Assembly: GCA_963920705.1 (NCBI GenBank)
Contig: OY987226.1
Coordinates: forward strand, 8,062,501-8,126,500
Reading direction: 5' to 3'
DNA from: Odiellus spinosus
Lineage: Eukaryota > Arthropoda > Arachnida > Opiliones > Phalangiidae
DNA: 64,000 bases
Positions 1 to 64,000 of this stretch are shown here, in pieces. The number at the start of each line of letters is the position of its first letter. The stretch's first letter is position 1. A program made the translations under genes and the position numbers. Below the pieces are notes generated by a model that did not search any database, had not been told where the DNA came from, and worked only from the letters and a program-made list of their open reading frames with translations.

Positions 1-248
1 CCCCATCGATAAATTTCCTGTTCGTTGGGGTATATTTTGTCAGTTGTTACTTGTTACTGAATTCAATCCCTCCAAACACTACTTGTAGATCATGGTGTTT
101 TAGCTGTTAGTTGTAGTGTAATTATACGGGTTTTATTAAAATTGTTTTTTAGTTGAATTTATTTATTTTTAACTGTAATTTAACATTGGTAACTATTCTG
201 GCGTGGAAAAATATTAACTAGAAATTTTATTTTTCTTTTCATTACTAG
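1..248. other. AT-rich leader to the candidate exon; no gene seen
   Basis: No open frame or repeat is recognised here. The last 30 bases form a pyrimidine-rich tract with an upstream TTAAC-like branch-point candidate, ending in ACTAG directly before the candidate exon. If that exon is real, this is intron or upstream flank. Confidence 0.4.
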
Positions 249-375
249 ATATTGATTCAGAACGGACGACGAGGATTACTTTCATAGTAAACCGTGTAGT
301 AAACTTGGACATCAACTCGTCATCTTCATTCGAATCACATAGTCACGTCCAGTACAACAGACATCAGAAATCAGG
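249..375 (+). CDS. Candidate internal coding exon of an unknown protein
   Basis: The 127-nt segment sits between a good 3' splice site (pyrimidine tract ending ATTACTAG) and a near-consensus 5' splice site (AGG|GTAAGT, GT at 376). In the frame starting at 251 it stays open for 41 codons and closes with a split codon; the other two frames have stops. The peptide starts IDSERTTRITF and later has a serine run (SSSS) and His/Gln-rich residues near the end. No domain is recognised. Partner exons would lie left of the window or further downstream; none is identified. A run of 41 open codons is not rare by chance, so support comes mainly from the paired splice sites. Confidence 0.3.
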
Positions 376-3300
376 GTAAGTACTTAACATTTTGATTGCT
401 AAAGTTGTTGAGTGTAAACTATGAAAGGAAAAGCGTGAAAAAGATGGACAAAATATCTTTTAATTATTCAGAACTCGTTTAATATGTTTGGCACCCCGAA
501 TTTTTTTCTATCACCGAAATCGTTTATTATATATCTAGTAAAAAAAAATTGTAGAAAACGTAAAAGGGACCGTATACCCTCCATTTGAACAATTTCCCGA
601 GAGAGCGATCCATGTTCGATGTTGGCATTCGTCTTGTGACCCCTCGTTTTAGTTTTTTATACCGATACGACCCCTCGTACAACGTTAGGACTTGGTATAG
701 TATAGCTTACTATACCCGGTGTCAGCCAATGACCGCCAAATTCTTGTCACGTCTCGCGATTTTTTTCCGCTTTCCTTCTCCGTTTCTGACGATCGGCGCA
801 AGCTATAGCCAGGGATACTTCCACCCCCCCTGCCTTTAAGCCAGACCCCTCATCCTGGCTGACCACTGTAATAAAGGTTAGGTCACAAGTGCGTCGGACA
901 CGCGGCGGCGATCGTAAAGTCTCCCCTTGAATGATGTTCGTTTTTTTTCCTGCTTAGTGTTCCCCTATACACATGTATAAAGTCTATCGTATCAAGTTGA
1001 GAATGCGATGTGATCATTGGTAGAAAGGTTTATGCCTAGGGTTAGGTATTTTTAAATTTGGTTTTGGAATGGACTCAAGTTCATTTAAACGTGAAATTTC
1101 TGCAGGAAATGAACGGTTCGCAATGATTTCGTGTCTATTTCTATTTTTAGTTTCGGTATTTTTTAATGTTTGTCTACATCTTCAGACTTCTATTATATTA
1201 TTTAACAAACATTAATTTAAAAGGGTGCCTTCCACATCCGCGCCGTTCGCGTCCGTCATTACTTATATATCCCTAGCAGCCACGCAAAAGGTTTTGTTAG
1301 TTAATTTTGCCACTGTTTACCGTTAGAGGACGGTTATGAACGCCATGTTTGGTTAGTCATCTTTATCTATTAAGATAGTTGTCCGTTAGTAATTGTCCTA
1401 GATGGAACATAGCGACGCAAAAGGTGTTTTTAAAACTAAGTTCTAACGGGAGTAGAAAAGTTCTACCAAAATCTCCCAATGCCCCTTCTGAAGGTCAACT
1501 TCAAATCCTTTTGCAATAAATACTAAGGTTGATGGACGAGTTTTTGTAGCATATATGGCTGAATCGTACTGTAGCTCTTGTTGAATATTCGCCATAACAC
1601 GGACTTCCTCATGGAGGATAACTTTTCCATTTGTTGTTTTTCTTTTTTTGGCGCGGGGTACGATACTGAAGGTTTTTTTTTTTTTTTGCTCGTAAGTTGA
1701 CAGGTCTCCAACGTATAAATCATTCTTAGGCTCTCAATCGAGTTGTTTCTAATGTATTAATATCAAAGAAACAGTTTCATAGACTCTGTAACGTGTACAA
1801 TAACGAACGATTGGTCAAATCCTAGCTCCGAACCCTCACATGTTTTCGGGATTTTGGGAGATCTCTTTTCAATTATTTTCCTTACTCCAAGTTTATTTTA
1901 TGGGTGTCCGAACATTAATACTCGTCAAATATCATGAAGGGGTCGTTTTTTTAAGCTTTTTTTTTGACGTGTAGGTATCTTTAAGCGTGGGCTTAAAAAT
2001 ATTGGAACAAATCCTTTAAGTATTAGCTTGCTTTTAGAAAGTTAATACGCGGATTTATATCTGTGAATTCGTAAAAATGATTTTAGAGTTTATATATAGA
2101 TAAACTATATATTTATCTTAATATTAAAAGTACTGAATTACTCTTAGCCATATGGGTTAAACCTTGAAGTTGCTTCCGAGATTTAAGATTTCTATTTCCG
2201 GTCGTATGATTAATTTCTGCTCATTTTCTGTATGATACCTGCCAGTGCTCCGGATATAGATTCTCTTTAATTCCATTGCCCTCTACTAATCTAGCTTTAT
2301 CGCCTTTACATTCATGTATAGGTTTATCGGGAAACAACAATTTTTTTGTATACCTGAAAGAGAGCGAAAAATTATGAGTTCAAATCCCACACTTCACCCA
2401 AAAATATTTGTTTTTACTTATGTATTATGAGTGTCACTTGTTTGTTTTCCTTGAGTACTATTTCCCCCGAGTGCTAATTTGAGTAGTGTATGATGGAAAG
2501 TAATTTTCAGACTTTTGCAGAGCATCAGAATAATATTAGATGGCATAATACCTTTATTAATTAACATAATGCACAAAAGGCTTAATGTTTTCTATAGCGC
2601 ATCCATAACATACAAATATTTGCCACCCTTTCCTATGTCTCTTTGAATTTTAACTCTGGTTATGTTTAGAATTATGATGATAATTTAATTATGATGGTAA
2701 AAAAAGTCGAAAAGGTTTTATTTAATTTAATTACTTTGAAATCGACAAAAGAATTTAAATATAATTAATTCAGAGCTCATTACATTTGTTCAAGAATCGG
2801 TATGCATTTTAATTAGTTACTCCTATGTATATGTTCTTGAACCGGTCAACTATAGACATATGACACTCTCATTTTACCACCTCTTCATAACTTTACGCGT
2901 TTATGCATGATTTTCACTTTAAGCTATAAACTTGAAATTATAAATCATATGCAAAATAGTTCGTATCAACGAAACAATCTGCTATAATGATCGCGGGGGG
3001 CGAATTTATATTATACCATATATAATTAACAATAATAAACCGTTAAGCTGCGCGTGACGCACGGCCGCGTATAGTTTAAACAAGCACCTGTTTGGGATCA
3101 CGTCATCCCTCTATGCAATCGGGGTTAGGTCGAAGGGCGTTAAAAGATAGCAGACGATTATACCAAACCGAGTTATCGGTACAAGCTCCCTACAATATAT
3201 AGTTTGTTGGCTTTGAGGGGCACTATAGGGACGAATTTTTGGACTATATATACAAGCGGGTCAACTAAAAGAGAACCCTAGATTAAAGATGTTTTGGTTG

Positions 3301-3970
3301 TCGAGGTAGAAGTGGTAGTGTTTCTATTGCAAAATTGTATTATTGTACGTGTGGAATTCTCAAGAATATTAATGTCCCTTTTTAAAATATATGTAACCGT
3401 AAATAAGCCGAAACATATTGGCAAGCTCCTCAATACTCAACCTTGCCTCGAGTTAGACATGTGCAATTTTCTCCAACTTCAAATTTTTGCACACCTTTTT
3501 CAACGGTTGTATATTACTTAAAATACATAATTCTTTGCGCAATTTAAACTAAAATTAGCTCCATTGGTTGTACTTGAAGCAATGTATGCAAAAATTGAGG
3601 GATTAATTAATTTCTAGCTATTATCATGTAAATAACTTCATTTCTTCTGCATTTTAATTTCATTTGTTACAATAATTTAAAATAACTTTGGAGTACAAAA
3701 AAGTATAAGACAAATATATATTTACTCTTGCCCACAATTTCTCCTGTCCTTAACTTCATTAGTTGTAGTTAAATATATTTACAATACGTTCAGCTTAATT
3801 GATCTAATCAATATTAAACTGGAAAGGTGAATATTTGGAATCATCGTTCTTATTCCTCACCTTTCCATCCGCATTCTAAAATTCCTCTATTGCCGCAAAT
3901 AAGTCTAACATTCTGTACCGTATACGAGAGTAAAGGGTACGAGATGGTGGTGAGAAATAGCCGTTCCGAG
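376..3970. other. Gene-less stretch, possible intron
   Basis: AT-rich sequence with no long open frame. A CpG-richer patch covers about 640-930 and includes a short palindrome at 693-715 (9-bp arms around TAGCT). Homopolymer T runs occur near 1672-1687. Nothing resembles a known gene, tRNA or transposon. Confidence 0.5.
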
Positions 3971-4364
3971 TTTATTTGCCCAGCCATTTACCGGGAGAGC
4001 GCGAGCTCAAAGGGGGGGAGGCGGGGGTGTAAGGGTGGATGAGGTTGGATAGAATCACTGCCCTTAGTACCAGAGTAGCTATAGCACCCCTTTGAACCCA
4101 ACGCGGAGGGAAGGGTACACACCATGTGTTAAACGTCATTAGACACGGGGTGAGCTTGGGGAAGGCGACCTGGAGGAAGCTGGAAATTGGTAGATCGCGG
4201 GTCCGCGCCATAAATAAGCCGCCCCCGCAGGTGATTACGATATTTAACGATCCGTCCCGCCCGTATTTACGCTTTCTCTTCCACCACGTCACGATTCCTC
4301 CGTATATGTAGCATCGTCGCGACCCTCGGCACGCGCCAATCCTCCCGCCAAAAAAAAAAAAAAA
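3971..4364. other. GC- and CpG-rich patch ending in A15
   Basis: The composition shifts sharply from the AT-rich flanks to CpG-rich sequence, and the patch ends in 15 adenines at 4350-4364. It may be an old retroposed copy with a poly(A) tail, or a promoter island. No target-site duplication, box A or box B was found, so neither reading is firm. Confidence 0.35.
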
Positions 4365-4883
4365 GGTTAAAGCTAGGTTGGAGTCGCCAGAATGCACTAA
4401 AACCTTTATAGGATCGTTTTCTTCGCTTTATGGTACGGTATCTATCTTAAAAAGGGTTGCGACTTGTGGTTCGGACTGAAACTAATGTGTCTGTATTGTG
4501 TAGTTACTCTTTGTAATGTATACTTTCATTTTACAGACAATGTTATACCAACGACTTGTAGGAAACTGGGTTTTTTACTGTTGGAAATGTTATTTAAATT
4601 CATAGATTTTCATAATTGCCCGATATGCAAATACAAAATATTAATTTAAATATATTTTCAATTAAAATTATAATCCTGACTAAAACCTCTTATGATGCGG
4701 AAACACTTCTTTCCTTAAATCAGCCTTCATCAATTAGCGACAATCGTATGACATCTTGAGTTTGTCGGTTAAAACTGAAGCAAGGAGCTATCAAATCAAG
4801 TTGTGGTTAAGGAATAGTTATTTAGAAAAACATATAAGCTACGGGGCGTTGTTTACTTTTATGGAATGAAGAGATAGACTTTT
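4365..4883. other. No gene seen
   Basis: AT-rich sequence with only short open frames and no repeat structure. Confidence 0.5.
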
Positions 4884-4909
4884 GGTTTTATCTATATATA
4901 GATAAAACC
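4884..4909. repeat. Perfect 26-bp palindrome
   Basis: The sequence reads the same on both strands: GGTTTTATC, then a TA-rich centre, then GATAAAACC. It lies just upstream of foldback E and could be a cruciform site or a vestige of a small inverted-repeat element. Confidence 0.75.
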
Positions 4910-4924
4910 TTTATGTACCATTTG

Positions 4925-5160
4925 GTGAAGTTTAGTTGAAATTAAACTTTTATATCACATATTATTTATAGTAAAAACTTTATTTACGAAACTTTTTGAG
5001 CCGAGTCCCTTCGATCGTTGGGAATACCTTGCTTTATTACTTTGTAACCTTAACAATCGACTGAAGGGCCTGAGCTCAAAACGTTTCGTAAATAAAGTTT
5101 TTTTTATTAATACCATGTCGTTTTCTCTGTATAAAAGTTTAATTTCAAGTAAGTTTCATC
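4925..5160. mobile_element. Foldback element, family E
   Basis: An imperfect palindrome of about 236 bp. The outer arms share TTGAAATTAAACTTTTATA, the inner arms share AACTTTATTTACGAAAC, and the innermost arms share a CCCTTCGATCG/CGACTGAAGGG-like pair. It has no coding capacity. No convincing target-site duplication was found, so the superfamily is unknown. It is the only copy in the window. Confidence 0.7.
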
Positions 5161-6035
5161 TAACTAGAAAGGGCCGAGTTGACTTTCCGTACTCTCCTCC
5201 ATGGTCTAATGTCCTCTCAACGCAGTTTGAGGTAATACCGTAATTTTATAATACCCATTCATAAATTACATAATTAAATTACGATAGTCTCTCAATTTCA
5301 TTATTTGAATAAGCTTAAAATCTTAATGTAGTTATTTCAATAGATACAATTCTTCTTTTATTAACCTTTATAGATCTGACTAGCGTCTTTAAAACCTTAA
5401 ATATTCAATTCCATTACCGATTACCCATTAATAAGACGAATATTTAATGATAATAGTGTCAAGAAGTCAATCTAATATCCATTGGTGGTGAAATTTAAAC
5501 GTCTATCTTTCCTCGAAGCAGTTCCACCAATCTCTAATCTGTCTCTTAAGCCTCCCGAAATTACCAATGCTAATCTCTCTGAGCGATTTGTCAATGCACT
5601 GCCGCACGCTTCGTCTAGCAAACACCCTTTTAATTTAAAACCTTATAGAATATAGCTTTAAAACTATTTGCCCAATTCCTTTCGCAAAACTCGATTTTCT
5701 GGGTTTTCAGTTCCTTTTCATTCATTGCCGAGTTAAAATCTTTTTTGTTTTCTCAATACATGTATAGGTCTGTTTCATTAACACCTATCCCCCTTTTAAT
5801 TTGGATAAAGTGCGTGTGACGATGATTTTCCTAGGAATTCAATTAATTAAATTCAATATATTATAAAAGCAGAATGGTTATATATCGAGTTCTCAGAAGA
5901 TCGCCACGTTCTCTAAATTTAATAAGAATTTAGTTTTTTACACACTTATTCAAGAGAAATTCACAGAATATTGAAGGCTGGGAATATTAATTTACATTTG
6001 CTTAAGCTCATATCGATAAAATGTAATTATACATT
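5161..6035. other. No gene seen
   Basis: AT-rich sequence without open frames above about 60 codons and without recognised repeats. Confidence 0.5.
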
Positions 6036-6318
6036 TGGTAATTGATTCTCAAAAAGTCAAATTTTTGCCAATTGCTCCTCAAAAAGTTTCTTTTTGCCAA
6101 CTGCTCCTCACAAAGGTACATTTTGCCATCTAATCCTCAAAAAGGTACTTCTCCTCAAGAAGGTACTTTTTGCCAACTGCTCCTCAATTGGGTACTTCTT
6201 GCTAGTTGCTCCTCAAATGGGTTCTTTTTGCTAACTGCTTCCCAGTTGGGTACTTTTTGCCAACTGGTCCACGATCGATTACATATGTAAACTGCTCCAC
6301 GATGGAGTACATTAATGA
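6036..6318. repeat. Degenerate minisatellite, about 29-bp unit
   Basis: Nine to ten copies built on TCCTCAAAAAGGTACTTTTT followed by GCCAACTGC. One unit is truncated near 6147-6165. Copies decay to the right, where CTCAA becomes CACGA. Open frames across it arise from the repeat and are not taken as genes. Confidence 0.85.
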
Positions 6319-6918
6319 ACTTGCAATTTATATATCCAAATCTTGTTAGGGACACTTTAAAGGTTTTACATCGGAACTATTCGGTTAGGCTTAGATAAAA
6401 GGACCTAAGAGGAAAAGGGGTAAAAGAGTTGTAGATCCGAGATTGATTTCGACGGCCTATACATAATATAGTTAGACACACACGCGCATTTTACCGTATA
6501 TAGTCCTCTTTGCAAAGTCATTAATTGGCTGCTTTGAAGGACGAGACTCATTTGCAGAAGGCGCTTTCGGTTCCGTAAACAGAGGGCCTGTTTTAAAGGG
6601 AGAATAAAGAAAAGAGCCTGTGGGATAAATTAAATAACTAGTATTTTATAGTAGAACCAAGTCACTTATAAAACCAAAATAATTACCTCGTTTTTTTGAA
6701 ACCTCAATTATAATTTAAATTGCGCATACAGTGAAATCGCGTGATCTATTTTATAATATACAAAGTTTGATTGGATGCGCCATACAATGATCGTTATTGC
6801 GATGGTTAGACATATTACAACTTGTTTAAAATATGTCAGTAAGTTTTGCTAATGATTAAAAATAATTACTCCCAAGTGTTTGCCCTTACACGATAACTAC
6901 TTTACTATACAAAATATA
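6319..6918. other. No gene seen
   Basis: AT-rich flank of element A1. No feature was recognised. Confidence 0.5.
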
Positions 6919-6925
6919 GTAAGAG

Positions 6926-7242
6926 CAAGAATCCATTCAGGTTCCATAAGAATATGGGAGCACCACGATTCAATAACCATCCTCCCAAACTTTGTAGCAA
7001 AAGTTCGTCTGCTTCGAATCGATTTTTCAAGTAAATCGCTCCTGACATTATATTATTAACCCGCGCCACTAACGACCTTGACATAATATTTTGGGCAATA
7101 AAAATGGAGCCGACCGAAAAAAGATCTAAGCGTACAAATGTTGCGAAAATTGCGGACGAACTTTTGTTACAAAGTTTGGGAGGATGGTACCAGAGGCTAA
7201 AGCTATGCTCCCATATTCTTATGGAACCTGAATGGATTCTTG
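6926..7242 (-). mobile_element. Foldback MITE family A, copy 1
   Basis: A 317-bp palindromic element with perfect terminal inverted repeats (CAAGAATCCATTCAGGTTCC at the left, its reverse complement at the right). The arms continue inward with CCATCCTCCCAAACTTTGTA and its complement. It is flanked by an exact 7-bp duplication, GTAAGAG (6919-6925 and 7243-7249). Copies at 26009 and 41093 are in the opposite orientation. The CA...TG ends with a 7-bp duplication suggest the P superfamily, Galileo-like; hAT or Dada are alternatives. An open frame crosses it on the minus strand, but no transposase is present. Confidence 0.9.
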
Positions 7243-7249
7243 GTAAGAG

Positions 7250-10128
7250 GGGTATAAGGTAATGCCTTAAGCTGTGAAAGTTACGATTTCTACTTCCAGT
7301 GGTCTGCGAAGAAGTCCTTTCGAGTTCGGAAACTCTTACAATTTTTTTGAAATTAAATATATAATTATCCTTTTTATCTTGAGAAACCAAGTATTTTTAG
7401 TTATCTACGTCTCTTGGACTAGACACCTTTTCTTAATTGGTTAGTGAGAGATGGATTTTTCTACTCCTTTGAATGTCTTTCCTGTGTAAAGCAAAAAGAT
7501 TCATTGAATTTCATTCTCCCTTGAAATCGTTTTCCATCCCCATCCTTTTCTCGTTCATTCTCAATCCTGGATAACTCTTCAGTGTTTGGTTGTATGTTGT
7601 TGGATTTGGAATAGCTCTATAGAGTGTCTATTTTACTTGATTGCGAAACTGTGGTAACTCGAAAATGAGAATAATTCTTTGGAAATTTTGTACAGCTGTT
7701 TCAGGATTGATTTTGATATCGAGCTAGATGAAAAGAGTAATTTTTTAATCAACAACTTCCGTGCAGTAATTTTAAATTACATTTTTTTCATTGATCTGAA
7801 TGCAAGCCTTTTATAATTTTACATTCATGCAGTACTCGCGGTTAAGATTGGTGTTAGAAATGAAGCTAGAGCAAGATAAATTAACCATTTCAGCGAGATT
7901 CGAAATACTTTTCGATTGACCCACTGGAATTACATGTTATTCTGAAGTAAAGTTAAATTTTATCATTAAATACTGAATTAGTTAAACCATGTCAAAAATA
8001 TATTAAATCGTTATAATTTATTAATTAATTATACATGCCGTTTATTCGGTTATCGACGTTAAATTAAATTTAGAATTTCGTTTTAATTACATAAATATGA
8101 GATATACCACCCTTTAGCATTGTGGGTTATCAGCCTTGCTCCTTTAAAGAGGTATGGTTAATCTATCAGGCACCCCCTTTGTTTAAATGAAGAGATAAAG
8201 CCCTGGCGCTTAAATTTTCCCGCACTATCTACCTTTTCATATCCCATCCATTATTGGTAGGGGAACGGGTCTAATTAGACATCTCTTAAGAAACGGCATT
8301 TGTTCCTGCGCGAATGATACCGCTCGTAAAACACTCTTGTTCGTACAATCCGTGTCTTTACTGAAAGTTTTCCATGAGCGTTACGGCGAATAGCGCTGAT
8401 GATTACTGGTCAACTCTCGTAATCCAATTAAGTCTCATCACCAGAAACACCCCCTCGAGTTGAACTTCTTAAGGTATGAATTCCACCAGAAACTAATCGG
8501 TTCGAAGAGTTTTTTGAGTTTCTCAGTACAAGCATAAGATAATGAACAGTCTTTTGGAAGTTCTTTATTCCTGGGGCTAGAAAAATCCCAGTTTTGCGCC
8601 ACCTAGTAGTAGTTTTTTTTGGAGAGGTAGTTAAAACCGACTGTCATTCCAATAATCGCCCTGTTAGGAAATACGTTAGTGCGTAAGGATCTCCTACGTG
8701 TAACTAACTAACCAATGATATTAGGGCCTTAGAGTTGTGAGCAAATCTTCGATAAACTGCCGGTAAAGTCGTAAAATTAGTTTTTATTTTATTTTTATTT
8801 TCAAATTAATTATTAATAATTATCATTTACGGCCATAATCTTCCATAAAAGTATATTCTCAAACTTAAACATCTAATTGTGAAAGTAGACAGAAGCATAT
8901 GTGGTCGCAGCTGCAAATATTTTCAATGACAAATTAAAAACCAATATTTCAAAACGTAGTTTCTAGACTATTGAAAGCTGGGCTGCTTAACACATTATGT
9001 AAAGTTTCATAAGAATAAAAATAGTCTTTTCAAACTTCAAACGATGCCTGAAAAGAAAAAGAAAAACAATATTAATAAAAAATATCTTTAACGTCCAAAG
9101 TTTTGGCACAGGCCTGCATGGCTTAACTTAAATGTCCAATCACTAATATGAATTTCTCGCTTGCCACTCTGGAAGCAATTCGAGCGAACCTGATCCTCCT
9201 TCGGTCTGAAGACCCTGAAAGATGGTCGGCTCCTTTTTACAGTTAGGGATAGTTCTAGCTTTCTGTCTTTTTTTTTCCTCTTCTTGTTTTCCTCGTCGTC
9301 AGCTTCTAGTTTGCCAGTCGGTTTCGAAATCAGTCGAGCGCGTTCTTTGAGAAATTAAAAGAAGTTTGACCCTGCGCCTAATAATATTATATGCAAAGAA
9401 AAGGGCTGGATATATGATCCAATGACGGTTAAGAAGAGGTGGTCCTCTCAAGAAATAATTAGTTGTCCCATGCAGATGACTTGCTCCATTTTATCGTTAC
9501 AACCAAAGAGAGAGAGTAAGATAAAAAGAAGACTTAAGTGGAGATTTTTTAGTCATACGCGCTTAAACCATTTTAGACTAATTTTCGATTACTCTTGAGT
9601 TTTTTTTTCTTCGTGCGATATAAAGGTGGTTATTTAGGAAGGCGAACTTGATTGTGTCTCGTTTGCAAATATATTGTAGGTATAATTTGAATTTAATTCA
9701 ACACATTACCTTTATTGTTATTTTTATTAAGGAAAGTTTAAATGTAAGAATTATAATAAGTACCGGCCATTCCCAACTCTCTTACGTAAATATTACACTG
9801 ATAAAATGGTGGTGTGAGTTGAGTTTGTAATTTAATATTTAAACCTAAACCTCTACTGTAAATTTTTATAAACAACATTAAGTATAGTTTTAATGAAGGT
9901 TTGAATGTAAAACGACTTATTCAACTTCCACGCAACTTTGTGCAAAATGGTATTGGATAATTGTCCAAATCTATAGTGCTAAAGTGTCAATAGAATTAAC
10001 TAATAGATTTCGAACTTTCGACCTTCTCTATTTAACCTATGTCAAAAGTTTTTGTAAGTTATATATTTAGATTTGCAAATTAGCGAAATCTCATTTTTGA
10101 AATGTTTATTATTTCCATTTGTATCATC
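7250..10128. other. No gene seen
   Basis: About 2.9 kb of mixed AT-rich sequence with slightly GC-richer parts near 8230-8720 and 9160-9480. No long open frame, tRNA or repeat family was recognised. Confidence 0.5.
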
Positions 10129-10135
10129 ATATTAC

Positions 10136-10473
10136 CAGAAGCCGATGAAACCCTCCTTTGAAGTCTATTACTCCCGGATCTTGTCTACCCCTCTCTGTAT
10201 GGGTTATTCTCAAAAGGCGCGATTCGTACGCCTCCTAACGGTAGATGTTTTCGGAGCGGAAACTCGTCGAGCGAATATCTCTAGCAGCCTTGGAGTTCGT
10301 CCAAAAAACGTCGTCGTTTGTGGAGAGAGAGAATTTCCAATTTTCCATAGACAGGGGGGGATGAAGTAGGACCCCTTCTAACTCGTAAAATTGTGAATTT
10401 TACCCATACAGAGAGGAGCGCTATATGGAACATCGGAGTAGTAGACTTCAAAGGAGGGTTTCATGGGCTTCTG
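10136..10473 (+). mobile_element. Foldback MITE family B, copy 1
   Basis: A 338-bp element with terminal inverted repeats CAGAAGCCGATGAAACCCTC and complement, one mismatch on the right. The arms also share CCTCTCTGTATGGGT about 60 bp in. It is flanked by an exact 7-bp duplication, ATATTAC (10129-10135 and 10474-10480). The core is GC-rich and carries no transposase. It has the same end chemistry as family A (CA...TG, 7-bp duplication), although the arm sequences are unrelated. Confidence 0.9.
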
Positions 10474-10480
10474 ATATTAC

Positions 10481-11865
10481 TTTATACGTCAAATACTTTT
10501 AAAAGTTTTAGTGTCTTAATTCAGCAGGGTTGAACAACCAATTCATCCCCGCCCCTAAACCATAGAGGCGATCCTAAATAAATTCAAAGAGACAAAATCC
10601 CATCAAGGAAATGTCACTCTAAACCCAATATATACCTATTTCGTACAGAAAACTCATCTGCCTCGCGATATTATGGAAAAAAAGGTGTATTCCTATTCGT
10701 GACATTCAAACTTCCTATCTGACACCAGTTCCAAGCTGTACCTCTCGTGCTGTAGTTGCGAGAGTCGGCAAGGGCGTCCGCGTGAGCACCGTTTCCGTCT
10801 TATAGCTAGCTTCCTGTTTTCTTGTCCAAAAGGCGCGGTAGAAAAGCGTCCCCCCCTCTTCTCAATGGCGCGTGACACTCGCGCGGGGTTATATCTATAC
10901 CCAAACTCCCCCGCCTAGTCCGATCAATTTCACCTAGGACCAATGGTACTGAAGTAGCAAGGTGTCCAAAGCCTTTCGTCGTGGTACCAAAGTGACATTG
11001 AAACTTTTCGGTATATGGAATTGGTTGCGTTAAAAATAAAAGAAATAGTCTGGACCAGACGAGGCTCGTATTAAGACCGCTCGCTTTCAGCCATGTTTAT
11101 TTAATCAATGGTGGACCCCTTTCCCTTCTCCTTGCTTTTTTGTAGCGAGCGCCTTTCAGGAAGTGTTGCACAAATCACTCGGAAACGATTCTAGCAGGCG
11201 GATATCGGAAGTAGTGGCCAAGGGTCCGTTGGTGCGCTCGTGGAATTCGCTATTTTGGAAGCCGGGCACTGCTTATACTATAAGGTTCTACAAGGAAACC
11301 CCCTTTTTTGAAAAGGAGTGTAACAGTTAGTTGCTTATAAACTATGGATGCGCGCTCTGAATAAAGATTGCAATGCAGGAGAAATTGTTAGGCTTAGTTT
11401 TGTTTAATTCGTTCTGGTTATTGGACATTCAGAGGGCTAGTATAGTATTTGTTATGGTTTTGTGGTGGTTTTAAGTGAGATATGGTTATACCCTAACGCA
11501 TTATAATCTCGGAAAGGATTCATTTCAATAACGACACAGAAACGGAACTATGTTTCATATATAAATTGAATTTTAGTATATATATCCGACTTGGGTTAAA
11601 ATATTCGCGACATGCTTGAAGTAGGGCTCCTTTATTCGATAAAACTAACTGTTAATGTAATATTTATATAGAAACTTTTATTAAATAGAAATACTAGATT
11701 TCATTTTATAGTTCGGGTTTTATTCAAAACATAGACATTATTTTGAAGGTAAACCTTGGTTTCCTTATGAGAAGTAGTTAGATTTTTTTGCTACTCTTAC
11801 TCTTAGGCTTCGATTATTATAAGTTAAAAATAAAAACTCCAATAATCAAAGTATCGATCACTTTG
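10481..11865. other. No gene; partly CpG-rich
   Basis: A GC- and CpG-richer stretch covers about 10540-10920 and 11050-11280, then the sequence returns to AT-rich. No recognisable protein or RNA gene. Confidence 0.45.
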
Positions 11866-12015
11866 GGAATCACCTGCATGTCAAATAGAATTTTTTTTCC
11901 GACACTTTTTCGATGTTTAAATTAATTTCTAAAGTTGAGTTTGAATTACAATGAAGAATAAAATTTAACCAATCAGATAAACCCTACGGTTCCAGCATTC
12001 AACAGATTTTCCAGT
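11866..12015 (+). mobile_element. Family D fragment (D3)
   Basis: This matches the inner left arm of D1 and D2: a GGAATCACC...CATG-like segment, then TTTAAATTAATTTCTAAAGT, then CCAATCA and CAGCATTCAACAG. The outer AGGGA terminus and the right arm are missing, so it is a truncated relic. Confidence 0.6.
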
Positions 12016-13989
12016 TTTCATAATGGCGTCACTTTCTCCAACTGGCGTCGGTTTTAAGGAAATCAATCGTGATATCACTGTTGCTACCACTAATATGATT
12101 GGTCCAAATTTACCCTACGCTATAATTCAATCAGAATTTAAATTAAGCACTAAAATGTCGACTATAAACTGTAGCAATATTAATTTATTCGTAATTTCGT
12201 ATGAAATTCTAAAATTACTCGTATATTCCTTTACAACTTTGGAACAAATAGTAGACCAACTATTGCCATTTTTTTGGAATCTTTTGTGTTTAATATTCTA
12301 GTGGTTGCGAACAAAATAACCAATGTTTCTACCAACCTCTGCTACTTAAATAAAAAAGAAGAAAAAATGGGTTCATTAATATTCCAATCACTTTTCCGTA
12401 CCTTTCGTTGTTAGTTCTTATTTAAAAAAACTCAACAACGGTTGTACAAAACCAGAGCCTTATTTAGTTACTAGAAAGGAAAAGAAAAACCGGGACTGGG
12501 GTCCTGCTTTTTGGTTCTCTAAATATTTGGCCTTTGAAGAAAAATAAACCTAGCGGGAAGTGCATTAAAGTAAACTAGATGGTATGTTATGTACTATAAG
12601 AAGTGTGCTCCCATGGTGCACTATGATATGCACCATTCCATTAGAGTTTGCATAAATATCATAACGTAGGCGGATTGATAAACAATGTTAGAAGATCTTA
12701 GACCAAAAAGAAGTCCTTGTCATCTTATTTTTGAAAACCAGTTTAGAATCGAGCCTGTGTTAGCTTTCTTGTAGATCTTGCAAAAGGCAAGACGATATCA
12801 TCTGGATTTTTTCCCGAACTCCGAGAGAGTTTGTCTTTTTAACCTTTTCTGATATCCAAACACAGAATGTGGATGGAGGGTCGACTTCAAACCGTCATTC
12901 TTCACTATAGTAGTTATCATTTGGAATTGGTACCACGTACGAAGCTTGTCTGTCCTGTTATCCGAATGATTGTTTACTTATATTTATGGAAAGAAATAGC
13001 TTGGACCGTGCTATCAAATTAAGGTGAAATCCATTATAGCTCCAAGCTACGTCAAATTGTAGTTAAATTCAGTTTGAGTTCTCAGCACGCGCAAAGCTAG
13101 GCATCGTTATTTTGTCTAACTTATTCGATGTAATGGGAACTAAGCTGGATATGTGAAATTTTCTTAGCGTCACCTGTATGATATTTTACTTTCTCAGCCC
13201 CTTATTTCTCTGTTATCTCAAATAGGTTGAAAATACTATGTTGGGTTTCCTGGTTTCTTCTATACTTCGTACAAATCGTAAGAGTTAATGTAGTGATGTT
13301 GGGAGAGTTGGAAAAAGGCTGCGGACATATCGCTTAGAAACTCTACCAGTCTCCCTTATTGTATGTATTGATTCAAAGGCATCGAATATATTGAGTCCTT
13401 GTCCTATCCATCCTTCGGTTTACTTACTTATCCGTCGTATGTGTCTCAGAAAAAAAAAACCTATAGTTTCATTCTATCTCAACCGACAGTGCAATGTCTG
13501 TAAATCTATATTTGAAGGTTAGGTCTCATGCAAATTTTGATTCTTATACCGTCATTCGCAAGAATTTGGAACAAAAAATTTGACCGCTTATTAATTATCA
13601 ATGTTTATTAATTAATATATTCAAAATATTTATAACAATGTTGGAATTGGTAAATTTTATTCTTCAAATTTAGACAGATATACAACGTGCTTGTTTGTAC
13701 TGGTACAGTTATTTCCGGTTTATTTGAAGCATGTATAGGATTTTTTCATACCGTTAGTGATTTTTCGAACTTTTTTGCAAATTGGTATATATTGAAAATT
13801 CGTGTCTAGTTATTGACCGATGTACGATATATCTGATTTTTAAACTATTTATAAGCTGTGTATCATACACAATTGAAATAAACCGTGATTTAGTTATTTT
13901 AAAACTTATGCCATATGCTTATAACTAGGACTACAAGCTTCTTTATGAAAATTCAAATATTTGCACACTGAATGTGGGAAGGGTTGTTC
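12016..13989. other. No gene recognised
   Basis: A 92-codon ATG frame at 12023-12301 starts MASLSPTGVG but matches no known family and lies at the edge of a transposon relic. The rest is AT-rich with an A8-9 run near 13450. Confidence 0.4.
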
Positions 13990-14785
13990 ATAACTGGATG
14001 AAACGTGGAAGAAAATTTTCTATTTTATGAATCTCGGAAATAAATATTCTAAATATTTTGGGAATCGAGGAAATACTCTAAATCTTGAATGCATTAGGGT
14101 AAATTTTCTGAATCTTTTTTGAATCGAGGAAGTAAATTTATTGAGGAAGTAAATTTTCTAAATCTTGAATGAATCTGGAAAATAAATTTTCTAAATCTTG
14201 AATGAATCGGGAAAATAAATTTTCTAAATTTTGAATGAATCGGGAAAATAAATTTTCTAAATTTTGAATGAATCGGGAAAATAAATTTTCTAAATTTTGA
14301 ATGAATCGGGAAAATAAATTTTCTAAATCTTGAATGAATCTGGAAAATAAATTTTCTAAATCTTGAATGAATCGGGAAAATAAATTTTCTAAATCTTGAA
14401 TGAATCTGGAAAATAAATTTTCTAAATCTTGAATGAATCGGGAAAATAAATTTTCTAAATCTTGAATGAATCGGGAAAATAAATTTTCTAAATCTTGAAT
14501 GAATCGGGAAAATAAATTTTCAATTTTTTTTTGAATCGTGGAAGTAATTAATATTCTTTGAATAGAGGAAGTACATTTTCGAAAAATCTTGACTGAATCA
14601 TTCAAGATTTAGCAAATTTGCTTCCCGGGTTCATTTAAGATTTAGAATATTTATTTCCTCGATTCATCAGTTGATATGGAAAACTCTTTCCACATTCAAG
14701 CCGCATATGTTTGAATTTTTTTTTAAATCTTGAATGAATCTGTGAAATAAAATTTCTAAATCTTGAATGAACAGTGGAAGACGTT
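13990..14785. repeat. 33-bp minisatellite with inverted units
   Basis: The core at about 14167-14530 holds roughly 11 nearly identical 33-bp units (GAATGAATCGGGAAAATAAA followed by TTTTCTAAATCTT). Variants differ at G/T in the CGGG position and C/T in AAATCTT. Degenerate units flank it at 13990-14166 and 14700-14785. Two units at about 14596-14670 are inverted, around a palindromic junction at 14583-14612. Because 33 is a multiple of 3, the minus strand stays open for 155 codons with a repeating ENLFSRFIQDL peptide. That frame begins at TTG and is judged a by-product. Confidence 0.9.
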
Positions 14786-17700
14786 TCCTATATCGTTCGT
14801 TAATAAATCTCCAAAGAAATTTTTATACGAAGCGAGATTTGTCTATCCTGTATATTCGTAAGACTTGCCCTTCATCACTTCGGTTTTTAGGGGTTGTGTA
14901 ACGTATCCATTGTCTCTCGGGAACATTCTTATTGGGATGAAACGTATAGAATCTCGCCTCTCCCGCGGTGTTTGGTGTTAGGTTCTTCTTCATTTTGCTA
15001 GAAGACTCGGCCAACTTTCTTTTTCTCGGTCGTATAGCGCATCTTTGGCAATCCTCTTTAGGTTTTTAGCCCACGGGGACCCCTTGGCGCGGAAGGGGAG
15101 CTTCCGTGGATGGTAACAAGCTTTCAGGGAGGGGTGGCTGGATAGCCACGCACCCTAGAAGAGATCTACCCAACAATACAACTAGGGTCGGGATCAAACC
15201 CTATACAGTAAAAGAAGAAAAAAAGCGAAAGAAATAAGAAGGGTGAGAGACCCCATGTTTGTCGTCATGGTTACCGGGCTACAAATTCCAAGGTCATGGC
15301 AAGATGAAAACTTCCCCCGTTGGATAAACATTCTTAAGTTGCCAGGGTAAATGGCCTAAGGAAAGCGACCCGGCAATTCGCGTCAATTTAAGTTTAAACT
15401 GTGGCTATGGGCGTGTGACTAAATAAGGGGCCGGTTCGTACTTAGCTAACAATAATGAGCGTATTTCAAACCATTTAGTTTTTCATTTTACGTTAATGAT
15501 TTAAAAAATAATAAACGAAAATGTAGAACTGTTTCAAAAAGGCGTCAAATGACGTGTTCCGTAACGAACGAGCTGACTAAAGCGTTGTGAACTTTTTTGA
15601 CCTCATCCTTATGGAAGACTGTACGACTTTGTATCTACGTTAAACCCTTGACGGATAGCTTCCCCATGAACATTGGTGTCCAGTGGCTGGAACATTTTTA
15701 CAGGCGCACGTTAGAAAATTAAGCCTTTCCAATACAGTTTTCTCTGATTTGATTTAAAAATAGAGCAATAAATGTACATTCTTTTTAAATGCTTTGCGAT
15801 GGCTAGGAGTTTGGTGGACTCGAGAAGTGAGAATTATTAGCGAAATTAATATTACTGAATAATTACGAAAAGTACTCTTATTACGTGATAATTTTTGGAA
15901 TTATTGGCCAGGTTACCCCAGTGATCTAACCACTCCATACACCATAATTTCTGTGCCTAAATATTTACACCAACGGCATCCGCTTGACTAGAGTTTACGT
16001 TTACGGCTAGCGTTGCAATTATGAGCGTTATTTACTTTTCTGAAATAAGTTATAAACCTTTGGTTTTGTAAATAATAAACGTACAGGATAATATACCTCT
16101 AACTTATTTTGATTTGAATATTAGTATAAAGAAGGGTCTCTAACCGAAAGAAGTACGTAGCTCAGTCCTTTAGGAAAATAGTCGAAGTAAATGTAATTTA
16201 ATTCAAATTCTAGGATTAAAACCTCAACTCAAATATGAACGTACCCACAAGTATGAACTGAGCTTCGATATCTGGAATAGAAAATGTAGACCTTCACTCG
16301 AAAACAGGTTTTTGTGTACACTGCGTTCCCAGTAGATTCGTCCCCGCGTTTATAACCATATCTAACCCTAGACCTCTCTTTCTCTATTTCTTTTTCTTCT
16401 TCGTGGTTCTGGCACGCTCTATAGTCGGCATATAACTGATCACAAACAGGGTTCTCCGTTGGGGGCTATATTATGTCACGTGGTGTGGGTATGACAAGTC
16501 AATAAATTCAAACTATGTTATACCAGCATCGCCGCAAGAAGGCGCGTGCTGGTGTAGGGTGACTTTAATCATAGCTCGTGTTGGGGTGGGCGGTAGCCCT
16601 CTTCGGAAACGCTCGACTGAGTCTTTCATTTTTGGTTTTTCCCCTCAATTCTATGTTTTTGCATTCTACCCCGCCTTTTCGCGAGTGTAGAAGTTGCGAA
16701 CGAGTTCTAGATTGTTACTTACCATATCACGCTGGGTTTGACACGGCTTCGTGGTAATTTTAGCCCCTACTCTTGAATACAACGCGCTTCATTTGCCTCC
16801 CCACTATTTTTTTTGGGAAGTAATTTTAGTGGCTATTAATGGATACGCGCCTCTATTATGGTTTCGGATTTTTATTGACTTAATTGGTTTAAAGCTTTGT
16901 TTAAAAGCATAGCTACAAATCGAGCTTCTTAGAGGTCAGATATATTATGTTATATTGAACCCTACATATTTTGTGCAATGAAGGGTTAGTTACTCCCAAA
17001 GGAAATGATTTTATATTTCAGTTATTTCAATTATTTACTATCCATGCACTGGTATCATTTAGAATTTAATCGAAATTAAAGTTTAGGTACTGTCACGATT
17101 AGCCAGAAATATTTCTCATCCCTTGATATTTGTCCAATATCAAACATTTTTTTGACAGTAGGTCGACCCCTATCTTCAGGATAGCAGAGAAAAAAAAAAT
17201 GACAAAAAATAAGCCTCGCCCTGTCTTTGCAAGGCTGCACCGCGTTTGTACTCCAAGATAAAGGAACACCATCTTTCCTCTTCACTACGCTTTAATCTGA
17301 GTTTGCAAAACGTACCAATCAAGGCTCGCTTCCGTTTCTATTTGAGCCGAGCGGGTATTAAGTCTAATAAGAGGTTAAATTTAGTTGTTGCGAACTTATC
17401 TAGAAACGGAATGTATACGAGACACTCTTTTTCAAGTTTAAGACGAAAAGCAACGATATCCGTCTCGCTTGAAGAAAGCAGTATATCAAAAGTCTAGTCG
17501 TATAACTCCAGTTTGCTAATAAGTTGGTTACTGCTCTACTGACAACTTAAGTGTGGGACGAACTGAGCCGTTTTAGGACGTTATAGTCTTCTCTCCGCGT
17601 TTCCAAGATGGATGGTTGGTACTTGAAGAATGAGTTCTAAAAAGATCAAAAAGATTCCCCTATCTTCGTCAACTTTGCCACGCTTGTCACTATTCTACTC

Positions 17701-18150
17701 CTTCCCCAAAGAAATCCTACTTTGATTTAAAAAAAAGTTTATTTTGAAAGTTAAAACGCAACAAAGAAAGTTAATAATTTTGACGAAAAATAATATTTCC
17801 CATTAATTAATTTTCATTAAAATTAGATTTGGCATTCTGTTGAAAAAACGTTAATTCCTACCAGCTTACACCGATTACACCATTGGAAAGCATGCACATA
17901 CCCTAGATTATTTCAAAAGAAGGAAATTGAGATAAGACACTCGGAAAAGATGTTTTGCCACTGCCTTAAATTAGCTAAGGCCCAAAAATGACCCTTATCC
18001 TAAAATTGGCTTAACTCTTCTCTATAATCTCTTAGGCTTAAATCGATTGCAACGTTCGATAAATCCATCTAAATGGCATTTCAAATTTATTTCATTTTTC
18101 GATTTTAATTTTATTTGGACCATTTTTGACCAACTTAAAAGTTTTTTTTT
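14786..18150. other. No gene; GC patch and a small hairpin
   Basis: CpG-richer sequence spans about 15040-15400 and 16540-16790. A short hairpin at 16522-16553 has arms ACCAGCA/TGCTGGT plus CGCC/GGCG. Otherwise AT-rich without recognised features. Confidence 0.45.
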
Positions 18151-18167
18151 CTCTCTCTCTCTCTCTC
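18151..18167. repeat. (CT)n microsatellite
   Basis: About eight CT dinucleotides directly after a T9 run, at the left edge of the H2 fragment. Confidence 0.9.
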
Positions 18168-18170
18168 ATT

Positions 18171-18305
18171 TGGACGTCACGCGCATGTAAAACAGCTCCA
18201 CCAATTTTTTTCAGTTATTGAAAATGAAATTCACGAGTGTTTGGCGCGAAATCAATTTGACGAGGGCCCAAATTTAGTCAGGTTGCATGTTTCTCTCTCA
18301 TTATT
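18171..18305 (+). mobile_element. Family H half-element (H2)
   Basis: This matches the centre and right arm of H1: GACGTCAC, then TTGAAAATGAAATT, then a GTGTTTGGCGCGAAATCAAT-like segment, then GACGAGG and GTCAGGTTGC. The left arm is absent. Confidence 0.65.
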
Positions 18306-19785
18306 GAGATAACACCTTAGTCTACGCAATACAATTCTTTAATTTGATTTTATTTAAAATAATAACCGAGTTATTGTATTCTCCCTTTAACAATGTATAT
18401 AATATTCTGCCTTAAAGCTATATATGGTCGCCTTTCAACCCGGGCATTTCTAGGTGAAACATTGCCTCGCCGTATAAATATATAAAACATTATTCAAGTC
18501 GAAAGACTCGGTCGAGACGGATCTATTTTTTATTTATTTTATATTTATTTCAATACGCCGAAAGAAGTAAAATCCTCTGGAAACAATTTATTTCCTGTTA
18601 TTCGGGCTTCCAAAATAAAAAGGTTTATTTGGCACTTCGCAGTTTTCTGGAAGCCGCGTGGGATGAAAGAGTATAAAGAAAAGGAGAAGAAAGACTTGTT
18701 TTTAACAATAGAAAAAAATAAGTGTTACCCGAACTCAGCCAAAAATATATCTGGTGTTTATACAAAAAATTAATTATTTGAGTCGAAGTCACTTAAATAT
18801 CGGACAATTTTATCTAAGAAATACGGAATACATGAAACATTCAGGGAGATCAGAAATTAACCGCTTAAATGTCTGGAAATATTTAATATAGCCGTGGTAG
18901 TTTCGAAACATCAATCTCTCAATGAGATTTGAAACACTGATCTCTTTTTGTTACTGCTAATCAAAATCAAATCGCTCAATTTCGTGGAAACCCGAGCTCT
19001 GGGCAACAGTAGTAAAACCAGGGAAATATATTTTAAGGTCATTTAAAAAAAAAAGAAAACTAGGTTGTGTTCTAAATTTATAATGATCTTTGTTCAAATG
19101 AATCATTTATTTTTAACATTCCTAGGAGACGTTCGAGTTTTACTTCTTAAGTTCTTACATTGTTAGATGTACGTTTTTCAAAAGCGAAACTGATTTAATC
19201 AGTTTATGATATTGTACCTCAAAGGTATAACCCCATTATTTTCCACTCTCATACTATATTCTCCGCGATGGGATAGAAAAATGTTATAAAAATGCCCTTT
19301 GAAGGTTTTTATTCTTCCGTAGACGATTTTGATAGCTTTATTGTTTGGATGCATTCTCATATTTTTTTTTAGGAAAAATAAAATATATGTCCAACTTATC
19401 AATATGAAATAAAGAATTGCATTGAGGGGTTAGTTTTCCAAAAGAAAAAAAAAATCTACTTTAATATATACGAGTTGGAAACGTAAATGATCCCCCAACA
19501 GGAGAATGTGTATGCTTAGAAAAACGGTGTACTGTATAGGCTATAGTTCTTTTACATTGAACCAAAAACGCCCCGTTTATAGATGGTCATAAATATGGGA
19601 TATGGCCGACCTGGTTTCTATGGGGTAAGTTTTCTAGAATGTTGCTCGGATAGTCTATTGGGATTTTCATGTCATGGGTATTGTAAATGGATTTTGTACA
19701 ATATATACGAGTTATCTCGTTCTTCACGCTGTAAGAAGAGACCGTAAAATTAAATTAATTGGCGCTAATTATTTCAATTTTATTA
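18306..19785. other. No gene seen
   Basis: AT-rich. A short sequence ending ATTCTCCCTTTAA at about 18378-18390 resembles the terminus of family C but has no arm attached. Confidence 0.45.
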
Positions 19786-19789
19786 TTAA

Positions 19790-20223
19790 AGGGAGGATGC
19801 AACCTAACAACAAGTGATTTTTTTATCGATTCCTTATTGTTTAAATAGGCCTAATCCACTATTTAAAAAATTTACAAACAAATATTAAACTAGAAATAAA
19901 TTTAAAACTTACCCTGAAAATAGGCTTAGTGGGATTCATGGAGCTCCTGATTTCCTCGCGTGTAAGGTCTAGCGACCAATCGCGCGCGACGTAAGTCTCG
20001 TGGAGATCTCGCGTGAACCACGCTCCTTTGCTCATTGGTCGCTAGACCTTACACGGACGCGATTCAGGATCTCCATGAATCCCGCTAAGCCTATTTTCAG
20101 GGTAATTTTTAAATTTATTTCTAGTTTAATATTTGTTTGTAAATTTTTTAAATAGTGGATTAGGCCTATTTAAACGATAAGGAATCGATAAAAAATCACT
20201 TGTAATTAGGTTGCATTCTCCCT
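19790..20223 (+). mobile_element. Foldback MITE family C, copy 1
   Basis: A 434-bp, almost fully palindromic element flanked by TTAA (19786-19789, 20224-20227). Ends are AGGGAGGATGCAACCTAA and complement. Long arms run through TAGGCCTAATCCAC, a CCTGAAAATAGGCTTAG segment and GGTCTAGCGACCAAT to a short CpG-rich loop. TTAA duplications with purine-first ends fit the Kolobok superfamily better than piggyBac, whose ends start CCC. No transposase is present. The right arm contains a splice-donor-like CAGGGTAA. Confidence 0.9.
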
Positions 20224-20227
20224 TTAA

Positions 20228-23200
20228 AGGAAGTAGCTAAAATATTACCATCAAAAATGATAATAATCGAATGACTTTTTATATTACATTAGTTACGTAG
20301 CGTAAGTGAATAATTTTTTAGAGTGCGCTAGTTAATTAGTTAATTAATAGTCTTAACCCAATGTTAATAGACAACTATACGTGTTGTTGGAATTGCTACC
20401 GAATGTGGGCCACGCAATACCCGACAGCATTAGTAAATTCTTTATAGGAAAGCGCCTCTTAAGCCCTGCAGGCGGGAAGCGTATAAGTTTTTGTAAAAAC
20501 GTCGTCCAGAAGGAAGGGGGTATCCGAGGCGTAAATCCCTTTTAGGATGATCGACGCGGCAGTCGACCTAATCAAGAAAAGGCCGCGCCACCCGAGCACC
20601 CTGTCTATATAGATTGCCGCGTGGGTTGCTATAGGCTCGAGTTAGGCTTACCGTTAAGACCTATTTGGCTTTGGGATAATAAGAGAGATTGTTCTCCATC
20701 CTGCTATAGTTTAGTACGACTACTACAACCTTGTGCGTGTATATGTTTCTTCTTTCCTTTCGGCCTTTACTGCCAGTTCGCGTTTACCCGAGCAAAGAGT
20801 TCTGTCTAAAAGTGCATATATATTATATAATAGTCTTAGCAGACGCTTCGTTGCAGTAATGATGTAACAGCCTATTAATATATTAGGTTTCTTTCGGTGT
20901 TTTAAATACAAAGGGTTAGTTTTTCAGACGCTGTGGAAAAACATTGCTTTTAAATAAACCATTTAGTCTTCTCTCTGGTCTTCAAGGATTATCGTCTTGC
21001 TTAAATCAGAACCTATACCGCAATCATCCTTCTGTTGTAAAATATATATTTTATAAGGAAAGTCGAATGAACTTGTAATATGACTGAGACTAATCTCTCA
21101 TGTCACAAAAAAATAAATGAGAAAATTATTAGAGGCACCAATTATATTCCATTTGTTAAATTTCATTGGATTGTTAATTTTGGACAGCGTTTCGGACCCG
21201 GGTAGCATACCCATCCAGTGAGATAGGGAACAATAAGGAGAAACTGGTAAAACTATCGTTCAAAACTATACAGTACCACCCAGAACTCTTGATATAACCT
21301 CTATAAATTATTTAATTATATCTTCAAACTAACTTAACGATATTTTACATTGACCACTTAAATCTGTTAGCACGCTCTAAAACTAATAGAAATCTTCCAT
21401 CCGAGTGTTAGACTTGAACTGTGAAGAACCTTGTCTTCGAGTTACAATATTCATACCTTCCTTTATAAACTCCAAACGAAAGCGATCGAGTTAAAGGCGT
21501 ATAAACTGAATTACTGAATTAAAAATAATCATAACCAATACCAGGCTAATACCTTCGTCTTTATTAACTCCACCACGATGAACAAAATATAAAATACGAA
21601 ACCACGTAACAAGGAGTGTCTGTATGGGCAAATACGCTTCAATAATTAGCTTTCTATACCGAGACCCGAGTATTACGATGCCTTTCCGAAGAAGAGCGCT
21701 TAGAGTATTTTGCCCTATCGATTAGGGAGAAAGAGTGTGGGAAAGAGATGGGGGAATATACCCAAACCAAGGCTTAGCCAAGTTTATATTTTTACGGGGG
21801 GGGAGGCTAAGATATTGCTATAAGACTATACATACGTATAGGAAGGAGTGAGAGAGAGAGTCATGCAGAGGCAAAGACCTAGTCCTCGCTAATAAACCCA
21901 TTGCGTCGGATGGCCTGTCTCTGATAAGGTAGGATCGTCAATTCCCCCTAGTTTCCTCGTTCTCTTCGCGTCTTACGTTGCTTTTCTAATATCATGGGTT
22001 TTCCTCCTTCATCCCATCCCATCGTATTTTCTGGTGTATTTTAAAGGGCTAATGAAATGTGATAGAATTAATATTTAGGGCGATTCTAACCATGTAGGAA
22101 AATTTCATATATGACGATTTGATAGTTCTTTTAACGTTCTTTGGTTTTCATTAAAACATAGGTGACAACATCATGACTTTTAAGAGGAGTTTACAAAAGA
22201 GGAAATAAAATACAGATTCAATCTTACGTAGCCAAGGCTTACGATTTCGTTAAAAAAAAACTTATTTTAATTGTTTGAGGTTATTTTCTGATATGTTTCA
22301 CCATGTAATTCGGACCACGCTGCTTCTGCTGAAGTGATTCTTCAGTAAGTATTTTAGAATACTTGGGGTGAAATATTTAACTGAGAGAATTGGTCTCGCA
22401 TCATCTTCCATTCATCCCATTTCATTATCCCTTGAAGGTGGAGTATGTTACGGGCTATCACCTTATTGCATCTTACGGGGCGCTACGTACCATAAGAGTG
22501 TGAGAAGGAAAAGAAAAAAAAAAAACCCCGAAAAGGAAATTGAACAGAGTTATATATCCTAGTCTTTTCTAGACAGCCCGGCCAACTAGGCTTTTTTCTC
22601 TTTTCACTAGCATTGACGATTCGCTTATAGTTGAAGTCAGGTTGCGTCTTCAGCTCGTCTGAAGTTAAATGTTCACATTTATCCAAAAGAATTGGAAGGT
22701 ATATTAAAAGAATGTCTCTCTCTTTATACGCGCTGAATACTGGGATCTAGTTTAAGCCTAGTTCCTATTTTTCGCGGTATGAAAATAACGCCAACTTATG
22801 CTATAGGGGTCTTCCATTCGCTTAGGGCTAAAAAACATCGCGTCTCGTCATGCTACGTTAGGCCTAAAAATGAATTCCGAGGGTTATTCCTTATCTAATA
22901 GCTCGAGATTTGTATCCACCAAGACCAAGTACTCTACTCTATTGGGTACATTTGTTTTGGTTTGATGTAATGGAGGGACGTTTTAGATGCTAGTTTTATT
23001 TTACGGTACAGTAAGTTAAAAATAAGATTTTTTTTTTTTTTACGTAGGAGGTTCTGAATCAACCCAGTGTTGTCAGTTCTTCTGGGTAGACTGTTTTGAA
23101 GTGGGTATTTTTTCATTAGTAGTGCCAAAAGTTTTAGGATTTATCAGAATGGTTTGACTATAAAATAAATATTTTGGTATTTGTGATAATATTTTTTTTT

Positions 23201-24035
23201 TTTTTCTTTTCTTTTTGAAAATTGTTTTTGTAAAGTAAAATTGTAAGGGAACGATTCTATTGCATGAGCAATTTTAAACGCAAATTATTCGAAATGGTTC
23301 CGTTGTCACCATTTCAAAAATCGGACACATGCGCTTAAGATATCTTTATGTTTAAACAAAGATTTGGTTTTAAGTTATAATTAAAAATAAAAAAATCAGT
23401 ATTTATATATATAGTTCACTTAAATTTGATAGTACATAGAAAACTTGCTTGCTTGTCGATATATCCATGATTTGTTACTACGAATGATTTGTAATACTGC
23501 AAAATGCTATAGCATACAAATATACTCTTCTAATATGCTCAATGACGTAATCGGGTGTTTTTACGTTTATTAGACACTTTTTGACATTCAAATTTATATT
23601 TAAAGTTAGGGTTGAGGTTGAATTTTAGTTAGGTGTTAAAACGGATCAGTCAGATGATTTCATATAGTATGTACAGAATATTGTTCAAAGAACATCGTTT
23701 TCGAAGAAGCACGGTCGAAGATTGGATTAATGTAATTGATCCGATTTTTCCCTTCACTGAAATTCAAATCTACTCATTTTGTGAAAACATTTTTGCCTAC
23801 AATTGTGCAAAACTCATATAGACCTATTGATAATTTGGCAGGTAGATAGATTATGATCTAATTTCAACTCGCAATATAAACTTACTTTTTGGAAAAGTTG
23901 TATGATATTGTGTATACCCAAAATCATGGATAATCGATTATCCGTATTTTCCTATAAGATTGACATTGGTCAGTTTTACCACTGTGCATAAGCCTTAATT
24001 GGATCAGGGATAAAGACCATCTAACCAATTATAGG
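20228..24035. other. No gene seen
   Basis: About 3.8 kb, AT-rich, with GC-richer segments near 20420-20620 and 21640-21980. A G8 run lies at about 21798. Two small adjacent hairpins (CTGAAG/CTTCAG and AAGTATT/AATACTT) sit at about 22330-22365. Nothing gene-like was recognised. Confidence 0.45.
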
Positions 24036-24039
24036 CCTA

Positions 24040-24376
24040 TATCAAACGTCACCCGCGAGTAATTTGACCAGGGCCAATGTTTTATCACCGACCCCTCATT
24101 GGCAAGTCGTGTCCGCGGCTCGAAGGAATGGCATTAGCAGACTCTAGCTTCCTTCAAGATGCCTTATTTTTTCTTCTCAGTCTCTCAAATCGCGGGCGGT
24201 GGTGGTGGTGGTGAGAGAGTATACAGTGTGAATGCGACGAGAGGTTGGAAGAGGGTTGACAAGTAGAGAGAGCGACAAAGGCAGTTCGATCTGGAGAGCT
24301 GTCAACGGAACGGGATTTTAATAACGGTCTCTTTCTCACACTGCCCTTCTCGCACCCACTCTTCCTTCGTCTCTGC

Positions 24377-24404
<28 letters not shown>
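24040..24404. other. GC-richer patch ending in A28
   Basis: It contains a GGT trinucleotide run (about 24197-24212) and purine-rich GAGAG tracts, and ends with 28 adenines at 24377-24404. Retroposed sequence with a poly(A) tail is possible. No duplication or polymerase III box was found. Confidence 0.35.
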
Positions 24405-24408
<4 letters not shown>

Positions 24409-24582
24409 TTTCCGTACCGTATACCCGCGCTCGTAATGCTCTACCACGGACCCAACCAGGAAATTAACAAGAGGAGAAAGGCATATTAGTTTTAAAGTGT
24501 TGGTTATTCTCTAAATCGAATGACATAATATCTAATTTTAGTTTTATATTGAGGATGATTGTGTTTTGAAGATATATTTTAA

Positions 24583-24942
24583 AGGGAAGCTTGAAAAATA
24601 GAACATCTTTTGAATTTTTTTTCGGAATCACCATGCCAAAAAACGTATTTGAGAATTTTTTTTATGAATTTTTAGACTCGTTTTTAAATTAATTTCTAAA
24701 GTTTGGTAAAATTTATATAAAAGTAAATATAAAATCGAACCAATCATATTATTTCAGCCTTCAACAGCGCTTGTAACGTTCTTACATTAAAAGAATAGGC
24801 CGGTGTTTGATGGCCAACATCTTAGACATCAATTTAAATACCAAAAACGTGTCTAAAAATTCCGAAAAAACTCAATTTTTTGGGCATGGTGATTCCGAAA
24901 ATACACTCAAAATCTGTTCCATTATTAGCTACAAGTTTCCCT
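24583..24942 (+). mobile_element. Foldback MITE family D, copy 1
   Basis: A 360-bp element flanked by TTAA (24579-24582, 24943-24946). Ends are AGGGAAGCTTG / CAAGTTTCCCT. The arms share a GGAATCACCATGCCAAAAAA-type segment. The centre contains CCAATCATATTATTTCAGCC and a TTCAACAGCGCTTG segment. The TTAA duplication and AGGGA ends link it to family C (Kolobok-like). It has no coding capacity. Confidence 0.85.
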
Positions 24943-24946
24943 TTAA

Positions 24947-26001
24947 GCTTCACTTTTGTTTTGACGCAATAGTGCTTGACTCTTGATCAAAAATATCTTG
25001 ATTGAAAACGAGTCTTAATTCTGTAATTCATTACAAAAATTACGATGTTAATTTCCGTTTTCGCGACTGCCAACCGATGAATATCAAAACAGAACACTCG
25101 AAACAAACCAATCTTTTTTCTTTAAGGTAAAAAAAACGACTCTGGCTTTCTTGGCTTTTCGTTCGAAAGATATATATTCTTTTCCGATCCGGGAGCTTTT
25201 CTTCCCCAAAGTTTTCCCGTATATTTTTAAAACCAATGGCGAATAATGCATGTGTAATAGCTAAGGGGGGAATAAGGGTTTTTGGGGGCCTTTCGAAGTA
25301 AGATTTTCTCTGCAAGGTCCACGTTTTTTTTTTTTTCCTATATATATTTTTTTTGTAAAAAAGTGAGAGGGGGAAGATATCCGCCCCTTCAATCGCTGCG
25401 CGTCAAGTAATATGAAGTGCCACGCAACTTTTTTCCACCCATTTCCGTCCGATTTTTTTAGCTACACCCTAAATCTACTGAATATGTTTACTTTTATATT
25501 AAGGATTGATTATAGGTGGTTGTTGTTATAGTGTTTTTTGTCCTAGCTTTAGAATATTTTTTACAATATATAATGATTCCAATTTTGGAAGAAAAGCAAA
25601 CGCCATTTGGATATAAAGCGAAATTTGAATAGAATTTCCATAAAGGTGGTTAGATTAGGATTAAAAACTAAAAAAAAAAGAAACCGGATAATTAATAACC
25701 TTGTACTAATTAATAATTTGGCTAGGCCTATTTTTAAAAAATCTTTAGACGCGTTCAAACTCTTTGAAACCATTTTTAGCCGTTTTGCAAAGATCAATAC
25801 GGAATGATTTGGGGTTAATTGTAGAGATTATTTATCCAAAAATTTAATTAATTCCTTCAAAAGTGGATTTGAACGCTTGAAACTATTTGAAAACGGATTC
25901 CATGTTTCTAGTGTGAACTTACCTTATTTGTCTTCTCGAAAACGAGCGAGTTTAAAGCATCTTTTTGCAAGAAAAAAGTTATATAGTTTTCAGTGGAATT
26001 C
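24947..26001. other. No gene seen
   Basis: AT-rich with several T runs (about 25326-25337 and 25348-25355). No repeat family was recognised. Confidence 0.5.
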
Positions 26002-26008
26002 GTATAAA

Positions 26009-26324
26009 CAAGAATCCATTCAGGTTCCATAAGAATATGGGAGCATAGCTTTAGCCTCTGGTACCATCCTCCCAAACTTTGTAACAAAAGTTCGTCTGCA
26101 ATTTTCCCAACATTTGTACGCTTAGATCTTTTTTCGGTCGGCTCCATTTTTATTACCCAAAATATTATGTCAAGGTCGTTAGTGGCGCGGGTTAATAATA
26201 GATATCAGGAGCGATTTACTTGAAAAATCAATTCGAAGCAGACGAACTTTTGCTACAAAGTTTGGGAGGATGGTTATTGAATCGCGGCCCTCCCATATTC
26301 TTATGGAACCTGAATGAATTCTTG
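26009..26324 (+). mobile_element. Foldback MITE family A, copy 2
   Basis: 316 bp, with exact 7-bp duplication GTATAAA (26002-26008, 26325-26331). The terminal inverted repeats match copy 1 apart from one change near the right end. It is in the orientation of copy 3 and opposite to copy 1. A small change near 26200 interrupts the frame that stays open in copies 1 and 3. Confidence 0.9.
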
Positions 26325-26331
26325 GTATAAA

Positions 26332-27049
26332 TATAAATATACTTTTTATCTAAAAATCAATTCAGATGTGAACAAAAAAGTTTATTTTCAACGCCAGGAA
26401 ATGGTATTATAATACTTTAATGGGTGTGAGGATTTATACACCTTATCACCATCTTGTTTTCCATTTTTTTCTGGCAAGACTTACGTTCTTTTGGTCGATA
26501 ATCCGGAATAGAGATATGAAAAATTTTTATTTTTATGATTTTTACTTTATTTTTTCTATACGAAGATTCTGTCGTAGACGACTTGTCTCTTTTTGATTTT
26601 TAATTTTTCATATTACTTGGTCGGCGGGTATTTTTTTTTTTTTTTGCTTAGTAAATATTTCTCATCTCGAAATTGGCTCATCAAATTTTTTTATTACTTT
26701 TTAATGTCTTGAAGCTTCAAAAGTGAAGTTTTTTTCTTTAAAAAAACCGAAAGATAAGAAATTGAGTGTGAAAACTAGGTCAAAACTAAAATGGCTAAAC
26801 AGTTTTAAGTTGATGTCTTTGCGAAGCTCGCTAAAGAAAATGTTTAGATCAAATTCTTCGAAGTTAAGAGATTGATGATACGATTAATAATAAATATTAC
26901 AGGCGCGTTTGAACCTTTAAAACTAACATCTTCTTATAAAGATGAATTTCTGAATACAGTAGAAATTTCCAATCTTAACGAAACACCTTAAATTGTTGCT
27001 GAAACCTAGAATGGACGCCTATATTAATAGATTAAGATGAATAACAAAA
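26332..27049. other. No gene seen
   Basis: AT-rich with a T14-15 run around 26631-26645. No features were recognised. Confidence 0.5.
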
Positions 27050-27289
27050 CCTGCCATTCATTAGCGGTTTATTAATTATTTTTTACGAAAATATTTTTTT
27101 AATTTTTTATCCGAACGTATACAGCGGATAAATTTCTAAGAAAAAGCCATTTTTGGATAAAACTGATAAGGATTATGTTTTTTACTTTATCTTCGATTAA
27201 AAATAGTATATTTTTAATCAAACAGATAATATACATCAGAATTTAGTAGATCTTATCCAGTTAATAAAAATAATACGAATTCCGAGCTC
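27050..27289 (+). mobile_element. Family K partial copy (K1)
   Basis: It shares with K2 the series ATTTTTTATCCGAACGTATA, GTTTTTTACTTTATCTTCG, AATCAAACAGATAATATACA and the right end ACGAATTCCGAGCTC followed by TA. The left terminus was not located. Confidence 0.7.
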
Positions 27290-27998
27290 TAGCTTTGATT
27301 ATATTAAGATAGGTGTCCATTCTGCCAAAGATTATTCACATCAGTTATAACTTTAAAGTATCATGAAAAAGCTTGAAATAGAAAACATAAATAAAAATTA
27401 AGATATATTTACGCCTGTAAATGTGTTTCTACCTCTTCGCTTCAAAGCTCAGGATGAAGCTGTTATGTAGGCTGAAAACTAGTAAAGCATTTTCTACCTA
27501 ACGCCTGTACAAATGTTTGAACCTTACATCACCAAAGTTCAGGGCAAACCTGACCACCAGGCTTAATTCGAAAATAAACGCCCAGAAAATCGAAGAAAAA
27601 AAATCTCGTAACAAGAAACTTTTAACCTCTTTTAACGTTTTCGTATTAGAGCCTTACTGCCCAAAAACAAACTAATCTTTTGGCAACCTTTATATATAGA
27701 TAAAATATATATAAGAGATATATTTTTACTTTCTGTTCCCTTTTTTGTTCAAGGGATGATGAAAAATTCAAATAATCATATCCTTATACCTTAAAATTAA
27801 ATTAATTATTCCTGGATAACTATAGTACTAGAAGCAAATTTTCATATAGATAAAATAATTTTAACTATCATCAAAGAACAATAAAGGCTCCAGATTAAGA
27901 CTAGTTTCGTGGAGGGGACTCCAGACTTAGTGGGCACCCAAATTGATGGGCTTGGTTATAGCTTAAGGGAAAGACTCCAAACTGGGCGTCATTTTTTA
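27290..27998. other. No gene seen
   Basis: AT-rich sequence containing short TATATAGATAAAATATATA near-palindromes (about 27693-27712). No gene. Confidence 0.5.
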
Positions 27999-28005
27999 CT
28001 AAGAA

Positions 28006-28342
28006 CAGAAGCCGATGAAACCCTCCTTTGAAGTCTATTACTCCCGTGTCTAGTCTACCCCTCTCTGTATGGGTTATTCTCAAAAGGCGCGATCGTACGC
28101 CTCCTAACGGTAGATGTTTTCGGAGCGGGAGCTCGTCGAGCGAATATCTCTAGCAGCCTTGGAGTTCGTCAAAAAAAACGTCGTCGTTTGTGGAGAGAGA
28201 GAATTTCCAATTTTCCGTAGACAGGGGGGATGAAGTAGGACCCCTTCTAACTCGTAAAATTGGGAATTTTACCCATACAGAGAGGAGCGCTATATGGAAC
28301 ATTGGAGTAGTAGACTTCAAAGGAGGGTTTCATCGGCTTCTG
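28006..28342 (+). mobile_element. Foldback MITE family B, copy 2
   Basis: 337 bp, in the same orientation as copy 1 and very similar along its length. The terminal inverted repeats are perfect over the first 30 bp. Flanking CTAAGAA occurs at 27999-28005 and 28344-28350, but with one extra G between the right end and the repeat. This is a 7-bp duplication with a 1-nt insertion, or an 8-bp duplication with one mismatch. Confidence 0.88.
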
Positions 28343-28503
28343 GCTAAGAACTGAAATCTCCATGAGAAAGTTTCAAAAGTGAGGCCCCCTCCGTTTGTAT
28401 GGCGCCCTGGTACTGCCCAAGCCCCCTCTCCTTAATCTGGCCCTGCATATATGTTGAAGTACCGCTTATTTTAGCGCCGTTTTCTTCATTAAATACGCTA
28501 AAT

Positions 28504-28758
28504 TTATATTACAAACCTTTGTGTAAAAAAAACTATATTTCAAATCTACTTACAATTCGAAGAAAATAAATAAAACTATAAAACTAAGTTATTATTTATG
28601 AAGTAAAGAGATTTTTTTTTTTATTTTTATATCCGAACGTATAATTCGGATAATTTTCTAGGATAAGTTGCAAATTTTTGGATAAAAATGGATATTTGTT
28701 TTTATTTTAAACAAACGGATAATCTGAATTAATCTAATTTATGCAAATTGCGAGCGCT
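28504..28758 (+). mobile_element. Family K partial copy (K3)
   Basis: The most diverged K copy. It keeps ATAAATAAAAC, ATCCGAACGTATAATTCGGA, TTTTGGATAAAAATGGATAT and a right end CGAGCGCT followed by AC where K1 and K2 have CGAGCTCTA. Confidence 0.55.
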
Positions 28759-29335
28759 ACAGGGTTGTAATAAATATAAATGTTAAATTATTTAGTATGT
28801 CTACCTCCCTTTAACCCTTCGAGCCATCGATCGACGCAATCTTCCTTGAAAAACAAAAGGACCTGGGCGCCATTTTTCGTTCCTTTACGTTGTTGTATCG
28901 GATATTTTGTCTTGACCCTCGGTGGCCTCCTCTTTGCCCTTTCTAACATTATACTAGTCTTTAGGAAAGGTGCGAGACTGCGAGGGAGAGAGAAAATAAA
29001 AAAAATGAATATCCCCGTGCATGGCTCTTATATATATTTTTTTGCTTTCTAGCAGCACTAAAATAAAGCAAGGGTGGGAAGCATAAATCAATTAGAGTTT
29101 TAGTGACGACGTGACCGAGCCGGTTCTTAAGACTTTTTCTCGGGGTTACGGTGCGCTTCCTATATCCCCCTTACGTGCCTAGCATGCTCGCGACGGGACT
29201 TAAGATTTTCTTAGTGGGCTCTCTATACTCCCTTTGGCTATACGTTTTAAAGAAATAGTTACTCAGTTTTAAAACCAGGGAGATTTTAAAGTGATTTTTG
29301 TCATCATTTTTGTCGAAAGTTAGCTTAATCATACT
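28759..29335. other. No gene seen
   Basis: Contains only a 90-codon frame of unknown nature (28780-29052). No repeat recognised. Confidence 0.45.
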
Positions 29336-29625
29336 ATAGACGAATTCGAAATTGAAGAAGAACTTGCAGGGGCAGCGCGCCATTGGTTTACACTCTTTAC
29401 GTACCGATTTCTCAAGAGATGTCGCTATCATGGTTCCCATTCTGATCCTATTCTGATTGGATAAGCTATGACGAGTGAGACAAACTAGGCAGTAATCCCT
29501 CCCCTCGCTCTTCGAGACTTGACGCGTTTCCCATAGCAACGGATGTAATACGTGGATAGGTACGAGAGCGAGAGATAGTGAGACGCAGGCGCGCCATCTA
29601 TTGTGATAATCCCTCATTATTTTTG
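29336..29625. promoter_or_regulatory. CpG-rich patch with promoter-like motifs
   Basis: A GC-richer island holding two GCGCCAT-type, YY1-like sites (29375-29383, 29591-29599) and an RFX X-box-like GTTTCCCATAGCAAC (29526-29540). These motif names come from animal promoters. No transcript start or coding exon is attached, and a 168-codon minus-strand frame running through is not convincing. It could also be an old repeat. Confidence 0.25.
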
Positions 29626-29635
29626 TACCGCAATG

Positions 29636-29701
29636 GCAGTAGCTTCTGGATGTTGGTTTATGAGTATTCATACTCATAAGCCAACTTCCAGGGGCTACTG
29701 C
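29636..29701. ncRNA. Pre-miRNA-sized hairpin, or tiny foldback
   Basis: Arms of 31 nt (GCAGTAGCTTCTGGATGTTG... paired with ...CAACTTCCAGGGGCTACTGC) with about four mismatches or wobbles around a 4-nt loop (TTCA). Weak pairing continues outside (CAAT/ATTC). The length suits a pre-miRNA, but the loop is small. No other copy is seen in the window, so a miniature foldback transposon is equally likely. Confidence 0.35.
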
Positions 29702-30383
29702 TATTCCGAATTCGTCAATTAAAACCCTTTGAAATTTTTCATCTTTAGATTGACGATAAGTTTAAAATAAAAGATAAAATTTTATGGATAAAGTACTATT
29801 ACGAACCAACCGTATCACGTGTCAGAATTTGTGATAGTCTGTAAGAAGTGCTTGATGACGTATAATGTCGGGATTTTTCAAGCTTTGTCCGAATACCAAG
29901 ACAGATCAGTTATCGAGAAAAAAGATACTTAAATATTATAAGATATTCGTAAAATTAAATAGAAGTGATTGAAAGTTAACCATTATACTAGTTTTTCTAC
30001 TCGTTCCCGATACTTAAACAAATATGACTTCATAAATGAGGCGTAACTATCTGTTTTTAAATCTGATTTTATTTTAACAGTTCAGGTGCTTGCGGGAGCT
30101 TTTTCTTCGTTCGTCCCTATATCCAAATGGTTTTAGCCTTTTACGCGTTGATTTTATTCAAAAAAGGTTGCCGTCGCTATAGGGTGTTATATAGGGGGCT
30201 GAGCTGGTTAGGATTGCGTGCCACTTCGCTATTCGCTTTGGTTCTTCATTGACTTTTTTTTTTTTTTGGAACCAAGAATTTTTTTATTATTTTATATGTG
30301 AAAACATCCTGCCTTGATTTTTTACCCCACGCGGGAATAAATCTCAAGGAAATTATATTTAATAACTTAATTTTCAAGCTCTG

Positions 30384-30385
<2 letters not shown>
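29702..30385. other. No gene seen
   Basis: AT-rich with a T15 run near 30254-30268. No features recognised. Confidence 0.5.

Positions 30386-30414
<29 letters not shown>
30386..30414. repeat. T29 homopolymer
   Basis: 29 consecutive thymines. It could be the poly(A) tail of a minus-strand retroposed copy, but the sequence to its right shows no recognised element. Confidence 0.9.
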
Positions 30415-30705
30415 CGGTAGTTCTTAGAAGATTTATTTCAGTGTGGGTGGGGTTTTCGTATTGCTGGTTTTAACCTTCTTTCGGCGACATCAGTAAGTTA
30501 TTCCTAAAATACACTAGAGTAAATCTTATTGCGTCTCAGGATATCGTACTTTTACAAGCATATTTAATATAATATTTGCCCTATTCCTTTAAATGTCAAA
30601 AAAATTATTCATTTAAAGCACTACACATGAATTCAGTGACGCCATTGTTTCCAATATTATTTAAAGTATTTCAAATTACTTCTAAGAGGAGCTCATGTTT
30701 GTTAA

Positions 30706-30990
30706 TTTTCGGTCACCCAGTTGGCCTATTATCCGAATTGCCTTTCGTCTAATTTTCGAGTTCACCCAATTGTCTGACACCGATTTATTGCATTCACACA
30801 ATTGTCTGACACTGAATTTTCCCATTTTCCAAATCGCCTTCACAGATTGGTCGAATTCACCCAACATTAATTTGTCGCAGTCGCCCAATTGTCTTCGCCC
30901 ATTTCTCCCATTCTCCGAATTGTCTTCACCAAATTATTGCATTGATACCCAATTATCTATTTTTCACCGAACTGGCATTCACAAATTATC
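30706..30990. repeat. Degenerate minisatellite, about 32-bp unit
   Basis: Roughly eight decayed copies related to CACCCAATTGTCTGACACCG followed by ATTTATTGCATT. The two best-kept adjacent units begin near 30764 and 30796. The open frames on both strands across it are repeat-driven. Confidence 0.75.
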
Positions 30991-33900
30991 GAAGGCCCGA
31001 ATGAAATAATCTAACTGTAAAGCGCACGCTATTTCTATAAACTATTATTTGAATATAAAGGCTGATTAGGTCATGTAGTCTAATCTCCCCTTTTCTCTAA
31101 TCCTCTCAAACAAGCTCTTTTTACCTGTGTATTAAAACTTTACAAAATTAAATCTCTAACACGAACGATAGTCCTCCTCCTCCATCTTCATTCCTAATTT
31201 TCTACTTTCTACCCTCTGTTCAATTAAATCCTAATCAACTAGTAATTTTTGGGGCTTCACGTACAAACGCTATAACCGTAAAATCTCGATAAAAAGATAG
31301 GATTCGATTAAAAAGAAGGTTTGAGTCTTTGAGAAGGGGGGCAGTGCTACACCAAAAAAAAGGGTTAAGTAAGAAAGAAAGAGTGAAGAGCTACGGAGAA
31401 AAGAAGCGAGAAGGAAAAGAGAAAAACTAATTAAAAGCTGGGCAAAAGGATTTAACGCCCCTTTTCAACTCCTTCGCTACCCTCAGCCAACGCCCGCAAC
31501 CCCTCCAACACAGTCTTTAGATCCTTGGTGAATATATGACGTAACTCATATTTAATAGATTCCACTTACAATGGCCAGGAATATTCTTAATAATTTATCC
31601 AGAGGGCTAACTAGGATTGGATATTATTCTCGATATCCCCTGATGATTAAAACTTAAGTAATAATTTATAGTTCTAAGGTCAGACCAGACGCTTTATATT
31701 TAAAGCAACCCAGACTAAAATTGACGCTGTCATCATTTATCTTGAAGACTTATTCATTAAGATTATTAATAATAATATATTAGGAAACTGTATTGAAAGT
31801 TTTATATCTCTGGTTAGAAAGTGTTCCAAAAAAACATGAAAGATAAGATTGATAGCATCACTTTAAATCATTGAAATAGTATTTCACAATTAATTATATA
31901 ACGCAACTCAACCATTAATTTTCTTAAATTAAGTTGAATCTAAACATACCCCACTTTTGCACCGAAGATTTCCCATTCTCTCTTTCATCCTTTCTCACAC
32001 CCCTTATATACTTCGGTCGGTTCTTTGAGCGGGCTAGCTTCGTTTGTCGGGGAAACTCAATTTCGCCCAATTATTGAGCGGGCGAGAACGTTAGCCCGAA
32101 ATACTTCATACTGCACTTTGGCAAATCAAAGAAAAAGGAGGGGAGAAGAAAGCAAATCAAACCATCGGATTTCCCCTCACCATTTCTTTCCTTAGTTTTC
32201 CTTTTTTTTATCGGTGAAGAAGATTCCTCCTACGAGCCCAAAAACCCGCAGTATATTATACTTCGTGCGGACTGGGACCTAGATGTAGGAATAGAGTAAG
32301 TTCAAGTTGCTCATAGTGTAGAGTTTTAGGGCTGGGTTTTTAGGAAGAGTAAGAATGGGTGAGTTGGGGAAAAGTGGCCCATTACACCTTCATCTTGTCA
32401 ACAGGAAACAAACGATTCTTATATCACCGCCTTCCCGCCACTACTCGCTTTTGGGGAAGACCATAGAAAAAGGGGAGGGGAGGTGTTTGCGGGAGTTTCA
32501 CGTCCGCCTCTAGACGATGCCCATTTCTTTGGCTCACTCACCTTTTAACCCGTAAATAGAGCCGCCTTCGACTCCTAAATACATCTTTTCCGGTTTATAG
32601 ACTCTTCACTACCTGTTCTTTTTGTCCGCTTCCTTCTTTCCTTTGGATTTAGGAGGTAAGAGATATATAAACTCTTGTTCAAGGAGAGTTGTACCGGACT
32701 ATATTTTCTTATAGCATTGCGTATCAATCCTCAGATTTTCCCATTACTCCAACTCCTCATTTAGTGTATAATTTTACACCATGGCTCGATTTAGTATTGC
32801 GGGTTTTGTATTAATTTATACGCAAATAAGCCTAATTAATAATTATTTAATATTCATTCGATCAACTAGGTGATCAACGGGTTATCCCCGATTAAAAGCC
32901 TTATTAGCTCTTTCCTATATCACATCTAGTTTTCCCCAAATTTCACTCGCCTCCCAATCGGGTAAAAATCTTGATAATAAAGAAACTCTTAGTGGAATCC
33001 TTTTAGCCTAGACTTAGGGCGAGTTAGAATTGACTATAGAGTATAGACGAAGAAACTAAACCAGCGGATCCAAGGATTCTCTAGCCTTTCTGCTGTGGAT
33101 ACATGAAAATTCCATTAGAAGTATGGGCTTAACGGTTTTGCCTTTATACCGCCAAACCTTCGGACTCTTTTAACAACGTGTCTAATGAACCCACAGTACT
33201 TTTACTTTCTCTCTCTCGCTCTCCATGTTGCTATGGACGAACAAGTGTCTGAGAATTCTTTAGGGAATTGCCTAACTCTATTCTTTTAAAATAGGTACAT
33301 ACCTGTATACCTTTTGAACTCGAGTCTTAATGCTTTTCCCACGGTTAATTGATTGAATTTCTTTTATTTCTTGGTTTACAAATCCAGTTTAAGAAGTTTC
33401 ATTGTCTAATATAGTTACTCGCGGCAATTTAGGCCTTAGATTAGTCGGAGCTTTTCCCTTTAATTGAATGTCAAAATCACAGTTTCCGATTTCTTCCCGC
33501 ACACGTCGTTATTTATTTTCAGAAACCTAATTAATTAAAAATCCATTCAAATTCCTCTTCACTCTCCTTTTAATACAAAAATGATTAGTAATATATTTTA
33601 TTTATAAATTATCTTTTATGAAACGCTAAATGTTTATTATTTTGTACCTGTCGCGCGTAAAACTCAAATATTAACAAAATATATACAGCCTCAATTTTAT
33701 ATTATTTTTCCTTTTAATCTGGTATGATAAAGTCTTCTGAGCGAATGACAAATATAGCTTGGCTTATTTAACCGATATTTACATTATAACTTAAGAGTTA
33801 AATACGGTATAGTTCAGAAGAGGCTCATCGCACTAAGCCTTAGTGGATTATATAAATCAAAGGAAAATTAAACTCGAGCTTAAAACTTCCTCGGTCATAT

Positions 33901-34194
33901 ATATGGAAACGAAATCCATAAAATTCAACGAAAATTAAATCTGTTTGTTTGTTAATATAACTATACACTTAAAGGAAAAGTCCCATTTAAATTGATGTTT
34001 TTGGTTTACGAGAGATTCAAGTATGGAGGTTCAAACTGAGACCACTTGCTTTATTATCGATCAATAACTGAGACAGTTTTTAAACCGGGAACTACGCGCA
34101 ATTTTCTACACTCATTTTTAAATTATGGTGAGAACTTTAGTTGCGAATACAAAAATGTAGTGACTTCTAGCTCCACATGCTCTATATTTTTATA
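30991..34194. other. No gene seen
   Basis: About 3.2 kb. Purine-rich at 31320-31440, pyrimidine- and CpG-richer at 31960-32660, otherwise AT-rich. A loose inverted repeat CGGGCTA/TAGCCCG lies at about 32034-32099. No coding or RNA gene recognised. Confidence 0.45.
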
Positions 34195-34718
34195 GAGCTC
34201 GGAATCGGATATCCATTAACTTCTGTTATTCGTATATTTTCAGATAAATGGTTTGTAACTAAAAAATTAAATTTGTATATTCGAATAATTGTAAAATGTA
34301 TTAGGTTTACCCGAAGATAAGTGTTTGGCGCTTTATCTACAAACAAATTATTCGTATTAAAACATATAACGATGGATAATAAAATTCATATTTCCAGGAT
34401 TAGTCTAAAATATAAGAAAAACATTTCAAATTATCTTTTAATTTCAAGAATATAAATAAAACGACGAGACTAAGATTTTAAATCTTTTTATTTATTATTT
34501 TTCATGAAAATAAATTTTGAATTTTTTTATCCGCACGTATAACGCGGATCATAATATTCTAAGATAAGGCCATTTATGGATAAAAACGGATATGGATAAT
34601 GTTTTTTACTTTATCTTCGAAAAAATTAACTCGAATGAAAAATAGTCTATTTTTAATCAAACAGATAATATACAGTAGATTTTGTCCAATTAATAAAAAT
34701 TATACGAATTCCGAGCTC
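34195..34718 (+). mobile_element. Inverted-repeat element family K, fullest copy (K2)
   Basis: About 524 bp from GAGCTCGGAATCGG to its near complement CGAATTCCGAGCTC. TATA or TA lies at both flanks, suggesting a TA target as in Tc1/mariner-type elements. Interior landmarks shared with K1 and K3 include TTTATCCGCACGTATA and CAGATAATATACA. No open frame. Confidence 0.65.
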
Positions 34719-35198
34719 TATATTTTTATACGAGATCTATCCTTTAATAAAGACGGGAATTGAGCGAAAATGTAGGAAGTGGTTGAATAGAAGAGCAGCG
34801 CTTTAAGTATACGGGTTATGTCAAAGATTTACGACGATATTAAAGCCAGGAGAATGTAGAGTTGAAATTTATAGAAGGATTAACATGGTATATAGAAGTT
34901 ATATTAGGAATATAAAATTTAAATTAGGTTTACACAAAACATCAAGTTGCCTGTTACCATCATTTATAAGCTTCGTGGAAATTAATAAGCCGTTAATAGA
35001 AATTAAATTAGAATTTAATTTATTGAAAACAAGTTGTTGATACGGTGTAACTTGTTTTTAAATCTTTTTTTTGCGCCAAGGAAAATGTAAATTTGAAATA
35101 AAATATAATACTTGGCAATTTAAACTGTATTTAAATTGTAGTACAATGGACTACTAGTCAAAGTGCTTGGCCGGATTTATCCGGTCACCCCTCTCTTA
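34719..35198. other. No gene seen
   Basis: AT-rich spacer between K2 and B3. Confidence 0.5.
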
Positions 35199-35205
35199 AT
35201 AATAA

Positions 35206-35543
35206 CAGAAGTAGATGAAACCCTCCTTTGAAGTCTACTACTCTAATGTTCCATATAGCGCTCCTCTCTGTATGGGTAAAATTCCCAATTTTACGAGATC
35301 GGAGGGGTCCTACTTCATACCCCCCTGTCTACGGAAAATTGGAAATTCTCTCTCTCCACAAACGACGACGTTTTTTTGACGAACTCCAAGGCTGCTAGAG
35401 ATATTCGCTCGACATACTCCCGCTCCGAAAATATCTACCGTTAGGAGGCGTACGAATCGCGCTTTTTGAAACTAACCCATACAGAGAGGGGTAGACGAGA
35501 CCAGGGAGTAATAGACTTCAAAGGAGGGTTTCATCGGCTTCTG
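35206..35543 (-). mobile_element. Foldback MITE family B, copy 3
   Basis: 338 bp, inverted relative to copies 1 and 2. The left end has two substitutions (CAGAAGTAGATG). Flanks are ATAATAA on both sides (35199-35205, 35544-35550), but a TAA microsatellite follows on the right, so the duplication is less certain here. Confidence 0.88.
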
Positions 35544-35567
35544 ATAATAATAATAATAATAATAATA
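35544..35567. repeat. (TAA)8 microsatellite
   Basis: Abuts the right end of B3. It may have grown from the target duplication ATAATAA, or may predate the insertion. Confidence 0.9.
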
Positions 35568-35578
35568 GTTTTTAAATG

Positions 35579-35632
35579 TACATGGATCCGAAAATAAATT
35601 CAAAAGCTGTTCCATATATCTCCAAGTTTCCG
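35579..35632 (-). mobile_element. Family D arm fragment (D5)
   Basis: The reverse complement reads AACTTGGAG...TGGAACAGCTTTTGAAT...CGGATCCATG, matching the outer arm of D1 and D4. Only one arm is present, next to the B3/TAA tract. Confidence 0.6.
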
Positions 35633-36329
35633 TTTTAGTTTTCCTCTGGGCTAAATTCCTTTTGTTGCTTTCATTTGAGTATATCAACTGTTGTTATTCT
35701 AGCTAAGGATATGATGTCACATTGCTAATAAAGCCGTTCTCTAAATAGTTCTTAAAACAACTTAACCTTTAACGGAAAGCGTATATACACATCTGCGGGT
35801 CATAAGTACATTTAGTAAAAGGAGTTAACGCGACTGCCATCCATAAGGAGAGAGAAAGTTAAAGTCACGGCCATTATGATCCTAAAGATTTGAACAAAGC
35901 GTTTAGCGGGGCAAAAGGGAGGAAAGTTGAATGACTCAAAATTCCCTCATTAGTCGCACGCCGAAAAGACAAAGAAAACCGAAAATACTTTACGGAAAAA
36001 CGTCGTTATGACGTAGACTATACGATATATAGCGACAAATGGGAGAGACCTAGTTACCAACACTGTCGTAAAGTTAAGTGACACTCGGAAGAAAGTCGTG
36101 AAGCTAAGTGCTGACGTTTTTTTCCCCCGTTATTTGTTATAGCAACATAAAGATATTATTGGCTTCCTTCGAAATAAATATAACTTTAATTTAAAAGGAT
36201 ATTGAACATTTGATTTTCTATGGATTCTTTATAAATAAAATACAATAAAATTTAAGAATGAGATTATTTTTTAACTTCCTTGGAAAGTTGGCTTAAAACC
36301 TGACTTGTCTAACATTGAGCTATGGATAT
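35633..36329. other. No gene seen
   Basis: Mixed AT-rich sequence with no recognised features. Confidence 0.5.
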
Positions 36330-36333
36330 TTAA

Positions 36334-36742
36334 AGAGAAAATTGGAGCTTAAAATAGCTTTTGGATTAATTTTCGTAATAACCGTGCCAGAAAAGGAATC
36401 GAGACTTTTTTCACAATTATTGGACACGTTTTTGATGTTTAAATTAATTTCTAAAGTTTGGTTAAGTTGGAATGTAAGTATAAATTCGGGCCAATCATAT
36501 TATTCCAGCCTTCAATAGCGCTCTTAATGTCCTAACATTAAAAGAATTGGCCAGCGTTTGACACCCAAGATACGGTTAGGACATAACAAGCGCTGTTGAA
36601 GGCTGAAATAATATGATTTGCCATAATTATACTTCACATTCAAACTTAACTAAACTTTAGAAATTTATTTAAATACAAGAAACGTGTCATATGATTGTCA
36701 TATGTTTTCAAAAGGTGCTCCATTTTGAGCTCCAAGTACCCT
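36334..36742 (+). mobile_element. Foldback MITE family D, copy 2
   Basis: 409 bp, TTAA on both flanks (36330-36333, 36743-36746). The ends are diverged (AGAGAAAATTGGAGC and GCTCCAAGTACCCT). The centre is a strong palindrome in which CCAATCATATTATTCCAGCC pairs with GGCTGAAATAATATGATTTG. The family D landmark TTTAAATTAATTTCTAAAGT is present. Confidence 0.85.
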
Positions 36743-36746
36743 TTAA

Positions 36747-37794
36747 ACTATCATTTTGCGATAAATTAACATTCGCGAACCAATTTTTTCAAAAGTAAAT
36801 TTCAGCTCGTAGTATAAATAAGGTAATATCTACTTTAATGAATTCAAATAACATATTTTACGATATTTATGACCAGTTCATATCAATCGATATCAATTTT
36901 ATTTTATGAAAATACACGTACAATATAATAAATTTATATTTATCAACGAAATATGTCAGTCTCATCCATTAATGGCCCCAATTTATTTCGCATTCGATAT
37001 CAATATATCCTTTTAGCTTAAGTAGATTCCCAGTTTTCCCGGGTTTTCCATATACTTCTCAGTTTTAACAATAGCCTCTTTTGAGAAAAAACTATTAGTT
37101 GGGCTTCTTTAGAAGCTAAGCCTACCCGATCATAGGTGTATAGGCGGGTTTCTTTAACGGGGGCTTAAGCCCTTGCCACCATCGTCGTTTAAAACTTGGC
37201 TTTTGAATTTGCAGCCTTCATTGACAAAGCGTTTCCTCTTCAAGCGCGACAGGGTTTTTCTATTTTTTTATTTTTTTTTCAGCTCTAAGCCTAACTTATT
37301 TACAGCGTTTAGCTTCTTTCTATGAATAAATGAATACTTAAATAAGCTTTTATAAATACACCCCCCACCCCGCCTTACCGACCTGTCGACTTTATTATTC
37401 AATATCTGCCTAACAAGGATACGGTGCTTGGAAATATAGTCCCTGATGAAATTAAGTTAAATGCGTATGAGGCCACGTCGCAAAAAGAAATCCATTTTTT
37501 TCACAATTGATTTTTAATATATTAATAACACAACAACGGAAATCAGTGGCAGTATTGACAAACATAGCCAGGCGCAGGGTGACCAGAACAGTAACCTAAA
37601 ATAATTATAGGAAAATAGGAAATTTTCCATATTTTATAGGAAATTATAGTATTTTATAATACTAAGCGACTATATATGCATTTGGAGTTAATGATAAATC
37701 CCCGATTCTCGTTCGTTCTGGCACGTGATAAGGTTGTTTTCGTGCGGTATTTTTTCGTGAAAGTACTTTTAAATCCTTTCGTATGAAATTTTGG
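36747..37794. other. No gene seen
   Basis: AT-rich. A local palindromic AT tract (TAGGAAATTTTCCATA) lies near 37617-37632. Confidence 0.5.
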
Positions 37795-38020
37795 CATTTG
37801 AGTCATTCCATGTGAAATCATTGGTCCCCGCTTTAACCAGTTAAAATAGACTATTTCATCGGGAAATCCAAGTTTTCAAGTTAAAATTAAATCTGTATTT
37901 TAAGATATGAATAATTAAAAAATCCTTCCCCATGTAAGAACATATTTTAACTGGTTAAAGTTTCGTCAAAATCGGTGATGGAATATTGCCTGATTTCACA
38001 TGGAATATGACCCATTTTCA
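37795..38020. mobile_element. Foldback element, family F
   Basis: Inverted arms ATTCCATGTGAAATCA (about 37805) and TGATTTCACATGGAAT (about 37991) plus inner arms TTTAACCAGTTAAAATA / TATTTTAACTGGTTAAA. Outer homology fades and no duplication was identified. Single copy here, superfamily unknown. Confidence 0.65.
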
Positions 38021-38627
38021 TTTTGAAGTTTCGTAAGAACGCTTCAACCCAGAGGAATGCAATTTTGAACATGGCCTTTTAATAGTATGATAAAACTAAA
38101 AATATAATTCATTGGTTTTCGAAAAAATGGTTACAGCCTTTCTTTAAGAAATCAGTAAAAATTTTATTTGAGAATGTATAGTCAAGGATCTAGGACGGTT
38201 CCCAAAATGAATACAACCATAATAATTAATTAATATTATTAAATACTACAACAAACTGGTTCCTGACACATTTTAGATAAATTGTACCTTAGATTATTCT
38301 GATGAAATAACGGATTTCTTTCATGTTTCGTAATATTAATATTCTTTCTCATTCAAATTTGTTTTGTTTGTTTACTAGTTCCCATGGCAATGCTTCTTAT
38401 AAATTATCTATTGGTTTGTGGCAATAATATTTGACTGATCATATGGAGGTGGAAAAAATATAGAACATAAAAAACGCCCTTAAAAATATTTAAAATTCCC
38501 ATCCCCCTACTCTAAAATAATCCTTTTTATAAGAAAACTATAATCAGTTATTATTTGAATATTCGCAGACATTATATAAGGGACAGCATTTAAAAATAAA
38601 TATGTTATACCTCAAAAAAGTTGTAAA
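38021..38627. other. No gene seen
   Basis: AT-rich spacer with no features. Confidence 0.5.
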
Positions 38628-38634
38628 GTATTAC

Positions 38635-39054
38635 CAGAGGTATATAATAACCCCCTTCGGGGGGGAAGTATGAAAGGTAGGCAAAATCGACGAACAACAA
38701 GTGCCCGGCGTAAATCGCGGCGGATCGACACACCGCTTTACTCCCAAAAAAATAGTTACACCATTTTGAACCTCACTAAATATTCCCTACGCGCACTTCC
38801 GGATCTTGCGACCTGAAGTCAACCTTCGACTCCATTTTAACAGACAGCCTGACTCCTGAGACAGGAAGTTCTAAACACAAATCGAGCCGTCTTGTTTATA
38901 CAAAGACCATTTACTAGAGTAGCGACATTGAGAAGTCCAGCGCGAGCTAGTGGCCTAGATAGTCAGCAGCGGGCTCTTGTTGTTCGTGATTTTTAGCATT
39001 GGTAGTATAGGGGCTTTCATACTTCCCCCCGAAGGGGGTTATTATATACCTCTG
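38635..39054. mobile_element. Foldback element family L with GC-rich ends
   Basis: 420 bp, with 40-plus-bp terminal inverted repeats starting CAGAGGTATATAATAACCCC and continuing through a C5-TT-C-G run to AAGTATGAAAG. The only clear difference is G7 versus G6. The arms extend to a second block (CGAACAACAAG/CTTGTTGTTCG). It is flanked by an exact 7-bp duplication, GTATTAC (38628-38634, 39055-39061). The interior is CpG-rich compared with its AT-rich surroundings. No transposase. It belongs with A, B, G and J by end type. Confidence 0.9.
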
Positions 39055-39061
39055 GTATTAC

Positions 39062-40457
39062 CTAATTTAATTAACGATTAAGTGAATTTCAAATGTTTTA
39101 AAACTATGAAATAGAATCCGCCTTAACTTTTCCCATTATACCAACTCCTTTTATAATATTATATTTAATATTAAAGGAAACGTTAGATGGCTGTAGTTTT
39201 AATTAAAACTTCAAAATATAATCATTATTTTAATATATAAATTAAGCTAATTTTGGCTTATAAAATGCGGAGTACATTTTATAAACTTTAGATTTAATAT
39301 TATTATTGATTTGAAATATTTGTCTATATCCTTTTTGCTTTTTAATTTACTGTGGCTTAATTGACATAGGAAAATTAGTCAGGATAATTAAATAGTCAAG
39401 ACATATTCAGGAAACCCTGAAATATGAGTTAAGATTCGGAGCGATCGTTGTTGTTGGCCCTAAGGACATCATGCTGCCATCTTGCACGTGTTACCAAATA
39501 TATTTCCAATTTGCATATTTATGAATGCAAATATATTGGAAGTTAATTCTAAAATTCTATATTTCAAAACGCTTTATTAATTTTTAATATATATATAGTA
39601 TAGTTTGTTAAATTTCAATCATATTTGAAATAATTGAAATAAATGTACTAATTATAGTACGTTAGTTAAAGTAACAATTAGTAAAGTATTATAATTATTT
39701 CGTGTTGAATATCATCTTGGTTTTAAATTATAACATTTAGAATTAGATTGATTTTGTTAAACTCTAGCTCTGAAATAAAAATCGATATATCGACTGAAAT
39801 TTCAGTTACCTTTAAACTGCCCTAAAGTAGGATTTATTAATAAGTAAGCCCGATATTAAATAATTTACTCTAGATTAATAAAAATTAAATACAGATACTG
39901 CACAATTATAAATAACTTCAGTGTGAAAATTCCATTTTATACTCTTTTTTTTATTAGAAATCTAAAATTTGTTCGAAAATCGATTTATCGACTCATCTTG
40001 TTACATTTTTAATTATTAATTAGTCTTGGAATTTATATTAGCTTATTATAAATTAGCTTTAGATCATATAGTTAAATTTGTAGTTAAATTCAATTAACGA
40101 AATTCCAACTCCTAGATGGAACCAAATCCCTATATTTGGTTTTCCATCTCGGAAATTTGGGCAATAGCTATATAACGTCGATTTATTTTCTCATCATAAA
40201 ATTATGTAAGAAACCTTATTCGAGAAAAAAAATAAGATATTTCTCGGTAATATGGGAGGCAATATTCTCTTAAATTTAACTTTATTCTACATGGGCTTGT
40301 GTTTTTATGAAAATTTGTGTTAATATCTGTGACCTTTTAACAGATTTTTACTTTAAAAGGTAGTATGAAGTAATAAATCGTATATGCTAAGTCATATGAA
40401 GGATGAATTTATTTTACTGAAAAAACACATTCTTGATTTTTGTGGTTAAGCATTCCC
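39062..40457. other. Very AT-rich, no gene seen
   Basis: One of the most AT-rich parts of the window, with TA-rich tracts and a small palindrome TTGCATATTTATGAATGCAA (about 39511-39530). No gene or repeat family recognised. Confidence 0.5.
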
Positions 40458-40782
40458 AATATCGCGGGTGACAATGAAGTCAGTCCATTTTTCTTAGTCC
40501 ATAGTTTCACCATTTCGAAATTTGTACGGAAAGTTGGCCAGGCCCATTATATTCTTTCTAGAGTAAATGAAACTTGAAATCGCGACGGCCGGGCGAGACA
40601 CGCTCCTTCGTTTTGCGAGGGAGAGTGAAGAGTTGTTTTCTGCACCCTTCTAGACGTGTATAAAGTTCAGTGCAATAGTAGCACCCATACTTCGTTCCAA
40701 TCTCAACCGCTATTAGACAGTTTTAGATTTTTTCCTCTCTCCTCTATGTTTTGTAGTAAACTTGTAGGATGATTTACCTGTG
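40458..40782 (+). mobile_element. Family G partial copy (G1), left end missing
   Basis: Homologous and collinear to the interior and right end of G2: GCGGGTGACAATGAAGT, a CCGGGCGAGACACGCTCCTT block, GGTTCCAATCTCAACCGC-like segment, and right terminus GATGATTTACCTGTG. The left terminal repeat is not present, so no duplication can be scored. Confidence 0.75.
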
Positions 40783-41085
40783 TCATACGTTATCATAGAA
40801 AATATAGTGAAAGGATTAGAAGCTACAGCGACATCTGTCCCAATCCAAACCAATTTCCGGAAATCGGAGCTACAGGACAGAGCTTGGTTATATTTCCGTC
40901 CAGCAAAGACGAAAAACGTGAAGTTTATTATTTAAAATAGTCTTAACGGTTTTTATTGATTGTTCGATGTCTGCTCAGTCACTCAGCGTCGATAGATGTA
41001 CCGGAAGTAGATATACCCCAGTTTCATACCCTAAAAATGGTATGACGCTATCACATAAATTTCATTGTTTCATTTCCATGATTAA
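40783..41085. other. No gene seen
   Basis: Spacer between G1 and A3, no features. Confidence 0.5.
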
Positions 41086-41092
41086 GTGAGCA

Positions 41093-41408
41093 CAAGAATC
41101 CATTCAGGTTCCATAAGAATATGGGAGCATAGGTTTAGCCTCTGGTACCATCCTCCCAAACTTTGTAACAAAAGTTCGTCCGCAATTTTCGCAACATTTG
41201 TACGCTTAGATGTTTTTTGGTCGGCTCCATTTTTATTACCCAAAATATTATGTCAAGGTCGTTAGTGGCGCGGGTTAATAATATAATGTCAGGAGCGATT
41301 TACTTGAAAAATCGATTCGAAGCGGACGAACTTTTGCTACAAAATTTGGTAGGATGGTTATTGAATCGCGGCCCTCCCATATTCTTATGGAACCTGAATG
41401 GATTCTTG
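41093..41408 (+). mobile_element. Foldback MITE family A, copy 3
   Basis: 316 bp, with exact 7-bp duplication GTGAGCA (41086-41092, 41409-41415). The terminal repeats are perfect. Same orientation as copy 2. A frame from 41217 reads through it (IMSRSLVARV... as in copy 1), starting at TTG; high sequence similarity explains the shared peptide. Confidence 0.9.
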
Positions 41409-41415
41409 GTGAGCA

Positions 41416-42143
41416 ATATAATATTTGATCAAATAAAAACATTTCGATATATACACCCATTAGAAATTAAATTAATTTATATGAACTTGAAAGTAATTTT
41501 TAAATTAAATTATAGTTTATAAAATTACACGCCGCGTACGTACTTAACGAACAATTCCCCATGCCAACCAAGATATAGTTACCTGAGCGCCAACAATTTA
41601 ATTAATTTATTAAATTTCTCAAGCTGTCCGCTTTAAAATTGTAGTTTTATGAAGTCCGACGCGGTACCGCAGGTGCTAGTGACTAAGTATCCCTCGGTGA
41701 AGAATTTATTCTCCCTCGCAGTTGCCCAGACAAACGACTCTGATCCCGCCTTAAGCGTGTCCCAGTGTAACGATTACACTGCGGAACCATAACAGCTTTA
41801 CTCTCCTGATAAAATATAAAGTGGAATTTTAAAGTCCACATATGTAAAGTGAAATTTAATTGCCTTAAACTAAATAATGATATTTTTAAAAGGTTTGCTT
41901 CTTAAAGGGAAAGTTCCAAATTATTTTAGGAACTTTATATGTTTATTTAAACTTTGAAGGACGCTTTGAGGATCATGAAGATATATGATAAACTTAGGCA
42001 AGTCTAATTTATGAAATTCACCCGTGTGTTGACGTCATCATAACTCGAGAATTATCAGAACAGAAATTAATAATTAAAAATATCATAAAAGTAATTTCAT
42101 CTTTACTTTATACGAGGCCACGCTTCAAATCGTCGAAAAATAT
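41416..42143. other. No gene seen
   Basis: AT-rich with a slightly GC-richer segment 41650-41790. No features. Confidence 0.5.
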
Positions 42144-42147
42144 TTAA

Positions 42148-42355
42148 AGTAGACACACAACCTGACTCATTTCGGGCCTCGTCAAATTGAACTCGCGCCA
42201 AATTTTATTTTCCCCCGCTACTAAAATGAAAAGTAAAACCGACGTCACAAATCAATCGGGGATTTTTTTCAATTCTTGAAAATGAAATTGACGTGTTTGA
42301 CCCGTTTCAATTTGACGAGGCCCGAAATGAGTCAGGTTGCTTGTCTTGTCTACTT
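42148..42355. mobile_element. Foldback MITE family H, full copy (H1)
   Basis: 208 bp palindrome. The left arm has CAACCTGACTCATTTCGGGC and a CTCGTCAAATTGAA segment; the right arm is the complement. TTAA lies at both flanks (42144-42147; 42356-42359) and the outermost bases are AGTAGACA/TGTCTACT. A TTAA target suggests the same broad group as C and D. Fragments lie at 18171 and 44965. Confidence 0.8.
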
Positions 42356-42494
42356 TTAACAATATTTTTATCAAAGTTATCTATTAAAAAGTAATTGATT
42401 GTTCTACTCCGTCCGGAGGAAGAAGCGGGAAGACATATTTCTCTAACGATGAAATGATTGGCTACTCACCTCCTAACAGTGTAGCTTAGGCTCT

Positions 42495-42730
42495 CCATTA
42501 AAGGTTTTGCAATTAACCAATCTGTCCTTTTACACAGTTTTTAAATAACTAATATGTTCATTCCAAGATTTGTAATGAACTAATTTTATATGTCAATTTC
42601 GAGTTTTTTTTAAACTAATTATATCTTTCCTCTTCAAGTTTTGTAATTAATTATTTCTTTACATTTTGGGTTTTGTAATTAACTAATTGTATCTGTCATT
42701 CTGAGTTTTATAATCAACTAATATAATTCC
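42495..42730. repeat. Degenerate minisatellite, about 34-bp unit
   Basis: Six decayed copies of GAGTTTTGTAATTAACTAAT followed by T-rich TATCT(T/G)TC. Anchors lie near 42501, 42567, 42600, 42638, 42668 and 42702. Confidence 0.7.
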
Positions 42731-42750
42731 TTCTAGTGGGCAATTATATA

Positions 42751-42781
42751 ATTGTATAATTATATAATTATACGTATATTT
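42751..42781. repeat. AT palindrome cluster
   Basis: Overlapping palindromes of AATTATATAATT type around TGTATAA. Directly follows the minisatellite. Confidence 0.75.
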
Positions 42782-43485
42782 TATATACGAGAGAAAATAT
42801 GATAATTATAGGTTTCACGTGGACTTTAATGATAGTAGAAATTCATTTATACGAAGCTCTTAGTTGAACAAACTTTGATTATAGATTACTTAACTCGACG
42901 TCAGTCCCACTTTGCTTTTCTGCTAAACTCTCCTAGATATTGGGCTCTTTTGCGATAGAAATAAATTTACTTGGCCTTGATTGTTGGGTAAATTCGGATT
43001 ATTCCTCAGCTCCCGTGTAAGTTTGACTATGAATATGAGAAGCTATTTATTACGCGTAGGTGGGATGGTGGGTTAGAGGTTAAAGGTCAAGGAAACTGCG
43101 CTTAAGATATTCCTATCGGTGTTCCTCTGATATATTTATTTCTTTTTCATTCGCTTCGCGGTCGCAACCACCCTCGAATTCCGTTCTAATTAATTCGGCA
43201 GAAACTCGAAGATTTATTAAAGCCTGTTGCTCACAAAAAGGTTTATAATTTAAAAATGATATATGACAATAACTACTGAACTAGAGTACGAGACTAGGTT
43301 TGAAATTTAAATGTGTTGATTGAGGTGAAATATGAAATACTTCAAAGTGATCCTGAAACAATTTTTGTGGAAGAAAGTGATGATGTCACCTATTTTTTCG
43401 AAGGTTTAAGAATGACGTCAAAATAACGGACTTTAAAAATTATAACAAATATCAGTTTTTAGTATTACCTTTCATAATAACATAA
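42782..43485. other. No gene seen
   Basis: AT-rich spacer, no features. Confidence 0.5.
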
Positions 43486-43492
43486 GTAATAT

Positions 43493-43952
43493 CACAAGTA
43501 AATCATCCTTCAAGTTTATAAGACGACATACTGCGGGTGACCATGAAGTGAGTCCGATTTCCTCAGTCCATGGTTTCACCCTAAGTATTCCGAATTTGTA
43601 CAGAAAGGCGGCTAAGCCCCAGTATATTCTTTCTAAAGTAAATCAGACTCGAAATCGAGACAGCCGGGCGAGACACGCTCCTTCGTTTCGCGAGAGAGAG
43701 GGGAGAGTTGTTTTCCGTCGTTACATTTTCATCCCCGTAAACGTCTAGAAAGTTCAAGGCATTATTAGCACCGCCTACTTGGTTCCAATCTCAACCGCTA
43801 GAGAGGGCAATTTCGAATTCCATATCTCGACCATTTAGAGTTTTTGGATTTTTTCCTCTCACCTCGAGCGAAAACTCTGACGACAACACTTTCAGAACCA
43901 CGTACCAATCATAATATGCCTTGTTGTAAACTTGAAGCGTTATTTACCTGTG
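43493..43952 (+). mobile_element. Inverted-repeat element family G, full copy (G2)
   Basis: 460 bp. Left end CACAAGTAAATCATCCTTCA and a diverged complement at the right (TTATTTACCTGTG). Exact 7-bp duplication GTAATAT (43486-43492, 43953-43959). The interior is CpG-richer, with a local hairpin GGGTGACCATG/CATGGTTTCACCC. No transposase. The CA...TG ends and 7-bp duplication group it with A, B, J and L. Confidence 0.85.
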
Positions 43953-43959
43953 GTAATAT

Positions 43960-44964
43960 GCGATTACGGCCGGCTCTAGTACCAATCGGGGCGTTCCTGA
44001 AAGTGAACTTTGTCTTCATTTAATATCTCCGACTTAAAATACGTTCTTGGTAATATAATAAATATTTATAAGCTGAACATAATAGCATATACATAAAAAA
44101 TCCTAATAAACGCCAACGTTAATAACATTTAGGTTAAAAAAATCTTGCCAGTAACTTTTATATAATATAAAAATATGAGAGTGATCGAACCGTCGCCAGC
44201 CATAAAACGCCTTGTCAAGTTTCAACTCAATTTTATTTTTACTACATTTGGCAGATGGTGACCGTATATAAAGCATAGTACCCCAAACACAACACAAAAC
44301 CCCCATTATACCCAAAATATATTAGATGTAAAAAATGTCTCCCAACAAATTCTATAGACCTAGGTCCATCCATTAAAAAAATAACCGTTAGTTTTTTTTT
44401 TTCTTTCTTCAACCCCATCCTAACTCTAAAGCCTTTGACAGTAACAAGATTTGCCGCTCTTCAACCATACATCTAAGAAGAGACTGGTAAAACATGAACG
44501 CAAAGATTTTTTTAACCTTTAAACGAATCCATAAAATCTTCATTAAAATCTCACTATAATATCATGGTAATTCTGACTAAGCCTAACTTATTTTTATTCG
44601 GTAATTTTGGAGAGATTCAGTAATGTTGATTATAAATAGCGGATGAGACAACTTTTTAACCCAACAAAAATGTCTCACTGATACATTTCTTTCTAATTAA
44701 CTCATTATTTTCACGCAACTCATTATTTTCACACAATAGAACTAGTTGACTTAGGTAGTCAAAGGCTTGTATCATCAGAGCATGCATTTAGAAATGATCC
44801 GAAGCTTTACTTTCCAAAATTTCTAACAAATAAAGCTAAATGACCCAATTTTCCCCAAGATATTAAATACACAATGAAAGTCTAAAGCCATTTCATTAAA
44901 ATCAACATATATTTTAGCTTGCACAGAGAAAACTTTCTCTATAGTGTCATCACGTGTATCAGAA
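43960..44964. other. No gene seen
   Basis: AT-rich, no recognised features. Confidence 0.5.
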
Positions 44965-45020
44965 AACGTGTTTGGCGCCAGTTCAATTTGACGAGGCCCG
45001 AAATGAAGCAGATTGTGTGT
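44965..45020 (+). mobile_element. Family H arm fragment (H3)
   Basis: Matches the right arm of H1/H2: GTGTTTGGCGCCAGTTCAAT, then TTGACGAGGCCCGAAATGA and TGTGTGTCTG, followed by TTAA. The left arm is absent. Confidence 0.65.
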
Positions 45021-46444
45021 CTGTTAATGGTTTGAATCCATGCATTACTAGTCTCCGAATCAGGCATCTTCACGAAGGAGGGATTCTTTCCCTCAAGGAT
45101 CCCCATCCCTCAGTCTTCTCCGGTTGCCTTGTTGCGTGTAGCTAAAGCGTGCTAAAGGCTTTAATGAGGTTGACGCGTGGTATATAGCAAACTTTTATAC
45201 CCACTCCCCGACCAATACTTCTCACGCAGTTCACCCTCTCCCTCGAAACATCAAAAGATCCTAAAAGAGACTGGAGTTGACAGTCTACAAACAAGAACCA
45301 AGGAGGCTTCTTTGCTCGATCGAAAACTCTTTTAAAACTCGTTTTTCGCGCGGGGGTGAGGAAGAGGGTGAGTACCCTTCGTTTCATCGGACTATTGACC
45401 ACGGTCCAAGCGAAGCCTAACCGTTGAGCCGCTTTTTGAAAAGGCCTTCGCTGATTCTTCGTATGATTAATGGCCCTGTTACTCAAAATACGTTGTTGAT
45501 GACGTTAGGGTGTCCCTGACTTGGCAGCCGGGATGATTCGCGCGAGGAAGGATGGAGACACTTTTTCCCGATCAACTCCCACGTAGCCCTATCTCCGGAA
45601 GCTTGGGAGAAGCGAAGCTCTGTTTATAGACTAGAGATGTGTACACCCATCTTTTCCCTTTAATGACAACTTAACCAAACATTCTTGGTTGCGCTTTCGA
45701 TGGTTTATTAGCTACACATCTCCGATAGTAGTTTGCAATGTAGCGAAACCCGACGTACATTTATACACGATGATAAACTTGGTTGTAGATAAAAGTAGTT
45801 TTGGATTTGTCGCCTGAACAAGAGCATATATCCTTAGTTTAAAAAGCTTTTAGGTTAAGCTGGTGTTATCGAATGTCGTTTTTACTCACTGTTTTAATGT
45901 TCGTAATACCACGCCCTCCGCACGCGATTTTGAAGTTTTGTTTACACTAGTATTTATGGTGAATAGACGCCCAAAATGGTTTAGTTTTGGTTGAATAGTG
46001 GGGTGAAAGAGTAAATTGAATCTGAAGAGGATTATTTTTACAAAGACCTGCCAAAAAGCAACGTTAGGTCCTTTTCTTTTGTACTTTTTATGCTCTTTAA
46101 TATGATCATATAAAGAAATTAGTTTTGTGAAAGGGAGACTAAATTCTACAGATTTCTCAGGAAAATCAAATGAAATTTATTGTTAAAGTTAATTAAACTT
46201 ATATGTGCATACATTTTATCTAAAATATATAATTCTCTGTGTATTAATGTCTGTGTGTCTGTCTGTCAAACACTAACGCTAAACTTTAAACTGAAGCGAA
46301 AGGAAATTGATACAATACAATGTTAAACTTCATTGGGAAAAAAGTTGACAATTGAAATTAACTTTAATTATAGAAGCGAGATTTGTTTGTGGTTTTCAAT
46401 TCAACTCAAATCCCGCGAGTTTGAATTTTATTTCATTTCTAGAC
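45021..46444. other. No gene; CpG-richer first half
   Basis: GC-richer sequence spans about 45040-45620. The longest frame (45142-45486, minus) begins at TTG and matches nothing. AT-rich after 45640. Confidence 0.4.
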
Positions 46445-46448
46445 TTAA

Positions 46449-46882
46449 AGGGAGAATGCAACCTAATTACAAGTGATTTTTTTATCGATTCCTTATCGTT
46501 TAAATAGGCCTAATCCACCGATAAAAAGTTTACAATACAAATATTAAACTAGAAATAAATTTAAAACTTACCCTGAAAATAGGCTTAGCGGGATTCATGC
46601 AGATCCTGAATCGCGTCCGTGTAAGGTCTAGCGACCAATGAGAAAAGGCTCGTCGTTCACGCGAGATCTCCGCGAGACTTACGTCGCGTGTGATTGGTCG
46701 CTAGACCTTACACGCGAGGAAAACAGGAGCTCCATGAATCCCACTAAGCCTATTTTCAGGGTAAGTTTTAAATTTATTTCTAGTTTAATATTTGTTTGTA
46801 AATTTTTTAAATAGTGGATTAGGCCTATTTAAACGATAAAGAATCGATAAAAAATCACTTGTTGTTAGGTTGCATCCTCCCT
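46449..46882 (-). mobile_element. Foldback MITE family C, copy 2
   Basis: 434 bp, the same length as copy 1 and in the opposite orientation. TTAA on both sides (46445-46448, 46883-46886). Ends AGGGAGAATGCAACCTAAT / complement. It has the CAGGGTAAGT donor-like motif in the right arm. Confidence 0.9.
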
Positions 46883-46886
46883 TTAA

Positions 46887-48343
46887 TGTTAATGATTTCG
46901 GCTTAATACTTGAGAGAGGCTATATCGTTTTTGCTATGTTTCAGAAAGTTCAGACTCTTGTTACAAATGTTTAATTATTTTCGCTTGCAGGCTAATTTCG
47001 CAATACCGATATTTCCTAATAAACGACCTTTCCCTGGATAGCGGATAATAATGATGCAACTTATAATTAAAAGTAAATAACCCAGATCTAGCTAAGATTA
47101 AATACCAGGGGTTAAGTCGGAATACGAAAAGATTTCTGGAGCAATAAGATTAGGATCAGATTGATATTTCAAGATATGTAAATCTTAATTTCGACTAATT
47201 ATTGTGACATGAAAGCCCTAAGATAGTGGGGAATCTTTGTACGTTTTGAAACCTGAAGAGATTCAGACTGAGAATTGTAATCCAAATCTTAGCTTAAATG
47301 TCAGTGACAGGTTTTCGCCTCAAAAGTGTTTCTGTGAAGAGGAAAATTCTGCTAAGTTAAGTTTGGGTATTAAATGTGTTCAGGAAACCTAATTTTGGCA
47401 TTCAATCAAAAGACTAAAAAAAAAAATCTAAAATTAAATTTCAGTAATTTAAATTCGGGCTGTGAAACGGTAACTTACCATCCGTAATTTATCGAATATC
47501 GCGGTAATTTGCTGATTTTCAAATACGTATTTATACCATTGTAAATTATCGTTAATTTAAAATCAAAATTTTTGGAAAAATTCTAAAATTTCTCACCTCT
47601 AATACAAATTATTTTTAATAATTATATTTCATGTCACAGACGCTTTAAGGAACTTATTTTATCGATTGACTTTCTTAACGTACGCCTACCAAGTGGGATG
47701 TTATAAGACCAACACGCGGAGGTCATATGGAGAGATTCGAGTCTTTCCCAAGCTATAGCTTTGCCTGCCAGTTAATTCGTAAGGTCAATTTTCATCGCGT
47801 GGGTCTTACACTAACAGGTGAAGCACGCCATTCTTATTTGCTTAACGTTTTCTCAGTGAGGTCCCTAAAGAGCGGTCCCTGCCAAATGAAAGATTGCTAG
47901 TAAATATACGAATTCCCGAAGGTTGTCTGAGAAAAATTATTTTTACTTACCTTTCCTAGTTGTTTGTCCGTCCCATCACTTACAATATTTATTGGAAGGA
48001 TATCCTTACATTTCGTACCTAGAATTTTCATCTTCGGACGTTTCGTCTCGAAGGAACTTAGGAAGTTGTGTCCCCTGACATTTCGACCAATTTGAAAGTG
48101 CTATAAAAGATTTAAGGCGAATATAACAAGTAGATTAAAGTTTAAATTCAGGTCAAACCAAGTATAAACGGACAGAAATGAAAAATTAATGTTGGGTGAA
48201 CTTTAGAGGAATTTAATGTTAATATTATACGTACTAGTTTTAGTATATTTTTCCAAAAAAGTATTATGGTTAAAACATTTCCAAAAAGATTGGATAAAGT
48301 CGACATACAAAAATGTCCTATCTTTTTCTTATTATTTACAAAA
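46887..48343. other. No gene seen
   Basis: AT-rich. A decent 3' splice-site-like sequence (TTTCGCTTGCAG) ends at about 46990, followed by only 16 open codons. No features beyond that. Confidence 0.45.
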
Positions 48344-48639
48344 GCTACGGTCACACTAGCATTTCTTTATCGATTAGAAACGGTAAAAATCAAACCGATA
48401 TTGAAATCGTAAGTAATCGTTTTAAGCGTCACGTGTAAACTCATTGTCTTTATAAATCGATTTACTGTAGCTTCATCTATTGGTTGTTGAAACTGAATCG
48501 ATATGAAACTGGTTCCCGAAGCACTTTCGAGAAATCGAATCAAATCGATTTCGATAAAAGACGGTTTCCCGTTCACACTACGTTAACGAAACGTTTTGAA
48601 ACGATGTAAATCGATTCCAAGGGATAGTATGAACGCGGC
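48344..48639 (+). mobile_element. Repeat family I, copy 1
   Basis: About 296 bp between diverged ends GCTACGGTCACACTAGC and a right end whose complement is GCCGCGTTCATACTATCC. The interior repeats AATCGATT-type words and matches copy 2 in order (TGTTGAAACTGAATCG, ATGAAACTGGTTCCCG, GAGAAATCGAATCAAATCGA). Probably a non-autonomous DNA transposon. No target duplication was found. Confidence 0.7.
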
Positions 48640-49760
48640 TTAATTAAAATCAAATCTTAATCAATGAGTTCCTTTAAAGTGAAGCTGTTGCATTATGAAA
48701 TACTTAATCATAATAAAATCTTTGAAACTATAATTTTAAAAATATTATATTGCTCTTTCTCTAACCATAAATTTTTAATTTCCGTCTCTTTACGGGTTTG
48801 ACCTGAATCTGATAAAGGTTTAATATTTTCCTATCAGATAGTAAATCTCTTACCAGAATTCAGAATATATATTTGATATTAATAATAAGCTTGTTTGAGA
48901 TTATAATAACGTTCTTAACCTAGACTTTCCATACCTCGGGTTTGGAAGCTAACTCAAAAAATTAAAATATTTTTTAAATTGAATTTAGGCTTAGCTGGAT
49001 GGGCTTGTTTTCAAATTATAATAGGTTTAGTATACATGTACTTACTCGGAACTGTTATTTAGAAGTTTCCTTATGACGTCACCGCGATAACGATTTTATT
49101 ATTCTGATTACAAAAATAAATATTCTTAAGACAATAGATATTGTTGAAATAGCCCATGTCTAATTTATACTCGTCTTTTAAAAGTTTAATTTAGATTTAC
49201 CTTCCTAAATTTTGAATTTTTGACTCTTGGAGGAACTAATACCTTTATACCAATGAGGTTGAAGTTGAAAGCTTGCTTTAATATTTCTTAAACTGATTTG
49301 ACCTTTACTATTTGACCTTTAATATTCTTAAGAAAATTAAAACCTTCCGCATGACATTTTCATCTTTTAACATAAATGTTTCATCTCTAAAAGACCAAAA
49401 ATAAAGTCTTAAGTCCTTCTAATTGTTTCAAATTATCTCCCTAGATTAAATATAGCTTACTGTAAAATATAATGTGGGGTAGTTTATCTTTTGGTTATAT
49501 GTATGACGTTTTGCGGTTACGTATACAAGTTAAATTAAAAATCTAATTAACGAAGAAGTTTGGTTTGCTGTAAAATCCCTTAAAGGATTTGTGTTAAACC
49601 CATGAAACATTTTTTTTTTTTTTTTTGCCCTTTTCATATATGTATAATCCTGTTTATAAAGTTAAAGAGGCATGATTAAGCTATATGGAATCAACGTTTA
49701 ACTTTTAAGTTTAAATTTTACAAACAATTTTTAAACTAAACGTATTGTTCATCTTTTCAT
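48640..49760. other. No gene seen
   Basis: AT-rich with a T16-17 run near 49610-49626. No features. Confidence 0.5.
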
Positions 49761-49764
49761 TTAA

Positions 49765-50186
49765 AGGGAGAATGCAACCTAATAACGAGTGATTTTTAAT
49801 CGATTCCTTATCGTTTAAATAAGCCTCACCCACCAATAAAAAAGTTTACAAAACAAATATTAAACTAGAAATAAATTTAAAACTTACCAGGAAAATAGGC
49901 TTAGCGGGATTTATGGAGATCCTGAATTGCCTCTATGTAAGATCTAGCGACCAATGAGCAAAGGGCCGTCGTTCACGCGAGATTTCCACGAGACTTACAA
50001 TCGAATTCGATTGGTCGAGAGGAAATCGGAATCTTCATGAATCCCGCTAAGCCTTTTCTCCTGGTAAGTTTTAAAATTGTTTCTAGTTTAATATTTGTTT
50101 GAAATCTTTTTCATTATTGTATTAGGCCTATTTAAAGAATAAGGAATCGATAAAAAAAATCTCATTTGTTCGGTTGCATTTTCCCT
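49765..50186 (-). mobile_element. Foldback MITE family C, copy 3
   Basis: 422 bp. TTAA flanks (49761-49764, 50187-50190). More diverged than copies 1 and 2. The right inner arm has lost the block complementary to TAAGATCTAGCGACC, so the central stem is broken. Confidence 0.88.
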
Positions 50187-50190
50187 TTAA

Positions 50191-50665
50191 AGGCAACCAA
50201 TTTTAAAGGCAAATATATAAGAGCTGTACATAAGATGTCTTTTTTTCACTGCCTTTATGTTTATTGTTCCTATAAAAACAAGTCCAACTTATTTTTTATA
50301 TAGCCCCCTTTATAAAGAAGTAAATGCTCGATGAAAGCCAAGGATAAGAATAAAGTGCAATAAAACTTTGCGCTATCTGATAAAGGTAAAATTGATACCA
50401 ATATAAAATCATTTGGAATTGTCAGCGCAATACGTTGAGGCGGATTAATACACAATATTATATGTCATACGTCATAAAAGTAGTCAACTAAGTTTCTCTA
50501 GAATATAAATAGTACCATGAACAACTTTATGAACAAGAACACGTAAATGAAGATATAATTGGGTTATATTGGCGATATAACAGGCTTTTACCCCCAATTT
50601 ATTCCTTATACTCTAAGCTCATCCCTAGAATTAAATCTTAAAGCGACCTCTTTTGTGTTTTTCCT
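50191..50665. other. No gene seen
   Basis: AT-rich spacer between two family C copies. Confidence 0.5.
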
Positions 50666-50669
50666 TTAA

Positions 50670-51002
50670 AGGGAGAATGCAACCTAACAAGTGATTTTTT
50701 TTTTATCGATTCCTTATTGTTTAAATAGGCCTAATCCACCAGTGAAAAAATTTACAAACAAGGTCTAGCGACCAATCAAACGCGACTGTAAGTCTCGTGT
50801 AGATCTCGCGTGAACGATGGGCCTTTGTTCATTGGTCTGTAGATCTTACACCGAGGCAATTCAGGATCTCTATGAATCCCGCTAAGCCTATTTTAAGTTT
50901 TAAATTTGTTTATAGTTTAATATTTGTTTTGTAAACTTTTTATGCGTGGATTAGGCCTATTTAATAACAAAAATTCACTTGTTATTAGGTTTCATTCTTC
51001 CT
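50670..51002 (+). mobile_element. Foldback MITE family C, copy 4 (left arm deleted)
   Basis: 333 bp, TTAA flanks (50666-50669, 51003-51006). The left arm jumps from TTTACAAACA straight to AGGTCTAGCGACC. It lacks the roughly 90 bp present in copies 1 and 2 that would pair with the retained right-arm sequence (GAATCCCGCTAAGCC...). This is a one-sided internal deletion. Confidence 0.88.
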
Positions 51003-51006
51003 TTAA

Positions 51007-52831
51007 TTTCATTTCATATAAATAGTATTAGTATTCGAGTATTTTAATATTTTTATTATATTAAATTTAACACGTTATTATTTTGAAAATCTGTCCATTT
51101 TTCTCGCTCGCTTTTGATCCTTAATTGAGATTTAATCTTTTAAAACGAGTGAACTACGCCTAAATCCCAAGGAAAAAGTATGCCATCATGGAATCTTAAT
51201 AATCCCCTTCATTCTCTAGTTTCATAAATTACTTTGTTATATACACTTTGCTCAAGAGAATGCAGTTTTCAGTGTAGGGAAAAACTAAAGCGAATTGATA
51301 CGCAATTGTTCAATCAGGTAGTGGTTAAAAGCAGATAGATGATTCAATCAAGAGTATAGTATCGAAGTATTGGCAGCGCAAAATAATCAAAGGCGGGAAT
51401 GTACCCCCGTACTAGACTAATTCCTCTTAGCAATCCCGAGCAAGGAGCGAGTGTGCGAAATACATGTAGGCGTAGTTGTTGGGTAGAGAAAAGGGTTCAA
51501 GAAGCTTTAATTAACTCGGATCATTAGTTTAAAGCTGGGGCCTACGAAGCGTAATTAACGCAACAAAGCCTAGAGCTCAGGGAAGCCCTGACTCAGTCCC
51601 GATTTTGACGGGGGTATGAACTAACCCCTAATTTTCACCCCCTTATAGTTGAATCGGACGCTCTTTTCCACGGCTGCCTAATTATTTTCGTGATTCTCTG
51701 ATTGTCGTAAAGTAAAAGGGGCCAATCGCTGAAGCCATTTTACTCCACCCATCCTTTTTGGTTGCTGGCCTCGTGACCCTTTCGCTTGAATATTCGAGCT
51801 ATTGATTTTGCATCAATGGTGAATAATTTTTAGTTAAGTAAAGTCAAGGACCGAAGTAGCTCGAAAATTAAATTGAAAAGGTCCATTGGGCGTATGGGAA
51901 AATCCTTTTCAAGTGAGGGTGACACGATAAAGCCTCTAACTTGTCCTCTAACGGCAAACAGTGGCCGAAGTAGTAACTAAGAAAACCACTCGCGAGTCTG
52001 CCTATTCTCTACCTCAAACTCTAATATTTAATTTTTCTTTTTAATATATGAAGCTATTTCACTGGTTTTAAGGGGAATTTTCGGTCCTGGTTTTGGTGTA
52101 TAATTCCTCGAGATGAACTTGTCACTGAGACTTGCTCTTAAAACGGACCTATACCGATCTCTAGAGAGCAACGAGGTTTTCGCGTGAAATTGATATTAAC
52201 GACGAAGTCCGCGCGTCTATTTAATAATTGCTGTGTGAAGATTCTCGACTTTCTTGAAATCTAAGGAAACTCGAATATTTGGTTAAATTCGTGACTTTTG
52301 GTAGGTATAGTTTTCGAGGGTTTTCAGAACTTTCCCGGTAGTTAAATAGAGGCGCGCGCCTGGAAACTTGAATACTACATTAGAGTACTTCAACTATGTC
52401 TTTATTAACCAAAAGAGCGTGCCACATTTTGAGCTTTTGGAACTAGACCTATATAGACCTTGGAAGCTTTGATTTTAGACCCATTTGCTATTCTAAGGTG
52501 TGCTAACTTCGTAAGATCAACACTATAATAGTCATAGTGTGTCTTATTATATCACGGAGCGACTTTAAAGGGAAGATAGAAAAGTATACCAATAAGTTAT
52601 TATAAAATATTAGTAAACTAACGTTTAACTTCAGTTTAACTTCAATGTTAAACTTCAGGCGTGAGATTTTATTGCAAACGCAAGATGTTTAATAATCGTT
52701 TTAAGTTAAATAAGTTTCGATTAACAAAATTGTGACATATTTTTATTTTTGCAACGAGGCAACTGTTATGTTTCATTGAAACTTCCCTCTCGAAGGAGGA
52801 TTTTAATAGACTCTAGTTGTACACAAAGATT
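51007..52831. other. No gene seen
   Basis: About 1.8 kb. Mixed composition with GC-richer parts near 51400-51800. No features recognised. Confidence 0.45.
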
Positions 52832-53270
52832 TACCTTGTCAAATGTTTTGACTTACTTCACCTTGTCAAATGTTACATAATTTACTTACATCACCTCGCC
52901 AAACGTTACATCATGGATTAATCAACCTCACAGGGATAATTCACTCTGGTAAAATGATTGTTCGAATCGCACCCTGGTGACAAAAATTGTCTACACCGGA
53001 AGTTTCTAGCTACCGATACACGGGGTGAAATATTGAAGGGGAAAAAAACTCTAAAGAAGACGATGCTCTCATGGATTACTTCCGGATTTGTATCGGTAAG
53101 GGGGTAAAATTGAGGGGCCGGATAAAATGTCTGGCAGCCACGTTTGAAACAAACATCTTCAACTACTAGTATAGCAAATCGTACCAGAGTGAATTATCCC
53201 TGTCAGGTTGACTAATCCATGGTTACATTGACTTTACCTTGCCAAACGTTACATTGACTTCGAACATCTA
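52832..53270. repeat. Short tandem array split by element J
   Basis: Units of about 27-33 bp built on CACCTTGTCAAATGTTACAT. Three lie at 52832-52911 and one to two at 53222-53270. The array is interrupted by the 310-bp element J. Confidence 0.7.
52912..53221. mobile_element. Foldback element family J
   Basis: 310 bp. Ends CATGGATTAATCAACCT / complement with few mismatches. The arms continue through GGGATAATTCACTCTGGTA. Exact 7-bp flanks GTTACAT (52905-52911, 53222-53228). Because the host array itself contains GTTACAT in each unit, this duplication is less independent than the others. No coding capacity. Confidence 0.85.
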
Positions 53271-54019
53271 CGAACTCTAAATAAAGCTTTCGTATAAAGA
53301 GAAAAGAGTTTTTACTGCTTCGCAATTTACCATAACCACCTCAATGTCTTGGGTGTAGCTGCTTCCTTGAACATGGGAATTCGAAATCTGTATATTTTCT
53401 TTATACTATAAAGTCGTGTCAAAAAACCGGGACGTATAAAATTTAAAATGACCTTTGAAACGGAGGGCATTGCGCGTCACTAAATCCGACCGGGACATAT
53501 AAAGGTTTTGAGCTTTCCATTACCGACATTCCCGGCGCCTTTTTTTTGTTTTGTTGTTTATATTTACGGTAACCGAGTATATTTTGGCTCCGACGCAACC
53601 AAATAGAATGAGTTTCTCTTATACCGAGTTAAATCTCTTGTCCGTATCACTATCCAATACGTTTTCCCTGCGGGGATAAACATCGACGGGCCTCCTCCCG
53701 TCGAACCAAAAAACACACCAGCCAAAAAAACTAGGACTCCCATCCCATGCAACCTCGCGAAAGAAGATCCGGATATTCAGGGAACAGAGAATCCCCAAGT
53801 CTTAAGTCCCTCGCTCGTATATAAAGTTAAAGGTGTAGTCTATAGCGCACCTAAACATGCAAAATCAGAAGTACCAATATTACCTAGAAACATATCAAAG
53901 TTTTAACAGTGAAATGGCACAATGATAAGTGATATACATTTTTAAAGCTAATGTGAGGTTTCAAAGGCATATGCGTATAATATTTTTGGTTTTTTGATTT
54001 CATGCTATTTGAAGCATAC
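53271..54019. other. No gene seen
   Basis: Mixed composition, CpG-richer near 53430-53770. No features. Confidence 0.5.
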
Positions 54020-54246
54020 GCTACGGTCTTAATCGATTTGAAACGGTAAAATTAAGCCGATATTCAAATCGCCAGGAATCGTTTTAACGCATTATCTTTA
54101 TAAATCGATTTATTGTAACTTAATTTATCGATTGTTGAAACCGAATCGGTATGAAACTGGTTCCCGCAGCAGTTTCGAGAAATCGAATCAAATCGATTCG
54201 AGAACAGACGGTTTAAATTGATTCCAAGGCCTAGTATGAATGCAGC
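54020..54246 (+). mobile_element. Repeat family I, copy 2
   Basis: About 227 bp, same orientation as copy 1. It lacks some interior segments and the left-end CACACTAG. Right end AGTATGAATGCAGC. Shares ATGAAACTGGTTCCCG and GAGAAATCGAATCAAATCGA. Confidence 0.7.
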
Positions 54247-55077
54247 TTTATTAAAAATGCTTTGACAAAATTAAAATGCCAAAAATATATATTTAATTTC
54301 TTTACTCTCGAAGACTTAAAAGGTAATTAACGATTTTTTCAATTAAAAATCTCGAAAAATACCTCGTTAAAGCGACCATATACGCAACAAAATGATAACT
54401 TTGGGCTCTAATAGCCCCTTGACCATATAGGTATGACGTAATGTTGGGATAATTTTGTTTTTAAAAAAATTGGAAGATTTAAAAATATTTATTTTTACTA
54501 TTTATATATTAATTATCTATGCTGTTTTAACGGTTTATTTATAAAATGAAATTTTCGTGAAATCTGTACACCAATTACAGATTTAATACCTTATTAGACG
54601 ACGGTCTAATTAACCCTTTCACTAGAAATTAATTATTTAGATTATCGTGAATATTATCCTACAAAAAAATCCCCACTAAATTATCTCGGTACCGTTAAAA
54701 AAACATATTTTTAGGAGGTTTTTAACGTTATTTACACATCAAATTTCGATTTCAATGATACGATTCTAAAATTTCCCGCCAAATTTTAGTTTCCACCCTT
54801 TTTTTCTACCTCTGCATGGTCTTGACGTCATGTCCCCTTAGCGGCCCTTCCCCCTCCCTCCGTGATAAATTCTCATTGTTAGGTCGTTGCACGCTGTTCG
54901 GTAGCACTTTTTAAACTAAAAAAGCAAAATTATGTTTAATATAATTATGGTAGTAAAATAATATTAAATAATATTAATTCGTAACATCTAAACGATTAAA
55001 TATTTATTTTTAGATTTCACAATGACGTAAAAAAAATCATCGAAAATCAGGATAAAAAATTTGCCGCCAAAAGTCGT
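54247..55077. other. No gene seen
   Basis: AT-rich with a GC-richer bit 54790-54900. No features. Confidence 0.5.
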
Positions 55078-55093
55078 CCCCCCCCCCCCCCCC
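55078..55093. repeat. C16 homopolymer
   Basis: Sixteen cytosines, unusual in this AT-rich setting, at the left edge of a CpG-richer patch. Confidence 0.9.
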
Positions 55094-55540
55094 TCCGTCT
55101 TTTAGCGGTTTTTTCGGCGAATGATCGACGGCCTCCCCCAACTCAGTACGTGTAAGAAACTCACAACATTTGGCAGAACCGACACTTCTTTAAATTCATC
55201 GTGTTAAAGGTATTTGAAAACCATTTACTTGAAATATTCGTAGTATTTTTAAACCTAAATCGTGATAAACTATATTTCTAGTGTAAATCGCGTCTACATC
55301 GTTTTAATACCGAGGTCCAAGGTAGTCTTTTTGGCGTTCCAACGACAATTTCGCCATTCGTAGCTGATTGTCAGCCCGGCGCGATACGGAATTAACGACG
55401 GCCCACGCGGCTTCCCCGGAAATATTCGGATTGTGAATCATTTAATTTTGGTGTTGAGTTTTCATCGTGAGACAATTTGCTACATGGATATTTCATCGTG
55501 ATTGAACGAGTTTCATTGGATTCCATGTGCTTTATATTAC
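55094..55540 (+). promoter_or_regulatory. CpG-rich patch ending in a good splice donor
   Basis: Contains several CGGC/GGCG words (55360-55430). It ends at TATTAC|GTAAGTG (GT at 55541), a strong 5' splice site. A 5' untranslated exon with its promoter is one reading. ATG-initiated frames before the donor are very short, so no coding claim is made. Confidence 0.22.
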
Positions 55541-55734
55541 GTAAGTGTTCATTTTTTTAAATTTTTTGTCGCGCTAAGCCTTTGCATCCATATGAAAGAA
55601 TTTGGGTATGAGATGTAGGGGTAGTTTACTTGTTTGATTTTCTTTCCCGTCTAAGCGGGTACAATGAGGCTTTCTTTTCAATATTTAACTGCCCTTTTAA
55701 TATTGAAACCACCCGAGATTTATAGCTGATGCAA

Positions 55735-55935
55735 TTGATTTCGTGCCTAATTTGGAAACCGCAAATTGGGGCCCTTGAATTAATTTGGCATCCGCAAAAT
55801 GGGGCCCGTGATTTGATTTGACACCCGTAAATGGGGCCCTTTTATTGATTTGACACCCATAACTAGGGTCATTTTATAGATTTGAGACCCAAAAATGGGG
55901 CCTTTGAATTAATTTGGCACTCGTAAATGGGATGT
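55735..55935. repeat. Degenerate minisatellite, 32-33-bp unit
   Basis: About six units based on ACCCGTAAATGGGGCCCTTT followed by TATTGATTTGAC. Confidence 0.85.
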
Positions 55936-56130
55936 AAACTCTTTTAAACGTTTGGGGAACCGGATGTGAAGTTTTTTAATCTTTTGGGGAACCGACTTAG
56001 AACTCTTATCGATTGGGCAACCAGGCGTGGGCTCTTTTAATTGAATAGATTGGGCAACCGGACGTGGGCTCTTTAATCGACTGGGCAACCGTACGTGGGT
56101 TCTTTAATCGAATGGACAACCTTATACGAG
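55936..56130. repeat. Degenerate minisatellite, about 31-bp unit
   Basis: Six units based on GGGCAACCGGACGTGGGCTC followed by TTTAATCGATT. It directly abuts the previous array but has a different unit. Confidence 0.85.
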
Positions 56131-58458
56131 CTGTTTTAACCAAAATTCGTATATTGGTCCGAATTCCACATTTCCCGTATACTTTTTAAATCTTTAGAAC
56201 GTAAATATACGAGACTTTCTCTTTTAAGATTTTGCTTTAGACTTGATAGAACGCAGTAGGATCACGGGGTTGTATCGTAACGGTGGCTGAGCTGATATAG
56301 ACCGAAAGAAGGATGGTATTTCAAGTATACCGCGAACCAGATCCCCTGTCTAGATCTTTTATATTCCGTGCTAGTCCCAACTGGACTGGGAATGCGTGCA
56401 ACTTTATATATATGTTATACTAGGACTATGTGCAGTAGATATGCAAACAGTAGGCTTTATTTTTCTGCCTCGTGTTTGATATTGTCTAAGGAGTTACTTT
56501 TTGTCCCTATTTGCGGAACGTGGGCCAAAGTGAAAGCTATTTTCATCTATAAGCGAAAACTATAAGTACAATCAATTGAATTTTCAGCACGAGCGTGTAA
56601 GTTTTTCTCGGGGGGGCCCACACTCTAGAATTCGTTGTAAATCTGAGTTTCTGAGTTAAGCTTTGACAGTTTCAACTTTTTCAAATTGAAGTTTAGCTAC
56701 GGTAGTGCAAATATTTCGTACACACGCGTACGCAATTGTCTGACCTTTCGGTTCTTTTTGTACGCTGAAAACCCAATCAACGGGTCGCTATTTGCTTAGA
56801 ATTGTATACGCTGAATCTTGAAACTATATAGACAAAAGGATATTTGAAATTATTTTCATTGTTCATTGCCTTTTTAACGGTTAAAAAAATATTTATAGTA
56901 AGATACTTAAGGAAAACCACTCGCGTGTACTTTTCGAAAATTACCAGTAATCATGTGTAAATTTCATTCGAGGGGGCAGACACTGGCGAACTCAGGTGTA
57001 CAAATTTTTTAACTCTTTGCAATATCAAAGCTGAACTCGGAGTACATAAGAGTTCCAACTCAAAGCACTGTCAAAGCTGAACTCAGTGAACTCCGGTGTA
57101 CAGCGAATTCAAGAGTGTCTGATCCCTCGGTTTCACTAGTAACCCCTTTGATCAAAGAGCAAACTTCTTTAAAGGGAGTTTTGTACATAATTTTAAAGTT
57201 AGCCAAGTGATTTAAAGGGATACTAGACTAATTAGCGCGCGATATTTCTGCTATCTTGACTTAATACATATAAAATGACTAAGCCCCGGTCGTCATCCTC
57301 CGCTAATGGCACTGTACACCTATCAAAACCCACGAAAATTATTTCACTAAACAACCGCTAGGAATTTACTGTACTTCCGCGTCAGCAACCCTTGTTCATT
57401 GGATACTTATGGCACGAAAGTTTTATGGCCAGGTTTTAATTGTCGTACCCTGAAGTCCTGCGTCCAATACTAGCCCATTCCGATAGGAATTATAGCAAAC
57501 TCCTAGAGTTTCTAGAACTAAACAATTGTCTCTAGTAGGGGCCATTAAATTCTCTATACTCGGTATATACTTACTCTGGAAAAATTTCCTCTTATAAACT
57601 ATCTAGTATAGCTCGTTTTCTTTATAGATACATATATCGATTATTTGATTAATAATAATATTATAAGTTACGGTATTAGCAATAATTAATTAAAACCACT
57701 CCAATATTATCTTAGTTAATGAGATTAAAAGTAATTAACTTTCATTTTTTCTTCCTTCCTTTTTATTTTTATTTTTTCCTTCCAAAGTTTCAATACCAAT
57801 TAATCATATTTTTCGACAACCTTTTTTTTAAAAAAAAAAAGAAAAATATGAAAAACTAAAAGACTTTAAAAAATTTAATCTTTATTGTCATTTATGGAAA
57901 AAGATGACTTTTTCTCCGATAAAAGGTGACATTTTTTAAGGAAACCTATCAAAACACTTCTTTTTTTCCCTCTCTCTCCATCGCGAAAAAAAGAAATTTT
58001 CTTTTCCTTTTTAACGAGATTACCCTTTAACCGATTTAATCGTCAAGATTTTGCTGCCCTCCTTTGGCGTTCGTTCCTAGGGCTCCTGCCCCTCTTTGGG
58101 TCTCCCTCGTATTTCTGGTTTGATAGAAGGCAGACATAAATTTCTACTTTTTTTTGGCTCTGCGTGTGTAGAAAATGCTTCGGAAAGAAAATACTCTGAA
58201 AAAGAAGAAATTTTAGTGGAAACCTTTCATTCGTAAAAGTTTTTCCAATCTCGTTAAAGAGCATCAAAGGATAGGCATCTGCCCACCCATACCTTCCGCG
58301 CCCACGTTTAACTCTTAAAATTGAACCCGGTTGCTTTGGCTTTATCCTACTTTCTACTTTTTAGCCTCGATTTTAGGTTGGACACCGTTTTATGTCGGAG
58401 CAAAATGGTTGTAACTAGAATAATTTGTTTAAAAATTATCTCGTTTAACGCTTTTTCC
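56131..58458. other. No gene seen
   Basis: AT-rich. A loose repetition of GAACTC(G/A)G(A/T)GTACA words occurs at 56975-57115 (short degenerate repeats). A/T runs near 57822-57845. No gene recognised. Confidence 0.45.
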
Positions 58459-58462
58459 TTAA

Positions 58463-58863
58463 AGGGAGAATGCAATCTAACAAGTTATTTTTTTTTTATC
58501 GATTCCTTATCGTTTAAATATGCCTAATCGAACAGTTAAAATATTTACAAACAGATATTAAACTAGAAATAAATTTAAAATAGGCTTAGCTGGATTCTTG
58601 GAGATATACTGAACTCCCAGTATAAGGACTATCGACCAATGACATTCCCTGTAATAAGAGCCATCGATCAATATCATTGGTCGCTAGTCCTTGGGAGTTC
58701 AGGTGATGTCCATGAGTCCAGTTTAAGCCTATTTTTCGGGTAAGTTTTAAATTTATTTCTAGTTTAATAATTGTTTTTAATTTTTTTTTTTTTACTATTG
58801 GATTAGGCGTATTTAATCGTATAGGAATTGATAAAAAAATCCCTTTTAGGTTGCATTCTCCCT
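58463..58863 (+). mobile_element. Foldback MITE family C, copy 5
   Basis: 401 bp, TTAA flanks (58459-58462, 58864-58867). The most diverged copy: the centre reads GGACTATCGACCAATGACAT where the others have GGTCTAGCGACCAAT. Arms are recognisable throughout. Confidence 0.85.
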
Positions 58864-58867
58864 TTAA

Positions 58868-58945
58868 AGGGATAGTTCAACCTATCAACGAGTGTAAATA
58901 GGCCTAATCCACCAGTAAATATATTTACAAAGAAAAATATATTTT
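58868..58945 (+). mobile_element. Family C fragment (C6) abutting copy 5
   Basis: Starts AGGGATAGTTCAACCTATCA at the TTAA that ends copy 5, then continues TAAATAGGCCTAATCCACCA and stops near 58945. A left arm only. Confidence 0.75.
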
Positions 58946-59827
58946 ATGTAAGATTTTTCCTCCATCTTTTAAGCATAAAATGCATCTTAACTCTCCAGCT
59001 AGAGTAGAGAAGGATTCTGTTAAAAATAGCTTTGCTTCCCTTTAGTGCTCACAATTGTTTAATATTTGAGTTACCATGGTTTTTCACTAGTTAGGCGCAA
59101 AAATAAAAGTTTTTTTTTCTTTGTTCTCTAGGCTTTTAATAAGAACACTCTTTTGGGGTAAATCTTCAATCCGATTATAAGCCGAAGAAAAATCAATTAG
59201 TTGGAATTGCTCTTCCCGCGGCCCGGCGAAAACGAACGCGATTCTTTTTTTTTTAGACTTCCTTTATTCCTTTCCTTTTTATAACTATAAGGTAAACAAA
59301 GGTTTCCTTTTTCTAACCTTCCGCTTTTTTAAGACTCGAAGAAAGGAATTGGCTTTCAAGTGTCTAGGGAATTTTCACTTTCTCTTTTTTTTCTATTTCC
59401 TTTCGAACAATCCTATACGTTACTTGGTTTAGGGTATACACTTTTCCACCTTGGGTTACCACTCACTTTGGACTGCCTTGAGCTAAGTAGACTTAAATTT
59501 CATACCTCCCGCGGTTTGATGTCAGTTAACCAATGAACTAATTTATAAGACCATAGATAGAATTGGGTTGTAGGGCCGAGGTGTCGGGTTTATTTTCACC
59601 ACCCTTTTTCTCATTCTCTCGTAACTCCGCCCTAGAGGTAGTTATTGTTAAATTGAATTCGAGGCCCGTAGATATATTTAGATTTAAGTAATGCGCGTTT
59701 TAAATGCCTTTTTCGAAATTAAAAAGGCTTCAAGACCTTCGGTGGCTTCTTCCCTAGAAGTGTAAATCTTAGTTTTCTTTAAAGGGGCAAAGAAAATTCC
59801 ATTCCTTCATTGCAGGATTGCCAAGAG
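58946..59827. other. No gene seen
   Basis: Mixed composition with pyrimidine-rich stretches. No features. Confidence 0.45.
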
Positions 59828-59907
59828 CTTGTGAGCGCAGTTCAGAGCAGATCAGTTCCAAAAATGAACTGCTAGCCTTTCTCTCTGCTTCAGTTTGTGC
59901 TCACAAG
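59828..59907. ncRNA. Pre-miRNA-like hairpin
   Basis: An 80-nt inverted repeat. Outer stem CTTGTGAGC/GCTCACAAG, then a middle block where GCAGTTCAGAGCAG pairs imperfectly with CTGCTTCAGTTTGT, then an apical AGTTC/GAACT stem with loop CAAAAAT. There is an asymmetric bulge of about 8 nt on the 3' arm. No other copy in the window. Size and shape allow a microRNA precursor, but a decayed foldback element is not excluded. Strand cannot be told. Confidence 0.35.
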
Positions 59908-60061
59908 TGGCTATTGTTTGTTTCCCTAATGTTCATTTCACAGAAAGGAATATTATTATATATTTACACAAAATACTACTATTGTAGGCAGTGAATAACG
60001 TTTATCGACACTACTTATTATTACAAAGTAAACTTAATGGCATTAATTATTGAACTAATGC
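59908..60061. other. No gene seen
   Basis: Short AT-rich spacer. Confidence 0.5.
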
Positions 60062-60065
60062 TTAA

Positions 60066-60235
60066 AGTGAAACTTGGAGAAAAAATGGAATCGCGTTTGA
60101 ATCTATTTTCGGGATCGCCATGCCAAAAAACTAATTCGAGAATTTTTTCAAACGACTATTGGACACGTTTTAGGCATTTAAATTAATTACTAAAGTTTGG
60201 TTAAGTTTGATTATAAGTGAAGCATAAAATTTAAA
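60066..60235 (+). mobile_element. Family D left-arm fragment (D4)
   Basis: Begins at TTAA (60062-60065) with AGTGAAACTTGGAG. It keeps TTCGGGATCGCCATGCCAAA, the ATTGGACACGTTTTAGGCAT segment and AATTAATTACTAAAGTTTGG. The right arm is missing. Confidence 0.7.
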
Positions 60236-63200
60236 TTCAAATTGATTATTCTTAGGTTATAGTTAAACGAAAGATACGTATGCTTACTTATATTAGGTCT
60301 CGCGTACCGTACTGAGTTCTTGGCAAGATGTCATATAGTTCAAACGCTGTAATATTTGAAGTTTGCCTAATTGCACTTCTAGTTACCCTTATCGGACCTT
60401 TGAACTAAGCCCGAAGCGCGTTATAAAATAACCGATCTTTCTCTCATCATTTTGCCCTTAATTTAACCTTCTTCTTTTAATATAGCCTAAAAGAATCCTT
60501 AATGAATTTTGTTAATCAGGAGCATAAGCCTCGTTTCCCCTTCTGTCCTACCCATACTTAACAACTCTCTTTCGCCATCTTAATTAATTAGAGAACGTCT
60601 TTTGCACGTCTTAACTAATCAAACTTTTTTTCTTCATACTAGCGCCGCTTTTAAAAAGTTTTACGCCATAGCTACGCGAGCGAAATTTGTTTCTTTCATC
60701 GTATTTAACACAATGAAGCTATTCGTGGGAAGTTAGGAAAAGCCCCTTGGCCTCTACTTATAAAAATCAAGAAAGATTAAGTTCGCACGCGTTGTTTTAG
60801 AATAGTTGAACAGGCTTTAATATGTTAAGTGAATTTGAGCCAGCGAAGGGATAGTATGGATTGTGGATAGGGAATCTGACCAGTACGGCTTAATCTTAGT
60901 GGTTATACGCATTACATCACGTGAATGAAATGGCTTTTAGGTACTGTGGGTTATAACACTCCCATTTTTCTCATTTTTCTGGTGACCCACCTTTGGGCTG
61001 TTTTGGTGCCTTTACAAGCTCGCTTGAATTAAAAAAAAAAAAAAAAATTCCAAGCTCCCAAAGTTAATTTGAATCCACAAATTTAGTGTATTCGGGAAGG
61101 GTTGCACAGGTTTTACTTTGGGCCCTCATTGCGTCACCATAGCGCTACTCGGGGCTAAAATAGGGAACTGTATGGCACTGCTGTTCGGTAGGAGATGCCT
61201 CATTCTTGCTCGGCCTTCAACTGTCTTAATCCCTGTGGGCGTGACGTATAGGTCCCTAACGGTTTTGTGCCTTGGTCCAATGTAAGTACTGACACAAAGA
61301 GTATCATAGCTCGTGTAAGTGATCTGATGACCCTTAGTATTTCCTTACAATATGGTTTTACGAGTATACTGCGCCCTAATCGTAGATTATAAACTGGGTG
61401 TACGAGAATGAATATTTGTATTATAATTGATATATTAAACGTTTGTGACGGCACTTTTAAGGATGCCCGCGGATCGGTTAGGAGAAAAGAGAGTAAATCC
61501 AATTGACACACCGCTGCCGTCGTGTCTTTAGCTAAGCTCGACTCCTCTACGTTGTAGATTCTACTACATCAACCCCATCAGTCGGTTTGACTTCTTTCAA
61601 GCAACCGAGAATTGTTCGAGGAAGTAGAATCAAAAAGAAATGGACTCGTTCGAGCCCCTTCAGAACTCAAACCCTTCGAACGGAACCGACTATACACCTT
61701 AGCTTATTTCTAGATGAACAAATGTCTCGGCTTTTTTTGAAAGACCTTCAGTACGCCGTTATTCAATTTACCTCTTTTCATGCCCATCTTCTGACGCAAA
61801 TATACACCCCAGTTTTTTTTTCTTCATTTGGCTTTGTATACAGAACGTTGACTTCAGGGGTCGTATCTTATCTTTTAGATAAGTTAGAAATTATTTCGAG
61901 TGTAAAAGTGTTTGACGAAGACGTGCGTATGGGTGTACGCTCGCAAACCAATTTGTAATATATGATTTATGTCGATAAAACACTGTATCGATAGGTTTCC
62001 CATAACTATGGAGGGATAGTTTTCTATCCGATCCACCAAAAATGCAGTTCGCTGGACGGAAATTCAAAATTTAGTGACGTCACTTATAGGCAAAGACCCT
62101 ATATCATTAAGGTACTTAAATGAACCTTATCGGTGATAGAAATAATTTGAGTGGTATTAAATTAGGATTTTAAATACTAGATTTTAAAAATGTTGTTCAT
62201 CAAAATTAATACTAAAAATTGTGAAATTATTTTTAAATTATACCAAGATCCCATTCATGACAGAAAACGTACGCATCTATGTTTCTGTGATGTCACTATT
62301 TTTGATTGTGAAGAAGCACACCTGTTTTTTAAAAGTCTGTCGCCAACTGAAAGAGTAGTTTTATAGTTACAGAAACAATAAAATTAACTCAAAGAAAATA
62401 TGTTAAATATAATATTCTAGGAAAAACTAAAATCAAGCAAAGAAATCAACGAACACGATTAGTTTTTCAATTAATATCATACTAATATAATATGGAAGGC
62501 TTTTCTGATGGGTTGTTGTAATATAGTATATAGATTTATCCTATTGTATAATTAACCAGATTAGGTTATAGAAATAAGGCACGGCTCTGGTTTTCGTTTC
62601 ACTGCCGTTGCTGATTTTTTTGATATCCACGATAGGTGGCGAGCTGTAGCCTAAGGCTTTTGAGCAGCTCGGAGATATTCACTTCTCATGTGATCTGCTT
62701 CTGGTTATAGCCATGACCTCAATGTTTGAGATTTCTTATAACGTAACTCTGCAGTGCACTCACTTAATACTTTTAAAGAATTTAATTTTGTTATACGTTA
62801 ATTGAAACGAGGAAATCGTTTAGTTTTTTGACCTTTCGTTTCGATTTTTAGTTTATCCGTTGCTTTAATAATATCTTTCATCTCATAGAGAATTCCATTC
62901 TCTAACGACGTTATCAAAAAGGAAAAGTCTAAATACACGATCCGTAAAAAAAAGTGTTTCTCTTATAAAAAGAATCTTTAAAAATCGTCGAGAAAGTGGA
63001 AATTTTTGTCCTGATCGACCCTTTTATACTCGTGTTATAGAACAATTGGAGAAGCCTACCGCTACTTTTTTCCTTAAGATGGATAACATTGCGTATCAAT
63101 TAGCGCCACCTTTTTCTATTTTGTAAACTTATCTTGAACGGAACCTTTTTCTCTCTCAGACCCGACACTGGGTATAAGGCGTCGTCGGCTTTTTGAAAGT

Positions 63201-64000
63201 AGTAGCCAAAGGACAGTTCATTACACAAGTGTGACCGACTTTCATTTTTTTTTCTACAACACCCTCTCGCAACTTTCGATTTTAAATCCTAGAAACCTTA
63301 TGTTTCTTGGTTTATTGTGAGGTATTACTGGAGAAGGAACAGAATTGTACCTTAAAAAAGGAACAAAGCTAGATGAGTTGCCGACTACTTCAGTGTTTGG
63401 TATAAGTTGGTGTTAAAGTAATAGAAAGTTAAAGATAGGGAGTTAAAGCCAAAGCGCGATGACGTCAATAACCATAACGATAACAAGCGAGAGTCGTAGT
63501 ATGTAGGTGAAGGAGTAGTTCAGTGTGGTACAACCTAAAGGGCCTAAGATCGTAGTTACAAAAATTTTGGAGCTATCTCTCTTCAATATATTCAGTCCAT
63601 GATTCGTAAAAATTAATGTTATCAAGATTGGAGCGCGCGTAAATTCCCGCTCTTTGCTCAAAAGATAGCTATAGCGTACAATTCCGGCACACAAGATATA
63701 AGTAGCGCGATAATTCGGATATTTCCCTTTTCTTATCCGCTTTCCGAGAAAACGGTTGAATATTTTTCAGTGAAATGTTGTACAGGCGCATTTTAAACAA
63801 TACTACACAAATTTCAAAAAGTTTAGACAAAATGCATTTTGCTGTATGTCATCATTTAAGGTGACTAGCTCATCTTGTTCTTTTATTTGAAGTTCGCTTA
63901 TTTGAAGGTTGAATAGCTGGCCGCGCTCCTGGTGTACTGGCCATGGATAGAAGCGGCAGCTGTCTACGGCGTTTGCAAATGTTATGACCATCTGTGTCCC
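60236..64000. other. No gene recognised
   Basis: About 3.8 kb to the window end. A frame at 61587-61958 stays open for 123 codons, but its first ATG is at 61722 (78 codons) and no family is recognised. A17 run at 61031-61047. The final 600 bases are slightly GC-richer without recognised features. Confidence 0.4.

Follow-up and report, generated by a model that had tools for sequence, protein, structure and literature searches.

MITE families with 7-bp target duplications, probably of the P superfamily, in the harvestman Odiellus spinosus

Nine MITE copies of five families

The window, by which we mean the whole 64,000-nt stretch that was analysed (C2:8062501-8126500), forms part of a 443-Mb assembly of 286 contigs. 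It is AT-rich (35% GC) and holds only four closed reading frames of at least 150 codons. Nine short elements belonging to five families, A, B, G, J and L, are distributed along it. Family A is present three times. A1 (6926..7242) lies on the minus strand between copies of GTAAGAG (6919-6925, 7243-7249), while A2 (26009..26324; GTATAAA at 26002-26008 and 26325-26331) and A3 (41093..41408; GTGAGCA at 41086-41092 and 41409-41415) lie on the plus strand, in the opposite orientation. Family B has two plus-strand copies, B1 (10136..10473), flanked by ATATTAC at 10129-10135 and 10474-10480, and B2 (28006..28342), which has CTAAGAA on its left and G+CTAAGAA on its right, a slip of 1 nt. Its third copy, B3 (35206..35543), is oriented opposite to these on the minus strand, with ATAATAA at 35199-35205 and 35544-35550. 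The remaining families have one copy each: J (38635..39054), whose duplication GTATTAC is letter for letter the consensus published for Galileo in D. willistoni, G (43493..43952; GTAATAT) and L (52912..53221; GTTACAT). The G copy sits inside a larger repeat, between the inverted arms of the latter at 42151-42202 and 44971-45022.

We scanned the window for elements of 150-2500 bp with CA...TG ends, an inverted-end agreement of at least 14/20 and an exact 7-bp flanking repeat. The scan returned eight elements and nothing else, namely three A, two B and one each of J, G and L, and inverted-end agreement was at least 16/20 in all of them. The identical eight were recovered from the window at 16/20 when CA...TG ends were no longer required. 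These results confirm an earlier note on this DNA, which had described five CA...TG families of 310-460 bp flanked by 7-bp repeats, with exact duplications in eight of the nine window copies, the exception being B2 with its 1-nt slip. The note's description of the arms as different in each family also holds, as BLAST between the five families finds no similarity at E 0.001.

The same note had called the elements palindromic foldbacks, which overstates their structure. Self-complementary arms measure about 91 bp in A1 and A3 (81-84% identity), 72-74 bp in B (79-83%), 42 bp in J (98%), 40 bp in L (95%) and 38 bp in G (79%), and a match of an element to its own complement over the whole length is seen in A2 alone, at 68%. 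Arms of only 38-91 bp rule out a true foldback structure for the five families, and because the arms are short we class A, B, G, J and L as MITEs rather than foldbacks. The families combine the features of that class: they are non-coding, 310-460 bp long, carry arms of 38-91 bp and a 7-bp duplication, and occur in many copies, copy number having been assessed for B, G and J.

Copy number, duplication length and target site

First-look searches of the genome gave 1541 candidates for B, 960 for J and 1679 for G. The 40 scored in each case are 97-100% identical along their whole length for B, 98-100% identical for J and, the window copy itself excepted, 89-91% identical for G. The 21-bp end of J has 3387 exact copies in the genome (1718 + 1669), against 0 for the control. 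All identities refer to the window copy, not to comparisons of one copy with another. The best-scored copies of B and J are closer to the window copy than those of G, which points to B and J as younger families and to G as an older one.

Duplication length was measured in 29 copies (A 3, B 10, J 4, G 11, L 1), with window copies entered once; A and L are represented by their window copies only, and one G copy with a truncated end (L051) was left out. An exact 7-bp duplication flanks 21 of the 29, eight within the window and 13 elsewhere (7 B, 2 J and 4 G). Exact repeats of 5, 6 or 8-12 bp were found in none of the 29. The eight copies without an exact 7-bp repeat yield four matching bases in one G copy (L053) and no repeat in the other seven. 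By eye, they comprise the slipped B2, six copies with one mismatch to a 7-bp repeat (J copy L068 and G copies L046, L048, L050, L053 and L054) and one with two (G copy L047). The G copies L046, L047 and L048 are not independent insertions, since they have a common left flank, and L055 has a right flank whose beginning resembles those of L046 and L048. The earlier note had tied its assignment to duplications of 7 bp throughout the genome, and no duplication of another length occurs among the 29 copies, in which A and L are window copies.

The symmetrised consensus of the exact duplications of the 21 MITE copies is RTANTAY. T as the second base combined with A as the sixth (T2 and A6; NTNNNAN) is present in 14 of these 21 duplications, giving a binomial p of 1.3e-9 at a window background of 0.106, a value that is optimistic in that the pair was picked after inspecting the MITE duplications. 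The same pair occurs in five of the first six full-length 7-bp P-type elements that were mapped in this genome (p 7.5e-5, a value that covers these six only); the seventh, with GTTTATA, lacks A6, making five of seven. For Galileo, the excerpted text of PMC4168063 gives 7-bp duplications with the consensus GTANTAC and, in D. willistoni, GTATTAC together with three 8-bp copies. Both Galileo consensus forms carry T2 and A6. The palindromic target that marks the P superfamily is thus found here as RTANTAY, with a 7-bp duplication in 21 of the 29 copies.

P-type transposases of the genome

The transposase search was directed at P-type enzymes, and used a profile of their RNase H domain (PF21787) against the genome. 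It gave 386 candidate places, of which 150 were scored; all 150 lie above the Pfam cut-off, although a few of them may be fragments of one copy. Fifteen of the 150 places were read at length (7-8 kb), and the ends of the element were mapped in eight. Seven of these eight have a 7-bp duplication: L041 (3777 bp; ATTATAC, by eye), L057 (4140 bp; ATCCGAC), L059 (5318 bp; GTAGAAT), L060 (5832 bp; CTTCTTG), L064 (5443 bp; CTCCAAT), L065 (3948 bp; ATTAAAT) and L042, which continues in L070 (4581 bp; GTTTATA). The eighth, L039 (5207 bp), has an 8-bp duplication, CGCCAACC. CA...TG ends are present in L039, L057, L064 and L065, and four of the seven 7-bp elements (L041, L042, L059 and L060) do not start with CA. 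No ends were located in the other seven long regions (L040, L043, L056, L058, L061, L062 and L063). Thirty shorter loci (L009-L038), read with 1.5-kb flanks, most of them too short to hold both ends, gave no CA...TG pair flanked by a repeat of 7 or 8 bp.

The RNase H domain and the GTP-binding domain (PF21788) were both found by Pfam in all eight regions scanned (L039, L040, L041, L057, L059, L060, L064 and L065), the PF21788 match of L065 scoring 21.4 bits, below the cut-off of 24.8 bits. A THAP domain is encoded in L040, L041, L057 and L059; the scanned frames of L039, L060, L064 and L065, from which the first exon may be absent, gave no THAP match. Against the solved structure of the Drosophila P transposase (6p5a), L065 gives a match at 1.7e-12 and L039 one at 1.2e-29. 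We take the ends of L039 to be reminiscent of those of the Drosophila P element, and those of L057, CACTACCTCC, presumably resemble the Galileo terminus.

In a transposase tree of 44 rows (33 of them different), for which the program warned of long branches, L041, L042, L057 and L065 form one group with support of 100/100. L059, L060 and L064 fall inside a 23-row group (100/99), and the 8-bp element L039 belongs to a third (100/99). L042 is unlabelled in the tree because its ends were mapped only afterwards. Support for the deep branching that connects the groups is weak (65/79). The 7-bp P-type transposases of this genome therefore form two well supported groups, and their ends are different.

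None of the eight mapped P-type elements, from the 15 of 150 places that were read, has the ends of A, B, G, J or L. When MITE arms were anchored against the mapped P-type ends in 40 comparisons, the best agreements were 11/16 (L with L039) and 10/16 (G with L039), to which we give no weight as evidence. For J, we searched for its end pattern while excluding the next base of the MITE itself, a design that misses partners with fewer than 33 exact bases or those continuing with G/C. This gave 34 places, all of them 72 kb or more away from every one of the 150 transposase places; no two are spaced 2-9 kb apart, the one pair found being MITE-sized at 0.37 kb. Contig C1 has 36 transposase places, 34 of which fall at 3.13-16.43 Mb (limits set after the list had been viewed), while of the 100 J ends listed there, which reach to 18.88 Mb, 77 are below, one is within and 22 are above this interval. 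Along the listed stretch of C1, the transposases are thus found in other parts of the chromosome than the young MITEs. Nesting of transposons close to a centromere, which is a guess, may explain this separation, or the J partner may be absent from the scored places.

Origin of the five families

The five families are non-autonomous MITEs that we assign, with reasonable confidence, to the P superfamily, as their duplication length, their target signature and the P-type elements that accompany them make this likely. Of the earlier note's "P-like swarm", the superfamily is supported indirectly, by 150 transposase matches, by 7-bp duplications in seven of eight mapped elements and by the common target, and the single transposase is not. 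We infer that transposases of the P superfamily, and of no other, moved all five families, with one partner per family. Such enzymes, with THAP, RNase H-like and GTP-binding insertion domains, would act on the MITEs in trans, making target cuts staggered by 7 bp at loosely palindromic sites of the form (G/A)TANTA(C/T). In the most probable scenario, several related P-type transposases, each with its own terminal repeats, acted in successive waves.

A single Galileo-like P-type enzyme could have moved all five families if a very short terminal core sufficed and the arms were free to differ, and the CA...TG ends, 7-bp duplications and target signature common to the five would be expected of it. 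Two well supported 7-bp P-type groups with differing ends coexist in the genome, however, and the families have no BLAST similarity to one another. Their ages, moreover, apparently differ, with identities to the window copy of 89-91% for G against 97-98% for B and 98-99% for J. The earlier note's proposal of one transposase for all five thus runs against the two groups, the unrelated arms and the identity differences between B, J and G, and we consider it rather improbable. It is unlikely, too, that some or all of the families owe their movement to another DNA transposon superfamily with 7-bp duplications, for instance Dada, MULE or an unusual hAT. That reading draws on the P-type elements read, which include no partner with matching ends, and on the 6-7-bp duplications given for Dada in the excerpts of PMC8869645, but RTANTAY agrees with the target of Galileo and with that of the P-type elements in this genome. 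Typical hAT duplications are 8 bp long, and an exact 8-bp repeat flanks none of the 29 copies, which speaks against a typical hAT. Dada is disfavoured for the window copies: the window has no Rfam match at the gathering threshold, so these copies do not lie inside tRNA or snRNA genes, unlike Dada.

That the 7-bp repeats are chance matches or alignment artefacts beside unrelated palindromes can be dismissed almost entirely. In its favour are the AT-richness of some duplications and the position of ATAATAA of B3, which is part of a short repeat and whose letters recur at L005. Against it, none of 20 Markov-shuffled versions of the window contained an element (7 bp, 14/20), CA...TG scans of the window at 16/20 with flanking repeats of 5, 6, 8 or 9 bp likewise found none, and 13 further copies across the genome (7 B, 2 J and 4 G) have exact 7-bp repeats.

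Flies are the animals in which P-type transposons are best known, and the 1360 / Hoppel / ProtoP elements have duplications of 7 bp. The excerpted PMC4168063 places these elements in the P superfamily together with Galileo and P. Like Galileo of Drosophila, as described in the same excerpts, the families considered here have 7-bp duplications and a palindromic target of the GTANTAC type, which J carries as GTATTAC, and full-length P-type elements of this genome encode a THAP and RNase H-like transposase. The inverted repeats of Galileo, in contrast, are long and internally repetitive, a feature that MITEs of 310-460 bp with 38-91-bp arms do not have; the likeness is one of duplication length and target, and of domains in the full-length elements. 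Dada resembles our families in the length of its duplications (6-7 bp; PMC8869645, in excerpt), but many Dada families target multicopy RNA genes and the window has no RNA gene family.

A closer parallel in organisation is offered by the P-MITEs of Anopheles gambiae. There, according to excerpts of PMC1562414, several MITE families of differing age likewise exist beside several P-type master lineages, and MITE interiors are likewise unrelated to the masters. Both MITEs and masters in the mosquito have 8-bp duplications, as opposed to 7 bp here, and masters with about 100 bp of the ends in common are known there, whereas no master has been found for the present families. P-derived MITEs are thus already known, with 8-bp duplications, and the families described here would be a further example. 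The literature covered, which was partial and in excerpt, contained no mention of P-type MITEs that occur in such numbers with duplications of 7 bp.

A MITE swarm by itself is to be expected alongside DNA transposons. What this genome adds is many P-type lineages, mostly with 7-bp duplications where mapped, together with high-copy MITEs of apparently differing age. We tentatively suggest a radiation of the P superfamily, which we regard as possible without favouring it, in which Galileo-type 7-bp cutting would be the majority state across at least two deep lineages and the 8-bp cutting of P the exception, each lineage having its own high-copy MITEs and all of them using RTANTAY. The genome provides material for testing how the stagger of P-type transposases evolved between 7 and 8 bp, and how MITEs are matched to the transposases that move them.

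Repeats of the window

The family G MITE insertion sits inside a larger repeat of ~2.9 kb (42151-45022 of the window). The inverted arms of this repeat start with AGACACACAAYCTG and match at 92% over 52 bp, and an inverted second copy of part of the left arm is located at 42306-42346. Inverted-repeat elements flanked by TTAA occur at four places in the window (19790-20223, 46449-46882, 49765-51002 and 58463-58863), where they share the ends AGGGAGAATGCAACCTAA and have arms of at most 162 bp. These elements form a second inverted-repeat family, which looks like one of TTAA-targeting MITEs of piggyBac or Kolobok type. The window also contains a tandem array with 11.3 copies of a 33-bp unit (14150-14521), after which a partial copy in inverted orientation lies at 14598-14667.

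P-type elements in the genome

On contig C1 of the Odiellus spinosus assembly, 34 of the 36 P-type transposase places are clustered within 3.13-16.43 Mb, an interval that holds one of 100 ends of the family J MITE among the matches listed. Three P-type elements of 5.3-5.8 kb, at the genome regions L059, L060 and L064, carry additional open frames downstream of the transposase on the opposite strand. The frame of L064 (554 aa) had no Pfam match in a Pfam scan, and that of L059 (217 aa) had a sub-threshold match only; the frame of L060 is 128 aa long.

A P element with an 8-bp duplication

A further region, L039, contains a 5.2-kb P element (1438-6644) with the ends CATAGATAAAATAACTACGT and the 8-bp duplication CGCCAACC. 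The same genome holds this element together with P-type lineages that have 7-bp duplications.
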